A stretch of 64,000 nucleotides of DNA from Aureococcus anophagefferens (lineage: Eukaryota; Sar; Pelagophyceae; Pelagomonadales; Pelagomonadaceae), in assembly GCF_000186865.1 (NCBI RefSeq), contig NW_008705561.1, positions 1,249,757-1,313,756 of the forward strand, given 5' to 3'. Position 1 is the stretch's first letter, and every line of letters begins with the position of its first letter. The notes below the pieces were generated by a model. That model had not been told where the DNA came from, ran no database searches, and saw nothing but the letters and a program-made list of their open reading frames with translations. Position numbers and translations under genes: made by a program. Of this stretch, positions 1-64,000 are shown one piece after another.

Positions 1-273
1 GTCATCACGCCGAAGGAGGCGATCTTCGACCCCGCGTCCTACGGGCAGGCGCTCGTGACCGTCGAGGGCACCGTCGTCGTGCTCGACCGGGAGCTCGGGC
101 GCATCGATATCTCCGCTGGCGGCGCGAAGCTCATCTGCCGCATCGACGAGATGGCCGCCGCGAGCGACATGCTCGCGGAGGCGAGCGTCGTGAGAGTGAC
201 GGGCCGCCTCCGCAAGCAGCAGCGGCGGACCTTCCTCGAGGCCGTCGACGTCTACATCGTCCATCCCGGGTAG
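1..273 (+). CDS. C-terminal part of an OB-fold-like protein (5' end outside window)
   Basis: The frame is open from base 1 to a TAG stop at 271-273, giving the last 90 residues of a protein that starts upstream of the window. Alternating hydrophobic strands (VTVEGTVVVLD, GRIDISAGGAKLICRID, VVRVTGRLRKQ, RTFLEAVDVYIV) look like an OB-fold beta barrel, as in nucleic-acid-binding proteins. That reading is from strand pattern only, and the family is not identified. The neighbouring uL22 gene converges on it from the other strand with about 120 bp between the stops. Confidence 0.55.
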   Translation, partial: VITPKEAIFDPASYGQALVTVEGTVVVLDRELGRIDISAGGAKLICRIDEMAAASDMLAEASVVRVTGRLRKQQRRTFLEAVDVYIVHPG

Positions 274-394
274 CGCCGACCGCGCGCGCGAAACGGCGTT
301 TGTAATCTGCTGTGCAGCACACGACGGCACCCGAGGGCCGCTCCGCGCTCTTCAGGCGAGAAGGCATTCGAGAGACGAGTTAAAGATGCCGCGA

Positions 395-1000
395 CTACCC
401 CGACGCTGGCGGCGGAACGACCTCCGCGTCGACGGCCGCCTCGTCCGGGAACGCGAAGGCGCCGAGGACGCGCTCGCGCGCGGCGCGCGCGTCGGCCTCG
501 CGCTGCATCCACTTGCGCTTCTGGCGGTGGTTCTTCGCCTCGGCGATCTTCGCCGGGAAGTCGACCTTGCAGAGCGACACGTTGAGGTGGCCCGCGCGCT
601 TGCGCACCGTTCCCGAGCGGCCGCGGCCCATGAATTTGATGCGCTTGAGGAAGGGCGCCGGCGTCACGAAGGCGCGCTCGACCTCGAGCTCCTCGGGCAC
701 GAGCTCGTGCGCCGCGCCCGCGCGCGCCGCGCAGCGCTCGATCGCGTCGGCGACCGTCGGCGCGTACCGCTTCTTCGTGAACTGCAGCTGCGCGAGGGCG
801 TCGGGCACCCACAGGTTCCGCACGAGCTTCGCGAGCAGGTTCAGCTTCCAGGGCGACGTCCGGATGTTCTCGTGCTTGTAGTGCGTGAGCGCGTCGCGCG
901 GCTTCGGGGCGTAGTGCGTGAGGCGCACGGCGCACGGCGCCGCGGCGCGCGGCGCGGAGGCGGCACGCAGCGCGCAGGCCGCTCGGCGCGCGGCGAACAT
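395..1000 (-). CDS. MRPL22: Mitochondrial-type large-subunit ribosomal protein uL22
   Basis: 201-residue protein of the uL22 family, a structural protein that lines the peptide exit tunnel of the large ribosomal subunit. The N-terminal ~40 residues are rich in Ala and Arg with almost no acids, as in a mitochondrial targeting peptide. The core then reads SPWKLNLLAKLVRNLWVPDA, QLQFTKKRYAPTVADAIERC, and the family hallmark loop KFMGRGRSGTVRKRAGHLNV, which matches the 'R-x-R-x-R-x-x-x-I-x-K-R-x-x-H' region of L22. A basic tail follows. The frame is open up to 1051 with a GTG, but the first ATG is at 1000 and is taken as the start. A plastid location is the alternative; the divergence from bacterial L22 favours mitochondria. 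Recognition of the family is firm; organelle is inferred. Confidence 0.85.
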   Translation of the reverse strand: MFAARRAACALRAASAPRAAAPCAVRLTHYAPKPRDALTHYKHENIRTSPWKLNLLAKLVRNLWVPDALAQLQFTKKRYAPTVADAIERCAARAGAAHELVPEELEVERAFVTPAPFLKRIKFMGRGRSGTVRKRAGHLNVSLCKVDFPAKIAEAKNHRQKRKWMQREADARAARERVLGAFAFPDEAAVDAEVVPPPASG

Positions 1001-1146
1001 CTCGAACGCTGCGTCGGCGCGCGCGGGCGGCGCGGCGACGGCGCGTGACACCTCCGCGACAGCGGCGGTGCTCCTCGGCGCAGCGAGCCGTCGCGACGCG
1101 GGCAGCCCAAAGCGCCGCCGCCGCCGTCGTTGGCACGCAGCCCGCC

Positions 1147-3244
1147 ATGCGGTCGCGCAAGGTCAAGGACGACGACGAGTCGTCGGCCGGCGGCGCGTCG
1201 AGCGCGAAGGCGCATCCCTCGTCGTCGACGGGTCTGTCGCCCGGCGTCCTGCTCGTGGTAGGGGCCCTGGCGCTGTTCCTCGTGGGCGAATATTTCGACT
1301 ACGGCGCCAGCGCGCCGGCCCCGGCGAGCTTCGCCGCGGAGGTCCAGAGCCTCGTGCAGGCGCAGAACCGGACGATCTTCGCGCTGCGCGGCGCGCTCGA
1401 GCGCGCGACGGCGGAGCGCGCGGCCGTCGCCGCGGCCGTCGAGCGCGCGACCGAGCGCGTGACGCGGCCGCTCGCCGCCGCGGAGCCGGAGCCCGCGAAG
1501 CCGCCGCCGCCCGTGGCGCCGCCGCCGCCCGTGGCGCCGCCGCCCGCGGCGCCGCGAGCGGCGGGCGGCGGCGGCGCGACGTTCGCCGGCGTCGTCGACC
1601 ACGACATCCTCGCCTACGACGACGCCGCGTTCCGCACCGAGAGCGCGGCGGCGATGCTGCGGCGCTACAAGCCGACGCTCGGCGGGGGCACCTGCGAGCG
1701 CGACTTCGGCAACGGCCTCGTGGACCACTGGCGGAAGCAGAAGCGGACGTACTGCGCGCCGCGGTCCGACGGCTCGAATCCCGCGCGGCCGCCGTCGAAG
1801 ATCGACTGCTACCTCGTCAAGCAGACGAGCCACCACGGCAGCGGCGACAACCTGTGCGTCGGGGAGAACGTGCGCGTCAGCTTCGCGGACCTCGCCGACG
1901 GCAAGACGCCCCAGGCCTACTTCAAGCGCTACGTCGACAGCAAGCACCAGCAGCAGCACTCGAAGATCGCGTACCGCAAAGGGACGCTCGCCGCGGACTG
2001 CACGACGGACAAGGAGGTCTGGCAGTCGAAGCACTTCCCCGGCTGGAACGTCAACTGGTTCAACGCCTTCGAGCAGACCGACGACCTCCAGTGCGACGTC
2101 TGGGACTGTGTGGAAATCAACCAGTGAGCTGGGACGTCGGGGCCAAACTTCAGAACTCTCTAGCTCGGTCAAATCGACGTCGATTCGGCTGATCTTTGGA
2201 CGAATCGATTGCTCTCGTCAAGCTCTCGAAGCAGATCCGAAAAGTCTGGTCCGAACCGTTCAATTTCACGCACATTGAAGTCGGATTGAAGATTTGATTT
2301 TCACACAGGTCTGGGAGGAGAACCCGACGCTCATCGTCGAGCGCGACACGTTCGCGAACTTCTTCCACAACAGCGAGGACTTCGTGAACACGCTCATCGC
2401 GTTGGCGATTTTGGAGTGGTCGACGGACGACCTGCAGCTCCTCTTCACGGACCTCTACCCCAAGGGCCCCTTCTGGCCCATCTGGTCCCAGGTCTTCAAG
2501 GGCCGGCGCGAGCCGCTCACGGCCTGGGACATCGCGCAAAAGTACGGCGACAAGCGCGTCTGCTTCAAGAAGGTCGGCATCGCGATTTTAGGCGCCGCGT
2601 CGCCCATCACGGTCGCGTCGTTCAACACGAAGTGCAAGGCGTCGAGCATCGTCCGCGCGTACAGCGACTACGTCGTCCGGGGTTTGGGCTTCGCGCCCGA
2701 GTCGCGCTACGCGTCGACCCGGGACCCGAAGCGCGTCGTCGTGACGTTCATGGCGCGGCGGTCCAGCGGCGAGTGGCCCGAGAAGCGCTTCTGCGACTCG
2801 GCGCGCTCCTTCTTCGACTGCGCGAAGCTCGGCCACCTCGGCATCCGGAAGCTGGGAAGATCCGTGCGCAACGACGGCGAGGTCGTCCGCGCTTTGAAGT
2901 CGCTCGAGGGCCGCGCGTTCCCCAACGGCGCGCGGGTCACGGTGCGCGACGTCGACTACAGCTCCCTGAGCTTCGAGGACCAGATCAAGACGAACCTGGA
3001 CACGGACGTCATGGTCGGCCCGCACGGCGCGGGGCTCATGCACAACATCTTCATGCCCGACCGGGCCGCGCTCGTGGAGCTCTTCATCGACGGGTCCAGC
3101 GCGAATCGCCACTTCCACAACCTGGCGAACTGGCAGGGCCGCCAGTACCACTCCGCGTCCCTCGCGAACCCCGTCCCCACGGGCCAGCTCCTCTCGCTCG
3201 TCGCGGCCGCGATCTCCGCGCTCGACCTGTCGAAGCCGTACTAG
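1147..3244 (+). CDS. GT61-family (EOGT-like) Golgi glycosyltransferase, split by an introner
   Basis: Exons 1147-2097 and 2309-3244 give 628 residues (317 + 311, phase 0). Type II membrane layout: cytosolic tail, one membrane segment at about residues 33-50 (VLLVVGALALFLV), a coiled stretch, a Pro-rich stem, then the lumenal catalytic domain. The diagnostic stretch is DVMVGPHGAGLMHNIFMPD near residue 555, followed by LVELF. This is the nucleotide-sugar region of family GT61 (EOGT, POMGNT2, plant xylosyl and arabinosyl transferases). Several paired cysteines fit a secretory-pathway protein. Acceptor and sugar cannot be told from sequence. The intron 2098-2308 is an introner. Its removal restores ...CDVW|EENP... 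exactly, whereas read-through stops within 10 codons. The start is the first ATG; upstream in-frame codons begin only with GTG. Confidence 0.8.
2106..2308 (+). mobile_element. Introner element copy 1 (203 bp) inside the GT61 gene
   Basis: Terminal inverted repeats CTGTGTGGAAATCAA (left) and TTTGATTTTCACACAG (right end). Flanked by a perfect 8-bp target duplication GTCTGGGA at 2098-2105 and 2309-2316. Spliced as intron 2098-2308, GT-AG: the GT is the first two bases of the left target copy and the AG is the element's last two bases. On the gene strand the element runs with its 'ACCAGTGAGCTGGGACG' end first. Confidence 0.93.
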
Positions 3245-3269
3245 CCTCTTCGTAAGGGGGGCGACCCCC

Positions 3270-4934
3270 CTAGGCGTCGACGAGCTCGCTCGTCATGTTG
3301 CAGAGCTCGCAGATGCAGAGGCCCGCGGCCGTGCGCGACGTGCGGTGGAGCAGGTTCGCGAAGGTGCAGTGCGGGCAGTTCCAGGACCGCGGGTTCGAGC
3401 CGCGGGACACGTGGGCCGCGGGCGCGCGGCCGGCCGGCGGCGGCGCCGGCGCGCGCTGGGGCGGCGGCGGCGCGGCCCGCGCCTGGGCGGCGCGCTGGGC
3501 GCTGAGGGCCTGCTGCTGCTGCTGCTGCCGCTGCTGCTGCTGCTGGCCCGCGTTCCACTGCGCGTTGAGGTGCTGGCTCGCCTGGCTCCGAAGGCTCTTG
3601 AGCTCGCGCGTGGCGCGGTCGAGGCGCGCCAGCGCGTCGCGCTCGTTGGCGGCCGACGCCTCGAGCTGCTGCTTGTGGTCGCGGGCCTGGGCGATGAGGC
3701 GCGCGTTGTCGCGCTTGAGCGCGTCGTTCTCGGCGCGCGTCGCCGCGGTCTGCTCGCCGATGAGGCCCCGGATGCGCTCGGCGTCCTGGGCCGCGCGGGC
3801 CTCGGCGGCGGCGGCGGCGCGCCGCTCGCGGTCCACGGCCGCGGACGCCGCGCCGAGGTCGCTCTCGAGCGCCTCGGCGCGCGCGGCCGCGGCCGTCGCC
3901 TCGCGGCGCGCGTCGTAGGCCTGGCGCGCCGCGTGGCTCGCGTCGCCCCGGGCGGCCTCGAGGTCCGCGGCGGACGCTTCCAGGGACGCGCGGAGCCGCT
4001 CCAGCTCGCGCTTCGCGGCCGCGAGCTCCTCGCGGAGCGGCGCCTCCGCGCGGCGGCTCTCGAGCGCCGGGCTCCGCCACCGCGCGTCGCCGGGGGGCTC
4101 CTCCTTGCGCTCGTCCTCGTCGGCGCCGCGGGCCGGGGGCGGCGGCGCCGCCGCGGCGGGCGGGGGCGGCGCGGCGGCGGCGGCGGCGGCGGCCTGGCGC
4201 GCGCGGACGCGCGCGCCCATCGTCGTCGGGCCGGCGGCCGCGGCGACGCCCGGCGGCGCCGCGGGGGCCGGCCGCGGCGGCGCGGGCGCCGGCGCCGGCC
4301 GGCCCATGGGCGGGGGCGCCGCGCGCGGCGCCGGCGGCGCCGGCGCGGCCGCGGGCGCGCCCCAGGGGCTCGCGCCGGGCGGCGCGCCCCAGGAAGACGC
4401 GGGCGCGGCGGCGCCGCCGGCGCGGAGGTCGACGACGCGGTTGATGGGCTGGCGGCACATGGGGCACTTCGTGGACGTGTCGGCCTTGAGCACGGTCTGC
4501 CGCCGCCACTGCTGCATGCACTCGGAGCAGAACTCGTGCGAGCCCGCGCAGTCCGCGCGGAGACGGTTCGGCCGCTCGAGGCAGATGGGGCACATGTCGC
4601 CCTCGTCGAGCGACGACCGCCGGGGCTCCGGCTCCGGCGGCGGCGGCGCCGCGGCGGCGGCCGGGGGCGGCGGCAGGGCCGCGAGCTTCGCGCGGAGCCG
4701 GACCTAAGGAGCGGAAGCGTCGGTCGCGCGCGGCGCGCGCGGCCGCGCGCGCGGGCGCGGGCGCCGCGCGGTCGGGCCCTTGGGCAGCGCGAGCGCCGAG
4801 ATGCCGCCGTCGTCGAGCGCCATGAGCGACCGGAGCGTCGTCACGCCCGCGGCTGCGAGTTTCTCGGTGTGTTTCGTCAACTTGAGCTCCTCGACGAGCG
4901 CCGTGAGCGCTGCTGTTCCGTAGGCGTCGTTCAT
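3270..4934 (-). CDS. SAM-RING-coiled-coil-RanBP2 zinc-finger protein, probable E3 ubiquitin ligase
   Basis: Proposed exons 4934-4770 and 4703-3270 (532 residues). Exon 1 is a SAM-like helical domain (LVEELKLTKHTEKLAAAGVT, SLMALDDGGISALALPK) that continues across the join as VRLRAKLAAL. Then comes a RING finger beginning CPICLERPNRLRADCAGSHE, with CSEC and CPMCRQP, which recruits E2 enzymes. An Ala/Pro-rich linker and a ~180-residue Ala/Arg/Glu coiled coil follow, with a poly-Gln run near the end. The protein closes with a RanBP2-type zinc finger (SWNCPHCTFANLL ... CICELC), often ubiquitin-binding. The 66-bp intron needs a GC donor and ends CCTTAG; without it exon 1 reaches a stop. An alternative is two genes, a SAM-only peptide and a RING protein starting at 4595. 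The substrate is unknown. Confidence 0.65.
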
Positions 4935-5196
4935 GATCGTGCGCTATGCGAGGGTGCCGGAGGTGCCGGAGAGGCGTTCGAGGCTGGCGGACTCGACGCG
5001 ACGCCGGTCAGAGGGGACAGGCGGGAGGCGGAGCCGGCGCCGGCGACTCGATCCGGCAGGGTCAACATCATCGGCATCTTTGGCTTTGGCTGCCTCTCCT
5101 GCGGCCGCCGCTCGATCGCGGCGCCGCACGGCCCGGCGCCCCGCGCCGCCCGATCGGCCCCGCAGCCACACAGCACGAACTAAAAGCACCGACCCC

Positions 5197-7832
5197 ATGG
5201 CCTTCCGCCTGTCGCAGCAAAAGGCCCAAAAGCAGCGCCAAAATGTGGAGCGCAAGCGCACGGCCGAGGCCCTCGCGGCCTTCGAGGCGTCCTTCGACGC
5301 CGGGCCGACGAAGGCCTTCGTGCGCGCGGCGGGGCCCGGCGAGGGCGACCGCGGCGCGACGTGCTTCGATCCGCGTCTTTCCCGGGAAAAACGAGCGCGG
5401 ACCGCGGCTTTCGAGCGATTAGGTACGCGCCCCCGCCGTCCGCGGCGCCGCCGAAGGCGCCCATGCCGCACCGCGCGCGGCGCGCGGGCGCCAAGAGCTC
5501 CATGGACGAGTTCCTCGACGAGCTCAAGAAGCGCGAGACGCTCCGGAGCTTCGGCGCGGACGTCGACGGCCCCGCGCCGCCGCGCGCGGCGCCGCCGGCG
5601 TACGAGGGGCGCACGGAGGGCACGGGCTACCAGGGCACGACGAACCTCTGCGTCAACAACCTCGCGGCGACGGTGACGGAGGAGAAGCTCATGCAGGTCT
5701 TCGGCGCGTTCGGGGACATTTTTTCCGTCAAGGTCATGTGGCCGCGGTCCGAGGACGAGCGGCGCCGGGGCCGCAACCGGGGCTTCGTGTCCTTCCGCAC
5801 GCGCGAGGACGCCGACGAGGCGCTCAACGCCCTCGACGAGACGTCCATCGAGGGCGTGCGCATCGCCGTGAGCTGGGGCAAGGCGCTCAAGGACCAGCCC
5901 GGCGCGGGCGGCGGCATGACCGCGGCGCAGCGCAACGCGTACTCCTTCGGCGGCCAGGGCCCCCCCGCGGCGCCGCCGGCCAAGCCCGCGCCGGGCCGCC
6001 TCGCCGCCGTCGGCGCCATCGCGACGGCCGCGGCGACGGGCGCGCGGCCGAACCCGCTCGAGCAGTTCGCCGCTCGGACGCACGGCGTCGCGCTCCCCAC
6101 CACCACACCGACGTCGTCGAAGCGGACGCGCTGGGACGCGCCGCCGGACTCGGCGCTCGAGGCGGCCCTCGAGTCGACGGGCGACGACGCGACGGACGCC
6201 GCGGTGTTCCAGGCGTCCGCGAAGATTATAGTAGTGGCGCCGCCCGACGAGCGGACGCGGCGCCTCGTCGACGCGACGGCGCTCTTCACGGCCGCCGACG
6301 GCCGCGCCTTCGAGGAGTTCGTGCGCGTGCAGGAGGGCGCCAACCCCGAGTTCGCGTTCCTGTCGCTCGCGGATTCCGACGACGGCCGCTACTACCGGTG
6401 GCGCGTCTACGAGGCGTGCATGGCCGCCCAGGGCGCGCCCCTCGCCAGGATCTTCCACCTCGACGGCCGCGACGTGCGGGCCTGCCGCATCCAGCGCGGC
6501 GGGCCCTACTGGGTCGCGCCGGACGCGGCGACGACCGCCGCGCTCGGCGCCGAGGAGCACGAGCTGCCGCTCACGGCCGCGGAGGCGTCGCGGCGCGCGG
6601 ACCGGAATTTATTAGACAAGTCCGACGAGAACGCGCTCTACGCGCGGCGCGGCGCGCGCACGGGCGACGCGTCGCTCCACGTGTCCGACGCCATCGAGTT
6701 CCAGCTCCAGCTGTCGCGGCTCACGCCGTCGCGCGCGAAGATCCGCGACGCCATGGTCTTCGCGCTCCAGCGGGCCGACGCCTGCCGCGAGATCGCCGCG
6801 CTCGTGGTCAACGCCCTCGCCGACGACGCGCCGACGACGGCGCCGGACGCGCTCGTCGCGCGGCTCTACCTCGTGTCCGACGTGCTCCACAACTCCGCGG
6901 CGCCGGGCCGCGGCGCGCGCCTCTTCCGGGGTTTGCTGCGGCCGCCGCTGCCCGGCGCGCTCCATCGTCTCGGCGCGCGGCTCTTCGCGCCGGGCGAGGT
7001 CGGCGTCATGGAGGCCGCGCGGCGCCGCGCCTTGGCGGAGAAAGTCGCGACGTTGTTGAACGTCTGGCTCAACTGGTCCGCGGCGTTCCCGCCGCTCTTC
7101 GTCTTCGGCCTGGAGTCCTGCTTCTTCGAGCACGGTCTCGACGCGTCGCGGAGCCGCGAGGACGACGCCGTCGGCGAGGACCGGGCCGCGGCGCTCCGGC
7201 GCGACGCGCGCTTCGCGGGTCTCTGGGACGACGCGCCCGCGGGCGCGCTCGGCTTCCGCCTCGCGCGGCTCCGCAAGTACGTCAAGCACCGCACGCTCGG
7301 CACGCACCCGGCGGCGGCCCTCGCGGCGAGCGACGCGGAGCAGGCCGCCGAGGACGCCGCGCCGCCGGCGAAGGCCGCCGCGCGGCCGTCGCGGGCCGCC
7401 GCCGCCGCGCCCGCGCCCGGGCCCGCGCGCGGCACCTGGGGCAGCGTCGGCGCCGACGACGACGACGACGAGGACGTCGACGGCGAGGCCATCGACGACC
7501 TCCTCGACGACGTCCAAGCGCCCGCGCCGCCGCCGCCGGCCGCGACCGCGGCGGCGCCGCCGGCGCAACCGCCGGCGCCGCCGGAGCAGCGCGAGGCCCG
7601 CGGCCGGGACCGGTCGCGCTCGCGGTCCCCGGACCGGCGGCGCCGCGACGACCGCCGCCGCTCGGACTCGCGCGACCGGCCCCGCGACCGCGACCGCCGC
7701 CGCTCGGACTCGCGCCGCCGCCGCCGCCGGAGCCCCTCCTCGTCGCGCTCGTCCTCCCGGTCCTCCTCCGCGTCCTCGCGCCGCCGGTCCAGGAGCCGCG
7801 GCTCGTCGCGGAAGTACTACCGGCGCGGGTAA
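5197..7832 (+). CDS. U2SURP: U2 snRNP-associated SURP protein (SR140) homologue
   Basis: Exons 5197-5360 and 5423-7832, GT-AG intron of 62 bp, 857 residues. Domain order is that of SR140, a U2 snRNP-associated splicing factor in the nucleus. The N-terminal charged helix ends KAFVRAAG. After a 'DEFLDELKKRE' segment, an RRM spans about 127-210 (NLCVNNLAATVTEEKL ... VKVMWPRSEDE, RGRNRGFVSF). Then come a SURP domain about 335-385 (FEEFVRVQEGANPEFAFL ... YYRWRVY), a CTD-interacting CID-like domain about 475-630, acidic and Ala/Pro linkers, and an Arg/Ser-rich tail from about 790. Splicing joins ...GAT|YAPPPS..., matching the 'KLY-KP' step of the family. The gene is divergent from the SAM-RING gene, with 262 bp shared upstream. 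Confidence 0.88.
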
Positions 7833-7908
7833 CCGCTCTCGTTGAAGTTTTCAACGTGGACAAGTTGAAAACGGTTGCGAACTCGATTTTTTTTGTCGAG
7901 AAGCCACG

Positions 7909-9232
7909 ATGGCTGACACGTTGGAGGCGGATGGTTGGGTGGCCGCGAGGGACGTCGAGGCAGCCCCGTTGGAGGTGGAGGACGCGCTGAGCGCCGCGGC
8001 CGACGCGGCCATGTTCGAGGCCGTCTTCGAGGAGCGGCGGCTCGGCATCAAGCTCGTCCTGGCGCGCGACGACGGCGGCCGCACGGCGGTGGTCGTCGAT
8101 GAGACCATCGGCGGCGTCTGCCCCGACGACGTCTTTCCGCGGGACGAGCTCGTCGCCATCGACGGCGAGGGCTTCTTCCTCCCGACGCCGGCGACGTTCA
8201 GCACGTTTATCACGAAGCTCGCGAAGCGGCCGCGGCCGCTGACGCTGAAGCTGCGCCGCGGCGCCGGCCGCGAGGGCGCGCTCGCCGCGCAGACGAAGCG
8301 GCACGAGCGCGCGCGGTCGAAGGCCGCGCTGGAACACTACGAGAAGCGGGAGGAGGACGGCCGCGCGGCGTACAACGCCGCGCTACTCAAGGGCAAGGGC
8401 GTCCACGGCGAGAAGGACACGGCCGCGGCGCTCCTCCTGCTGCGCAAGGCGGCGGGCCTCGGCGTCGTGCGCGCGCAGACCGCGCTGGCGTCGCTGTACC
8501 TGACGGGCCGCGGCGGCGTCGCGCGCGACGACGAGGAGGCGTTCCGCTGGTTCTCCGAGGCCGCGCAGCGGGGCGCTGTGTGGAAATCAAATCTTCGAAC
8601 CGACTTCAATGTGCGCGTAATCTAACGGTTCGGACCAGCTTCTTCGGCTGTGCTTCGAGAACTTGACGAGAGCAATCGATTCGTCCAAAAATCAGCCGAA
8701 TCGACGTCGATTTGACCGAGCGAGAGAATTTCAAAGTTTGGTCGGGACGTCCCAAACCAGTGGTTGATTTCCACACAGGCGGGGCGACACGGAGGCCCTC
8801 TACCAGCTCGGCAAGTGCCACCGGAACGGCTTCGGCGTCGCGGCGGACGACCACGCGGCGCTCTGGTGCTATACGCGCGCGGCGAACGACGGCCACGCGC
8901 GCGCGCGCGACCAGGCGAAGCGGCTCATCGCGGACGGCGAGGCCGCGTCGCGGCGCGAGTCGATGCTCCGGTCCGTCCGGGACGCGCTCTTCCCGCCGAA
9001 GAAGGACGACGCCGCCTACGAGGAACTGGAGTCGCCCTGCCTCGGCGTCCACGCCGCGCTCCGGCCCGAGGACGACGACGAGCTCGACCTCCGCCCGGGC
9101 TACGCGCCGCCGGCGCCGCCGGCCGCGCCGCTCGCCGTGCCGCCGACGCCGCCCGCCGTCTTTCGCGGGCGGAAGCCGCGGAACGAGCCCGCGGCGACGA
9201 CGAACCCGTTCCTCGACGAGGTCGCGTGCTAA
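7909..9232 (+). CDS. PDZ-like plus Sel1-repeat (TPR-like) protein, split by an introner
   Basis: Exons 7909-8567 and 8779-9232 give 370 residues (phase 2 join inside a Gln codon). The N-terminal half has a PDZ-like fold (RRLGIKLVLARDDGGRTAVV ... DDVFPRDELVAIDGE). A charged helix leads into Sel1 repeats, about 140-270: LLRKAAGLGVVRAQTALASL, TGRGGVARDDEEAFRWFSEA, then across the join AAQ|RGDTEALYQLGKCHRNGFG. The introner sits inside a repeat, so the spliced frame is independently confirmed by repeat continuity. The C-terminus is Pro-rich and disordered, ending NPFLDEVAC. Sel1 repeats are protein-interaction scaffolds; no partner is known. The start ATG at 7909 is the first after an in-frame stop. 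The stop is back to back with that of the FSH1-like gene. Confidence 0.75.
8576..8778 (+). mobile_element. Introner element copy 2 (203 bp) inside the Sel1 gene
   Basis: Ends CTGTGTGGAAATCAA and TTGATTTCCACACAG; perfect 8-bp target duplication GCGGGGCG at 8568-8575 and 8779-8786. Exact frame restoration requires intron 8568-8778 with a GC donor taken from the target copy and the element's CAG as acceptor. Its orientation relative to the gene is opposite to the other four copies ('AATCTTC...ACTTCAATG' end first). Confidence 0.93.
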
Positions 9233-10051
9233 TCATTGCCGCGCCCTAAGGAAGTCCTTGACCGCGTTGCGCAGCGGCGCGTTGCCCGGGACGACGTGGC
9301 CGCCGGCGTGCTCGAAGACCGCGGGGCTCGCGAAGCACGACGCGAGCGACCGGGCGACGTCGGGCGGCACGGACGCGTCGGACGCGCCGAGGCAGTGGAA
9401 CGTCGGCGTCGCGTTCGGCGCGGCCGCGGCGGCGTCGAAGGGCGCGCGGACGATCGCGTCGCGCGGCACGAAGCCCGCGAAGAGGAGCGCGAATCCGAAG
9501 AGCCCGGGCTCCGAGAGGCACAGCAGCGCCGCGAGCGTCGCGCCCTGCGAGAAGCCGAGGACGCCGTCGAAGGGGCCGTCGTCGGCGACGCACCGCTTCA
9601 CGCGCGCGACGGACTCGTCGAGGCCGACGTACGCGCCCGAGAGCGCGGGCCGCTCGGCGTCGCGCGTGTTCCACCAGCCCAGGGGCGCGCCGCGCGCGTC
9701 CGCGTCGATGTCGCCGAGGAACGCGCCGGTCGCCGCGTGCGGCGCGTCGAGGTAGTGCACGTCCGCGAGCGCCTTGATGCCCTTGCGCACCGCGCCCGTC
9801 CGCGACGAGAAGAAGTTGGCGTTCTGCGCGTAGCCGTGCAGGCACAGCAGGCGGAGTTTTTTGGGGGTGGTTGGTTTCGGTGCCGATGTTTTTGGTGTTG
9901 TCGTGTTGCCGATATTAGCGGCCTCGGCGCTGGCGCCGGCCTCGGCGCTTGCACTCAGGGAGCTCATGAGCGCGCGCGATGTGCGCGACCCCGGTGCTGC
10001 GAACGGGTAGGCAGTTGGTAGCAGGGCTGCGCCAACGAAGAGGGCGCGCAT
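9233..10051 (-). CDS. FSH1/OVCA2-family serine hydrolase
   Basis: About 272-residue alpha/beta hydrolase of the FSH1 family (yeast FSH1-3, human OVCA2; esterases acting on acyl esters). N-terminal MRALFVGAALLPTAYPFAAP resembles a signal or plastid bipartite targeting peptide, followed by a Thr/Pro-rich linker. The catalytic part opens LRLLCLHGYAQNANFF (oxyanion loop) and contains the nucleophile elbow GFSQGA. The acid is in CLGASDASVPPD and the His is in HAGGHVVPG, so the triad is complete. GWWNTRD is typical for the family. An in-frame ATG four codons upstream (10063) is possible. The stop codon abuts the stop of the convergent Sel1 gene with no spacer. Confidence 0.85.
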   Translation of the reverse strand: MRALFVGAALLPTAYPFAAPGSRTSRALMSSLSASAEAGASAEAANIGNTTTPKTSAPKPTTPKKLRLLCLHGYAQNANFFSSRTGAVRKGIKALADVHYLDAPHAATGAFLGDIDADARGAPLGWWNTRDAERPALSGAYVGLDESVARVKRCVADDGPFDGVLGFSQGATLAALLCLSEPGLFGFALLFAGFVPRDAIVRAPFDAAAAAPNATPTFHCLGASDASVPPDVARSLASCFASPAVFEHAGGHVVPGNAPLRNAVKDFLRARQ

Positions 10052-10273
10052 ACGATGAGGCAATCGGGCACAACAAGCTCAAGGTGAGATCAAGGTGCTG
10101 TGCGAGAGCATGGTCGGACGTAGGCTAAGTAGTTTGGCCACCACAATAGCAGCCATGCTGAACGCCCTCCGCTAGCTATTAGGGCCGTCGGATCCTCCGG
10201 TTCACTTCACGCGCCGGCCCCGGAGCCGTCGAGGTCTCGGCGTCGCGCGATTCCTGCAGCGACGATAGCAGCC

Positions 10274-11104
10274 ATGCTGGCAGCCATGCTGAACGCCTTT
10301 GTGGACGTGTTGATCCCCGCTTACACCTTTATTGTTACCTGCGTTGTCTACCGCGTCCATGGCGACGGCGCGTGGCTGCGCTTCTCGTGCCTCCTCTTCC
10401 TGGAGGTCTGCGCGATGAACCTGCCGGCGCTCAACGTGTACGCGGACCTCGTCGCGTTGCCGTTCGCCAGCTTCGTCCTCGTCAAGGCGGCCACGGTGAA
10501 AGATGGCGACGCTGACATTCTCGCCGACGCTGTTGTCGTTGTCGATGTTCTGGCCGGCTTCGTCCTCGCGGCCGCGGCGAGAGACGACGACGGCGACGCT
10601 GGCGTCGTCGCCGCCGCCGACGCCGACGACGACGCTCTGGCCGACGAGGACGAGGACGACGGCTCGGACGAGGACGGCGGCGCGCCGACGCTGGCGGGGA
10701 CCTGGAAGCTGGTCCGCTCGGAGAACTACCCCGCGTACCTCGAGGCCATCAAGGTCGGCAAGCTGCTGCGCGGCGTCATCGCGCGCGCGCCGACGAGCCA
10801 GGTCATCTCGCTCCGCGGCGACAGGGTCCGCATCGTCACGAGGGGCATCCTCAAGATGGACACGACCTACGTCGTCGGCGGCCCGCCCATCGAGGTTTTT
10901 GTCAAGGGCAGCGCGTTCCTCGACTCCGTCGAGCGGGACGGCGCCGACCTCCTCCTCACGAAGCAGCGCGTCGACCGGACCTACGCGATCCACGTCCGCC
11001 GCGCGCTCACCGACGCGGACACGCTGACGATGACCAGCGCCGTGCGCTTCGCTCTGCCCGCGAAGGACGACGTCGTCCTCGTCCAGACTTATCAGCGGCA
11101 ATAG
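10274..11104 (+). CDS. Membrane-anchored protein with FABP/calycin-like domain
   Basis: 276 residues. The N-terminal ~75 residues are hydrophobic with two to three predicted membrane segments (VDVLIPAYTFIVTCVVY, WLRFSCLLFLEVCAM, VALPFASFVLV), then an acidic Asp/Glu-rich linker. From about residue 136 a small beta-barrel domain begins LAGTWKLVRSENYPAYLEAI, the classic N-terminal signature of cytosolic fatty-acid-binding proteins. It continues with strand-turn-strand repeats to the C-terminus. The likely role is binding a hydrophobic ligand at a membrane. The final FABP tyrosine/arginine pocket residues are not clearly conserved (ends LVQTYQRQ), so ligand binding is inferred. The first 15 bases of the gene region (atagcagccatgctg) occur twice upstream, at 10147 and 10266. 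Confidence 0.6.
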   Translation: MLAAMLNAFVDVLIPAYTFIVTCVVYRVHGDGAWLRFSCLLFLEVCAMNLPALNVYADLVALPFASFVLVKAATVKDGDADILADAVVVVDVLAGFVLAAAARDDDGDAGVVAAADADDDALADEDEDDGSDEDGGAPTLAGTWKLVRSENYPAYLEAIKVGKLLRGVIARAPTSQVISLRGDRVRIVTRGILKMDTTYVVGGPPIEVFVKGSAFLDSVERDGADLLLTKQRVDRTYAIHVRRALTDADTLTMTSAVRFALPAKDDVVLVQTYQRQ

Positions 11105-12182
11105 CGCGCGCGCCTAATTTTCTCGACCGGAGGTTGTCGGCTTTTTTGCTTCTTCGAACGGTTTCGCTAATCTTCACCAAGGTGTCCGTCGGCGCGTCCA
11201 TCGACGCGTCCACTTGCGACGCCGCCACCACCGGCTACGGCTGCGAATGAGCCGTCGTTGAACAAGCACATCTATGAAGCAATGCTGCAGTAATCCGTAG
11301 CTAAGAGACGGTCTCTCGTGCGAGCATTTCAGCGGCCGACGATGGAATCTCCACCTTAGAGGGCCCCGCGCTCCTCGAATATGCAGCGACGTGCAACGAT
11401 CCCAGTGGCTTTGAGGTCCGCAAACATGTGGGTGAGGCACATGAAAAGACGTGACATCCGGACGATTGCGAGGCGACGCAAACGGGCAGCCCCAGGGGGT
11501 GGAATGAGGCGCGGCAGCTTCCCCCGACCCGATTTTCGGTCCCCTTCGAGTCACAGAGCGTCGGGAATCGTTCGTCATGGGGGCGACCAGATGCCCTCGC
11601 GGCAGCTCTTCGGCTCGAGTGGGTTTGATCGAGATCACCTCACCACCTCCGGGAGGCGTGCGGCGCCGCGGGTGACACGGTGCTCACCGCGCAATGCATG
11701 AGGCGTTTGGGCTGTTAGAACCGAGACAGTGCCCTCGGGAACATCATTCCAGGGGGGGTCTCTTCGAAGTCTAACAGCCCAAACGCCCCCTGGAACTAAG
11801 TTGGGCCCCTCGTCGGTCGCCCCCCACCGTTAATGGCCGTTCTCGTCATCCACGGGCTGCCCCGACGCGAACTAAGTTGCTCGCCTTCGACCGATGGTCT
11901 TTCCCGAGCGACTCGCAGCCGGGCCCAAGGCGCGACATGGTCCACAGACCGAGCGCCGCGCCAAGTCTTGGAACCGCTGCATCGCGCGTCCGAGCCCGGA
12001 GCGAGGCAAAGCCGTGACGTCAAAACTTCACGGCTTCGCTGCTCTTTGAGCTGGTTAACTTTAGCTTAGCCGGCAGTGCGACGACGCGTCCATCGCGTCC
12101 GACGCGTCGAGTGCGAAAGGAAATAAAAATCTCGGCGCAAAGCGATGCCGATGGTGTGACGGATGACCGAGTCCTGAAAGCA
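11105..12182. other. Gene-free spacer of about 1.1 kb
   Basis: Lower-GC intergenic stretch between two plus-strand genes. Open frames here are short and show no domain signature. It holds the inverted repeat at 11702-11787 and a CRE-like TGACGTCA-type word near 12016. It also carries variants of 'cgacgcgtccatcg' near 11197 and 12082. I see no tRNA T-loop or rRNA-like core. Confidence 0.5.
11702..11787. repeat. Perfect 18-bp inverted repeat with 50-bp loop
   Basis: GGCGTTTGGGCTGTTAGA at 11702-11719 is the exact reverse complement of 11770-11787. The enclosed 50 bp are unremarkable. No flanking target duplication is evident (left flank gcatga, right flank ccctgg). It could be a fold-back remnant of a small transposon, or a structured 3'/5' RNA element. 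Confidence 0.7.
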
Positions 12183-13715
12183 ATGGGCTGGCGGACCGCA
12201 ATCCTCCTGGTCGCGTTCGCCGTGTGCGACAACCAGAGCGCGGCAAAAGCACCAACGTCGCTGCCGGCGTCGCGGAGTCCCGTGTCGCGCGTCGACGCGC
12301 TCTTGGATGGCGACGACGGCGCGGGCGCGGCGGCCGTAGCCATCGGCGCCGTGGCGGGCGCGGCGGCGCCGTCGCCGGCGCCATTCGCCGCCGCCGCCGC
12401 GCCGGAGCCCGGCGCGCCGTCGCCCGCGCCCGCCGCGGCGCCGTCGCCGCCGCCGAGCGCGCGGCCGACGACGGCGGCGCCCGCGCGCGCGCCGCGGCCC
12501 GCGCCCACGCCGGCGCCGCGCCCGCAGCCATCGGCGCCGCCGCCGTCGTCGAAGCCGACGCCGAAGCCGAGCCCGCGGCCGCACCTGCGGCCCACGCGGC
12601 GGCCGACGCCGAAGCCGAGCCCCGAGCCGAGCCCGGAGCCGAGCCGCGCGAGCTGCCCGCTGTCGAGCGTGCCGCACAAGGCCATGTCGGCCTGCGTGCT
12701 CGCCAACGGCTTCTGCGTCGCGTCGCGCAGCGAGTGCGAGGACATCGGCGGCCGCTACGACGCCGCGGGCTGCGGCGGCACCGCGAATCACGGCCCGCAC
12801 TTTCTGCGGCGCCTCGACGCCGCGCCGTCCTGCGCGTGCTGCGCGGACACGCCGAGCGACGCGCCGAGCGCCGCGCCGACGTCGTCGCCGGCGCCGTCGA
12901 CGCGCGCGCCGACCATCGTCGCGACGTTCGCGCCCGCGACGTGCGACCTCGCCGCCGTGCCGCGCAACGCGCTCCGGAGCTGCCTCCGGCTCGACGGCTA
13001 CTGCGTCGCCAACGGCGCCGAGTGCGGCGCCATGGGCGGCGTCTTCGACCCCAACGGTTGCGGCGCCAACGACGGCGCGGCCTGCGGCTGCTGCGCGCAC
13101 GTGCCCACGGACGCGCCCGACGCCGCGCCGACGCCGCGGCCGACGCCGCGGCCCGCGGCCGCGGCCGCGGCGGCCGCGGCGGCGCCCGGCGGCGCCGCCA
13201 CGCCGGCGCCCGCGGCGCGGAGCGCCCGGGCGCCGCGGCCGACGCCGCGGCCCCAGCTCTACTGGTGGAACCCCGTGCCGACGCGCGCGCCGACGCCCGA
13301 GCCGACGGCGCCCGGCGGCGCGCTCGACGTCGCGCGCTACGCGCTCGTCGTCGCCGCGCTGGCCCTGGCGAGCGCCGTCTGCCCCGAGCCGTCGAGCCCG
13401 CTGCTCGCCGCGGCGCGCTGGCCCTTTTTCATGCTCTTCCTCGCGCTCCGCGCGGCGCTCGTCTTCGGCGCGGGCCTCTGCTTCAGCTTCGGCGACGGCA
13501 TCGCCGAGAGCCGCCCGCCGGCGCCCATCGCCATGGCGCCCATGCGGCTCCCCAAGGACGACGGGCTGAGCTTCGAGATGGCCGCGCGGCGGCCGCTGCC
13601 CGACGACGGCGCGCACGAGGAGCTCCTCGCGGACGACGGCCGCCTCGACGCCTACGAGTTCGAGGACGACGAGGACGTCGACGCGAACCCCTTCGCCGCG
13701 AAGAAGGGGGCCTAG
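12183..13715 (+). CDS. Secreted/membrane Pro-Ala-rich protein with two Cys-rich repeats
   Basis: 510 residues from ATG 12183, chosen because it opens with a good signal peptide (MGWRTAILLVAFAVCDNQSA); upstream in-frame codons lack one. A long Pro/Ala/Lys 'PTPKPSP'-type region follows, then two diverged cysteine modules. The first runs CPLSSVPHKAMSACVLANGF to CACCADTPSDAP, and the second runs CDLAAVPRNALRSCLRLDGY to CGCCAHVPTDAP. They share spacing and the 'C-VA(S/N)-(S/A)ECxxxGG-(R/V)(Y/F)D' core, so they arose by duplication. Near the C-terminus are two hydrophobic segments (VARYALVVAALALASAV; FFMLFLALRAALVFGAGLCF) and an acidic tail. Pro-rich spacers with small Cys modules are common in stramenopile surface proteins. 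No enzymatic role is apparent. Confidence 0.6.
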   Translation: MGWRTAILLVAFAVCDNQSAAKAPTSLPASRSPVSRVDALLDGDDGAGAAAVAIGAVAGAAAPSPAPFAAAAAPEPGAPSPAPAAAPSPPPSARPTTAAPARAPRPAPTPAPRPQPSAPPPSSKPTPKPSPRPHLRPTRRPTPKPSPEPSPEPSRASCPLSSVPHKAMSACVLANGFCVASRSECEDIGGRYDAAGCGGTANHGPHFLRRLDAAPSCACCADTPSDAPSAAPTSSPAPSTRAPTIVATFAPATCDLAAVPRNALRSCLRLDGYCVANGAECGAMGGVFDPNGCGANDGAACGCCAHVPTDAPDAAPTPRPTPRPAAAAAAAAAAPGGAATPAPAARSARAPRPTPRPQLYWWNPVPTRAPTPEPTAPGGALDVARYALVVAALALASAVCPEPSSPLLAAARWPFFMLFLALRAALVFGAGLCFSFGDGIAESRPPAPIAMAPMRLPKDDGLSFEMAARRPLPDDGAHEELLADDGRLDAYEFEDDEDVDANPFAAKKGA

Positions 13716-13745
13716 GGGGCGTCGTGTTACCGTCCGGCGGAATCC

Positions 13746-15047
13746 CTAAAAGGGGAACATGCCGGAGATGTTGCTCGCGCCCGCGTTCATGGCGTTGGGC
13801 TTCATGGCCGGCGACGTGCCCGCGTTCGGCGGCGCGAAGGCCGGCGGCGGCTGCTGCCACGGCTGCTGGGGCCAGCCGGCCTGGCCGCCGTAGGCCGGCG
13901 CGGACGGCGCGCGCGCCATCGCCGGCTGCTGCGGCGGGAACGAGGCGAAGCCGCCGGGCGCCGAGCCGCCGCGCGCCATCGCCGGCATGCCCATGCCCAT
14001 GCCCATGCGCGGCGGCGGTTGCGCGTAGGGCATCGTCGACGGCTGGCCCATCATCGACACGGCGAGCCTGTTGCCGCCGAGGCCGCCGCCGCCGCCGAGG
14101 CCGTTGCCGAGGCCGTTGCCCGCGGCCGGCGACGCGGGCTTTTGAGCCGGCGGCGCCGGCGGCGGCGCGCCGAAGGCGGCGAAGCCGCCGAGGCCCGACG
14201 CGGGCGCGGCCGGCGCGGCCGGCGCCGCGGCGAAGGAGCCGAAGGCGTCGAACCCGGCGGCGGGCGGCGCGGCGGGCGGCGCCGGCGCGGCCGCGAACGC
14301 GCCGAACCCGGCGGCGGGCGGCGCGGCGGGCGGCGCCGGCGCGGCCGCGAACGCGCCGAACCCGGCGGCGGGCGAAACGGGCGCGCCGAAGGGGTCCGGC
14401 GCCGCCGCCGCCGCCGGAGGCGCCGGAGGCGCCGCGGTCCCGAAGGGGTCGAAGGCCGGCCGGCCCGGCGGCGCCGGCGCGGCCGCCGCCGGCGGCGCCG
14501 CGGCGAAGTCGTCGAAGCTGAGCAGGTCGAGGGCCGGCGCCGCGGCCGCGACCGGCGGCGCCGCGGCCTTGCGGGAGATCTTGAGCCCGCCGGCCTGCGG
14601 CGCCCTCTTCTTGGGCTTGGGCTCCGGCGGCGGCGCCGCGGCCGGCGCGGCGTTCGACATGGCGAAGGACGCCGAGGGCCGCGACTCGAAGAAGGCGCGC
14701 TTGTTGTAGACGAGGTCCACGAAGCCCTTCGTCGCCTGGAGGCTCGCGCCGGGCTTGAGGCCGCGGCTCGGGTCCATCTTGCCCATGAAGACCGCGCGGC
14801 ACCGCGCGTTGCCGCCGTCGCGCAGCTTCTTCACCTCCTTGGCGCTCCAGTAGCTCATGGACACGGACTTGCAGAGGTGGCTGAAACTCTGGTGGCTGCT
14901 CTTGCACGTGTGGCACACGAAGGTCGCGTAGGTCATGACGACGGCGCCGTGGCCGTGCTGGGCGACGACGCCGCAGTTCGCGCACTGCTTGTTCTCGGGC
15001 AGCTTGCGGAGCGTGTCGAGCTCCTTCTCCGCGCCGGGGTCGGACAT
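13746..15047 (-). CDS. ArfGAP-domain protein
   Basis: 433 residues. The N-terminal ~120 residues form an ArfGAP zinc finger: NKQCANCGVV ... FVCHTCKSSHQ, then ISMSYW-type motif SVSMSYWSAKEVKKL and MDPSRGLKPG. These proteins stimulate GTP hydrolysis by Arf GTPases in vesicle budding. The usual catalytic arginine of 'CxxCxxxxPxWAS...R' is not clearly placed: the finger reads CVVCHTCKSSHQ-like rather than CxDCS. GAP activity is therefore uncertain. The rest is Ala/Pro/Phe-rich, disordered, with tandem copies of GFGAFAAAPAPPAAPPAA and Gln/Met-rich ends, as in ArfGAPs that bind clathrin adaptors. The start was set at ATG 15047 (MSDPGAEKELDTLRK). The upstream extension consists of a repeated 'ctcggggcgcctccacgcga' unit (15064 and 15113). 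Confidence 0.75.
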   Translation of the reverse strand: MSDPGAEKELDTLRKLPENKQCANCGVVAQHGHGAVVMTYATFVCHTCKSSHQSFSHLCKSVSMSYWSAKEVKKLRDGGNARCRAVFMGKMDPSRGLKPGASLQATKGFVDLVYNKRAFFESRPSASFAMSNAAPAAAPPPEPKPKKRAPQAGGLKISRKAAAPPVAAAAPALDLLSFDDFAAAPPAAAAPAPPGRPAFDPFGTAAPPAPPAAAAAPDPFGAPVSPAAGFGAFAAAPAPPAAPPAAGFGAFAAAPAPPAAPPAAGFDAFGSFAAAPAAPAAPASGLGGFAAFGAPPPAPPAQKPASPAAGNGLGNGLGGGGGLGGNRLAVSMMGQPSTMPYAQPPPRMGMGMGMPAMARGGSAPGGFASFPPQQPAMARAPSAPAYGGQAGWPQQPWQQPPPAFAPPNAGTSPAMKPNAMNAGASNISGMFPF

Positions 15048-15248
15048 GGCTCGATGGACGACGGCCTCGGGGCGCCTCCACGCGATGTCGACGACGGACG
15101 ACGGACGCGTCTCGGGGCGCCTCCACGCGACGTTCTCCTTGCCACAAAACAGGCGTATCCAACGATGCAAGGATGGTGCCGACTCATTGCAGTCCTGCGC
15201 AAGCGGGGACCCGGGTGATAAAAGACTGCTACTAAGCACGCGCGCGTT

Positions 15249-16511
15249 TTACCAGAGGGGGAGGGAGGCGAGGTTCGCATTCCAGGCGCTATATGTTCTC
15301 CCGGCTTCGTGCTCCGAGTCATCCGAGTCGTACAGCGTACGCGGCACGCAGGGCAGCCATTCGTAGTCCATCCCTCCCTGTTCGCGGAGAAAAAGCCCGT
15401 CGAGCCTGAAGTTTGCCCCAGGGGAGACTACGTAGATGCTACCCTCGTGGGCGACCGCGGACATATAAACCAATTTTTCTCTGGTGCCAGGCAAAGGCAG
15501 CGGCGCCTCGGCGGCCCATCGATCGGTCAGCGGGTCGTACGAGACCATCGTGTTGCTGGTCTCGTAATATGGGGCGTCTTCGAGACGTCCCTCCTCGAGA
15601 GCGGCGAGCGACGCGGCAGCGTAGACGCTCCCTCCCATTACGTAGATGCGCCCACCAACCTCCACGATGCTGGCGTTGGCGCGAGGGACGGGCATCGGCG
15701 CACACAACTTCCACGTATTGTTTGAGAGGTCGAGCGCCTGCACTGCGCGCGTCAATACAAATTCTGGTTTCTGTTGGCCGCCGATAAGGTAGAGCACGTC
15801 ATCGAGACAGAAAATACGGGGCTCGAAATCTCCCTCTCCATGATAAAGGTCGATCGGCGGATTTGGAAGAGAGACCCATGCATCGTCTCCAGGCCGAGAG
15901 CATGTCAGCGAAATACTTTGGGTCACCTTGAAGGTCTCTGGAAGCTTGAGCGTCACCACAACGTTGGTCGAAGCACAGATGGAATCTACCCAATAACCAG
16001 TATTTGGAAACTTCGCCTCAACCCACCGTCTCATTGCGAGGTCATACTCGTACCATTTTTGTATGGACTTTGATCTATCAGAAGCATCGAACACAGCAAG
16101 TAACTTGCCCTGGAATATCACGGTCTTCAGGTAATCAATATGAAATTCATCACCAACTCTGGGAAACTTTGCCATGTTTTCTCGCCATTTGCGAGAGTGC
16201 CCGAATCGCTGCAGCACAAAGCACCGCGTGTCGTAGTTCGTGTCTTCGTTCTCCCATCCTGCGAGAACCAGCGCGCGCTCGTCGACGACCTTGCGCGCCG
16301 CGACGAACGGCGCTGACGCCCGCAGCGCGCGCCACGCTTTGCAACAACTCGCAACTGCGTGGAGGTCCGCGAACTTTAGGATCGCCAGGCAGCCGACGGC
16401 GCACTCCGGCGGCAAGCGGGCGAAGGGGGTGCGACCGCCGGTAGATGGCGCCATTTTAGTTTCCTCGCGTTGGGCTGCCGTATGGCTGCGATCGCATTTG
16501 GACGACGCCAT
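15249..16511 (-). CDS. F-box-like Kelch-repeat protein
   Basis: 420 residues (or 401 from the ATG at 16454). The N-terminus has an F-box-like helix set (FARLPPECAVGCLAILKFAD, AVASCCKAWRALR) that would bind SKP1. It is followed by a beta-propeller of Kelch motifs: WYEYDLAMRRWVEAKFPNTG, CLDDVLYLIGGQQ, VQALDLSNNTWKLCAPMPVP, GGRIYVMGGSVYAA, SYDPLTDRWAAEAPLPLPG. This architecture is that of substrate receptors of SCF ubiquitin ligases. The gene is visibly richer in A/T than its neighbours, and its codons use A/T third positions far more. That suggests a member of a recently expanded or acquired family. Confidence 0.75.
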   Translation of the reverse strand: MASSKCDRSHTAAQREETKMAPSTGGRTPFARLPPECAVGCLAILKFADLHAVASCCKAWRALRASAPFVAARKVVDERALVLAGWENEDTNYDTRCFVLQRFGHSRKWRENMAKFPRVGDEFHIDYLKTVIFQGKLLAVFDASDRSKSIQKWYEYDLAMRRWVEAKFPNTGYWVDSICASTNVVVTLKLPETFKVTQSISLTCSRPGDDAWVSLPNPPIDLYHGEGDFEPRIFCLDDVLYLIGGQQKPEFVLTRAVQALDLSNNTWKLCAPMPVPRANASIVEVGGRIYVMGGSVYAAASLAALEEGRLEDAPYYETSNTMVSYDPLTDRWAAEAPLPLPGTREKLVYMSAVAHEGSIYVVSPGANFRLDGLFLREQGGMDYEWLPCVPRTLYDSDDSEHEAGRTYSAWNANLASLPLW

Positions 16512-16643
16512 AGGAGCGGCTGGTAAGCCGATCTTGCAGCGATGGTGCAGACTCGGTGACGGTGCACGTGGGCGACAACCGAGCCCCTACGCGTCCTGCA
16601 ACGGGGGAGAGCGGGGGACTGGTTAGGAGAAAAGGCGGGCGGC

Positions 16644-18164
16644 CTAGAAGTCGTCGTCGCCGCTGGGCCTGGGCTCCGGCGGCGGCGCGGCGGGCGCGCG
16701 GTCCGCCGCGGCGCGGACGTGGCGGATGAGCGCGTCGACGGCCGCGCGCGCGTCGTTGTGCGTGAGCGACGCGACGACGCGCGCGAAGCGGACGTCGTCG
16801 TGGGCTTCGAGCCGCGGCGCGGAGGCGTCGTCCTCGACCATCTTCGGCGCGCCGGCGCCGAGCTCCGCGGCGAGGAAGAGGTGGTCGAGCGCCTCGTCGA
16901 GCGCCGACGCGTCGCGCGCGAGCGCCAACCCCAGCTCGACGTGGGCCCGGCAGCGCAGCGCCCGAGGCCCGTCGCCGCGCGCGTCGAGGGGCGACGGGTC
17001 CGCGTCGGCGCTTTCCTCCCTCCCGTCGTCCGCCTCGCTCCCGCGCGCCCAGCCGTCGAGCGTCTCCGCGGCGTCGCGGAGCGCCGCGAGGCGCTTCGGC
17101 GCCTGGGTTTCGCCCAGGGCCCCGTAGGCGCGCGCGAGCTCGAGGAGCGCGTTGCCCCGGCGGCGGCGGTCGCGCGCGTGCTCCGCGCCGTGGCGCAGCA
17201 CGTCCTCGAAGTCCGCGGCCGCGTGCTCCGCGCGGCCGGGCACGCGGTTCGACGCGCAGGCCCGGAGCGCCAGGACCCGCTCCCGCAGCGGCGACCCCGG
17301 CGGCGCGTGGGGCTCCGCGGCGTCGAGGAGGTCGAGCACGTCGCGGAACGCCGACGAGGGCTCGCCGTAGAGCCCCGAGGAGAAGGCCGCGCGGACCCGC
17401 GCGCGCCCGCCCGTCGCCAGCGCCACGCGCCGCTGGGACGACACCGCCGCGGCGTCGAGCGCCGCGCCGTATTTCGCCGTGGCGAGGTTGAAGAGCGTGC
17501 CCGGCGCGTGCGGTTCGATCTCCAAACTCCGCTCGAGCGACGCCGTCGCCAGATCCCTTTCCCCCGTCGCGAGGAGGATCGTCGCGACGTTGTTGAGCAG
17601 GGGCGCGTTCGGCGGGAAGTCCTCCGAGGGCGCGCAGTGGAGCGCGCGCGCGTAGACCTCGAGCGCGTCGGCGGGCGCGTCGCACTGGTGGAGCGCGTTG
17701 CCCAACGCGTGGAGCGCGCGCGGCTCGTCGGGGGCGAGGGACGCCGCCTCGCGCAGCGGCGGCAGGGCGTCGTCGCTGCGCCCGCTGAAGGCCAGGTAGG
17801 ACCCGGCGTTGATGAGCAGCGCCGCGCGGTAGGGAGCGTCGCCCGGCGTCAGGCGGAGCGCGCGCTTGAAGGCCGACGCGGCCGCGCCGGACCGGCCCTC
17901 GTGGGCCGCCTCGAAGGCGCGCCGCGTCCAGCGCTGGGCCGCCTTCGCCGCGCGCGCCTCGTCGTCGTCGTCGTCGTCGTCGTCCTCGGGCGCGTGGTCG
18001 GGCAGCGACTCCTCGTGGGCCGCGTCGGCGTCGTCGTCGCCGGGACCCCAGAAGCTCTCGCCGCCGCGGAGCCGAGCCGCGAGGGACGGGAGCGACCGCT
18101 CGCGGGGGCGCAGGCCCCCGACGAAGGAGAGGGCGAGGAGAAGGAGGGCGCCGCGCGTCCGCAT
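16644..18164 (-). CDS. Secreted or organellar TPR-repeat protein
   Basis: 506 residues from ATG 18164, chosen because the next residues form a signal peptide (MRTRGALLLLALSFVGGL); the frame is open further upstream without one. After an acidic Asp run, helices follow the TPR pattern: AASAFKRALRLTPGDAPYRA, NAGSYLAFSGRSDDALPPLR, NALHQCDAPADALEVYARAL, LLNNVATILLATGERDLATA, then more degenerate helices. TPRs scaffold complexes. The Arg-Leu-Arg-Gly-Gly after the signal peptide could be part of a plastid bipartite leader. No catalytic motif is seen. Confidence 0.6.
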   Translation of the reverse strand: MRTRGALLLLALSFVGGLRPRERSLPSLAARLRGGESFWGPGDDDADAAHEESLPDHAPEDDDDDDDDEARAAKAAQRWTRRAFEAAHEGRSGAAASAFKRALRLTPGDAPYRAALLINAGSYLAFSGRSDDALPPLREAASLAPDEPRALHALGNALHQCDAPADALEVYARALHCAPSEDFPPNAPLLNNVATILLATGERDLATASLERSLEIEPHAPGTLFNLATAKYGAALDAAAVSSQRRVALATGGRARVRAAFSSGLYGEPSSAFRDVLDLLDAAEPHAPPGSPLRERVLALRACASNRVPGRAEHAAADFEDVLRHGAEHARDRRRRGNALLELARAYGALGETQAPKRLAALRDAAETLDGWARGSEADDGREESADADPSPLDARGDGPRALRCRAHVELGLALARDASALDEALDHLFLAAELGAGAPKMVEDDASAPRLEAHDDVRFARVVASLTHNDARAAVDALIRHVRAAADRAPAAPPPEPRPSGDDDF

Positions 18165-18336
18165 TGCGTCACGGCCAAAGCCTCTGTCCGGATGCGGCAC
18201 CCTCGGCGGAGCCCTTGCGCGCCCGCGAAGGCCCTCGGCGGTTCCGAGCCCGAGCCATACCTCCTGGCCCGCGGCTCCGCACTTCAATGTGAGCGCATCG
18301 AATTCAACAATCTGAGCTGAACCCTCTCGGCGGCCC

Positions 18337-18599
18337 TTACGCGCGGTTCGTGATGTCGGCGCAGGCGCTCAGCTTGGCGGGGGACTTGGGGAGGGAGTGG
18401 GAGCCGTGCTCGAGGGTCGCGACGTCGAAGAACTCGAAGTCGCCGGGGTCGACGGGGGCCGCCGCCGCCGTGTCCCACGCGGGGTCCGGCTCGTCGGTGA
18501 AGCAGCCGCGGTCGCCGAGGTCTCCCAGATCGGACCAGGAGTCGCCGTCGTCGAGGAGCGCGTTGCAGAGGTCGGCGCGGAAGGCGCCCTCGTGGATGA

Positions 18600-18631
<32 letters not shown>

Positions 18632-21087
18632 GAGACGTCGCCGCTGTCGGCGGCGGCGCGCACGGACGAGAAGGCGCCGAGGATGGCGATGGACGCGACG
18701 CGCTCGTAGCACGTGCCGGCCGCGAGCCGCTCCGACGTGGGGCGCAGCTTCAGCTCGGCGAACGTCGCGGCGACGCCCTTCGCCACCGCGCTGCCGCGCT
18801 CGCCGAAGTCGAGGACCTTCATCTGGAACGAGCCGGGGTGGCCCTCGACGGCGATGCGCCCGTAGAAACGCGCGCACGTGCCCCCCAGGACCGCGACGAC
18901 CCAGAAGCACTCGCGGCACTCGCGGCCCTTGACCTTCGACTTGCGGACCAGGCGCTGCACGAAGTGGAGGCCGTCGTCGGAGGAGGAGGTGCAGCACAGG
19001 AGGATCGTCGCGAGCCGGCCCTCGACGGAGTCGCTCGAGCCGTTGGACGCGGGGTCCGAGACCGCCGCCGCCATCAGGCTCGGGTCGACGAGCGTCCCCG
19101 ACCGGCCGAAGTCGAGCGTGTCGCGCTCGCGCCGCTGCGTGACGAGTCGCTCCAGGAGGCCGCCGTCGACCGACGGCTGCTTGGCGACGACGAGCTCGCG
19201 CTGGAGGTCGCCCTCGAGCGCGTCGACCATCACGAGGAGGCCGAAGACCGCGCCGGGCTCGCCCTTCTCCGCGTGGCACGAGATGCCGCCCGGCGTGCCC
19301 ACCACGGAGCTCATCAGGGGCAGCACGTCGCGGCCCTCGCTCTGGCACTTGGCGATGTAGCGCCGCAGCTCGAGCGTGCAGTCCGACTCGACGCGGTCGC
19401 ACAGCTCCAGGTTGAAGTCCGGGCGCGACGGGTAGACCATGATGTGGCCGAGTTCGAAGCCGCGGTGGATGTGGCGGGTGTTGAGCAAGGAGCCGTCCGC
19501 GAAGCGGAGGAACTGGTATTTGCGGAGCAAAGACGCGATGGTCTCGGTGCCGGGCTTGCCGGCGGCCGTGAATTCGCAGCGCCGGTGGAGCCCGACGCCG
19601 ATGGAGGCGCCGAGCCGGCCGCTCGTCGCGTCGGCCTTCTGGAGCATCGGCGCCAGGGAGTCCTCGGCGAGGAGCTTGGCCGCCGCCGCCTGAGCTGGCT
19701 CGTCGCGGAGGTCGACGTAGGCGCGGAGCTGGCCGCTCCGCGCCTTGCGCAACGCCTGGCGCCGCGGCTCGTATCGAGCGTGCTCCTCGCGGTTGAGCCG
19801 CAGCTGGTTGAGCTCGAAGTGCTCGAGGCGAGCCTCCAGCGGAAGCTTCGCGATCGCGAGCGCGGACGCGGTCGACGCCTCGGGCCGCATGGCGACGACG
19901 CAGGCCATAGGGTCGAACTCGCCGCCCGCGACGGCGTTCTTCGGCCGCTTCGACGGCGGCGGCGCGCGCGGCGGCGGCGCGCGCGGCGGCGGCTGCACGT
20001 CGAGCTCGAACGCCGCGCCGCGGTAGGCCGGCGGCGGCCGGCCGCCGGGGCCGGAGAGCGCGGCGCCGCCGCCGAGGACGCCGCCGCCGAGGCCGCCGCC
20101 GAGGCCGCCGCCGAGGGCGAGCAGCGACCCCGCGGCCCGCGCGCCCGGAATCGACGGCGGCGCGCCGCGGTAGGCCAGCACCGGCGCGCCGTAGTCCGGC
20201 GGCCGGCCGCCGGGGCCGCAGGGCGCGAACGGCGCGCCGCCGAGGACGGCGCCGCCGCGGTCGCCGAGGGCGAGCAGCGACCCCGCGGCCCGCGCGCCCG
20301 CGGGCGGCGCGCGCGGAATCGTCGACGCCGTCGCGCGGTAGGCCGGCGGCGGCGGGCCGCGGTAGTCCAGCGGCGGCAGGTCGAGGACGGCGCCGCCGCG
20401 GTCGCCGAGGGCGAGCAGCGACCCCGCGGCCCGCGCGCCCGCGGGCGGCGCGCGCGGAATCGTCGACGCCGTCGCGCGGTAGGCCGGCGGCGCGCCGCGG
20501 TAGGCCGTCGACAGCGGGCCGCCGGGGGCGTAGGTCACGCGCGGCGCGCCGCCGCCGCCGAGGCCGCCGAGGCCGCCGAGGCCGCCGCCGAGGCCGCCGC
20601 CGAAGAGGTCGGGCGGCGGCCGCGCGCCGTCGGACGCGTAGCCGTAGTGCTCGCGCGCGCGCGCGACGTTCTCGCGCTGCTTCTTGTCGTGGGCTAGCTT
20701 CTCGCGCAGGCGCGCGACGTGGCGCGCGATGACGCGGGCGTCGTCGGCGTCGACGTCGGCGGCGACGAGGTGCCAGCCCTTGAAACCTTTTTTATTGCAG
20801 GGACTGCCGGAGGAATCGCTGATGCTCGCGACGATCGGCTTTCGCAGGAATTTTTGCTCCGGCGCCGTGAGGTGGACGCCGGCCGCGCGGCCCAGCGCAA
20901 GCGCGAATGCGGCGACGGCATCCGCGTAAGTGACGCGGGCGCCTCGCGCACTACACGGCTGCAATGCTCCTCGCGCCCACGATGCTGTCGTCTTGTTGAC
21001 GGCATCGTACAGGCTCGACTTACACTCCTTGCCTGCTTTCGTGTGGAACCATGAATCAAGTGTTGTGCCGATGCCGCCCCCCGACAT
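18337..21087 (-). CDS. Large orphan protein with Gly/Pro/Tyr repeats
   Basis: 916 residues from the ATG at 21087 (the frame extends 14 codons upstream without ATG). Three parts are visible. An N-terminal ~150-residue helical region is rich in Lys/Arg (KKGFKGWHLVAADVDADDAR). A low-complexity middle has repeats built from 'PPAYRATASTIPRAPPAGAR' and 'AAGSLLALGDRGGAVL' plus GGLGG runs. A ~500-residue globular C-terminal region follows with well-mixed composition (LLRKYQFLRFADGSLLNTRH, DLQRELVVAKQPSVDGGLLE, CRECFWVVAVLGGTCARFYG), then an Asp run and acidic tail. I do not recognise the family. The well-mixed C-terminal region argues that it is a real protein. It could be a lineage-specific or highly diverged regulator. 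Confidence 0.55.
20110..20545. repeat. Coding minisatellite in the orphan gene
   Basis: Imperfect tandem units of roughly 140 bp, anchored by 'gcgagcagcgaccccgcggc' at about 20119, 20270 and 20412. They encode the AGSLLALG / PPAYRATAS / PRAPPAGARA modules of the orphan protein. Near-identity between the two right-hand units suggests recent duplication. Confidence 0.7.
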
Positions 21088-21281
21088 CTTCGCGTAGCCT
21101 CGCGAGCTGCCCTTCTGAATTTTGTTCAAATGTTAACGTAAAACTCCTTGGCCGGGGGTCATCTCGGTGGCGCACGACGCCGTCGAGGACGCGCTTCCAC
21201 CGGCAGACGCAGGCAGCCCCGACTGCGTGACGCGCGCGGACTTGCCAGGTCGAGGGGACCCGCGCGCGCGATCCGTGGGCG

Positions 21282-21938
21282 GTGCTCGACTCGTCATCAC
21301 GGCCATCGCCTTTCCGGCTGGGGTCCACGGGGCTCACCATCTTCGACGCCCATGGAAAAATTCTCAGCGAGAGCGACTTGGACGCGTTCGCGAAGCAAAT
21401 TGGCGAGCGCCGCCCGAGCCCAATGCGTCGCGTCCTTCGGTGCTTGCGGTGGAGTTTCGTCTACCCCGGTGGCCCGACGCGCGGCCAGCGTCCAAGCTGG
21501 CGCTCTTCGGCTGGCCCGTCGCGAAGGCCTGCGGCGGCTACTACTCGCTCGCCGTCGGCGCGTCCGGAACGCTGTACGCGTGGGGCTGCGGCGTCTTCTG
21601 CGACGGCGGCAACGACGGCGTCATCCCGGCCCTTGGGCGGCCGGACACGTCCTCGGAAACGATCCATCCGACGGCCGTCGACGGCGTGGGCCCCGTGGTC
21701 GCCGTCGTGGCGGGCGCGTACTATTCCGTGGCGCTGACGAAGGACGGGCGCGTATTAACGTTCGGCGCGGCGCAGCTGGGCCAGGTCGGGCGGTCGCCGG
21801 ACGGCGGCGGCGGCGACAAGGCGGGCCTGCCCGTCTGTGCCGGACGCACTTCCGGACGCAGATGCCGGACGCTGCTTGGCTCGGGTCGATGCTGCCGTCG
21901 CTCATCTGCAGGCCTTGCTGCGAGCCGAGCCAGGTTGA
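21282..21938 (+). pseudogene. RCC1-repeat fragment, frame broken
   Basis: Two RCC1-type blades are readable in one frame: VAKACGGYYSLAVGASGTLY(AWG) and VVAVVAGAYYSVALTKDGRV (LTFGAAQLGQVG). RCC1 propellers act as Ran exchange factors or scaffolds and need about seven blades. Upstream, a protein-like stretch (LTIFDAHGKILSESDLDAFA) lies in another frame. Downstream, VDAAVAHLQALLRAEPG and a stop lie in a third. No pair of splice sites reconnects these segments cleanly. I read it as a decayed or fragmentary copy; a gene with unseen introns or draft-sequence indels is the alternative. Confidence 0.45.
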
Positions 21939-22062
21939 GGGCTACGCTGACGGTGGCCGCCGCGCCGCGATCTGTGCCGACGTTACGCCCCGACGCTGCC
22001 AAAAACTACCCACACAGCCCTCCAGCGCGTCGCTCACACACACACAACAAGACAGCGCCACA

Positions 22063-23122
22063 ATGCCGAAGCCGCACGTGCGGAGGAGGCGTCGCTTCCT
22101 CGTCGCCGCGGCGCTGGCGCTGGGCCGCTGCGCCGCGTCGTCGACGCTGTCCGTCGCGCCGCAGCCCGTGCAGCCGCGCAAGCGGCTCGCGCTCGAGGCG
22201 GCGCCCTACGCCGTGGGCTGCGCCGTCGCCGGCGCGGTGACGCGCCCGCGTCCCGCCGAAAAAAGCCCGGCCCGCTTTTACGCGCCGTTTCCCCTCGCAG
22301 ATCTCGACGTGCGCGTCGCACACGGTGACGCTGCCGCTGGACGTGCTGAAGACGAAGATCCAGTCCGACGCTAACCTCGCGCGGCTCGGCGCCGTGGGCG
22401 CCGTGCGCGCGGTCGTCCGGTCGCAGGGCTCGCGCGCGCTCTTCGCGGGGTTCACGCCGAACGCGGCGGGCTACTTCATGCAGGGCGCCATCAAGTTCGG
22501 GTTGTACGAGTGCGGCAAGCGCATTTTCACGGAGACGCTGGCGAAACGGCGGCCCGACGTGGACGTGGACGACCCGGCGACGCGCGTCGGCATCTGGGTC
22601 GCGTCGTCGGCGTGCGCCGAGGTCGTCGCGTGCCTCGCGCTCTGCCCCATGGAGGCGACGAAGATTCGGATGGTCACGGACCCGCGCTACGCGCGGACGA
22701 CACTCGGCGCGCTGCGGCGCGTCGTCCGCGAGAACGGCGTGGTCTCGCTGTGGCAGGGCGTCGCGCCGATCATGGTCCGCCAGGTGCCCTACACCGTCGC
22801 CAAGCTCGCGGGCTACGAGGCCCTGAGCGCGAGCCTCGGTTCGGGCGGCGTCCTGCCGGGCGTCGTCGCCGGCGTGGGCGCCGCCGCCGTGTCCCAGCCG
22901 GGCGACGTCATCCTCACGCGCATCTGCGGCGGGTCGGCCAAGGCGCGGCTCTCGGGCCAGTGCGCGCTGTCCATGGGCGACGTCCTCGCGACGCTCGCCC
23001 ACCCGACGGAGCTCTTCGTCGGCCTCCAAAGCCGCGCGGCCATGTGCGCGACGGTCTGCGCCGCCCAATTCTTCCTCTACGAGGCCCTGCGCCCCGCGCG
23101 GCCGCCGCCGGCGTCGTCCTAG
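22063..23122 (+). CDS. Mitochondrial carrier (SLC25), phosphate-carrier-like
   Basis: Exons 22063-22236 and 22301-23122, 331 residues. The intron is 64 bp, GTGACG...TTTCCCCTCGCAG, phase 0, with the best polypyrimidine tract in the window. Three SLC25 modules are present: (1) SHTVTLPLDVLKTKIQSDA then GFTPNAAGYFMQGAIKFGLY; (2) ALCPMEATKIRMVTDP then GVAPIMVRQVPYTVAKLAGY; (3) AAAVSQPGDVILTRICG. The carrier signature P-x-[DE]-x-x-[KR] occurs as PLDVLK, PMEATK and PGDVIL(T)R. The 'GYFMQGAIKFGLYE' segment is the hallmark of the mitochondrial phosphate carrier (SLC25A3), which imports Pi with H+ for ATP synthesis. The basic, hydrophobic N-terminus may be a presequence. Confidence 0.82.
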
Positions 23123-23233
23123 GCCCGGGGGCTGTCGTCAGCCCCCCGCGGCGTCGCACCGCGGGCGTAATCGCCGTTCGACTCGGCTACGGTTCCGTCC
23201 GGAATCTTTAAGCCCCCGTTCAGAGTTCGCATG

Positions 23234-24187
23234 TTACGGCCGCCGCGGCATCGAGTACCCCGGCGAAGTCCACGGCGGCTCCCAGTACTCCAGGACGCGC
23301 AGGGCGACGTCGTGCGGCGCGTCGCGGCCGAAGCGCTGCCGCAGGTACCGCGTCAGGCAGCCGCGCGGCGCCGTGAGCACGCGGCGGTACGTGCGCACGA
23401 GGTTCTCGTAGCCGCCCGCGGCGTTGACTTTTTCGAGGTAGCGCCAGCCGTCAGTCAGCTTCCTAGCGGGTGGGATTAGGTTGAGCTCTTCCATGTCAAT
23501 AGTCGCGCCAGCTTTGAGCAGCACCGCGAGGGTGCGACGTTCGCCATGGTACTCCAAAGCCGCGCGGAGCGGCGTACCGTGATAGCCACTGACGCTATTC
23601 ACGTTGGCGCCAAAGGTGAGGAGGCATTTGATCGTTTCATCGGCTCCGCTCACCGCCGCGACATGCAGCGGCTCGTTGCCGTCTGCGTTTTCCACGTCGA
23701 CCTTGCAGCCTGCATCGAGTAAAAGACGCACAATTTCCGCCTTGTGCTTCCCGTGCTCACTGCCAGCTGCGTGCTCAATGCCAGCTGCATCATGGAGGGG
23801 CGTACCACCAAAGTCATCCACGCAATCGATGTTTGCGCCAGCCGATATGAGGAAACGCGCCACTTCCACGTGCCCTTCATAAGCCGCGAGGTGGAGCGGC
23901 GTGCACGAGCCGCGCACGTCGCGAACGTTTAAATCTCCGCCCGCGTTGACCAATAAGCGCGCGACCTCGACGTGCCCGTTCGCCCCCGCGTAGTGGAGAG
24001 CGAAGTCCCCGTCTCTGTCTGCTTGATCCACGCTTCCCGCAGCGAGTAGCGCCGCAACCATGGAGGTGTTCCCAGGTTGGGCGAACGTGTGTAGGAGCGT
24101 CTGTCCATGGCTTTCAGCATTTACATCCGCGTTGAAATGCGCGAGGATCACGAGCATCGCGTCGGTGTCGATCGACGCCGCGTCCAT
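23234..24187 (-). CDS. Ankyrin-repeat protein
   Basis: 317 residues from ATG 24187. Six to seven ankyrin repeats fill residues ~15-230, for example GQTLLHTFAQPGNTSMVAAL, FALHYAGANGHVEVARLLVN, TPLHLAAYEGHVEVARFLIS, TPLHDAAG, EPLHVAAVSGADETIKCLLT, TPLRAALEYHGERRTLAVLL. The C-terminal ~80 residues are basic and aromatic (YLEKVNAAGGYENLVRTYRR ... YLRQRFGRDAPHDVALRVLE), a tail seen in expanded ankyrin families of these algae. It acts as a protein-interaction scaffold; no partner is indicated. Base composition is less GC-rich than most neighbours, as for the Kelch gene. Confidence 0.8.
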   Translation of the reverse strand: MDAASIDTDAMLVILAHFNADVNAESHGQTLLHTFAQPGNTSMVAALLAAGSVDQADRDGDFALHYAGANGHVEVARLLVNAGGDLNVRDVRGSCTPLHLAAYEGHVEVARFLISAGANIDCVDDFGGTPLHDAAGIEHAAGSEHGKHKAEIVRLLLDAGCKVDVENADGNEPLHVAAVSGADETIKCLLTFGANVNSVSGYHGTPLRAALEYHGERRTLAVLLKAGATIDMEELNLIPPARKLTDGWRYLEKVNAAGGYENLVRTYRRVLTAPRGCLTRYLRQRFGRDAPHDVALRVLEYWEPPWTSPGYSMPRRP

Positions 24188-24344
24188 GTTTCGCTTAGCT
24201 GCGCGCACGGTCGTTCACGACGCGCGCGGACCCATCCGCGCCCGAGACCGGTCCGCTCGAGAGCCTCAACATTGCACTTCACCATCCGGGAGACACCCCT
24301 TACACGCACCCTAGTCTGCCCCGGGGCGTCGTTCGACTCGGATT

Positions 24345-25728
24345 TTACACGGGCGTCGTCACGCGCGCGCCGTCGTGGGGGCGGTACGCGCCGTCCGGCG
24401 GGAACACCTTGGCGAACGTCGCCGTGTCCGCGACGCCGCACGTGTTGTTCCGCGCGTCGAGAAATATGTAGCCGTCGACGCCCCACGTCGTCGACCACTG
24501 GTTCTTGACGATCCAGTACGGCGGGTCGCTGTCCATGTTGAAGCCCACGAGCCCGACGCAGTGGTCCAGGTCGTTGAAGTTGTAGGACCCGCACGTCGCC
24601 GTCGACATGACGCCGCCGGCGTAGACGTCCCAGTTCGCCGCGTTGACGCAGATGCTCGCCGGGCCGTGCGCGGCGACGGCCTTGCGGAGCCCGTAAAGGT
24701 CCTGGTCCTCGCAGTCGTCGAAGCAGCCCTTCGTCGCCCAGGAATAGTTGGCGACCTGCGCGTACACGCCCGTGAGCAGCGTCTCCTCGACCTCCGTGCC
24801 GATGCCCCGGCACGTCTCCGTGCACTTGGGCGAGAGGCACGTCCGCTGGCTGCCCATACCCTGGACGTAGGGGTAATACCACAAATTCGAGAGGCCCGGC
24901 GTGACGCGCTCCTTGATGTACGCGTACGCGGAGACGGGCCCGCCGCCGCCGCAGCCGAACATCTCGTCGTCGCAGGAGATGATCTGCTGCGCCGAAAACT
25001 CGGACGCGGGGTTGCCGTCGAGGTACCACTCGCTCTGCACCTGCTGCGCCACGGAGAAGGCCCAGCACCTGCGAAGCGCGGCGTTTCAAAAACGACGCGC
25101 GCGGCGGCGTCGGACGCGGGAATTTTTACGAGCCGCACTGCCCCTGGTTCTGGATGTAGCCCACGGTCATGCCGACGGCGCGCCAGTCGACGACCTTTTC
25201 GTCCGCGTCGAAGGTGTAGCGCCGGTCGCCGTCGTCCGCGGCGGTCCACTCGCGCGTCACGCCGCCGGACGTCCGCTCGACGGTGGCCTTGTCGAGCGCC
25301 GGCCGGTAGCCCTTGCGCGCCGCCACCTCCTCGGCGGTCCAGTCCATCATCTCCGTCTCGCCGAGGACCGCCGCGTCGCCCGCGGCGCGCGCCGCCGCGT
25401 TGAGCCGCCGCGACCGGCGGAGCCGCTCGACGTAGAGCGGCCGGCGCGCGGCGGCCTCGTCGTCGCCGTAGGCGCGGCCGCGGCTCGCGCGGAACGCCGC
25501 GAAGCGCGCGTCCTCCTCGTCCGAGACGTCCGCGAGGCTCGGCGCGTCCGGCGGCAGCTTCGTGCCGCCGTCGTTGATGGCCGGCGCGTCGTCGGCGTCG
25601 TCGTCGCTCGCGCGGCCCGTGCTCCTGAAGGAGACGACGGCCGCGGGCGTCGCGCGCAGCCGGAGGGCGACGAACGCGGCGACGACGAGCGACAGCGCCA
25701 GCGCCAGCGGCGCCATGGGACGGCGCAT
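24345..25728 (-). CDS. Papain-family (C1A) cysteine protease zymogen
   Basis: Exons 25728-25130 and 25068-24345; GT-AG intron of 61 bp; 440 residues. N-terminal signal anchor (MAPLALALSLVVAAFVAL), I29-type inhibitor propeptide (RFAAFRASRGRAYGDDEAAA), then the mature domain. The intron cuts the active-site motif: NQGQCGS|CWAFSVAQQ, with oxyanion Gln and catalytic Cys both present only after splicing. The catalytic His is in LDHCVGLVGF and the Asn in IVKNQWSTTWGVDGYIF. Substitution of Ser by Gln after VKN is unusual but seen in divergent members. It probably acts in lysosome or vacuole. ATG 25728 is chosen; the frame extends upstream with TTG only. Confidence 0.85.
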
Positions 25729-25905
25729 GACGACTCCCAGGGGCTGCCCAGACTGCGCGTCCGCCAATCTTGCGGGCTGGTGGTGAACCTTGAACGACGT
25801 GTTGAAGAAGTAAGCGGCGGGCGCGCGGCGGGGGGGCGGGCCGGGCCGGGCCCGGGCGGCCCGGCGGCTAGGGGGGAAGGGGGAGCGGCCGCGCGTCGCG
25901 CGCGC

Positions 25906-28900
25906 CTAGCACTGGAAGGCGAGGCCCGGCGGGAGGCCCGCGAGGAGCGTGTCGTCGATGGCCTTGGAGTGCGCGTCCGTCATCTTGCCGCCTCGGGAGA
26001 CGTGCCACTTGCCCGCGCCGCCGGAGCGGAAGCGGGACGTCGCCTCGGCGGAGCCGTCGCCGGCCTTGGCGGCGGCGGCCTTCATGGCCTTGAAGTCGGA
26101 GCCCGCGGCGACGGCGTCGAGGAGCGCCGGCGGCACGTCGCCCGGACCCGGCAGGTCGAGGAGGAACGCCGCGAGTTTCGCGATCTCCGCGCGCGGGTCC
26201 GCCTTGAGGGCCTCGAAGTGGACGTAGTAGACGCGCTCGTCCCGCTGGGCGTGGACGTACCAGTCGACGTGGTGGTCCTTCCAGGACCCGTGCTCGACCT
26301 TGCCCTCGACGAAGTTGCCCACGAAGTGGTCGAAGTCGCCCGCGTACTCAAAGGGCGGCAGCGCCGACGCGTGCGCGTAGAGCGAGCAGCAGACGTCCTT
26401 GGGGTTGCGGGCGATGTAGACGATCTTGGCCTTGGGGTCCAGGTTCGCGTCGGCGACGGGGAAGAGGCCCCGCGGCGCGTGCGTCTTGAAGACGCGCCGC
26501 GCGTCCGGCCCGTGCGCGTAGGCCGCGTCGTGGGGCGGCCGCAGGCTGCGCGCGTCGAGGTAGGGGCAGGGCCCGCCGAAGCGCTTCGTGCGCAGGTAGC
26601 AGACCTCGGGCCAGGGCGCCTGCGACTGGAGCGCGGGGTGCGGCTTCACCTTGGTCGCGTCGCCGCCGTGGAGCAGCAGGAGCACGATCTGCTGCATCCA
26701 CGTCGTGCCGCACTTGGGGTAGGTGCAGACGAAGACGTCGCCGGCCCGCGACAGGAAGGACCGCCGCAGCTCCGCGACCGCGGACGGCTTCACGCACGGC
26801 GGGTGCGGCACCATTCGCCCGTCCGGCAGCCGGAGCAGCGAGTAGGCCATGCCCTTGCCGTCGAACAGGGGCGCGTCGAGCGTCGGGACGTCGTGGGCGA
26901 CGCCGAGGTCGCTGACCGCGCGGTCGAAGCCCGCCACGCCCCGGAGCTTGGCCGCCCACGCGGCGACGCGCGGGAACGCGGTCACGACCTCGGCCCACGC
27001 GGGCCCGTCCCAGACGTGCGCGGCTCGGCCGTCGTCGACGAAGCGCGCGTCGTGGGGCCGCACGGCGTGGGGCGAAAAGGCCGGGTCCGACGCCCCGCAG
27101 CAGCGGCGGTGGTAGAGCGCCGCGAGGACGACGACGGGCAGCGCGAACGCGTCCGCGAGCGACGGGCTCGCGCCCGCGAGGAACGGCGCCTCCGCGAGGG
27201 TCTCCTCCACGAGGCCCACGCGGCCCCAGAGCTCGGACGCGTAGGGCGCCATGTCGCCCGGCGCGTGGGGGTGCGCGAAGGCCTCCGCGAGCTCCGCGGC
27301 CGCGTCGCGCGCGCCCGCGGGGTCCAAACAATCCTTGGCGGCGACCGCGTCGAGGAGCGCCGCGCCGTCGCCCTTGAAGACGTGGCGCAGCGTCGGCGCG
27401 AAGAGCAGGTGGAGGCGCAGCGGCGCGAGCTGGTAGAACCAGGCCGTGCGCGCCCAGCCGGCCCACTTGCGCGCGACGGCGCGCGCGACGGCGTCGCCCG
27501 GCGTCATGCGGCCCGAAGCGTCGAACGTCGCGCACCAGTGGTCGCCGCGCGTGAGCGCGTCGACGTGCTCGACGATGACGCGGGCCCCGTAGAGGCACCG
27601 CGCGCCGTCCTTGCCCTTGAGGACGAGCGCCGGCAGCTCCCCGAAGGGCGTGAGCTTCCGGTGTTCCGTCGTCGCGTGCTCCAAGAGGCTCGCGTCGACG
27701 CGCTTCGGCGCGAAGGCGTAGCCGAGGTAGTCGAGCGCCGCGATGGTCGTCGCCGACAGGGCGTCGCTCGCGTCGTAGACGAGGAGGCCGCAGTCGTCGC
27801 TCACGAGCTCCGGGAACGCGCCCGGCATGGCCTTGAGCGGCGCGGCGTCGACCTCGCGGAGCGCGGCCGCGAGGCCGCTCGACGCGCCGCTCTTCTGCGT
27901 CGCGAGGCTGCGCTGCGTGACGCGCGTGAAGCCCCAGGCCTTTCCGCCGGCGCGCAGCTTGCCGAAGAGGACGAAGAGGGCCCAGGGCAGCGACGCGCCG
28001 AACCAGACGAGGCCGTACCGCGGCGCGTTCGCGCGGAGGAACGACGGCGAGAAGCCGCTGCCCCAGATGGCCAGGTCCCGCTCGACGAACTTGGCGAAGC
28101 AGGGCCGCGCCCGCAGCTTCTCGAAGAAGGCGACGGCGTTGCCGAAGGGCGCGCGGTCCGCGGCCGTCGCCGCGATGCCGTTCTGCGGCATCTTGACCTA
28201 GGCCGCACGCGAATACGACGTCGACGCGCGCGTCCTCGAACGCCCGTTCGTGGTGGAGCACCGGACGAGAGACTCGTCCAACCATCGGCCACGTCGACGC
28301 CACCGAGCTCGAGCGTTTCGAAGCGCGGTCGGGCGCGGCGGTCGATTTCGGCGCGGACCTCGACGAGCCGCGGGTACGCGGCGAAGTCCGCGGCCGTGAA
28401 GGCCGACCCGACAAGAAAGTCGCGGCCCGCCGTCGCCGCGTCGACCATCTTGAGGCCCTGGAGGATGCGCCGCACGCGGCTCCGGCACGACGCCGCGGAG
28501 AGGTACGTGCCCTCGTACATGCCGGCCTGTGTGCAAATCAAATCTTCAACCCGACTTCAATGTGCGCGTAATCGAACGATTTGGACCAGACTCTTTCGCT
28601 GTGCTTCGAGAACTCGCCGAGAGCAATCGATTCGTCCAAAAATCAGCCGAATCGACTTCGATTTGACCGAGCTAGAGAATTCTGAAGTTTGGCCCCGACG
28701 TCCCAGCTCGCTGGTTGATTTGCACACAGATGCCGGCGCACTTGCCCGCGTAGAAGGCGTCGCCCTTGGCCGCGGCCTCCGCGGGCGGGCCCTCGGCGAA
28801 GAAGGACGTGCGCGACCACTCGAAGCGCCAGAGGCAGCCGTCGAGCTGCTGGCGGCTCAGCGGCCAGACCTCCTCCGCGAGGCCGAGCTCCCACTGCTGC

Positions 28901-29349
28901 CACTGCTCGACGTCCGTGCGCGCGGCGAGGTCGCTCGGGTAGAGGGGCTTGGACTCGGGGAAGGCCTCGTCGAGGAAGGTGCAGATGGCCTGGGACTCGT
29001 AGATCGTGCAGTCCGGGAGCGTCGCGTGGCCGCGGACGACGAGCACGGGCACCTTGCCCTGCGGGTTGATCGCGAGGTACTCGTCGCTGCGCTGCTCGCC
29101 GGCCATGAGGTTGACCATGACGCCGTGGTAGGGCAGCGCCTTCTCGATGAGCGTCAGCCAGACGCGCCGCGCGCAGGGGCTCCGCGGGAAGTAGTAGAAC
29201 GTGAGGCCCGACCGCGGCGCGAACTTGGCCGCGAGGTCCGGCTTCGCCGGTTTGTCCTTCCGGGCCCGCTTCCGCAGCAGGGCGCGCGCGAGGAGCGCCG
29301 CGGCGCCCGCCGCCGCCACGCCGACGTAGCCCGCCCGCGACAACCCCAT
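25906..29349 (-). CDS. Fusion of two glutathione-S-transferase-like domains with a cytosolic-type sulfotransferase
   Basis: Proposed exons 29349-28738, 28526-28260 and 28197-25906, 1056 residues. The N-terminus is a membrane anchor (GYVGVAAAGAAALLARALL). GST module 1: YYFPRSPCARRVWLTLIEKA, AINPQGKVPVLVV, YESQAICTFLDEAFP, then across the introner KC|AGMYEGTYLS and FLVGSAFTAADFAAYPRL, continuing after the second intron into AVAFFEKLRARPCFAKFVER. GST module 2 is diverged (LTPFGELPALVLKGKDGARC, PSLADAFALPVVVLAAL). The sulfotransferase from about residue 780 has the 5'-PAPS loop CTYPKCGTTWMQQIV, catalytic KTHAPRG, 3'-PAPS site RNPKDVCCSLY and RSGGAGKW. Intron 2 is 62 bp with a GC donor. If the joins are wrong, the sulfotransferase part stands alone from ATG 28191. 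It may couple conjugation reactions. Confidence 0.65.
28527..28729 (-). mobile_element. Introner element copy 3 (203 bp) inside the GST-sulfotransferase gene
   Basis: Perfect 8-bp target duplication ATGCCGGC (28519-28526 and 28730-28737). On the gene strand the intron is 28737 to 28527, with a GC donor from the target copy and CAG from the element; frame KC|AGMYEG is restored. Both inverted-repeat ends carry the same change (CTGTGTGCAAATCAA instead of CTGTGTGGAAATCAA). Confidence 0.93.
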
Positions 29350-29653
29350 GCTGGAGCACCTCCGCCAATCGGCGCCGGGTGGATCCCTTCGGCTGCCCGA
29401 GTCCGGCCAGCCGGCGCTGCCGGTGCATGATGCCGATGTACTAGTTTGATGCTCTTCAACCCCCCAAAAAACTAAACGGGGCGATCTCTCTCCTGTTTCG
29501 ACCTGTAGTCGGTGCCCATTCGCGCGGGGCAGCCCACCCCGCCGCGTCCGGCCGCGCCCCGCCGTCTGGCCGCCGCCGGGGGCTCCCGGACCGGGAACGA
29601 TTGAGCCTTTCTCGTGCTGTACCGCGCCGTCAGTGGCGTGCGACCCGCCGACC

Positions 29654-31540
29654 ATGGTCGACGACGGCTGCGTCTACGTGGAGCCGAAGGGCGACGAGAC
29701 GCGGGCGGCGGCGGCCTCCTTCGTCGCGACTTCCTTCGGCGGGGGGCCGGGCGACGGCGGCCCGAGCCTCGCGGACGCCGGCCTCCGCGAGGACGTCGCG
29801 TTTCTCAAGGACGAGGTGAAGCGGCTCCGCCTCGAGCTCGGCCGGACGACCAACGAGCTCCACGATACGGAGAATGAGCTCAAGGCCGAGGAGAACGAGC
29901 TCCACAAGGCGGAGGAGAACGGGGGGGTCAACGCGCTGGACGCGATGGCCGAGGCCATGGACGAGATGGGCGGCGACGAGGAGGGCTTCATCGGCAAGAA
30001 GGTCGACCGGCTCTACGAGAAGGCGGACGAGTCCTACTTCTTCCGCGTGCAGACCATGATCATGTACAACGGCTTCAGCCCCACGACGTGCGTCCACTTC
30101 TTCTTCTCCATGGCCATCGCCGGGCTCCAGGTCATGGCCATGCAGACCGTGAGCCAGGGCATCTGGCTCGCGAGCGACTTCGTGCGCTGGGGCGTCGACG
30201 ACGACCGCCTCATCGGCGAGTTCTACCCGAGCGGCGTGCCCTACCCGACGGACTACGACCGGCTCTTCTCGTTCTACGACGGCGTCAAGAGCGACGGCAC
30301 GCTGCTCATCAACTTCTTCCCCCTCGTCTTCTGCTGTATCTCCGTGACCGTCTCCCTGCGGGGCGAGCTCGACGAGTTCAAGGCGGGCTACGTGCTGATC
30401 CGCCGCATCGGCCGGGACCTCGTGGCCTCCATCTTCTCGCCGCCGCCCGTCGTCGACGCGACCGACGGCGACGACGACGACGGCGGCGGCGAGGGCGGCG
30501 GCGCCGCCGCGGCGTTCGGCGCGCGCGACCGCCGCGCGAGCCACATCAGCGTGCTGAGCGAGGCCAAGGACGGCGAGGAGGCCATGCCCATCGGCCGCCT
30601 CGACATGTCGGTGCGCCTCTTCTGCTGCCTCTGCACGTACTACGTCCGCGGGTCCCTCCTCTGGTACTTCGTCGACGTGTCGGCGCAGGTGCTGGGCACG
30701 GCCGACGGCCCCTTCAACATGCTGCTCAACGCCGTCGCCCTCGTCTACATCCTCGACATCGACGACATGCTCAGCGTCGACATGCCGTCGAACAACTTCT
30801 TCGGCATCGACGACCCGGAGCTGCTGAAGCGGTACAAGCGGCGGCTCCACAACGCGCGGGGCCTGTTCCGCGACGTCGTCGAGGCCGTCAAGGTCGCGCC
30901 GGAGTACGTCCTGCGCGCCTACCACGTCGTCGGGTGGTCCGTCCCCTTCGCCATGTGCATCTCCATCTTCTCCATCGCGAGCCACATGCAGAAGCACACG
31001 CAGCGGGGCGAGCTCGTCGGCATCGACGACGACAGCCACCTCGGCGCGGCCCACGAGCACCTCACGGAGCAGTACAACTGGTGCATCTACGCGCTCCTGG
31101 GGACCGTGCTCGTCGACGTCCACATGTCCGCGTCCATCGCGTGCAGCGACCGCGACGACGGCAAGAGCTGGATCGCCTACGCCAAGGGCGGCCTCGCCTT
31201 CGTCGTCGACGGCATGATCCTCATCATCATCCGCCACCTCGGCGTGCGCTACGCCATCTCGTCCCTCCTCACCTACAACCTCTCCTGGGAGACGTCGGCC
31301 GCGCGGTTCTGGGACCGCGTGAACCCCGCGCCGAACCAGCCCGAGGACGAGCCCTTCGACTGGGGGCAGTACACGAACATGCTCAACCTCAATTTCACGG
31401 CGACGAACTTCACGTGGACGGCCGACACGCTCGCCGCGATCCAATCCTACATCATCGACCACTGGGAGAACTTCGACTTCCGCAGCCACGGGCTCCCCGA
31501 CCCGGCGGACTTCGATTTCGATTCAGCGGACTTCGCCTGA
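29654..31540 (+). CDS. Polytopic membrane protein with N-terminal coiled coil, unknown function
   Basis: 628 residues from ATG 29654. A heptad-like acidic/Lys coiled coil spans about 50-85 (FLKDEVKRLRLELGRTTNEL, ENELKAEENELHKAEEN). About seven hydrophobic segments follow: CVHFFFSMAIAGLQVMAM, LLINFFPLVFCCISVTVSL, LFCCLCTYYVRGSLLWYFVD, MLLNAVALVYILDIDDM, WSVPFAMCISIFSIA, WCIYALLGTVLVDVHM, LAFVVDGMILIIIRHLGV. Loops are acidic. The conserved-looking block NNFFGIDDPELLKRYKRRLH lies between segments. The C-terminal part has N-glycosylation sequons (NFTATNFTW). The topology suggests a transporter or channel-like protein, but no family motif is recognised. No introns. The start follows a short GC-rich leader with no clear upstream ATG. 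Confidence 0.6.
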   Translation: MVDDGCVYVEPKGDETRAAAASFVATSFGGGPGDGGPSLADAGLREDVAFLKDEVKRLRLELGRTTNELHDTENELKAEENELHKAEENGGVNALDAMAEAMDEMGGDEEGFIGKKVDRLYEKADESYFFRVQTMIMYNGFSPTTCVHFFFSMAIAGLQVMAMQTVSQGIWLASDFVRWGVDDDRLIGEFYPSGVPYPTDYDRLFSFYDGVKSDGTLLINFFPLVFCCISVTVSLRGELDEFKAGYVLIRRIGRDLVASIFSPPPVVDATDGDDDDGGGEGGGAAAAFGARDRRASHISVLSEAKDGEEAMPIGRLDMSVRLFCCLCTYYVRGSLLWYFVDVSAQVLGTADGPFNMLLNAVALVYILDIDDMLSVDMPSNNFFGIDDPELLKRYKRRLHNARGLFRDVVEAVKVAPEYVLRAYHVVGWSVPFAMCISIFSIASHMQKHTQRGELVGIDDDSHLGAAHEHLTEQYNWCIYALLGTVLVDVHMSASIACSDRDDGKSWIAYAKGGLAFVVDGMILIIIRHLGVRYAISSLLTYNLSWETSAARFWDRVNPAPNQPEDEPFDWGQYTNMLNLNFTATNFTWTADTLAAIQSYIIDHWENFDFRSHGLPDPADFDFDSADFA

Positions 31541-31584
31541 CGCCCGACGCCCGACCCCCGCCCACCCCGAAGGTGTCGCGCGCG

Positions 31585-33205
31585 TTAAAGCTCGTCGGCC
31601 TGCCACCGCTTCCGCGACTTGTACCAGAAGACGAACACGTCGAAGACGAGGAAGAGCGCGAGGACGACCTTGATGTTCAGCAGGCCGCCCGCCGCGCCGT
31701 CGCCGCGCCGCGGCGACGCCTCGTCGTCGTCGCGGAAGCCCGGGGGCCGGGACCGCTCATCGTCGTCGTGCGACGAGAAGCGCCGGAGCCGCGCGGCGTC
31801 CGGCCGCGGCTCCGGCGGCGGCAGGAGGTCCGCGCCGCCGTCTTCTCGCGCGAGCAGGTCCGCGAGGAGCACGGGTTTCGCGGCCCCGCCGAGGTAGGCC
31901 GGGCAGGCCGCCCGCGGCACGCCCGCGGCCCGCAGCTTGCCCGGCGTGTCCGCGGCGCCCGGCGGCGCGTGGACGAACGAGATGAGGTCCTTCGTCTCGT
32001 CGTCGAGGAGCCTCTCGACGACGCGCCACGCGCCGCGCGCGACGGCCGGCGCGTTGACGACGACGTTCTTCCAGACCGCGTCGGCGTACATGCGCTCCGT
32101 GAGCTTCGCGTAGGCCTTGGCCAGCGCCATCGTCTCGCCCCGCATCAACCTGTGTGGAAATCAAATCTTCAACTCGACTTCAATGTGAGCGTATTCGAAT
32201 GTTTTGACACAAGCACTTCCGCCGTGCTTCGAGAACTCGATGAGAGCAATCGATTCGTCCAAAAATCAGCCGAATCGACGTCGATTTGACCGAGCTAGAG
32301 AATTTCAAAGTTTGGCCCCGACGTCCCAGCTCACTGGTTGATTTCCACACAGGCATCAACGTGCCGAACGACGCGCCCGCGACGTCGACGAGGAAGACGC
32401 ACTTGTAGACGCGGCCGTAGCCCTCCCGGGGGCGCGCGAGCTCCCGCTGGAGGCCGTCGAGCGCCTGGACGCGGCGCTTCAGAATCAAATCGAGGGGCAG
32501 CTTTAGCAGCGCGTCGAAGTCGATGCACCCGAGCCGCTCGAGGACGACGAGGTGCCCGAAGCCGTCGCGGCCCGCGACCCACGTGGGCCACACGGCCTCG
32601 TGGAACCGCAGGTCGTCGCCCGCCGCGGGCAGCAGGCGCGCCGCGTCCCAGGCCAGGCGCCGATCCGCGACCCACGCGCACATGTCCGCGGTCGCCGCCG
32701 CGCGGTCCTCGAGGAGCCGGAAGCCCCGCACGAGCCGCAGGANNNNNNNNNNNNNNNNNNNNNNNNNNNNNNNNNNNNNNNNNNNNNNNNNNNNNNNNNN
32801 NNNNNNNNNNNNNNNNNNNNNNNNNNNNNNNNNNNNNNNNNNNNNNNNNNNNNNNNNNNNNNNNNNNNNNNNNNNNNNNNNNNNNNNNNNNNNNNNNNNN
32901 NNNNNNNNNNNNNNNNNNNNNNNNNNNNNNNNNNNNNNNNNNNNNNNNNNNNNNNNNNNNNNNNNNNNNNNNNNNNNNNNNNNNNNNNNNNNNNNNNNNN
33001 NNNNNNNNNNNNNNNNNNNNNNNNNNNNNNNNNNNNNNNNNNNNNNNNNNNNNNNNNNNNNNNNNNNNNNNNNNCCCAGCGCGCCGAGCGTCGCGGGAAA
33101 GGACTCCTGCAGGAAGGGATAGGACGCCTCGTCGGCGTCGCCGAGCTCGGACAGCGTCCTCGCTTTTAGGGGTGATCGGACCGGAGACCGCGGGCTCGTC
33201 GACAT
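31585..33205 (-). CDS. SEC14-like CRAL-TRIO lipid-transfer protein, tail-anchored, with assembly gap
   Basis: Exons 33205-32361 (interrupted by 332 unknown bases) and 32149-31585, joined across an introner in phase 2. The readable N-terminus (MSTSPRSPVRS ... SYPFLQESFPATLGAL) precedes the gap. After it comes a CRAL-TRIO domain: LRLVRGFRLLEDRAAATADM, VWPTWVAGRDGFGHLVVLER, YGRVYKCVFLVDVAGASFGT|LMRGETMALA, YADAVWKNVVVNAPAVARGA, then the C-terminal GGVPRAACPAYLGG-type end (AAGVPRAACPAYLGG). A Ser/Arg-rich linker and a C-terminal hydrophobic segment (NIKVVLALFLVFDVFVFWYK) suggest a tail anchor. Members move phosphatidylinositol or other lipids between membranes. Length and the lipid-gate region cannot be judged because of the gap. 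Confidence 0.72.
32150..32352 (-). mobile_element. Introner element copy 4 (203 bp) inside the SEC14-like gene
   Basis: Perfect 8-bp target duplication GCATCAAC (32142-32149 and 32353-32360). On the gene strand intron 32360 to 32150 begins GTTGATGC (GT from the target copy) and ends CACACAG. The restored frame reads ASFGTLMRGE. Confidence 0.93.
32743..33074. other. Assembly gap (332 N)
   Basis: Run of unknown bases inside the SEC14-like gene. The number of Ns may be an estimate, so frame and length across it are unknown. The flanking protein on both sides is in the same gene by domain logic. Confidence 0.99.
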
Positions 33206-33304
33206 GCTGCCGCTGCCGCCACGAGGCGACACAGCCTTTGCCACAGGCTGTCTCGCTTGCATGCATCGTGCGGTTCGCGGTCGACAGCATTGAAGGTCGA
33301 GGCG

Positions 33305-34177
33305 ATGGCCCGGCCTTCCGTCGCCCTCCGGGGGCTCCTCGCGCTGGCCGCGGCCCGCGCCCTGCAGCGCGTCCCGGCTCGCGTCCGCTGCGCCCCGACG
33401 GCGCGCTTCGCCGACGTCGTCGAGGAGGCGCCGGCGCCCGAGGGCGCCGAGGAGGCGCCCGAGGTGACGGTCTTCGCGGCGCCCGTGCTGAGCTCCGAGG
33501 AGATGGCGGCGCGGGACGGCGCGGGCCCGCTGCGCGAGTTCGACTGGGACGCGCACCTGTTCCGCCTCGAGACCGACGCCCAGGCGGAGCGCGACGCCGT
33601 GGCGGAGGCGGAGCGGTCGGCGCTCGCGGGCGGCGACGAGTGGGCGCCCGGCGAGGGCGAGGTCGAGCGGCTCGCGGCGCCGCGCATCGTCGACGACGAG
33701 CCGAGCTTCCTCAAGCCGCGCTGGGACGAGGTGGACCCGGCGGAGCACGGCTACCGGGCGATGCCGCCGTCGCGCGGCGCGAGCTGGTCGCGGATCCGCA
33801 TCAAGTCCGACTGGTGGCAGTTCGAGGACGGCGAGCGCCTCAAGAAGGAGGAGGGCTTCGTGCGCTTCGACCACAAGGCCTTCAACGTCACGAACGCCCT
33901 CTTCGAGCCCACGCTGGCCTTCGACTACGGCCACCTCGACCTCGACGTCGTGTCCAAGATCGCGCCGGCCATCGAGACCCTCGGCTCCATCTGCCAGCTC
34001 CTCGAGGCCCACGACGGCGTCGTCCGCATCAAATACACGGGCCTCGCCAAGAACCGCGTCGGCATCGAGGCCTACGCGACGGGGCTCGTCCGGGACCTCT
34101 ACCCGGAGCTCGAGACCCTGACCTTCGACGCGCGGCACGTCTCCGACTACCAGGACGGCTCCTACGACTGGAACTAA
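33305..34177 (+). CDS. Probable organelle-targeted protein of unknown family
   Basis: 290 residues. The N-terminus (MARPSVALRGLLALAAARAL) is hydrophobic, then basic, like a signal plus transit peptide. An acidic, Ala-rich spacer follows. The C-terminal ~130 residues look globular: ASWSRIRIKSDWWQFEDGER, FVRFDHKAFNVTNALFEPTL, IAPAIETLGSICQLLEAHDG, VVRIKYTGLAKNRVGIEAYA, DLYPELETLTFD. The alpha-beta pattern around the 'LLEAHDGVVRIKYTGLAKN' strand-loop faintly recalls the NifU C-terminal domain. The CxxC iron-sulfur ligands are absent, so I do not assign it. Start ATG 33305 is preferred over an upstream ATG at 33257 because the signal-like residues begin there. Confidence 0.55.
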   Translation: MARPSVALRGLLALAAARALQRVPARVRCAPTARFADVVEEAPAPEGAEEAPEVTVFAAPVLSSEEMAARDGAGPLREFDWDAHLFRLETDAQAERDAVAEAERSALAGGDEWAPGEGEVERLAAPRIVDDEPSFLKPRWDEVDPAEHGYRAMPPSRGASWSRIRIKSDWWQFEDGERLKKEEGFVRFDHKAFNVTNALFEPTLAFDYGHLDLDVVSKIAPAIETLGSICQLLEAHDGVVRIKYTGLAKNRVGIEAYATGLVRDLYPELETLTFDARHVSDYQDGSYDWN

Positions 34178-34198
34178 CGACGATGCATTGTACATCTC

Positions 34199-34743
34199 TT
34201 AGCCGAAGCCCTTTTTCCCGCCCTTCTTCTTCTGCGTAGTCGTTTTCTCCGCCGGGGGCGCCGGCCCCGCCTCGGGCGCGGCCTCGCCCGACCGCCCGTT
34301 GACGAGGAGCAGGTGGACGCCGAACTGCGTCTCGACGACCTGGAGCTCGCCGATGGGCCCCGTCATCGCCGCCTCCTCGAACTCCTTCGCCATCTCGCCG
34401 CGCCGGAAGACGAGCTCGCCCGGGCGGCCCCGGAGCATCTTCATCCGCGCGTCCGGCGTCTTCTTCGCGGAGCCGCAGGTGCTGTACTGCTGCGCGGCGC
34501 GGCCGACGGACTCGGGCGTCACGCCCTCCTCCCGGAGCGTCCGCTCGAGCTTCACGTGGTCCGCGAGCCCACGAGGACGTGTTGCACCGACGCCTCCTTC
34601 GTGGCCTCGGCGAGGCCCGACGTGACGCTGCTGGCGATGTCGTCGAAGAAGCCCATGCGCGCGCGCGTCGAGGCGCGCGGCGGCGGCGCGGCGCGTTGGA
34701 AGCTCGAAACGAGTCCGACGACGAGGCATGCGACGAGCATCAT
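34199..34743 (-). CDS. Parvulin-type peptidyl-prolyl isomerase, frame interrupted
   Basis: N-terminus from ATG 34743: a signal/transit-like leader (MMLVACLVVGLVSSFQRAAP), MGFFDDIASSVTSGLAEATK, then EASVQHVLVGS, the first strand of a parvulin domain. About 20 bases later this frame stops. The rest is in the next frame: DHVKLERTLREEGVTPESVG, YSTCGSAKKTPDARMKMLRG, GELVFRRGEMAKEFEEAAMT, PIGELQVVETQFGVHLLLVN. These are the classic parvulin motifs (ArmPxGxxGdLGWf-like region, then 'VxTxFGxHiI'). Parvulins catalyse cis-trans isomerisation of peptidyl-proline bonds. The frame change lies at about 34555-34575. No intron fits, so a sequencing indel or true mutation is likely. A Lys/Gly-rich C-terminus follows. 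Confidence 0.7.
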
Positions 34744-34927
34744 TGCGAGCGGCGGCGACGGCGCGTGCGCTGTGCTCTGCTGTGCTGCGGCGGCAAGTTT
34801 TGTGGTAGCGGAGTGTGCGGACGGACGGCGTGTGCACACGACGCTGCGGTGGTCGAGCTCGAGATGCATATGATCGAGAGCATTCAACAAAAACGAAGTT
34901 GAGGACAACTTGAACCGGAAGTGTCCA

Positions 34928-36607
34928 TCAGTACCCCGACTTATACTCCTCCACCCCGACGCCCTCGTCGTCGTCCTTGGATTCGCCGGGGCAGGGGACG
35001 CAGGACGCGCGGTGGTCGGGCCAGGCCGCGATCTGGCACTCCGCGGAGCAGTAGGACGCCGTTCGGCAGCGGGAGCAGAGGTGGGCCGCGGGCAGCGCGC
35101 AGCCCGGCGCGGCGCAGACGGGCCCGGCGAAGGCGGGCTCGGGCGCCGCGCGCGTCGACGGCTTCTCCCGCGCGACCTTCGTCTCGTGGTTGCCGCTGAG
35201 CTTGCGCATCATGGCCACGAAGTCGTCCTCGGCCTCGCCGCCGTCGTCGTCGAAGTGCTCGGCCTGGACGGCGACGGTCGCGTAGAAGTCGTCGGTCTTG
35301 CAGAGCGCGTCGGCGCCCAGGGCCGTGCAGCCGAAGATCGAGAAGTCGGCGCCGTCCGCGGGCCGCGCGGGCACCGCGGCCTCGGGCGACCGGAGCAGGA
35401 AGTTCTCGTCCTCGAGGAGCGCGGCCTGGGCGTCGCGGATTTTGGGGTCGTTCGACGGTCGGCGCTTCGGCGCCTTCTCCGGCGTCGCGCGCGACTCGCG
35501 GTGCCGGTCCTCGAAGCCCGCGGCGGCGTCCGCGACGAGGCCCGGCGTGCCCCGGACGTCGCCGCCGCCGAAGCGCGCGCCGGCGTCGGGCCGCCAGCCC
35601 TCGAGGGGCGGCGGCGGCGCCGCCGCGAGCTCGACGGGCTCCGCGACGGCCGGCGGCGGCGGCGGCGCCATCTTCGGCGGCGACAGCTTGAGCCGCGGCT
35701 CCATGGCCCGCAGCGCGCCGCGCGCGTCCGGCGGCAGGGCGAAGGCCGCGGGCCCCGTCGACGCGCCGTCGAAGTAGGCGACGCCGGCGAGCTCGCAGTC
35801 CCAGTTCGACTCGTCGCGCGCGTCGAACGGTTCCCGCCCGAGGAGGACGGCCTTGCAGTGGCCGCCCTTCAGCGTCGGCATGAGCCAGGAGAAGACGCGC
35901 ACGTCCTCGAAGACGTCGCAGGCCGCCCGCGCCGCCGCGCGGTCCAGGAGGTCGCCGCGCGCGCTCCGCGCGGCGACGCCGCCGTCGGAGAGCACGGCCT
36001 TGACGGCGACGTCGATCTCCTTGGCGTCGAAGGGGTTGCCCGCGTCGGCGTCCAAGATGACGACGTCGAAGCGCCGGCGCGCCCGCGCGGCCTCGGCGAA
36101 CCAGGACGCCGCGTCGCCCGAGTCGACGGATCTGAGGCGGCCCCGGAGCTCGGCCCGCATTTTCGCGGCGTCGAGCGCGGGCAGGTGCGCCGCGACGAAG
36201 TTCGACGCGACGCCGTCGACGTCGACGACGGCGATGGACTTGATGACGGACGGCGCGTGCTTGACGAGCTCGCGCGCGACGCCCGCGCCGCAGCCGCCGA
36301 CGACGAGCACGTCGAGGCCCGGCACGAGGCCGCGCCTCCGCTTGCGCGCGGCGGCGGCGCAGACGGCGACGTGGCTCAGCATCTCGTGGTAGGGCCGCTC
36401 GTCCGCCTCGCTCAGCCGCACGGCGCCGTCGACGACGAGCACGCGGCCCGCCTCCCGCGTCTCCCAGATCTCCAGGGTCTGGCCCTGGTCGTTGGTCGCC
36501 GAGGCGACGCGGGCGCCGACGCCCAGGGCAACGATGGCCTCGGGCACGGGCGCCGCCGGCTCCGCCGGCTCATCGGGCATCGCCGCCTTCGTCGAGCAGC
36601 CCCCCAT
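34928..36607 (-). CDS. Polyamine-synthase-like methyltransferase fold fused to a MYND zinc finger
   Basis: 559 residues. The first glycine context (MGGCSTK) would suit N-myristoylation. Residues ~25-260 form a spermidine/spermine-synthase-like Rossmann domain: GQTLEIWETREAGRVLVVDG, HEMLSHVAVCA, LVPGLDVLVVGGCGAGVARE, IAVVDVDGVASNFVAAHLPA, FDVVILDADAGNPFDAKEID. The glycine loop is GGCGAG rather than GGGDGG, and the 'DSSDP' aminopropyl-transfer aspartate region reads LDADAGNP, so substrate is uncertain. A long Pro/Ala-rich linker leads to a C-terminal MYND finger: CAAPGCALPAAHLCSRCRTA, SYCSAECQIAAWPDHRASC, which binds Pro-rich peptides in chromatin factors. Recognition of both domains is firm; the combined role is unknown. 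Confidence 0.75.
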   Translation of the reverse strand: MGGCSTKAAMPDEPAEPAAPVPEAIVALGVGARVASATNDQGQTLEIWETREAGRVLVVDGAVRLSEADERPYHEMLSHVAVCAAAARKRRRGLVPGLDVLVVGGCGAGVARELVKHAPSVIKSIAVVDVDGVASNFVAAHLPALDAAKMRAELRGRLRSVDSGDAASWFAEAARARRRFDVVILDADAGNPFDAKEIDVAVKAVLSDGGVAARSARGDLLDRAAARAACDVFEDVRVFSWLMPTLKGGHCKAVLLGREPFDARDESNWDCELAGVAYFDGASTGPAAFALPPDARGALRAMEPRLKLSPPKMAPPPPPAVAEPVELAAAPPPPLEGWRPDAGARFGGGDVRGTPGLVADAAAGFEDRHRESRATPEKAPKRRPSNDPKIRDAQAALLEDENFLLRSPEAAVPARPADGADFSIFGCTALGADALCKTDDFYATVAVQAEHFDDDGGEAEDDFVAMMRKLSGNHETKVAREKPSTRAAPEPAFAGPVCAAPGCALPAAHLCSRCRTASYCSAECQIAAWPDHRASCVPCPGESKDDDEGVGVEEYKSGY

Positions 36608-36738
36608 AATGCGTTCTCAATGATTTCCCCAGTAGTACCTGGTCGTGGTTGAAGCCTTCAATGAAGGTAAATTTATTGAAGGGGCCAGGCGCCGGCGAAA
36701 TTAACATGTGAAGACAACAACAAGGGTCGAGCGGCGCC

Positions 36739-37214
36739 ATGGCCCTCCCGCGCCGCGTCAACGTCGTCAGCTGGAACATGTGGCTCATTCCCACCTACGG
36801 CGCCTGGAACCTCGGGCGCATCGATCGCTGCCGCGACCGCGTCGCCGGCGAGACGGCGAAGCTCCTGGCGGCGACTTCAACCACGCGCTGCCGTCGCAGA
36901 CGACGGGCGGCGCCGCGGCCGAGGAGCCCAAGAACTGCAGCCGGAGCACCTACGTGCGCCCGTGGCTGCCCGCGATCGCGTCCCTGGACCTGCTGCTCCG
37001 CGATCTGGCGCTCGGCGGCCGAGCGCGCGTGGCGCGCCTGTCGCCGGACGCGCCGACGAACCTCGACGGCACCGTGGACCACGTCTTCGCGGTCACGCGG
37101 GTCGGCGCGGCCGCGACGTACGCGGCGCGGACCGCGGCGACGGTGCCGGACCCGGCCGGGGACGCGAGCGACCACCTCATGGTCGCGTGCGCGCTCGACC
37201 TCGCGTCCGGCTAG
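36739..37214 (+). pseudogene. Endonuclease/exonuclease/phosphatase-fold gene with central deletion
   Basis: From ATG 36739 the frame encodes VNVVSWNMWLIPTYGAWNLG (RIDRCRDRV), the first strand of the EEP fold in the style of neutral sphingomyelinases. At about 36870 it jumps directly to GGDFNHALPS in another frame, the GDFN metal-site motif normally ~130 residues later. The piece ends NLDGTVDHVFAV ... DASDHLMVACAL, containing the SDH catalytic triad. The metal-binding Glu strand and half of the domain are missing, and the two parts are out of frame. An assembly collapse is the alternative. Short direct repeats at the join (ggcggcga) would suit slippage deletion. Confidence 0.6.
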
Positions 37215-37318
37215 AAAAATCAAAATGTAAAACGGCGGCTTGCGTCCGGCTAGAACATCATTTGAGATGCAAAACGGCGGCTCGCGTCCGGCTAGAATAG
37301 CAAAATGTAAAACGGCTC
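37200..37318 (+). repeat. Three tandem ~40-bp copies containing a gene's stop codon
   Basis: Units start at 37200, 37239 and 37281, each opening with 'ct(c/t)gcgtccggctagaa' and closing with 'aaatg(t/c)aaaacggcgg(ct)'-type sequence. The first unit includes the last codons and the TAG of the broken EEP gene. The third abuts the stop of the convergent glycosyltransferase gene. Confidence 0.8.
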
Positions 37319-38477
37319 ACGTGAGCTTGGGGAGGGAGCCCGGCGGCGGCGGCGCCTTGGCCTCGAGCGTCTTGCTCTTCTTGCCCGGCGGCGCGAGGAC
37401 GGGCGCGGCGGACGGCGCGGCCGCCGCGCCGTCGCCGTCGTCGAGGAGCCCGCGGAGCGCGTCGCGCACGGCCGTCACGACGATGGCGTCCTTGGGCGGG
37501 ACGCGCGACTCGTCGACGAGCTTGCGGGACGTCCAGACCTTGACGGCCGCGTCGCTCGCGGCGGCCTTGTCCTTGGGCGCGCACCGCGCGAGGTGCCCCA
37601 CGGCCGCGAGGCTCGACCGGTAGAAGGGGAAGGGCAGCTTGTCCAAAATGTCCTGGTCGTGGCCGTGGCGCGCGGCGAGCTCGCTGAACTTCGTCGTCCA
37701 GCGGTCGTAGCACACGGACTCGTAGTGGAGCACGACGGCGACGGACGGCGGCAGGTCGACGGTCGCCGAGCCCGCGCTCGGCGGCGCGTCGCCGCGGAAG
37801 TGGTGGGGCCCGTGGGCGCGCAGGCCCGGCGCGCTCACGCGGCCGAAGGACTTGCCGTTCGTGTAGGAGCTGTACTTGGACGTCGACGCGACGAACGTCG
37901 TGCATTCCACAAAGGGGTGCGCGCACGACCGGTCCGGCGCGAGCGCCTCGACGTTCTTCACGTGGGCGTCGCAGGCGTGCTTCGGCGCGTTCTTTAAAGC
38001 GGCCCAGAGCGCGCCGACGCCGCCCGGCGCGTGGAGCAGCTCGTCGTCGTCGACGTGCAACAACCACTCGACGCCGGACGCCCGCGCGCGCGGCACCGCG
38101 CACGCGACGTTGACGGCCTGGCGGTCCATCTGCACGAAGTAGTCGCGCTGCGTCTTGGCGACGAAGGTCGCGTCGACGAAGGCGTTCCACGGCGGCCGCA
38201 GGAGCAGCGCCGCGAGCTCGGGCGTGTCCTCGCAGAGCACGAAGAACCGCTCGACGCCGATGACGGACCGGTGGTAGACGAGCCACTGCTCGAAGTCCAG
38301 GGGCCGCTTCGTCATGACCACGATGCCCAGGCGCGGCCGGTCCCGCTCGCCGACGCCCCGCGACGCGCTCCCGGCCGGCGCCGCGAGGCTCACAGTCGCC
38401 GCCTCGCTGGGCTTCATGTAGTAGGCCTGCGCGGCCGTCGCGTGGTAGAACTTCTTGTCCTTCTTAGTCGACGACAT
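37317..38477 (-). CDS. GT92/GT2-like glycosyltransferase
   Basis: 386 residues. The domain begins RPRLGIVVMTKRPLDFEQWL(VYHRSVIGVERFFVL), typical of the 'glycosyl transferase family 92 / DUF23' and related GT2-type group in which an enzyme reads 'W-x-x-Y-H-x-x-x-G-V'. The DxD-type metal site is GVEWLLHVDDDELL. QMDRQAVNVAC precedes it, and later AVVLHYESVCYDRWTTKFSE lies in the expected place for the acceptor side. It lacks a clear N-terminal membrane anchor from ATG 38477. The upstream open frame runs through an inserted transposon (38622-39064) and is not counted as coding. Acceptor and donor are unknown; algal surface glycan synthesis is likely. Confidence 0.75.
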   Translation of the reverse strand: MSSTKKDKKFYHATAAQAYYMKPSEAATVSLAAPAGSASRGVGERDRPRLGIVVMTKRPLDFEQWLVYHRSVIGVERFFVLCEDTPELAALLLRPPWNAFVDATFVAKTQRDYFVQMDRQAVNVACAVPRARASGVEWLLHVDDDELLHAPGGVGALWAALKNAPKHACDAHVKNVEALAPDRSCAHPFVECTTFVASTSKYSSYTNGKSFGRVSAPGLRAHGPHHFRGDAPPSAGSATVDLPPSVAVVLHYESVCYDRWTTKFSELAARHGHDQDILDKLPFPFYRSSLAAVGHLARCAPKDKAAASDAAVKVWTSRKLVDESRVPPKDAIVVTAVRDALRGLLDDGDGAAAAPSAAPVLAPPGKKSKTLEAKAPPPPGSLPKLT

Positions 38478-38621
38478 GGCCTTCGATGCGATCCGCGAGG
38501 GTTCTCTCGTCCTCCGCGGCGCCCGCGCGAGGCGACGCCGCCGGCGCTGCAGCCCTCGATCGGCCTCGACAACGCTTTGTCCACAAAGGCGGGGTTTGCT
38601 CCGGCGACGGCGTCCGATGGC

Positions 38622-39064
38622 CGGGGTCGGACGTAACGAAAAAAGTAACCCGTTTTTAAGTCGTTGGCGCCGATTGTAAGTCGTAGGGTAAGTCGTCGGG
38701 CCCCGGGGTAAGTCGTTGAGCTCGCCAAAACGGACGGATGACTGGGCACTCGCCAAAACCCGCGGGCTACGAGGGACTTGACGACGCTCGCCAGCGCGTC
38801 GCTGCGCCCGAGCCAGCGCGTGGCGCACGAGTGGAGGATCTTGCCACTCTCGTCGTTGGCCTTCTGGACATCCACGGCGCCGACGCCGTCGGATTGCCCC
38901 GCCGCGCGCGCGCTCCGCGAAAGCGGCGCCCGCCCCGCGCGGCCTCGGGCCGAGGTAGGCCGCCGGGTAAGTCGTGGAGTCCGAAAGTAACCCGTCAGGT
39001 AAGTCGTTTTGGCCGAATGTAAGTCGTAAGTAACATGTTAGGTAAGCCGTTACGTCCGACCCCG
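38622..39064. mobile_element. Non-autonomous hAT-like transposon (443 bp) with transposase remnant
   Basis: Perfect 17-bp terminal inverted repeats: CGGGGTCGGACGTAACG at 38622-38638 and its reverse complement at 39048-39064. Perfect 8-bp target duplication CCGATGGC at 38614-38621 and 39065-39072, the length typical of hAT elements. Inside each end are four direct copies of a TAAGTCGT-like word (around 38655-38715 and 38970-39048, the last as TAAGCCGT), like subterminal transposase-binding repeats. On the minus strand, about 38815-38755, a fragment reads ILHSCATRWLGRSDALASVV, resembling the 'TRW' block of hAT transposases. No full transposase fits. The insertion lies 145 bp upstream of the GT92-like start. 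Confidence 0.85.
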
Positions 39065-39072
39065 CCGATGGC

Positions 39073-39786
39073 CGACGCGCCCCCCGTCCAAACTACCGGG
39101 GATTGGTGTGCGGCCAGGGACGCCCGGTGGCTAGACGTGCCAAAAACAAGCGCTCGCTTTGGGACGAATGGCTAGCCGTTTCGCTGGCTTGAGTACCAAA
39201 CACGTACGCGCGGGCCGGGAACGGAGACCTCTGAGGCCAAGCTTCCGACGCACGGCAGCCAGGTCTGGTGGTCGGAGTGGCCTTCCATGACCCCTAGGCG
39301 TAAGCCTGACCGTCGGTGCCCCCATCGGAGGTGGTTCTGGCGTCGACCAAATTCCACCGCGCGGGCCTCGTCTCCGCGGGGCTGCCGCGGCGTACAAGTC
39401 CGTGGCCGCGGTGCGCGCCACCATCGATGGCGTTGGATACGCCCCTTGGTTTAGGGCGCGACGTGGGTGTGACGGCTGGGGAACGCCGTTTCCCTGCACT
39501 TTAATCGACCACCCCGCCGCGCACGCAGGGGTGCCGGCGGCGCCACTGGCGGAGCAAACCCCGCCTTGTCCACACGACTCGGGGGACGGCAACAGCGATT
39601 GTTGAAGGTCTCATTGAAGTTCTGATAGCCGCTAGCAAGACTAGATAGCCAGCCAGCCTACTAGAGCGCCTCGGCTCGCTTCGCCACCGGCCGACGCGCG
39701 AGTCCCGAAGCTTACGTCCCGCGCGCGCTTGCCGCGCGGTGTCTTTCGGCCGGCGCGGGGTGCGACCCCCCCCGCGGTCCCGGCGC
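39073..39786. other. Spacer without recognisable gene
   Basis: About 0.7 kb between the hAT-like element and the 3' end of the SGF29-like gene. It has mixed, lower GC. Open frames (for example minus strand 39131-39592) have no domain signature and skewed Arg/Pro composition. Possibly old transposon debris; nothing further is supported. Confidence 0.45.
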
Positions 39787-40894
39787 TCAGGAGAAGGTGA
39801 AGAGGTTCTTGTCCGTCGCGGAGGCGTGGCGGAAGCGGGAGTTGGAGAAGAGGATCTTGCGCACCGACGACTTCCAGACGGGCGTCTTCCGGAGGTCGGA
39901 CTCGAGTTTCCAGTTGAGCTGGTCGAAGAAGTCCTCCTCGACGATGGCGCAGATGGCCTTGAAGTCGCCCTGCTCGTCGGGGCACTTGCGCAGCGCGTGC
40001 GCGATCATGTCGCTGTACGTCGCGGCGCCGCCGCCGCGCGCGGCCGGGTCGCCGCCGGGCGCGCCGCCGGCGCCGCGGTCGTACCAGGCCTGGCCCGGCG
40101 GCGGCGCGGCGCGCGCGCCGAGGGCCGCGGACGCGGCCACGGGGCGGTAGGGGTCCGCGGCCGCGTAGGCCGCGGGCGGCGGCGGGCTCCGGCGCGGCGC
40201 GGCGCGCTGGCGCTCGCGGAGCACGTAGCGCAGGCTCACGCGGCGGTGGGGCGTGCGGCCCGCGTCGTCCTCGTCGTCCTCGAACTTGAGCACGATCTCC
40301 GACGGCGCGCCGCCGGGCCCGCGCTTGGGCGCCTTGGACACGACGGCGCGGTAGAACGACGTCGTCTCGGGGAAGATCGCGACGACGCGCTCGCCCTTGG
40401 CGAGCTCGTCGAGGCCGTCCTCGGGCAGGCCCAGGCGGCGCACGCGGGACGCCGGGAGCTCGATGATCTTCGAGTCGTCCTCGTCCTGCACCGCGTACGC
40501 GTCGGACGTCGCGTCGTATTTGACGACGGACGCGAGGATCCACGACCCGTTCTCCTCGCTCAGCGACACCTTGGCCGCGACCTGCTCGTGGACCTTGGCG
40601 ACGCCGTCGACGTCGTCGCCGTAGGGCTCGCCGCCGTCGACGCCGTCCAGGTGCTCGAAGAAGCGCCCGAGGATCGCCTCCTCGTCCACGGGCATCGCCT
40701 CGAAGTGGCGCGCGACGGCGACGCTCAGCTCCGTCTCGCTCGCGTCCGCGCGCACGTTCAGCCGGTAGCGGGCCTAGAGGGACGCGGGGGTGAGCCACGG
40801 CGCGCGGCGGGGGGGGTGGGTCGGACGCACCACGTAGGTCCGCAGCGCCTCGAGGCTCAGCACGCGGAAGTCGACGCCGAGGCTCTTCGGGTAC
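39787..40894 (-). CDS. SAP30-like + SGF29 tandem-Tudor + winged-helix fusion (5' exon not resolved)
   Basis: Exons 40894-40834 and 40773-39787, joined by a 60-bp GT-AG intron; the 5' exon(s) upstream of 40894 are not identified. The join reads VLSLEALRTY|ARYRLNVRADAS followed by LSVAVARHFEAMPVDEEAIL. This matches the Sin3-binding SAP30 C-terminal domain ('L..LRRYKRHF.L...HF...PVNE'). Next is an SGF29-type double Tudor: VAAKVSLSEENGSWILASVV, SRVRRLGLPEDGLDEL, VVAIFPETTSFYRAVV, RRVSLRYVL, which in SAGA reads H3K4me. After a Pro/Ala linker, a winged-helix (H15/forkhead-like) end reads KTPVWKSSVRKILFSNSRFR. It thus combines an HDAC-complex domain with a SAGA-complex reader in one nuclear protein. 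Confidence 0.7.
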
Positions 40895-41313
40895 CTGCGG
40901 CGTGTCGCGGGTCATCGGTCGTGCCGGGGTGGCCGGTCCCGCCCGCCGGTGGCGCCGCGCGCCCCGGCCCGCGGCGGGCGGGTGCACGGGCTCGCCCGTT
41001 CCGAACGACGGTCCAAAAAGCGACGGCGGCAATCGCGGGGCACGGCGCCCGAGGCGCGACATCCATTGCGACGCGGGGATGCACTCTCGCTCATTGCGGG
41101 TGCCAATGTCGAGCGCCGACATGGTCCGCGCACCGCAGTCCTGTCGTCGAAAGCGCAAGGCCTTTGGCGCCGTCGATTGCGATGCGATCGGCCACTGCAT
41201 GCGAGAGCTCCTCTCTCTCTCTCTCTCTCTCTTAGCGTCGAGCCGATGTAGCCTCGATGTTGACGCGCTCGGCGACGTTCCCGCGGCGGCACTTGCGGCG
41301 GCGCCCCCCCAAC
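40895..41313. other. Region upstream of the SGF29-like gene, probably holding its 5' exon
   Basis: The first recognised exon of the SAP30-SGF29 gene has no in-frame ATG (an in-frame TGA lies 19 bp upstream of its first base) and begins after a CCGCAG acceptor. A short first exon must therefore lie here on the minus strand. Candidates are not distinguishable by eye. The stretch also has a (CT)11 microsatellite. Confidence 0.4.
41211..41232. repeat. (CT)11 microsatellite
   Basis: Pure 22-bp CT run; on the minus strand it is a (GA) run about 320 bp upstream of the first identified SGF29-like exon. Confidence 0.9.
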
Positions 41314-43893
41314 TTAGGACCCCTTATCCGCCGCGCCGCACATGGCCGCGCCGAAGAACTCCGCGCTCGCGTCGCCCGCGCAGCCGAAGTCGGCGCCGAA
41401 GCCGACGGGCTCGGGCGCGCCGCCGACGGACGTCTTCGGCGAGATGGGCTCGAGGTCGCCCGAGGCGATGGCGACGGCCGTCGCCGCCGCCGCCGCCGTC
41501 GTGTGGTACTCCGGGAAGTCGAGGACGTTCTCGAGGAGGTGGAGCGCGCGCATCGTCTCCTCGCCGGCCGTCGCCGCGCGGGCCGCGACGGCGTCGCGCG
41601 GCGCGGACGCCGCGGCGCCGAGCTTGGCGAGCACGCGGCCGCAGACGGCGCGCAGCGACTCCGGCGGCACGACCGTCGCCTGCTCCGCCAGGTCCTCCCA
41701 CGCGGAGCCCGCGCCGACGCGGCGGTGGCCGTGGTCCTTGTGCTTCTCCACGAGCTCCCGCGAGTGCTTGATGAGCGCGTAGCGGACGAGCTGCCAGACG
41801 CCGTAGGCGCGCATGTGGGCCGGGAACGCGTCGAAGAGGCCCTCCTCTATGAAGGCCGCGAAGTCGACGCCGTGGAGCGACAGGACCTCGGTCGTCGCGC
41901 ACGCGCGCACGGTGTAGAGCCGCGGCCGCGGCTTCCGGTCGCCGACCGTCAACATGCAGATGTCCTCGCCGACGGTCATCTTCGCGCTGACCATGGTGAA
42001 GGAGCACAGCGGGTTCACGGACTTCTCGCCCCAGCAGACGCAGCGCCCGTTCTGGAGCACGTACATCTCCTCGTTCGGCGTCAGATTCTGGTGGATCAGC
42101 GTGTCCCGGTCCATGAAGAACTTCGTCGAGAGCAGGTGGCTGATGCCGAGCACGAAGTTGTCGTGCTCGTAGATGAAGCGGTTGATGTCGCGCTCGAACG
42201 CGAACCCGAGCTCGTAGCTGTGGACGTCGACGCGCGAGTGCACGAGGTCGTGCTCCTCGGTTTCGTCGTCGTCGTAGCGCACGGAGAAGAGCAGGGCGTC
42301 ATCGACGTGCGTGACGACGCAGGGCCGCGGCCGGCCCGGCAGGTGCTGGCGGTCCCTGGTCTCCGGGTAGACCGCGAAGCGCGTGCCCGCGTAGAGGCGG
42401 AACGTGCGGCGCACGGCCTGCTCGTAGAAGCCGATGTGGGCGACCTCGCGGCCGAGGTTCTGGTGCGCGACGATGGCCTTGAGGGTCGGCGAGAGCCGCT
42501 CGAGGATGCGCTTGTTGTGCTCGTCGCGGAACGTCTTCTCCGCGAGGCCCATGTACTCGCGGAGCTTCATCCGCAGCGCCGGCGGCGTGTCCTGCTCGTC
42601 GAGGTAGGAGTTGAGCATGTCCAGCGTCATCGTGTAGTCGTTGCCCACGGGGTCCATGTTGCCGACGACGTTGCACAGGTCGCCGATGAGGAACGCCATG
42701 ACGATGCAGCCGACGAGGCCGACGATGAGGCAGAGCACCTCCTCGGCGACGTTCGTCGTGACGAAGTCGCCCTGGAGCGTGCCCAGGGCCCAGGTCAGCG
42801 CGTCGACGTAGACGGCCCAGATGCCCCGGTTCCAGAACCGGTCGAGCACGGTCATCGCGCAGTCGTTGTCGGGGTCGCGCGGGCCCCAGTCCGGGATGCC
42901 GCCGCGCTTCTTGTGGCAGTCGTCGAGCGTCATCGACGCGATCATGCGGATGGCGCAGGCCGTCCAGTGGAGCAGGAAGAGCAGGATGGCGATGTACTTG
43001 AGCACGGCCTGCTGGCCCGCGCGCATCGTGTTCCGCGCGGCGATGCGCGCCATGATGCGCGGCTGCTTGAGGACCCGGAGCATCTTCATGAGGCGCACCA
43101 TCTTGATCATCTTCAGGAAGCCGCTCTTCGCGCTGACGAGCTGGTACGGCAAGATCGACAGGAGGTCCAGCAGGAACCAGGAGCGCAGGTAGTTGACCGC
43201 GATGCGCCGCCGGTCGACGACCCACGCGTTGTCCTCGAAGAACGCGGTGTTGAAGCAGAGGCAGAGGTCCGCGAGGAACATGACGTCGACCATGGCGTTG
43301 AGCACCGCCAGCACGACGTACTTGTTGTAGCCCGGCGGGCTGCCCGCCGTGAAGTTGTCCGCGTACGCGTCCGGCGCGCGCGTGAAGCTCAGCTGGAACG
43401 GCGTCACGAGCATGACGTAGAAGATCAGGACCATCAACCAGACGTCCCAGCCGAAGCGCGCGTCCGTGCGCGGGTCCTGGACGGGGAAGAGGTGCCCCCG
43501 CGACTGCTTCGGGAAGGCCGCGTGCTCCGAGTTGACCTTCTCGTCGGCCTTGGGCTTCCGCGCGCTCAGGAAGCTGCCCCGCTTGCTCTCGCGGATGGTC
43601 CCGCGCGTCGACTTCGACGCCCGGTGCATCAGCTCCTCCATGCTCTCCGTCGCGCTCGCGGCGCCGGGGCTCGGCTCCGTCTCGTGGCCGCGATTGGTGA
43701 AGCTCACGGAGTTCATCTTGGCCAGCGCCGCGCGCTCCGGGGGCGTCGGCGCGGCCGCGGGCGTCGGCGCGGCCGCGAGCTCCAGCGCCGCCTCGTCGTC
43801 GTCCTTGGCCTCGTCGGACCGCCGCTTCGGCCGCCGCTTCACCTTCCGCGGGCCTCCCTTGCGCTTCTTTTTTTCGTCCCTCGGAGCCTCCAT
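41314..43893 (-). CDS. Cyclic-nucleotide-gated / HCN-like cation channel with unusual pore
   Basis: 859 residues from ATG 43893. Layout of the six-helix CNG/HCN/EAG group: basic N-terminal tail; S1 WDVWLMVLIFYVMLVTPFQL; S2-S3 LNAMVDVMFLADLCLCFNTA; voltage-sensor-like KMIKMVRLMKMLRVLKQPRI; S5 LKYIAILLFLLHWTACAIRM; pore and S6 ALTWALGTLQGDFVTTN, VLCLIVGLVGCIVMAFLIGD. C-linker (MTLDMLNSYLDEQDTPPALR) and a CNBD follow (HQNLTPNEEMYVLQNGRCVC, FTMVSAKMTVGEDICMLTVG). The filter reads LGTLQGD, not GYGD or the plant CNGC forms, so selectivity cannot be predicted. Between C-linker and CNBD a ~70-residue insertion with beta-strands (GTRFAVYPETRDRQH, CVVTHVDDALLFSVRYDDDE) looks Tudor-like. A frame 30 codons longer (43983) exists. 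Confidence 0.82.
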   Translation of the reverse strand: MEAPRDEKKKRKGGPRKVKRRPKRRSDEAKDDDEAALELAAAPTPAAAPTPPERAALAKMNSVSFTNRGHETEPSPGAASATESMEELMHRASKSTRGTIRESKRGSFLSARKPKADEKVNSEHAAFPKQSRGHLFPVQDPRTDARFGWDVWLMVLIFYVMLVTPFQLSFTRAPDAYADNFTAGSPPGYNKYVVLAVLNAMVDVMFLADLCLCFNTAFFEDNAWVVDRRRIAVNYLRSWFLLDLLSILPYQLVSAKSGFLKMIKMVRLMKMLRVLKQPRIMARIAARNTMRAGQQAVLKYIAILLFLLHWTACAIRMIASMTLDDCHKKRGGIPDWGPRDPDNDCAMTVLDRFWNRGIWAVYVDALTWALGTLQGDFVTTNVAEEVLCLIVGLVGCIVMAFLIGDLCNVVGNMDPVGNDYTMTLDMLNSYLDEQDTPPALRMKLREYMGLAEKTFRDEHNKRILERLSPTLKAIVAHQNLGREVAHIGFYEQAVRRTFRLYAGTRFAVYPETRDRQHLPGRPRPCVVTHVDDALLFSVRYDDDETEEHDLVHSRVDVHSYELGFAFERDINRFIYEHDNFVLGISHLLSTKFFMDRDTLIHQNLTPNEEMYVLQNGRCVCWGEKSVNPLCSFTMVSAKMTVGEDICMLTVGDRKPRPRLYTVRACATTEVLSLHGVDFAAFIEEGLFDAFPAHMRAYGVWQLVRYALIKHSRELVEKHKDHGHRRVGAGSAWEDLAEQATVVPPESLRAVCGRVLAKLGAAASAPRDAVAARAATAGEETMRALHLLENVLDFPEYHTTAAAAATAVAIASGDLEPISPKTSVGGAPEPVGFGADFGCAGDASAEFFGAAMCGAADKGS

Positions 43894-44093
43894 TGCCGAC
43901 CGATTGGAGCCCGGTGCTCTTGTCCGTAAGTGGATATTCAATGTTTTGTCAACGGCTAGTTCTATTAGTTCGTTTTCAAGCACAACATGCAGTTCACTCT
44001 AGAGTTGTGGCAATTATGAGCTCCGACTCGAGTGATATGCGCTCGTTGGCAGCTATCGATGCAATGATATGAGCTCTTGGTGACCGGCCATCG

Positions 44094-45071
44094 ATGCGAC
44101 GCGCCTTCGCGCTGCTCGCCGCGTCCTGCAGCCTCCGCGAATCCCGCGCCGACACGCTCATCGAGGCCGTCGTGCGCACGAGCAACATGTCGTCGCCGGC
44201 GTACTGGGAGGCGCACCACGTGCTCGCGCGCCTCAGACCGGGCGACTCCTGGTTCGGCCCGCTCACGCGCAAGTTCGCGCGCGACTACGTCGCGCTGCGG
44301 TACGCGCGCGCGTGCGCGCCGGGCGCCGCGGTCGTCCTCGGCAGCGGCTACTCGAAGTCGCCCTACTGGCTCGCGCGCACGGGCGCGTTCCGCGCCGTAC
44401 TCGGCGTCGACGCGTCGGCGTCGGCCGTGCGGGCCATGCGCCGCTTCGCGGCGTCGCGCGCGCACGGCGGCGGCGGCTGGGACCGCGTTCGATTCCTCCA
44501 CCGCGACGCGGCCGACCTTAAACTCGCCGCCGGCGCGGCGTCGCTCGTCGTCGACGAGGGCGTGCTGGACGTGCTCCAGGGCGTCGACGGCGGCCGGACC
44601 GCGGCGTCGCGCGCGCGCATGGCCGCGCACCTCGCCGAGGCCGCGCGCATCGTCGCGCCCGGCGGCGAGCTCGTCGTCGTCGGCTTCGCGGGGCCCGCGG
44701 GCGTCGTCAACGCGACGGCGCTGGGCGCGGCGGCCTGCTGGGCGCGCGCGGCGGCGGACGCGGAAACGCCGGCGCGCCGCGACTCGCCCTACTTCGTCCA
44801 CGACCTCGACCGGCTGTACCGCCAGCGCCGCGACCCGCGCCGGGCGTGCTCGCCCTTCGGCCCCGGCGCCTATTTGCTAAGACGGTCGGGTTACGCGTCC
44901 CGGGGCCGCCGCGGCGGGCGGTGGTGCCGCGCGCGGGTCGCGTTGCCGCCGCACGTCGGCGTCGCCGGCGACGGCGCCTCGACGAGGTGGTCGAGCGCGA
45001 ACGCGAAGAGCGCGGCCTTGTTCGGCCCCTTGTGGCCCGCGAGGTGCACGACGAAGTCGCCCGCGGCGTAG
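44094..45071 (+). CDS. SAM-dependent methyltransferase, METTL13 N-domain/EEF1AKMT4-like
   Basis: Up to 325 residues. MSSPAYWEAHHVLARLRPGD then SWFGPLTRKFARDYVALRYA precede motif I, AAVVLGSGYSKSPYWLARTG. Motif II is RAVLGVDASASAVRAM, and the acidic-Lys post-motif is ASLVVDEGVLDVLQ. These correspond to 'YW..R', 'LMVGCGNSxLS', 'NVDFSxxVI' and 'DxVIDKGTLDA' of METTL13-N and relatives, which methylate lysines of elongation factor eEF1A. Motif I has GSGYSK in place of GCGNS. Strand 5 is GGELVVVGFAG. A signal-like start (FALLAASCSLRES) is possible. The last ~60 codons overlap the convergent GT34 gene on the other strand. The end may instead be at an unseen splice or the overlap may be genuine. Confidence 0.65.
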   Translation: MRRAFALLAASCSLRESRADTLIEAVVRTSNMSSPAYWEAHHVLARLRPGDSWFGPLTRKFARDYVALRYARACAPGAAVVLGSGYSKSPYWLARTGAFRAVLGVDASASAVRAMRRFAASRAHGGGGWDRVRFLHRDAADLKLAAGAASLVVDEGVLDVLQGVDGGRTAASRARMAAHLAEAARIVAPGGELVVVGFAGPAGVVNATALGAAACWARAAADAETPARRDSPYFVHDLDRLYRQRRDPRRACSPFGPGAYLLRRSGYASRGRRGGRWCRARVALPPHVGVAGDGASTRWSSANAKSAALFGPLWPARCTTKSPAA

Positions 45072-46090
45072 GCCGCGGCCGCATGCGCCGCGTCCGCGGG
45101 CCGGAGCCGCGGGCGGACGAGGTACGAGTTGAGCGCGCACTGGGGGACGACCTTGATGCGGTCGCGGACGAGCCGCGGGTCCGCCGTCGTCCGCGGCACG
45201 GCGCGGCCGTGCCGCGCCGCGGCGCGCCGCCACGTCGCCGTGTCGGCAAAGAAGTGGAGCGCGCGCTGCTCGTACTCGAAGGGCAGCGCGTGCTCGTACC
45301 ACGGGTTCCGCGCCGCGAGGCCCCAGTCCGTCGCCGCGGCCCACATCTTCTTCAAAAAGTCGCGGGCCCAGGCCGAGTTCCGCACGAGGAACACGCCCGT
45401 GTTGTAGCCGCCCCAGTCCTCGGCCAGGACGAGGTCGTAGTCGCCGTCGACGAGCGACTCGAGGCAGACCTCCGGGTTCGCGAAGAGCGCGTCGCCGTCG
45501 ACGTAGAGCAGCCAGTCGAAGTCGTCGAGGTGCTCCGACAGCGCGAGGAGCTTGGACCAGGGCGCGGGCCGCTCGGGCGTCGTCCGCGCCTCGAACTCGA
45601 CGAGCTCGTAGCCGTGGTGCGCCGCGTAGGCCCGCTTGTTCTCGAGCGCGGCGCCGTTGAACTTCGCCGCGGCCGCGAAGCGCGCCGTCGACGCGCCCGC
45701 GGGGTCGACGAGCGTCACGACGCCGATGCGCGGCCGCCCGTGGCGCCGGCGCGCCGCGGGCGCCGGCGCGCACGCGGCCGCGTCGGGCCGCGGGCCCGGC
45801 GGCGCCCGCGCGAGCGACGCCGCGAGCCACCACCCGTAGTTCGCCGACAGCCGCCAGCACAGCGCAACGACGATCAGGGCCGCGTAGACGAGCCGGCGGC
45901 CGCACCACCAGAGGCCCCAGTAGTTGCCCCGCGGGCAGCGCGGGCAGGCCGCGCGCGCGCGCGCGCGCGCCGGCAGCGTGTGCGCCTGCAGCAGCGCCTC
46001 GTGCGTGCCGTTGACGAGCTCCTCGCAGGCCGAGGGCGGCGCCGCGCGCCGCAGCTGCATGCCGTCCATCTCCGCGCGCCGCAGCTGCAT
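44891..46090 (-). CDS. GT34-type (alpha-galactosyl/xylosyl) Golgi glycosyltransferase
   Basis: 399 residues. Type II topology: a cytosolic leader with a duplicated DGMQLRRA unit (30-bp tandem repeat at about 46060-46100), membrane segment RLVYAALIVVALCWRLSANY, Pro/Ala stem, then the catalytic domain. RIGVVTLVDPAGASTARFAA opens it. YELVEFEARTTPERPAPWSK leads to DDFDWLLYVDGDALFAN with the DxD metal site. NTGVFLVRNSAWARDFLKKM and FVVHLAGHKGPNKAALF are the GMA12/MNN10 (GT34) hallmarks. This family adds galactose or xylose to polysaccharides or N-glycans. The first ATG after an in-frame stop is at 46090. The 3' end overlaps the convergent methyltransferase frame by 181 bp. Confidence 0.8.
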   Translation of the reverse strand: MQLRRAEMDGMQLRRAAPPSACEELVNGTHEALLQAHTLPARARARAACPRCPRGNYWGLWWCGRRLVYAALIVVALCWRLSANYGWWLAASLARAPPGPRPDAAACAPAPAARRRHGRPRIGVVTLVDPAGASTARFAAAAKFNGAALENKRAYAAHHGYELVEFEARTTPERPAPWSKLLALSEHLDDFDWLLYVDGDALFANPEVCLESLVDGDYDLVLAEDWGGYNTGVFLVRNSAWARDFLKKMWAAATDWGLAARNPWYEHALPFEYEQRALHFFADTATWRRAAARHGRAVPRTTADPRLVRDRIKVVPQCALNSYLVRPRLRPADAAHAAAAYAAGDFVVHLAGHKGPNKAALFAFALDHLVEAPSPATPTCGGNATRARHHRPPRRPRDA

Positions 46091-46259
46091 GCCGTCGATC
46101 GCGAGCGACGACGCGCAGTGCGGCGCGTTCGCGTCGACGGCCGCGGCGCTCGACGTCGTCGACGGCTCGATGTTGCACCACAGCTTGAAGGCTTATTGAA
46201 CCCGAAGGCCTACCCGAGGCATGAGCCTCGAGCCCCAACTCGCTCCTCGCCGCCCCTTC

Positions 46260-47900
46260 TTAGATGAGCCCCGCGGGCGGGTCGGGTCGGTCGTCGACGG
46301 GCCGCGCGTTGGCGCCGAGGAAGGCCGCGTAGTCCGCGTGCGCCGGGTTCTCGTAGACGACGAGGCGCGGCTGGAGGTAGCACGCGCCGCACATCGCGGC
46401 GACGCGGTCGAAGGGCTGGCGCTGGTGGGACTCGTCGTAGTGGAGGTCGTTGAAGTAGAGGTAGGAGTGGTCGGAGCGGCAGCGGACGAAGCAGATGTAG
46501 TGCCGCGTCTGGTGGTGGTAGGAGATGAGCCCCGCGAGGCGGTAGCCCGCGTCCGCCAGGATCTTCGGCGCGTCGGCGGACTCGTCGCCGCCGGCGCCGC
46601 CGCCGTCGAGCTTGCCGCCGCAGGCGAGCGCGAGCGCGCGCGTCGACGCCGGGTCGAGCGGGTGCCACGAGAGGTCGAACGCGACGACCGCGCCGCCGTC
46701 GAGGTCGAAGACCTGGCGGTGCTCGCGCCAGAGCACGCCGAGGTCCGGGAGCGTCGGCGACGGGAGCACGGGCGCGTACTTGAGCAGCTTGCCCAGGTCC
46801 GCGAAGGGCCGCAGCGACGGCCCCGCGCAGCTGTCGAACGCGTTCTGCAGGCTGCAGTAGGCCTCCGACGCGTCGCCGTAGCCCGTGCGCGCGTCCGCGA
46901 CGTCCCGGAAGGCGCGCGCGAGGTCGTCGGGGCTCAGCGCGCCGTCGCTCGCGGCGCCGAAGCTCGCCCACGTCTTCGCGAGCGCGGAGATCTTCCGCGC
47001 GGGCGTCGGCGGCGCGTCGCCCCCGCCGGCGCCGTCGCCGGGCGCCCCCGCGGCGAAGAGGGCCGCGTCGAAGGCCTCGTGGAAGACCGTCGAGTGCCAG
47101 AGCACCTGCGCGAGCGAGCTGAGCCAGCACGTCCGCGCCTTCGCGTTCGAGAAGCCGCGGTGCCGGAAGGAGCCCGCGCCCTGGACGCCCGCCGGCGCGC
47201 CCGGCGCGCCCAGGGGGCCGTCGCCGGCGAGGACGCCGTCGATCTGCGCGTGGCTGAAGCCCGCGACGCCCACGAGCTGCGCGCGCGTCGTCTCCAGCGC
47301 GTGGCTCGCGCGGACGCGCGCGTCGCTGCCGACGGCCGCGGCCTCGACGTCGCCCCGGCGCCGCTCGAGCAGCGCGCGCACGAAGGCGCCGTCGCCGTCG
47401 CCGTCGCCGTCGGACGCGCCCGCCGGCGGCGGCCGCTCCTCCTCGCGCGGCCGCAGCCGCAGCGCGCGGTGCCGGGGGACCAGCCGCGCGCGCGCCTCGC
47501 CCTTGGCCCGCCGCGACGCGTAGGCCGTCTCGCCGTCGCGAACCACCTCGAGCCAGGCGCCGTCGCCCGCCAGCGGCCGCGCGTCGAAGGCGTCGCCCTC
47601 CGCCAAGACGCCGACGACCGCGCCGTCGAAGCTCGGCGCGGCCCGCAGGTTCCAGGACCCGAAGACGGAGCCCGGGGGCAGCCAGTAGGCGCAGCGCCGC
47701 GGGCTCGGCGCCTCGTCGTCCTCGGAGTCGAGGGCCTCGCCGCTCCCGCGCCGCGCCGCCGGCGCCGGCGTCCCGCCGCCGTCATTGCTTGTCAGGGACG
47801 CCTGGGAGCCGCTGGGCCGCAGCGACGAAGCGTCGCCGCTCGCCGCGGCCGGCGGCTCGCACCGCGCCGACGACTGCCGGGAGCTCGCGCCGGCGCCCAT
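46260..47900 (-). CDS. Ubiquitin-specific protease-like protein with SH3b domain
   Basis: 546 residues from ATG 47900; MGAGASS offers an N-myristoylation site. A disordered Ser/Ala head precedes an SH3b-like barrel: GSVFGSWNLRAAPSFDGAVV, DGAWLEVVRDGETAYA. The USP catalytic core follows. The Cys box is NAKARTCWLSSLAQVLWHST (canonical GNTCYLNSLLQ, catalytic Cys kept). The His box is ISYHHQTRHYICFVRCRSDH with YLYFNDLHYDE. Large parts of the usual finger subdomain are short or absent, so it may be a minimal USP or inactive. A helical UBA-like element (AGFSHAQIDGVLAGDG) lies between the SH3b and USP parts. Deubiquitination is inferred from Cys/His boxes. Confidence 0.68.
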   Translation of the reverse strand: MGAGASSRQSSARCEPPAAASGDASSLRPSGSQASLTSNDGGGTPAPAARRGSGEALDSEDDEAPSPRRCAYWLPPGSVFGSWNLRAAPSFDGAVVGVLAEGDAFDARPLAGDGAWLEVVRDGETAYASRRAKGEARARLVPRHRALRLRPREEERPPPAGASDGDGDGDGAFVRALLERRRGDVEAAAVGSDARVRASHALETTRAQLVGVAGFSHAQIDGVLAGDGPLGAPGAPAGVQGAGSFRHRGFSNAKARTCWLSSLAQVLWHSTVFHEAFDAALFAAGAPGDGAGGGDAPPTPARKISALAKTWASFGAASDGALSPDDLARAFRDVADARTGYGDASEAYCSLQNAFDSCAGPSLRPFADLGKLLKYAPVLPSPTLPDLGVLWREHRQVFDLDGGAVVAFDLSWHPLDPASTRALALACGGKLDGGGAGGDESADAPKILADAGYRLAGLISYHHQTRHYICFVRCRSDHSYLYFNDLHYDESHQRQPFDRVAAMCGACYLQPRLVVYENPAHADYAAFLGANARPVDDRPDPPAGLI

Positions 47901-48034
47901 TGCGGACCCGCCGACCTCACGGCATCTGCGGCGTGCAGTTAAAGCATGGTCGGGCAGCCATTTTGACTTTGACAACGCAACCACCCTGAACAGTCAAGGT
48001 TTCCTTCAACTTTGTCTTGTCATTCAACTAAAAG

Positions 48035-48315
48035 TTACAGCCCGAGATACGCGTCGAGGTCGGCCATGGGGCTCTCGACGTCGTCGCCCGCGTCGTCGCG
48101 GCGCTCCGGCGTCGTGAGGGACGCGCGGCGCTTCGCGCGGATGCCCTTGGCCACCTTGGCCGTCGCGCTCGCGCGGAGCCGGTTGGCGACCTTGACGGCC
48201 GTGCCCGCGCGGCGGAAGCGCGAGAGCGCCGCGGACGGCGCGCGCGTCGCGCGCGGCGACGCGTCGCCGGCGTCGGCCTCGAGCGGCAGGAGCGCGACGC
48301 CGCCCGCGTCGCCGC

Positions 48316-48347
<32 letters not shown>

Positions 48348-49823
48348 AGGCCGCCGGCCGTCCAGGCCGCGAAGAGCTTCTGGGAGGCCGTCGGGTGGGG
48401 GCTCTCGACGTCCTCGCGCGCGAGGAAGCCGCTCGCGTTGTGGTCGAGGCGGTCGAACTGGGACGCGCAGGCCGCGACGTCGGCCGCGTCGATCCTCCCG
48501 AGCTTCACGAGCCTGTGTGGAATTCAAATCTTCAACCCGACTTCAATGTGAGCGTATGCGACATTTTCGACGCAATGTCTTCGAATGTGCTTCGAGAACT
48601 CGACGAGAGCAATCGATTCGTCCAAAACTCAGCCGAATCGACTTCGATTTGACCGAGCTAGAGAATTCTGAAGTTTGGTCAGGACCACCCAAACCAGTGG
48701 TTGGTTTCCACACAGTCACGAGCATGGCGAGCGCGAACGTCGCCTTCGTGCACTTGCCGTCGTCGGCGTCGACGTTCAGGGACCGGATGAGCTCGCCGCG
48801 CGTGAGCTCGAGGAACTCCTCGTGGCTCAGCGTGTCGCCGTACTGGCCCAGCACCCTGGCCTCCATCTCGAGCCGGTGCGCCTCTAAGGGCGCCGCGGCG
48901 ATCGTCGACAGCGCGTGCACGCAGACGAGCGTCCCCCCGAGGCAGAAGACCGCCGCGAAGGCGCGGCCCGCCGCCGTCTCGGGCACGACGTCGCCGTAGC
49001 CCACGGTCGTCAGCGTCGCGCCGCTCCAGTAGAGCGCGTCGACCCAGTCCGCGTGTTCCAAAAACATGAACGTCCCCGCGCCGCCGACGGCCCACAAAAA
49101 GACCTGGAGCACGGCGAAACGCAGCCGCTCCCGCGGCGCGGCCCGCGCCCGGTCGACGCCCTCGGCCGCGGCGCGCTTCGCGTCCGCGGCGTCGAGCTTC
49201 GCCGTCGCGATCAAAACTTCGAACGCCGCGGCCGTCAGCGCGCCGACGACGCCGGCCCCGAGGAAGAAGAGGACGACGGCGAAGAGGCGCTCGCCCTTGG
49301 TCGCCGGGGCCAGGTCACCGTAGCCCACGGTCGTCAGCGTGACGACGGAGAAGTAGAGCGCCTCGCCGACGGTCCACCGCTCGAGCGCGCCGAAGAACGC
49401 GCACGACAGCAGCAGGCTCGCGGCGAGGAAGCCGCCGCCGCGCGCGACGGCCGCGCGCGCGTCGCCCGCCGCGTCGACCGTGACGCTCGTCTTCGGCGCG
49501 TGCACCGTGTGCGCGTGGCTCGTCGTGTCGTCCTCGACCTCGACGAGCAGGCTCCGCGCGCGCCGCAGCGGCGGCCGCGTCGTCGACAGCAGCGAGTCGC
49601 GCGGCCGCGCCAGCGCGTCGCTCGTCGCCGACCGGCTCCGCTGGAACGCGGGCCGCGGCCGCCGCTCCGGCGACGCCGGGGCCGCGCCGTCGCTCTGGCT
49701 CCGCTGGTAGAGCGACGACCGCTGGAGGCCGGGCCGCAGCGGCGTCGACTCGTCGCCGGGCTTGTTCCAGCCGCGGCTGAACGACACGCGCGGACCAGAG
49801 GCGCGCGCGGTGGCGTCGGCCAT
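48035..49823 (-). CDS. Two-pore-domain (TPK-like) potassium channel with EF-hand tail, split by an introner
   Basis: Exons 49823-48724 and 48512-48035, 525 residues, joined in phase 2. A basic, Ser/Arg-rich N-terminus with RSxS-type 14-3-3-like sites (FQRSRSATSD) is followed by four membrane helices with two pores, each with a canonical K+ filter: TLTTVGYGDLAPATKGERLF and TLTTVGYGDVVPETAAGRAF. The C-terminus has an EF-hand-like pair (TLSHEEFLELTRGEL, NVDADDGKCTKATFALAML|VKLGRIDAADVAACASQFDR LDHNASGFL), as in plant vacuolar TPK1. The introner falls inside the EF-hand segment and its removal restores it. An Asp/Gly run and a basic tail end the protein. It probably sits in vacuolar or plasma membrane and conducts K+ under Ca2+ control. 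Confidence 0.88.
48513..48715 (-). mobile_element. Introner element copy 5 (203 bp) inside the TPK channel gene
   Basis: Perfect 8-bp target duplication TCACGAGC (48505-48512 and 48716-48723). On the gene strand intron 48723 to 48513 begins GCTCGTGA (GC donor from the target copy) and ends CACACAG. Ends are slightly diverged inside the inverted repeat (GGAATTCAA versus GGAAACCAA), so this copy looks the oldest of the five. Confidence 0.93.
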
Positions 49824-50046
49824 TGGCGGTTGGTTTTGTTTAGTGCGTTGTGCGCCTCGGCTTGCGGCAGCTCCCCATGCTCTCTCACAACGTTTCTGCC
49901 ACAGGCGTACGCGACGCCTCCGAGAGCTCGGGGCGGCGCCAAGACCCGCTCGAGGCCGTTCCGACGCCGCCGTCTGTTCTATGTGTTTAAAAATCCCTCG
50001 CCGGGGCGCCGGCCGCCGCGGCCCCCGCGGCTCGCGCGCGCGGCGC

Positions 50047-50669
50047 CTACTCCCAGCCCGGCATCGAGATGCCCGCGGCCTTGGCCTTCTCGATGTCCTC
50101 GGCCGTCGGCTTCTCGAACTCGGGCTCGTAGGGGTTCGGGCCGAGGCCCTTGAACTGCTGCATGCAGAGCTTCTGCGCGCACTCCATGCAGACGGGCCCG
50201 CCGATGAGCTCCATGACGTACTTCGGCGTGTCGATCTTGCACTTGCACCTGCGGGTCGCGCGCGGGCTCGCCTCGACGCGCCCCTCGAAGCGTCGCGCGC
50301 GCGACGACGAACATGGCGCGGCGGCGCGCCCGATGACGACGCACTCCTCGCCGAGGAGCCGGTACTTCTGCGTCATCTTCTGCTCGAGCTCGCCGTAGGT
50401 CGCGAGCCGGCCCTTGCCGTTCCAGTTCTGGACGCAGTCGATCTTCGGCCCGCGGAGCGAGTCCTTGAACTCCTCGTCGAGCTCCGGCACCTCCCGCGGC
50501 GCCATGCCATGCTCGGAGATGTACTTCTGCCCCTCTGCGCGGGCGGGCGGCGCGGTCGGCCGCGCGTCTCACCCCGTTCTCTCGCGCGCGCGTCCGCCGC
50601 GCGCCCACGGCCGGTCCCCGCGCATTCGGACGCCGCCCGCGCACCGGTGTCGAGCGTGAGCGCAGACAT
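50047..50669 (-). CDS. Small Cys-containing protein with two introns, unknown function
   Basis: Proposed exons 50669-50645, 50534-50330 and 50248-50047, 143 residues. Intron 1 is 110 bp GT-AG and intron 2 is 81 bp GC-AG; each join gives smooth sequence (LDT|EGQKYISEHG; EECVVI|GCKCKIDTPKY). The protein has no membrane segment. Cys residues group as CKCK, CMEC and C(MQQF), which with the earlier CVQN and EEC could bind zinc or form disulfides. Its compact, charged composition and conserved-looking 'YVMELIGGPVCMECAQKLCM' suggest a real eukaryotic protein, but I do not recognise the family. Confidence 0.55.
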
Positions 50670-50795
50670 GCTGCCGGTCGGAAAAGCTCACCTCAGCCTC
50701 TCGACGATCGAAACCTCAGCCGGGCAAACTTTAGCTTGTTAACCCGTGTTGAAGCGAGTTGATGGGGTGAAAGTCAGTATAGGAAGAATGCACCC

Positions 50796-51692
50796 TTACG
50801 AGTAAAACAGCACGTGGAGCAGCGTGAAGAAGTGCATGACGACGGCGATGAGCTTGTCCATGCGCGAGTTGAACGCGTAGGGCCGGTTCGCGGACACGGC
50901 GCGCCAGGCCGCCTCCGCCGTCCACTCGGGCGTCGACGCGAGCCCCCACTTGAGCGCGTCGGGCGTCACGGCCGCGTGGGCCTCGGCGAGGGCGCTCCGC
51001 GGCGCGTCGCGCGCGAGCGCCGTGGGCACGGACCCCGGGCACGCGGCGGTGACGTGGACGCCGCAGGCCTTGCCGACGCTGCCCTCGAGCAGGTTGCGCC
51101 GCAGCGCCGTCGAGAAGGCCGCGACGGCGCCCTTGACGGCGCCGTACATGTTGAACTTCGACTCCATCGACGACGTGAGGTGCGACGCGACGGACGCGAC
51201 GTTGACGACGCCTGCGCGGGGAGCGGGCGGGCTCGTCGCGCGCGCGCGCGCGAGCGGCGACGCACGTCCGTATTCGTTGTCGATCATGTGGGGCAGGCAC
51301 GCGTGGCAGAGCCGCAGGTAGGCCGTCAGCATCGCGTCGACGAAGCGCCGGTGCACGTCGAACGCGTTCGTGTTGAGGCAGTTCGCCTCGAGGTACGGAT
51401 TGTAGCCGGCGTTGTTGATGAGGATGTCGACGCGGAAGCCGTGCGTGACTTCTTCCAGCGCCACGTACCAACCCCTTTCGTCTTCGCTGAAATCGCAGCA
51501 AACGCCCGTGACGTGCGGAGCGAGCGCTGTCATTGCCTTCTCTAGCTTCCGCCCGTCGCGGCCTGTAATTATGAGGCTGGCGCCCTTGGCGCGCAGCAGC
51601 TTCGCGAAGGCCAGGCCGATGCCGGAAGAGCCGCCCGTGACGAGCGCGACCTTACCGGCGAGCTCTTTGGCGGGCTCTGCGGGGGCTGCCAT
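50796..51692 (-). CDS. Short-chain dehydrogenase/reductase
   Basis: 280 residues if a 54-bp GT-AG intron (51212-51265) is removed; without it the frame stays open with 18 extra residues in a loop. The Rossmann motif is KVALVTGGSSGIGLAFAKLL, the NADP-type Arg is in IITGRDGRKLE, NNAG is in VDILINNAGYNPYL, the catalytic Ser is in VVNVASVASH, and the catalytic YxxxK is in NMYGAVKGAVAAF. PGSVPTAL follows as PG motif. The intron call rests on consensus 'G-x-VVNVAS': splicing yields NEYGR|VVNVAS. A C-terminal hydrophobic segment (LIAVVMHFFTLLHVLFY) suggests membrane association, as in ER 3-ketoacyl or hydroxysteroid reductases. Substrate unknown. Confidence 0.82.
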   Translation of the reverse strand: MAAPAEPAKELAGKVALVTGGSSGIGLAFAKLLRAKGASLIITGRDGRKLEKAMTALAPHVTGVCCDFSEDERGWYVALEEVTHGFRVDILINNAGYNPYLEANCLNTNAFDVHRRFVDAMLTAYLRLCHACLPHMIDNEYGRASPLARARATSPPAPRAGVVNVASVASHLTSSMESKFNMYGAVKGAVAAFSTALRRNLLEGSVGKACGVHVTAACPGSVPTALARDAPRSALAEAHAAVTPDALKWGLASTPEWTAEAAWRAVSANRPYAFNSRMDKLIAVVMHFFTLLHVLFYS

Positions 51693-51820
51693 AGTCTCCT
51701 GATCCAGAGGTCAAAAGTGCATTGTTGTTGCAGTGCTCACGATGGCCCATCTCGGGCAGCGTCGATCGATGCGGCGCCGCTGGCAAAGAACTCGATGAAG
51801 CGCCACCGGCAAGGTGATCG

Positions 51821-53152
51821 ATGAAGCGCCGCTGGCCGAGTCGGCAGCCCGCGCGGCCGCTACGCCGGAAGCAATGCGACCTCAGAGCAGCGATGGTGCT
51901 CCTCGCCGTCGGCGCCGTCGGCTGCTGCGCCTGGCTCTCGAAAAAGAGCAACACCGCGCCGTCGACCGTCGCCACCGCCGCGCCGCGGCGGACGAGCGCG
52001 GCGTGCAACTACGCCGGCGTCGTTCTCGCGGACGGCCGCTGCGACTGCGGCGCGCCGTGGACCGGAGCGAACTGCTCGTTCCTCGACGCGCTGCCGACGT
52101 TGCCCGAGGGCGCGGGCGGCTTCAGCCAGCGGGCCTCGTCGTCGTCGATCTGGGGCGCGAGCCCGATCCGCGACGACGACGGGCTCTACCACGTCTTCGC
52201 GTCGAAGATGGCCCTGGAATGCCCCGTCTTCGGCGCCGACGACCAGCAGTACTGGCTCACGAATAGCTACGTCGTACGCGGCGAGGCGTCGAGGCCCGAG
52301 GGCCCCTACGAGGAGAAGGAGGTCGTCCTGGGCGACCGCGGCCCGGCGCGCTGGGACGGCCGCCAGCAGCACAATCCCACGATCCGCCGCGCGTCCGACG
52401 GCGCCTACCTGCTCTTCTACACGGGCACGACGTTCGAGGGACCGAGGCCCTCCTGCGTCGGCGGCGCGCGCCCGTCGCTCGCCGACGCGCGGCCGCTCGC
52501 GGAGCGCGCGCGGTCGCGGCAGCAGATCGGCGTCGCCGTCGCGCCGCACCCGCGCGGCCCCTGGACGCGCCCCGACTGGCCGAGCCTCCGCACGGCGGAC
52601 GCGGCGCCGGACGGCTTCGACGGCCGCTTCAACACGAACCCGTCGCCCCTGGTCCTCGGGAACGACTCCGTGCTGCTCGTCTACAAGGGCGTGCGCCGGG
52701 CCAAGCCGTTCCGCATGCGCTTCGGCGTGGCGTTCGCGCCGCACTACGCGTCGCCCGCGTACGCGCGCCTCGCGACGGGCCGCCCGCTCTTCTCCGACCT
52801 CTGCGGCGGCGCGGGCTGCGACATCGAGGACGCGTTCGCGTGGCGCGACGGCGCCGTCTTCCACATGCTCTTCAAGGACCAGACGGGCGCTTTCGCCGGC
52901 GAGGCCGACGGCGGCGCGCGCGCGACGTCGCACGACGCGCTCGCCTGGGCGCTCGCGGGCAAGGCCTACTCGCGGTCGACGCGGCTCGGCGGCCGGGCCG
53001 TCGACCTCACGTTCCGCGAGCGGTCGCAGCTCCTCTTCGACGCGTCGGGCCGACCGACGCACCTCTTCAACGCGGTCCTCGAGGGCGCCAAGGGCGAGCA
53101 CACGTGGAACGCGGTCACGCCACTTCGCGGTTATGGGAGCCCAGCGAGGTAG
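51821..53152 (+). CDS. Secretory GH43/GH32-type beta-propeller glycosidase-like protein
   Basis: 443 residues. Short basic cytosolic start, membrane segment (MVLLAVGAVGCCAWL), then an EGF-like module (CNYAGVVLADGRCDCGAPWT, NCS). The remainder is a five-bladed propeller resembling GH43/GH32: SSSIWGASPIRDDDGLYHVF, QQHNPTIRRASDGAYLLFYT, FNTNPSPLVLGNDSVLLVYK, CDIEDAFAWRDGAVFHMLFK. Acidic residues at the starts of blades (D in IRDDD; E/D in IEDAF) may be catalytic. These families cleave arabinosides, xylosides or fructosides. Either ATG 51821 or 51893 could start it; both give type II topology. Just upstream 'cgatgaagcgcc' is repeated in tandem. Confidence 0.65.
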   Translation: MKRRWPSRQPARPLRRKQCDLRAAMVLLAVGAVGCCAWLSKKSNTAPSTVATAAPRRTSAACNYAGVVLADGRCDCGAPWTGANCSFLDALPTLPEGAGGFSQRASSSSIWGASPIRDDDGLYHVFASKMALECPVFGADDQQYWLTNSYVVRGEASRPEGPYEEKEVVLGDRGPARWDGRQQHNPTIRRASDGAYLLFYTGTTFEGPRPSCVGGARPSLADARPLAERARSRQQIGVAVAPHPRGPWTRPDWPSLRTADAAPDGFDGRFNTNPSPLVLGNDSVLLVYKGVRRAKPFRMRFGVAFAPHYASPAYARLATGRPLFSDLCGGAGCDIEDAFAWRDGAVFHMLFKDQTGAFAGEADGGARATSHDALAWALAGKAYSRSTRLGGRAVDLTFRERSQLLFDASGRPTHLFNAVLEGAKGEHTWNAVTPLRGYGSPAR

Positions 53153-53233
53153 CATGGTCGCCGTACAGTGGACCCCCTGGATAGCGACGTTAGGACGCTA
53201 AGAAACTGCCCTCACTTCCTCTAGCTTTGACGC

Positions 53234-55138
53234 TTACTTCTCGGAGCAGATCGGGGGCTGGTAGGAGCGGGGCTTGGCGCCGAAGGCGGCCTTGGCGCAG
53301 CGGGCGAAGTAGCAGAAGTCCTTGAACGTGATGCGCTCCTTGAGCTCGAAGCCGCGCGCGACCTGGAGGAACTTGCGGAGGGACTTGTCCGGGCAGTCGC
53401 GGCCGTCGTAGAGGTCGCGCGCGAGGTCGCGGACCTCGGCCTTGCTCAGCACGCCGTCCTTGTCCGCGTCGTGGCGGTCGAAGCACGCGCGGAGCGAGCC
53501 GACGTCGCCCGCGAGCGTCGCCAGGTGCTCCATGAACGACGGCCGCTGCTTCACGCCCGCCTTTTCCAGCGACCACGCCCGAAACCCCGCCGGGTTCCGC
53601 GCCCCAAAGGGGTAGAGCACGGGCCGCGGCCGCCGGCCGTCGATGGCGTGCAGCAGCGGCGTGAAGATGCGCCAGGCCTCGACCAGCTCCGGCGCGGACA
53701 CGAAGAGCGACGAGTCGCCCTTCGCCGCGTTGAGGAACATGCGCTCGTACGCGTCGGCGAGGTACGCGCGCTCGAACTCGCTCGAGTAGCGCATGTCCAT
53801 GCACGTCGGCACGCACTCGTGCGTGAGGCCCGGCTTCTTCGTGTGCGTCTTCAGGTAGAGCGCCTCGTCGGGCTGGATGCGGCAGACGAGCTCGTTCCGC
53901 GCGGACTTGCTGTCGACGAGGAGCGCGTTGTAGGGCTGGGCCTTGTAGCGCACGCGCACCTCCGCGAGGCGCTCGTCGAGGCCCTTGCCCGCCTTCATGA
54001 GGAAGGGCACGCCGCGCCAGCGGTCGTTGTCGACGCGGAGCACGACGGCCGCGAACGTCGGCGTCACCGAGTCGTCGGGCACGCCCGGGTCATCGAGGTA
54101 GCCCGCCTCCTCGAAGAACGCGTCCTCCGTGAACTGGCCGAGGAACGCGTCCCTGACGTCGAGCACGGCGACCTTCTCGAGCAGCGCGACCTTGGCGGCC
54201 TGGACGTCCGCGGGCGCCTTGGACGCCGGCGGCTCCATCGCGCAGAGCACGAAGACCTGGAGCAGGTGGTTCTGCATGATGTCGCGGATGATGCCGAAGC
54301 CGTCGAAGTAGCCGCCGCGGCCCATGGTGCCGATGTCCTCCTTGAACGTGATCTCCACGGACTCGACGCTTTCCGCGTTCCACGTGGGCTCGAAGAGCTG
54401 GTTCGCGAAGCGCAGGCTGAACAGATTCAGCACGACCTCCTTGCCCAGGTAGTGGTCGATGCGGAAGAGCTCGCTCTCGTCGAAGCAGCCGCTCGTCTGC
54501 GCGTCCAGCTCCGCGAAGGACGCCGCGTCGCGGCCGAAGGGCTTCTCGATGATGAGCCGCGTGTAGCCGCAGGGCGCGCGGCAGTGCGCGGACACGAGCT
54601 GCGCGACGGCGCCGAAGACCGTCGGCGGCACGCTGAGGAAGAAGAGGCGGTCGCAGGGCGCCTCGCCCTCGATGGCCTCGAGGTGCGCCGCGAGCTTCTC
54701 GAAGCCCGCGGCCTTGTCGTAGCCGCCGCCGCCGACGAAGCTCAGGCGCGCCTCGAAGTCGGCGAACGGCAGCCGCGGGTCGCGCTTCACGTTCGCGCAC
54801 TGCTTCGCCACGAAGGGGCCGAGGTCGACGTCGCGGCGGCCGAAGCCGACGACGTTGATGTCCTTCCGCGGCAGCTGCCCCAAAAGCATGAGCTGGTAGA
54901 GCGCCGGGTAGAGCTTCTTCTTCGCGAGGTCGCCCGTCGCGCCGAAGATGACGACGCTGATCGGCCGCTTCGCCGCGTCGCCGCCGAGGTTCAGGCCGCG
55001 CAGGCGGTTGGCCGCCGGCGTGAGCGTCTTCGCCAGGGACGTGCCGCCGGGCGACGCCGCGGGCGGCGGCGGCGGCGACAGCATGGGCTTCGGCGTCGGC
55101 GGCGCCCCCGGAGGCGGGGACAGGGCGCCCGACGACAT
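53234..55138 (-). CDS. G6PD: Glucose-6-phosphate dehydrogenase with C-terminal EF-hand extension
   Basis: 634 residues from ATG 55138. After a Pro-rich leader the NADP fold opens SVVIFGATGDLAKKKLYPAL. EKPFGRD and the active-site signature RIDHYLGKE are intact. FEPTWNAESVESVEITFKED and GIIRDIMQNHLLQVFVLCAM follow as in all G6PDs. WRGVPFLMKAGKGLDER and FGARNPAGFRAW mark the C-terminal domain. The enzyme makes 6-phosphogluconolactone and NADPH for the oxidative pentose phosphate path. Beyond the normal end (~residue 535) about 90 residues are added, including an EF-hand loop DRHDADKDGVLSKAEV. The added part would allow Ca2+ response. No plastid presequence is obvious, so it is probably the cytosolic form. 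Confidence 0.92.
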   Translation of the reverse strand: MSSGALSPPPGAPPTPKPMLSPPPPPAASPGGTSLAKTLTPAANRLRGLNLGGDAAKRPISVVIFGATGDLAKKKLYPALYQLMLLGQLPRKDINVVGFGRRDVDLGPFVAKQCANVKRDPRLPFADFEARLSFVGGGGYDKAAGFEKLAAHLEAIEGEAPCDRLFFLSVPPTVFGAVAQLVSAHCRAPCGYTRLIIEKPFGRDAASFAELDAQTSGCFDESELFRIDHYLGKEVVLNLFSLRFANQLFEPTWNAESVESVEITFKEDIGTMGRGGYFDGFGIIRDIMQNHLLQVFVLCAMEPPASKAPADVQAAKVALLEKVAVLDVRDAFLGQFTEDAFFEEAGYLDDPGVPDDSVTPTFAAVVLRVDNDRWRGVPFLMKAGKGLDERLAEVRVRYKAQPYNALLVDSKSARNELVCRIQPDEALYLKTHTKKPGLTHECVPTCMDMRYSSEFERAYLADAYERMFLNAAKGDSSLFVSAPELVEAWRIFTPLLHAIDGRRPRPVLYPFGARNPAGFRAWSLEKAGVKQRPSFMEHLATLAGDVGSLRACFDRHDADKDGVLSKAEVRDLARDLYDGRDCPDKSLRKFLQVARGFELKERITFKDFCYFARCAKAAFGAKPRSYQPPICSEK

Positions 55139-55299
55139 GTTCCGCAGCGGCAGTCGAGGTTGAGAAGGAGTTTGAGAAGGCGGCCTTCTCAACTAAAAAA
55201 GTGGTGCATCTTTGAAAGGTGAAGCCTCGTTGAGCAGGTTGTGTCCGCACCGGCGTCCCGCCCCGCCCCCAGCCGCCTCCCACGCCACCGACCTCAATC

Positions 55300-58020
55300 T
55301 TACTGCCCGATGCCGTCGTAGGCCGTGCAGCCGAGGGCGTTCTCGATGGTGTCGTCGGCGCCCTGCTGGATGAGGTACTCCGCGAGCGTGCCCTCGGAGT
55401 CGTAGGCCATCGCGAAGTGGAGGGGCGTGTTGCCCTGCGCGTTGCGGTGGTTGATGTCGGCGTTGCGCGCGAGGAGCATCTCGCAGATCTTCTGGTTGAG
55501 GTTCTGGGACGCGAGCGACAGGAGCGTGTTGCCCTTCTCGTCCTCCTTGTCGATGGGGAAGCCCATGTTGAGCGACTCCTCGAGGCGCTTCACGCGCGCG
55601 TTGCGGCACTGCGAGAAGACGACGTCCGTCGAGGGGATGGCGACGCCGTCGCGCTCCGCCGCCGCCGCCTCCTCGCGCAACACCAGGGCCTTCTTGACGA
55701 CGTCGCCCTCGCTCAGGGGCTTGAGCTTGTCCCGGCCGAGGATCACCTTCCGCACGTGGAGCTTGTGCTCCATGCCCAGCACCTGGATGAGGTCCTCCTC
55801 CCGCAGCTCCAATAAAAAGTCGCCGTCCACCGACGCCTCGCGGAACGCGGCCTTGTACTGGCCCAGCGACAGCGTGTCGAGCCAGCGCGCGACGTCCGCG
55901 ACGGACCAGAGCCGCATCTCGGACGGGAACGGCTCCGCCTTGGACCGCTTCGCCTCCTCCTCGGCGAGCTTCGCCGCGTCGAGCTCCGCCTGCTTCTTCT
56001 TGATCGTCCCGAGCATGACGTCCTCCGCGCCGAGCTTCATGTGCTTGATCGACGGCACGTTCGCCGCCGTCGCCGCCGCGGCCGCGGCGGCCGCGGCGTC
56101 CGCGGACGACGCGACGGCGGCCGTCGTCGTGTCCGCGTTCATCTCCCGGAGCTGCTGGAGCATGTTCAGCGACGAAAAGTAGGACAGGGACATGGACATG
56201 AACTGGAACTTCATGAGCTCCTCGGTCTGGTTGAACATCGTCGCGGCGCGCTGCTCGTGCTCCTTGGCCCGGAGCGCCGTCGCCGTCGCCGCCGCCGCCG
56301 ACGTCGCCGTCGCCGTTTCCAATTCGATGCCCTTCTCCCGCAGGGCGTCGAGCTCGTACTTCTGCTCCTGGAGCAGCTCCATGAGGTTCCTTTGCAACCG
56401 GGAAAACTCGCGGTCCTTGCGGACGCGCGTCGCGTCCATGTCCGCGATGGCGACCTCCAAGCGCTCCAGGGCGTGCTTCTTGCGGCTCACCTCCTGGAAG
56501 ACGGCGGCGAACTCCGCTTCTAATTCTTGCCGCTTCCGCTCGCGCTCCGCGCGCTTCCGGTGGATCGCGATCTCGAGCGCGTGCGAGTCCGCCTGCAGCT
56601 TCCGCTGGGCGACGCTGCCGCCGCCGCCGCCGCCGCCGGGCGCCGGGTCGAGCGCCGCCGCGAGCTGGTCCTCCTGGCCGTCGGGCAGCAGCGTGAGCAC
56701 GTCGGGCGCGGGCGCGCCGTCCGCGGGCGCGTCGCCCGTCGACGGCAGGCCCGCCGCGCCGCCGATGCGCAGCTGGAGCACCTCGCGCTCGTGCGTGAGC
56801 TCGCGCAGGTCGCGCTCGATCTGGTCGATCTCCTGGAGCTCGCGCTCGAGCACGCTCAGCTCCTTCTCCGACTCGCGGAGCTCCGCGTGGATGTGCGACA
56901 CGCGCGACTCCGCCTTCTCCTGGGACCGGTGCAGCGCGTCGATCTCCTCCTGCTGGCGCTCGAAGGCGACCTTCGATTCCTCGATCAACCGCAGGCCCAG
57001 CCGCAGCCGCTCGGGCCCGGGCTCCGCGTTCTCCCAGTCGCGGCGCCGCGACGTCCGCCGCCGGCCGAGGTGGCCCCGGTAGACGCGCTCGATCTCGAGC
57101 GCCGCGACCATGTGGACGCGCAATAACTGGAACTCCTCGCGCGTGACCTTCATGCGCCAGGCCGCCTGGAGCCGCGTCGCGCTCTCCGCCCTCAAGCGGA
57201 GGTGCTCGAGCCGCGCGCGCTCGCGCCGCGCGACGAGCCGGCCGCGGTAGCCCCGGAAGACGCGCTGGATGAGCCAGCTCGCGTTGCGCATGCGCGCCTC
57301 CCGCGCGATGGCCCGGCCGAAATTGCCGCGCACCGTGCGCTGGATGTGCGTCGCGGAGGCGCCGAGCACGAGGTTCCGCGTCTCGAGCTCGTGGAAGAGG
57401 CGCACGAAGCGCCTCCCGAGCGCGCCGCGGATCGCGCGCTGGATGCGGAGCGCGGCCTTGGCCTCGAGCACCGTGCGCTCCATGCGCGTCTTGATCTCGT
57501 CGGCGTGCTGGCGCCCGATGACGCCCCGGACCATGTTCTGGATCTTCGACGCCATCTCGTGGAAGATGCCCACCATCTCCGACGCGGCCATGTCGCGGAG
57601 CCGCGCCTCGCGCTCGAGCTGCGCCGCGGACATCTCGCGCTTGATGTCCGTGTCGGGGGCCCCGGCCGCCGGCGGCGGGCGCTCGACGCGCCGCGCGCCG
57701 TCCGCGGCGGGCGCCGCGGCGCGCGGCGGCGCGAGCTCGACGCGCCGCGCGCCGTCCGCGGCGGGCGCCGCGGCCCGCGGCGGCGGGAGCTCGACGCGCT
57801 GCACGTCGTCCGCGGCGGGCGCCGCGAACCGCGGCGACGGCCGGCCGCCGTCGCGCAGGGTCCGCACGGCGCGCGCCTGGCTGCCCACGGCGGGCCGCGC
57901 GCTCGGCCGCTCGACAGCGTCCATGACGGCGTCGACGCTCTCGAGGAAGGCGTCGACCTCGTAGCGCGCGGGCACCGACGGCTCGGTGCCCCACGCCCCG
58001 CTGCTCCCCTGGTCCGCCAT
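55300..58020 (-). CDS. IQ-motif, coiled-coil, SAM and ankyrin-repeat protein
   Basis: 906 residues, no intron. The N-terminal 120 residues contain three tandem copies of a 'PPPRAAAPAADGARRVEL' unit. From about 155 to 330 there are at least six IQ-like motifs that would bind calmodulin or light chains (KIQNMVRGVIGRQ, RIQRAIRGALGRRFVR, HIQRTVRGNFGRAI, LIQRVFRGYRGRLVARRERA, RLQAAWRMKVTREEF, EIERVYRGHLGRRR). Long coiled coils cover about 345-600. A SAM domain follows (WSVADVARWLDTLSLGQYKA, FLLELREEDLIQVLGM). Ankyrin repeats close the protein (GNTLLSLASQNLNQKICEML, GNTPLHFAMAYDSEGTLAEY). The order suits a cytoskeletal or ciliary scaffold controlled by calcium. Confidence 0.78.
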   Translation of the reverse strand: MADQGSSGAWGTEPSVPARYEVDAFLESVDAVMDAVERPSARPAVGSQARAVRTLRDGGRPSPRFAAPAADDVQRVELPPPRAAAPAADGARRVELAPPRAAAPAADGARRVERPPPAAGAPDTDIKREMSAAQLEREARLRDMAASEMVGIFHEMASKIQNMVRGVIGRQHADEIKTRMERTVLEAKAALRIQRAIRGALGRRFVRLFHELETRNLVLGASATHIQRTVRGNFGRAIAREARMRNASWLIQRVFRGYRGRLVARRERARLEHLRLRAESATRLQAAWRMKVTREEFQLLRVHMVAALEIERVYRGHLGRRRTSRRRDWENAEPGPERLRLGLRLIEESKVAFERQQEEIDALHRSQEKAESRVSHIHAELRESEKELSVLERELQEIDQIERDLRELTHEREVLQLRIGGAAGLPSTGDAPADGAPAPDVLTLLPDGQEDQLAAALDPAPGGGGGGGSVAQRKLQADSHALEIAIHRKRAERERKRQELEAEFAAVFQEVSRKKHALERLEVAIADMDATRVRKDREFSRLQRNLMELLQEQKYELDALREKGIELETATATSAAAATATALRAKEHEQRAATMFNQTEELMKFQFMSMSLSYFSSLNMLQQLREMNADTTTAAVASSADAAAAAAAAATAANVPSIKHMKLGAEDVMLGTIKKKQAELDAAKLAEEEAKRSKAEPFPSEMRLWSVADVARWLDTLSLGQYKAAFREASVDGDFLLELREEDLIQVLGMEHKLHVRKVILGRDKLKPLSEGDVVKKALVLREEAAAAERDGVAIPSTDVVFSQCRNARVKRLEESLNMGFPIDKEDEKGNTLLSLASQNLNQKICEMLLARNADINHRNAQGNTPLHFAMAYDSEGTLAEYLIQQGADDTIENALGCTAYDGIGQ

Positions 58021-58202
58021 GGCCCAACGACGCTGCCCGGGGCCGAGCCCAGACTACCGACGACCGCCGCGTTGATAAACTGATTTGTTGAGGTAAACCA
58101 AAGGAAGGTGCATCGCGAAGGCGAGGCCAAGTCATGGTGAGCCTCCGGCTATAGAGCAAGTCCACAGCTCCGCTTCGGCTGCGTCGACCTCAGTGACTCG
58201 CC

Positions 58203-59990
58203 ATGGGCGTGCAGGGCCTCTGGAAGCTTTTGGCGCCCTGCGGGCGGCGCATCTCCGTGGAGACGCTCGAGCACACGACGCTGGCCATCGACGTGTCCAT
58301 CTGGCTGACGCAGTTCGTCAAGGCCATGCGCGACGACGAGGGGCGGCCCATCCGCAACGCGCACCTCATCGGCACGCTGCGGCGCGTCGCGAAGCTGCTC
58401 TACCACGGCGTGCGGCCCGTCTTCGTCTTCGACGGCGGCGTGCCCGTCGTGAAGGCGCGATTGATCCGCCAGCGGCAGATGCGGCGCGAGAAGAACCGGG
58501 ACGACGTCGCGACGACGGCGAAGCGGCTCCTCGCGGCGCAGCTCAAGGCCCAGGCGCTGCGCCTGCGGAAGCGGCGCCGCGACGGCGACGACGCGGGCGA
58601 CGCGCCCGCGGGCGCCGCGCCCGCCGCGGAACCGCGCGGCGGCGCCGCGTTCGCGGGCGGCTTCGACCCCGGCGCGCAGTCGTCGGCGCGGGCGCCGGCG
58701 CCCGTAGACGACGCGGACTCGGACGACGACGTCGCCTGGGAGTCCGACGACGGGTCCGGCGACGCGCCCGCGCCCGCGCCGTTCGACGCGCCCGTCGCGG
58801 GCGTCGCGGCCGACGGCGACGCGTCGTCCTTCGACGTCGACGGCCTCATGGCGCTGCCGCCGGCGCAGCGCAAGGAGGCCGTCGAGCGCGTCAACCGCCG
58901 CCAGCGCGTCGCCGCGCGCCACGCGTTCATGCCGGTGGCGGGCGACGCCGCCGCGTACTCGTCGACGCAGCTCTCGTCGTTCCTCAAGGGCGCCAAGTTC
59001 CGCCAGCGCGTCGAGGCGGCGCACAAGGCCCGCGAGCGCCGCGGCGAGGGCGCCGGCGACGCCCAAACCTACCTCCTCCGCGACGACGACGTCGACGCGG
59101 ACGGCCGCGCGCGCGGCGGCGCCAAGGCCCGCATGGAGCGCTTCCTCCGCGCGAACGGCGCGGACGCCGACGAGGAGGACGACGAGGACGACGACGATGA
59201 CGACGACGCGCGCGCGCCCCCCGCGGCGGCGCCGCGGCGCCGCCCGCCGCCGCGCGCGCGGCCGACGATCCACAACGTCGTCCAGCTCCCGGGCCAGAGC
59301 ATCGACGAGGCCCTCGAGGAGGCGGAGCTCCGCTACATCGAGGATCACCCGGAGGAGTTCCAGGACGACGCGCGCGAGGAGCCGGCGGCGCCCGCCGTCG
59401 TCGACCTCTCGCGGGACGACGACGGCGATTTCGCGGAGGGCGGTGGCGGAGGTTTCGCGGACGACGACGACGGCGGCGGTTTCGCGGAGGAGGACGACGG
59501 CGGCGGTTTCGCGGAGGAGGACGGCGGTTTCATGAAAGACGACGAGTCCGGCGGCTTCGTGAAAGACGACGACGAGGAGTCCGGCGGCTTTGTCAAAGAC
59601 GGCGGCGGCTTCGTGAAGGACGACGACGAGGAGTCCGGCGGTTTCGTGAAAGACGACGGTTTCGCGGAGGAGGACGACGGCGGCGGTTTCGTGAAAGACG
59701 ACGACGAGGAGTCCGGCGGCTTCGTGAAGGACGACGAGGACGGCGGCGGCTTCGTCAAGGAGGAAGCGCAGGAGGGGAGCGACGACGACTGCGACTGGGA
59801 GGGCGGCGGCGAGGCGGCCGGCGGCGGCGAGGCGTCGGCCGGCGAGGAGTCGGCCGGCGAGGACGGCGCCTGCGACTGGGAGGGCGGCGGCGAGGCGTCG
59901 GCCGGCGGAGACGGCGTCGTGCTCTCGGGCGTCGACGCGGCGGCGGTCGAGGCGCGGCTGGCCGCGATGGCCGGGGGCCCGGCGCCGGCG

Positions 59991-60024
<34 letters not shown>

Positions 60025-62039
60025 ACTTCTTCGACGCGCCGGCGGCCGCGGCGGCCGCCGCGGAGGAGCCCGAGGAGGACCGGAATCGCGCGGCCATCGC
60101 GGCGGCGATGCAGACGGCGGACAAGATGGCGGACTGGGCCGGCCGCGCGTTCCGGCGCGCGCTCGCGGAGGCGGGCACGGCGCTGCCCGCGGCGCCCGCG
60201 CCCGCGGACGACGAGCCTCCCGCGGCGCCCGCGGAGGGCGAGCCTCCCGCGGCGCCCGCGGAGGCCGAGCCTCCTGCGGCGGCGCCCGCGGACGCGGCGC
60301 CGCGCGACGAGGAGGCCGCGTCCGACGACGAGCGGGAGGCGCCCGCGTCGGAGGCGTCGGAGGACGCGGCGGCCGGGGACGGCGCCGAGTGGGCGCGGCA
60401 CCGGCGCGCGGCCGAGGCCGGCGGCTTCTACGACGTCTGCCCCGACTTCGACGCGCAGCTGCGCTACGCGCTGGAGCGCGCGTCGGACGGGGACCTCGAG
60501 GCCATGGCCGACGCGGCGGCGGCCGCGTCCGACGACCGCGAGCGCGCCGTGCTCGCCTACGTCGTCGCGGCCGCGCGCGCGCGGCTCCCCGCGCCGCCGG
60601 CGGCGGCGGCGGCGGGCTGGGTCGACGGCGACGACGACGTCGCGCTCGCGGCCGCGGAGCGCGAGGCCGCGAGCCTCCGGCGCGAGATGAGCAGGAGCTC
60701 GCGCGACGCGGACTCGGTCACGGAGGACATGCGCGAGGACACGATGCACCTGCTCCGCCTCCTCGGCGTGCCCTACGTCGTCGCGCCGATGGAGGCCGAG
60801 GCGCAGTGCGCGGCGCTCGAGGCCGCGGGGCTCTGCGAGGGCGTCGTCACCGACGACTCCGACGCGTTCTGCTTCGGCGCGCGGCGCGTCTACAAGAACA
60901 TCTTCGACGACCGGAAATACGTCGAGGCCTACTACGCCTCCGACTGCGCGCGGGACCTGCGGCTGGGCCGCGACGAGTTCTGCGCGCTGGCGCTGCTGCT
61001 GGGCGGCGACTACGACAACGGCGTCGCCGGGGTGGGCGTCGTCAACGCCATGGAGGTGCTCCAGGCCTTCCACTTCGTCGAAGACGGCGAGCCGCGCGAC
61101 GTCGCCGCGAGTTTGACGCGGTTCAAGGCCTGGCTCGACGGCGGCGACGGCTGGGCCGACGACGGCGCCGTGCGCGCCTTCGCGGCGAAGCACCGGAGCG
61201 CGCGGGCGCGCTGGGAGACGCCGCCGACGTTCCCGAACGCGAACGCGCTCCGGGCCTACCTCCGGCCCCAGGTCCACGACGTCGACGCCGTCCGCCGCCA
61301 GCTCGGCGGCGACGACGACGGCGACGACGACCGGTCGCCCTTCAAATGGGGGTCGCCCGACGCGGCGAGCCTGCGCGCGCTCTGCGAGACGCGCCTCGGC
61401 TGGTCCGACGCGGCGACGGACGCCGCGCTGGGACCCATGCTCGAGCGGCTTCAGGCGCGGTCCGGCGGGCTCCGGGCGACGCGCATGGACGCCTACTACG
61501 AGACCTACCACTCGAACAAGACCTTCGCGACCGTGACGTCGACGCGCCTCCGGGCCGCGCTCGCGCCCGCGCCGGCCGCGGCCGCGCCCCGGCGGAAGCG
61601 CGGCGCCGCCGGCCGCGGCGCCGGCGCCGCGACGAAGCGGCGGCGCAAGGACCCGGGCGCGCCCAAGGGCCGGCGCTCGGCCTACATCTTCTTCGGCAAC
61701 GCGAAGCGCGCCGAGGTCAAGGAGCTCCACCCGGACTTCTCCCTCGGCGACGTCGGCCGCGAGCTCGGCGCGCGCTGGAAGGCGCTCTCCGACGACGACA
61801 AGAAGCCCTACGCGGCCCTCGCGACCGCGGACGCGGAGCGCTACGACCGCGAGATGGCGGCCTACAAGGCCACGCGACCGGCCGCGGGCGCCGCCGAGGA
61901 GGAGGACGAGGACGAGGAGGGGGCCGCGGCGGCGGAGCCGCGCGCGCCGGCGAGGCGCGCCGCGGCCGCGGCCGCGAGGCCCCTCCTCGCCGAGGAGCCG
62001 GGCGGCCCGGACGACTCGGAGTCGGAGGATTTAAGTTAG
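58203..62039 (+). CDS. ERCC5: XPG/Rad2-type structure-specific endonuclease with C-terminal HMG box
   Basis: 1278 residues. XPG-N domain MGVQGLWKLLAPCGRRISVE, LAIDVSIWLTQFVKAM, VRPVFVFDGGVPVVKARLIR. A ~600-residue acidic spacer, diagnostic of XPG rather than FEN1 or EXO1, includes GGGFVKDDDEESGG-type repeats. XPG-I: LRLLGVPYVVAPMEAEAQCA, GVVTDDSDAFCFGARRVYKN, LALLLGGDYDNGVAGVGVVN, with the metal-binding acidic residues present. After the nuclease the tail encodes an HMG box (KGRRSAYIFFGNAKRAEVKE, LGARWKALSDDDKKPYAALA), not part of usual XPG. XPG cuts 3' of lesions in nucleotide excision repair. The tail could aid binding to bent or UV-damaged DNA. The stop overlaps that of the convergent methyltransferase gene by 9 bp. 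Confidence 0.88.
59438..59765 (+). repeat. Coding acidic minisatellite in the XPG gene
   Basis: Irregular tandem units of about 24-60 bp built on 'ggcggtttcgcggaggagga' and 'tccggcggcttcgtgaaaga', encoding GGGFAEEDD and SGGFVKDDDEE modules, at least ten copies. The locally lower-GC wording (gtgaaagac) differs from flanking codon use. Confidence 0.8.
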
Positions 62040-63353
62040 GAGGCCAACTATCGCGGGCCGCGGCGGTTCCCCGGCGACCTCCAATTTCGCGAACAGGTCG
62101 AGGAGCTCGTGAGGGTCGTCCGCGCGATCCGCGCCGAGGAGCCAGTCCGACAGCGCGGCCTTGCCCCGCGCCGCCCAGTCGTCCGACTCGGTCGCGCACG
62201 CCACGAGCACGCGGTTGACGTCGTCGGGCGTCGCCCGCAGAACGCGGACGTTTCCGAAGACGGTTTTCACGTGCGCGCAGGTCTCCGCGTAGTCCTCGCG
62301 GCGCCGCGCGACGACGTTGACGACGAAGACGCCGCCGTCCCGGAGGTGGCGCCGCGCCTTCTCGAGGTAGTCGACGGCGACGAAGGCCTTGGGCGGGCAG
62401 CACATGCCGAGCGACGCGTCCTTGGCGTCGACGTCGACGGCGACGACGTCGAATCGGTCGCCGTCGCCGAGGCCCTCGAAGACGTCGAGGCCGTCACCGA
62501 CCTCGACCGTCGTGCGCGCGTCGCGGTCGCCGTGCCGGAAGCCGAACCACTCGGCCGCGACGTCGACGATCGCGCCGTCGAGCTCGCGGACGGCGACGGC
62601 CGCCGCCGGCCGGTAGCGCCGCAGCGCCGACGCGAGCGCGCCGCCGCCCAGGCCCACGAGCAGGACGTCGTCGACGCGCGCCGCGCAGCCGCAGGCGGCG
62701 AGCATGGCCGCGTGGTACGCGGACCGGAGGTCGTCGCCGTCGACGCGGCGCGCGCCGTCGTCGCGCGGCGCCCGGGGCGCCTTCTTCTTGCCCTTGCCCT
62801 TGGCGGCCTTCTTCTTCGCCGGCGGCAGGAGCGCGACCTCGGTCTGGACGACGCGGTCGTTGGACGCGAAGACGAGGCGCCGCACGCGCGCGGCGCCCTC
62901 GTCGACCTCCTCGACGTAGTACGTGTCGCCGGACGCCGTCGGCCCGGAGGCGACGACGGTCCGCGACCCGAGGTCGCCGCCGGCGGTCACGAAGGCGATG
63001 CTGCCGGCGCAGCCCGGCGGCGCGAGGTCGACGACGGCGCCCTCGAGCTCCTTCTGCACGGACTTGAGATCGCCGAACGCGTGGCCGCCGCGCGACAGGA
63101 GCGACACCGCGAGGAGCCGGCCGCACTTGGCGCTCGCCGCGACCTGCGCGAGGCCGTCGTCGCTGCCGAAGACGTACTCGTGCTCGCGGCCCTGGGGCAC
63201 GATGAAGCAGCTGCAGGTCGCCTCCTGAGAGACGTCGACGATGCGCACGTGGAAGCGCGGGCCGCGGTCGCGGTCCCCGCCGAAGACGTGCACGCTCTCC
63301 GCGCGCCCGACGACGAGCGGCGCGTGCTTCTCGTGCGTCTCGAACGCGGCCAT
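62031..63353 (-). CDS. METTL13 C-domain-like methyltransferase (eEF1A N-terminal type)
   Basis: 440 residues from ATG 63353. The N-terminal half has a beta-rich pre-domain (FHVRIVDVSQEATCSCFIVP, GREHEYVFGSDDG) and the signature VRRLVFASNDRVVQTEVALL, matching the 'R-R-L-I-F-L-x-N-x-x-x-x-Q-x-E' block of METTL13-C. A Lys-rich loop follows. The spermidine-synthase-like fold has motif I VDDVLLVGLGGGALASALRR, motif II AVAVRELDGAIVDVAAEWFG with FRHGDRDARTTVEVGDGLDV, and the acidic post-motif FDVVAVDVDAKDASLGMCCP. In animals this domain trimethylates the alpha-amine of eEF1A. The lysine-methylating N-domain of METTL13 is not part of this gene. The last 9 bp overlap the stop of XPG. Confidence 0.82.
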   Translation of the reverse strand: MAAFETHEKHAPLVVGRAESVHVFGGDRDRGPRFHVRIVDVSQEATCSCFIVPQGREHEYVFGSDDGLAQVAASAKCGRLLAVSLLSRGGHAFGDLKSVQKELEGAVVDLAPPGCAGSIAFVTAGGDLGSRTVVASGPTASGDTYYVEEVDEGAARVRRLVFASNDRVVQTEVALLPPAKKKAAKGKGKKKAPRAPRDDGARRVDGDDLRSAYHAAMLAACGCAARVDDVLLVGLGGGALASALRRYRPAAAVAVRELDGAIVDVAAEWFGFRHGDRDARTTVEVGDGLDVFEGLGDGDRFDVVAVDVDAKDASLGMCCPPKAFVAVDYLEKARRHLRDGGVFVVNVVARRREDYAETCAHVKTVFGNVRVLRATPDDVNRVLVACATESDDWAARGKAALSDWLLGADRADDPHELLDLFAKLEVAGEPPRPAIVGLLT

Positions 63354-63483
63354 CGTGCACAACGAGGCTCTTACCACAGGCCGCACATCGTTTTTGCTTA
63401 AGCTTCGCCGAATCACGACAAGTTGCCGCCTCCATGCAGTTGCGGAAGCCCCCTCTTGAGGACCCAGGAAAGAAGAAGAGAAC

Positions 63484-64000
63484 TTAGAACACGTCGCCGC
63501 CGCTGTCGTGGAGCGCGAGCACGCGCGCCGCGCGGCGGCGCTCCGACGCCTCGCGCTCGAGGCGCTGGCGCCGGAGCTCCGCGAACGCGTCCCGGTCTTG
63601 GTCCTTGCGCTTGCGCTTCTTCGCCTTCTTCTCCTTCTTCTCCTTCCTCCGCCGCCGCCGTCGCCTGTCGTCGCTCGAGTCGGAGTCGGACGACGACGGC
63701 GCGGCGGGCGGCGGCGGCAGCGCGGGCGGCGCGGCGGCGTCCGCGCCGCGGCGGGGGATGGCGACGAGCCCGCGCATGGGGTCCGCCGCCCGCCGCCGCG
63801 CGTCGTCGCGGTCCTGGCGCGTCGTGCCGTCCCGGGCCTTGCGGTCGCCGAGCCGCGGCGCGCCCGGCGCCTCCGCGCCCGCGTCGACGGCCGAGGGGTC
63901 CGGCGCGCCCGCGTACCAGGGCCCCTCCGGCGCCTTGAGCGCGACGGGCGCGGCGAAGAAGCCCAGCTTCCGCTTCTCCCGCGCGTCCTTGGCCTCGTCC
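63484..64000 (-). CDS. LENG1-like nuclear protein, C-terminal part
   Basis: 172 codons are in the window; the gene continues beyond base 64000. The sequence runs EAKDAREKRKLGFFAAPVAL, EGPWYAGAPD, RLGDRKARDGTTRQDRDDAR, DPMRGLVAIP, then a Ser/Asp and Lys/Arg-rich stretch and FAELRRQRLEREASERRRAA (RVLA). The 'PPWY' step, the 'DPL/M' step, the KKxK tract and the closing 'LRxxRLxREAxERxRAxxLL' helix correspond to the C-terminal half of LENG1, a spliceosome-associated protein. Without the N-terminal 'KSWHV' Cir_N segment (outside the window) the call stays tentative. Confidence 0.5.
   Translation of the reverse strand, partial: DEAKDAREKRKLGFFAAPVALKAPEGPWYAGAPDPSAVDAGAEAPGAPRLGDRKARDGTTRQDRDDARRRAADPMRGLVAIPRRGADAAAPPALPPPPAAPSSSDSDSSDDRRRRRRRKEKKEKKAKKRKRKDQDRDAFAELRRQRLEREASERRRAARVLALHDSGGDVF

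What the first reader, a model, noticed from the sequence alone, without database searches (positions are those of the whole stretch)
2098..48723. Five 203-bp introner elements, each inserted as an intron in a different gene
Copies at 2106-2308, 8576-8778, 28527-28729, 32150-32352 and 48513-48715 have identical length, shared internal sequence, ~15-bp terminal inverted repeats (CTGTGTGGAAATCAA) and perfect 8-bp target duplications (GTCTGGGA, GCGGGGCG, ATGCCGGC, GCATCAAC, TCACGAGC). All lie inside unrelated coding genes (GT61, Sel1, GST-sulfotransferase, SEC14, TPK) and none in spacers. This is the hallmark of introner elements, DNA transposons that create introns, known from Micromonas and Aureococcus. 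The density here (5 in 64 kb) implies ongoing mass intron gain.
Basis: partly seen in the sequence, partly recalled or inferred. Interest (0 to 1): 0.92.

Follow-up and report, generated by a model that had tools for sequence, protein, structure and literature searches.

The report
Known intron-making transposons in brown-tide alga
Five short copies of a small jumping DNA element have each landed inside a protein gene of the brown-tide alga Aureococcus anophagefferens and are very probably cut out as introns; this is a known phenomenon in this species, and the sequence gives clean quantitative support for how it works.

Summary
The host is Aureococcus anophagefferens, where introners were described (Huff 2016, not readable here). 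The inferred intron is one duplication plus the element, 211 nt: the upstream duplication gives a GT or GC donor, the element's end the CAG acceptor. I censused 71 copies of roughly 700. Among the 61 between coding flanks of one strand, exact removal restores the frame in 61, the duplication starts GT/GC in 60 (61 if one 9-bp duplication is read), and CAG is intact in 61 while the element's other end decays. None of 71 has two non-coding flanks. Genome-wide 467 of 774 exact ends carry GT/GC eight bases out, as one-sided co-option predicts. A rival donor inside the element fits 54 of 61 copies (58 if GC counts) and is used in one public gene model. No transposase partner was found; 'ongoing' gain is not shown. 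Splicing of these copies is not seen in RNA. Published ESTs give 39.6% GC-AG introns in this species, an unexplained excess that donor co-option could explain: my boldest reading.

The parts
2098..2308 (+). Inferred 211-nt intron in the GT61 gene: TSD copy 2098-2105 (GTCTGGGA, GT donor) plus element 2106-2308; second TSD copy 2309-2316
1147..3244 (+). GT61 glycosyltransferase gene interrupted by element 1 (628 aa when the intron is removed)
   Evidence: Pfam PF04577 E 1.1e-9; homologues; coordinates
8568..8778 (+). Inferred 211-nt intron in the Sel1-repeat gene: TSD 8568-8575 (GCGGGGCG, GC donor) plus element 8576-8778; second TSD 8779-8786
7909..9232 (+). Sel1-repeat gene interrupted by element 2 (370 aa joined)
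   Evidence: Pfam PF08238 E 5.5e-19
28527..28737 (-). Inferred 211-nt intron in the GST-like gene: element 28527-28729 plus upstream (gene sense) TSD 28730-28737 (GCCGGCAT, GC donor); second TSD 28519-28526
27801..29349 (-). GST N-terminal-domain gene interrupted by element 3; its 3' limit is uncertain, and an ORF with a sulfotransferase domain follows on the same strand (25906-28197)
   Evidence: Pfam PF13409 E 1.9e-17; PF00685 E 5.1e-42 in the downstream ORF
32150..32360 (-). Inferred 211-nt intron in the SEC14/CRAL-TRIO gene: element 32150-32352 plus upstream TSD 32353-32360 (GTTGATGC, GT donor); second TSD 32142-32149
31585..32740 (-). CRAL-TRIO (SEC14) gene interrupted by element 4; its 5' part runs into 332 Ns, so the start is unknown
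   Evidence: Pfam PF00650 E 6.7e-9
48513..48723 (-). Inferred 211-nt intron in the two-pore K+ channel gene: element 48513-48715 plus upstream TSD 48716-48723 (GCTCGTGA, GC donor); second TSD 48505-48512
48035..49823 (-). Two-pore potassium channel gene interrupted by element 5 (525 aa joined; a 98% identical environmental protein of equal length spans the junction)
   Evidence: Pfam PF07885 E 8e-35; P0001

Best explanation
The five elements are copies of a 203-bp Aureococcus anophagefferens introner, a non-autonomous (MITE-like) DNA transposon. Shown from sequence: it inserts in either orientation into coding sequence with duplication of 8 bp; both ends read ...CACACAG outwards, so whichever end is downstream in the gene can supply the acceptor; the upstream copy of the duplicated 8 bp begins GT or GC; removing that copy plus the element restores the coding frame. 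Inferred: the spliceosome removes exactly this stretch; insertions whose duplication does not begin GT/GC in the gene's sense are purged; a transposase acting in trans, not found here, moves the copies. The downstream repeat's TTGAT and pyrimidines may be the branch site and tract (inferred).
For: Duplications: 51 of 71 censused copies perfect, 61 with at most one mismatch. All 51 perfect ones begin GT/GC or end RC, expected 36%. Of 61 copies with both flanks coding on one strand, exact removal restores the frame in 61 (57 before limits of four copies were corrected); the frame caller agrees with itself in 1736 of 1753 same-strand control positions, out of 1921 of 3000 with both flanks coding. 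In gene sense the upstream duplication begins GC 38, GT 22, CC 1, the last becoming GC if a 9-bp duplication is read. The opposite end is near background (14 of 53 against 20%), so the constraint follows the gene's strand. Genome-wide 467 of 774 exact ends have GY eight bases out, 60.3%; a one-sided requirement predicts about 60%, none 20%. Only the acceptor end stays conserved: CAG 61 of 61 against CTG 49 of 61 at the other end (P 2.7e-4); 27 against 75 mismatches in the 15-bp repeats (P 2e-6). Phases 26/14/21 match where GY falls in codons (P 0.86). Gene-relative orientation (26/35) is not clustered on the element tree (23 changes, shuffled mean about 20). Hold-out of 10 new copies: 6 of 6 with same-strand coding flanks fit frame, donor and CAG; in the other 4 (three with one coding flank, one between flanks on opposite strands) the duplication has GY in the sense of a coding flank. 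EST-supported introns of this species are 39.6% GC-AG (PMC3033335, passages), so GC donors are spliced in it.
Against: No RNA evidence for these copies. Public gene models differ from exact excision: JL721_4375 keeps four residues VWDC, AURANDRAFT_18779 keeps two, P0172 keeps 22, P0122 lacks nine. 10 of 71 copies could not be oriented by two coding flanks. In 52 of 61 the duplication holds another GT/GC, and nothing found here explains how the first is chosen. No mobilising transposase was found. The codon model was trained on the same loci.
Confidence: 0.92

Rival explanations
1. The element carries both splice sites: the donor is the GT at positions 5-6 of its own end (CTGT|GTGG), and each insertion adds 12 nt (8 of the duplication, 4 of the element), i.e. 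four amino acids, to the mRNA.
For: Frame-neutral for a standard copy: 54 of 61 copies have an in-frame GT in the first 8 nt, 58 if GC counts (the cruder count gave 53 and is superseded). Annotated protein JL721_4375 has exactly these four residues (VWDC = GTC TGG GAC TGT). Gozashti et al. 2022 describe such a +12-bp case for another Aureococcus sp. family (legend of Fig. 2F). No in-frame stop arises in the 12 nt in 61 of 61, but off-frame only 2.0 on average would, so this is weak.
Against: 3 of 61 copies have no in-frame GT or GC there and 4 more have only GC, while exact removal keeps the frame in all 61. It gives no reason for GT/GC at the duplication's start in 60-61 of 61, and that end of the element is not conserved. 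In ProRS four residues would be inserted where relatives P0161, P0163 and P0164 (73-86% identical, organisms not stated) have none.
Confidence: 0.06
2. RNA-level intron copying (reverse splicing plus reverse transcription) made these introns.
For: Copies lie in or beside genes (0 of 71 with two non-coding flanks) and almost all fit splice-site rules.
Against: 8-bp duplications and terminal inverted repeats; orientation to the gene flips freely along the element tree, whereas RNA copying would keep each lineage in its spliced sense.
Confidence: 0.02
3. GT/GC at the duplication's edge is a target-site preference of the transposase and not a result of splicing.
For: Copies with fewer than two coding flanks also have GY in the sense of the coding flank: 9 of 10 in the census, 10 if a 7-bp duplication is read at C1:3491789, and 4 of 4 in the hold-out. 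No perfect duplication lacks it at both ends (51 of 51).
Against: The preference sits on the gene-sense side only (opposite end 14 of 53), and the acceptor end is conserved after insertion while the other decays. A target preference cannot know the gene's sense unless integration is coupled to transcription.
Confidence: 0.04

Closest known systems
Introner elements of Aureococcus anophagefferens (Huff, Zilberman & Roy 2016, Nature; not held; abstract recalled)
   Same: Same species (AURANDRAFT_18779 100% identical over 99% of a ProRS, JL721_4375 98% over 73% of GT61). About 210 nt is called their characteristic length in PMC9481584 (passages); direct and inverted repeats of constant length in PMC7789003 (passages); both orientations and splice-site co-option in PMC10228655 (passages).
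   Different: No difference established; their consensus sequence could not be compared.
Introners in general (Gozashti et al. 2022, PMC9860276; section 7 and passages read)
   Same: DNA-transposon-like families with TSD and TIR, some of which carry the 3' splice site and take the 5' one from the TSD.
   Different: GC donors range from 0 to 50.0% per family there; here 38-39 of 61. Their Aureococcus sp. example (+12 bp, both sites carried) is another family.
Abundant GC-AG introns of A. anophagefferens (Iwata & Gotoh 2011, PMC3033335; outline and passages read)
   Same: 39.6% of EST-supported introns are GC-AG, the highest fraction of information deficit of 61 species, canonical U1 5' end.
   Different: The passages seen do not mention transposons and call the origin an enigma; the introner share among their introns is unknown.
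MITEs with 8-bp duplications (hAT, P, KDZ, Merlin superfamilies; recalled)
   Same: Short, non-coding, inverted ends, 8-bp duplications.
   Different: No superfamily could be assigned; hAT, KDZ, Merlin and MULE models had no match in this genome, and the P-like model one degenerate match without these ends.

Membership tests
Introner element | Many similar copies at different intron positions of unrelated genes | tested here: met
   774 exact ends genome-wide; 61 of 71 sampled copies between coding flanks of one strand
Introner element | Removal restores the reading frame with usable splice sites | tested here: met
   61 of 61 frames; GT/GC donor 60-61 of 61; CAG acceptor 61 of 61
Introner element | Actually spliced from RNA | not testable with these tools
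   No reads or transcripts of this strain available; published ESTs show GC-AG splicing in the species only
Aureococcus anophagefferens introner (Huff 2016) | Same species | tested here: met
Aureococcus anophagefferens introner (Huff 2016) | Intron length about 210 nt, constant-length TSD and TIR | tested here: met
   211 nt in all five; compared with statements
Aureococcus anophagefferens introner (Huff 2016) | Sequence identity to the published consensus | not tested
   Paper not held
Non-autonomous DNA transposon (MITE) | Terminal inverted repeats and fixed-length target duplications | tested here: met
   a few sampled copies have 7- or 9-bp duplications or degraded ones
Non-autonomous DNA transposon (MITE) | An autonomous partner with the same ends | tested here: inconclusive
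   In the sampled loci 95 of 96 exact ends pair within 235 bp and the 96th belongs to a truncated copy; 12 ends with an unusual 16th base are ordinary copies; most of the 774 ends were not inspected
hAT / KDZ / Merlin / MULE / P superfamily | Cognate transposase in the genome | tested here: inconclusive
   No match for KDZ and hAT (controls silent), Merlin and MULE (controls rang); one degenerate P-like match without matching ends

The most novel reading that the evidence does not exclude
Introner co-option is the main source of the long-noted excess of GC-AG introns (39.6%) and of the extreme lack of splice-site information in A. anophagefferens. Each insertion takes as donor whatever GT or GC the duplicated coding 8-mer starts with; in GC-rich coding sequence that is mostly GC (64% here). 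After the dinucleotide the donor is near background, and GC survives at about 0.45 times the rate of GT. The published contrast between M. pusilla (22.2% GC-AG; 3,566 introners) and other Micromonas (2.7% in RCC299; 44 introners in M. commoda) points the same way. The host would then need little more than GT or GC to define a donor.
Probability: 0.5. Interest if true: 0.55.

Novelty: already known. Interest (0 to 1): 0.38.

Why it matters
Introners are a well-supported source of mass intron gain. These copies let the co-option model be tested from genome sequence alone: the donor constraint follows the gene's strand, the acceptor end is conserved while the other end decays, and intron phase follows the codon positions of GT/GC. 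The result also offers an explanation for this species' puzzling GC-AG introns. Practically, four public Aureococcus protein models in the two genes inspected differ from exact excision by 2 to 22 residues and may need revision.

Tried and rejected
Autonomous partner: of 96 exact ends in the sampled loci one was unpaired and proved to be a truncated copy that still ends CAG before a perfect duplication. Ends with an unusual 16th base: 12 places, ordinary copies of 147-208 bp. Pfam KDZ, hAT, Merlin and MULE: no match (controls silent for the first two). P-like family: one match with in-frame stops beside Ns, no similar ends in the readable sequence.

U1 snRNA: no match, control silent; PMC3033335 reports a putative U1 with the canonical 5' end. 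RuBisCO large subunit, for species identification: no match although the control rang in 5 genomes.

The idea that the element's 5' end defines the donor by its own sequence was weakened: that end evolves freely.

Environmental protein P0001 (98%, equal length) could be an empty allele or a spliced model; its contig could not be read, so it is not counted as evidence.

Mended on checking: the count against the internal-donor rival (now 3 of 61 impossible plus 4 with only GC; confidence of the best explanation set to 0.92 instead of 0.93 and of this rival to 0.06 instead of 0.05), the sulfotransferase label, and the literature on GC-AG introns.
Full report
What is there. Five 203-bp elements stand at exactly the stated positions with perfect 8-bp duplications. 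Their ends are inverted repeats of CTGTGTGGAAATCAA (13-15 of 15 matching). A scan for duplication-flanked inverted ends recovered all five and one unrelated 443-bp element; the control gave 2. Joining the flanks opens the gene-strand frame in all five, while the intact stretch has stops in all three frames of that strand. Pfam identifies GT61, Sel1, GST N-terminal, CRAL-TRIO and two-pore K+ channel proteins; a sulfotransferase domain lies in an ORF downstream of the GST piece on the same strand.

Which organism. The genome is 49.05 Mb in 86 contigs. A prolyl-tRNA synthetase from it is 100% identical over 99% to AURANDRAFT_18779 of Aureococcus anophagefferens, and the GT61 protein is 98% identical to JL721_4375 of the same species over 73% of its length. 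A published CCMP1851 assembly has 49.9 Mb and 70.5% GC (PMC11237714, part 1 of 2 of the text read); the window has 71.7%.

Census. The exact 15-bp end occurs 774 times, 0 in the reversed control. The 78 loci held cover 84 of the 100 places listed and the 8 loci delivered; they give 69 paired copies, to which the two window copies without an exact end were added: 71. The single unpaired end was left out (a truncated copy). Pairs were chosen by duplication and length without looking at GT/GC. Extrapolation gives about 560 copies with at least one exact end and roughly 700 in all, a rough figure that assumes independent ends.

Splicing signature. A codon model called strand and frame on each flank separately. 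Both flanks were coding on one strand in 61 of 71. Four of these at first seemed out of frame; their limits had been set wrong (indels of one or two bases at an end, or a 9-bp duplication), and with corrected limits exact removal restores the frame in 61 of 61. The upstream duplication begins GC 38, GT 22, CC 1 (the CC becomes GC with the 9-bp duplication). Only the gene-sense side is constrained (opposite end 14 of 53, background about 20%). Genome-wide 467 of 774 ends carry GY, the 60% expected if one end of each copy must. The acceptor CAG is intact in 61 of 61, the other end's CTG in 49; mismatches 27 against 75. Phases follow GY availability in codons. Of the 10 copies not oriented, 9 have GY in the sense of the coding flank, 10 with a 7-bp duplication. 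A hold-out of 10 new copies agreed (2 of the 12 loci were already in the census).

A close rival. The element also has GT at positions 5-6, whose use would add exactly 12 nt and keep the frame. An annotated Aureococcus protein does this in the window's GT61 gene (VWDC), where the duplication itself offers GT, and Gozashti et al. report such a case for another family. 54 of 61 copies could do it, 58 with GC allowed, and 3 could not. That end is not conserved, and the rival leaves the duplication's GT/GC unexplained. In ProRS, public models insert 2 residues (P0159) or 22 (P0172) at the junction, while P0158 and P0160 and the relatives P0161, P0163 and P0164 have the exact spacing. Only RNA can settle it.

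Mechanism. Both orientations occur (26 and 35) without clustering on the element tree, as expected for DNA transposition with splice-competent inverted ends. Copies avoid non-coding DNA: 0 of 71 with two non-coding flanks against 366 of 3000 window positions (P 2e-4). As about four in five random coding insertions would lack a GT/GC donor and, if the model holds, be purged, this deficit suggests preferential insertion in genes as well; the background rests on one window. No mobilising element was found.

Age. Divergence from the sample's majority sequence has median 9.4%; nearest sampled neighbours have median 94.5% and maximum 98.0%. Whole-genome best matches are 93% for element 1 and 98% for element 4. 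Activity is not excluded but not shown.

Donor weakness and the GC-AG enigma. After the first two bases the donor region is close to background (at most 0.16 bits per position over all 61; within the classes up to 0.45 bits at the third base and 0.51 at the last exon base). GC makes up 64% of donors against 80% of coding GY, so GT is favoured about twofold. Iwata and Gotoh (PMC3033335, passages) found 39.6% GC-AG among EST-supported introns of this species, the highest fraction of information deficit of 61 species and a canonical U1 5' end, and called the origin an enigma. They report 22.2% for M. pusilla and 2.7% for Micromonas RCC299; Gozashti et al. count 3,566 introners in M. pusilla and 44 in M. 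commoda. Co-option of GC-rich duplications would explain this. Whether Huff et al. already said so is unknown to me.

Literature. Huff et al. 2016 could not be read; its content is recalled and seen through PMC9860276 (section 7 and passages), PMC9481584, PMC7789003 and PMC10228655 (passages). Six paper searches were made; subscription papers are not held, so no claim of absence from print is made.

Noticed in passing
window 38622-39064: A second, unrelated duplication-flanked element: 443 bp, TSD CCGATGGC, 15 of 15 inverted ends CGGGGTCGGACGTAA, repeated GTAAGTCGT motifs; does not end in CAG.
   Followed up: partly
P0121, P0122, P0159, P0172 (homologues of the window's GT61 gene and of the ProRS gene at G000:C1:2551909): Public Aureococcus protein models keep 4, lack 9, keep 2 and keep 22 residues at introner junctions relative to exact excision.
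   Followed up: partly
window 25906-28197, - strand: ORF with a sulfotransferase domain (E 5.1e-42) and a weak GST N-terminal match, downstream of the GST-like gene; possibly one gene or a neighbour.
   Followed up: partly
window 32743-33074: 332 Ns inside the SEC14 gene upstream (gene sense) of element 4.
   Followed up: no
L080 (G000:C25:173700-183600), hit at C25:178372-178818: Single P-element-like transposase match with in-frame stops, next to a stretch that reads N; no similar ends found.
   Followed up: partly
G000:C1:2651791/2652336, C1:3199213/3200211, C1:3249765/3250444: Pairs of copies of the element within about 0.4-0.8 kb of each other.
   Followed up: no
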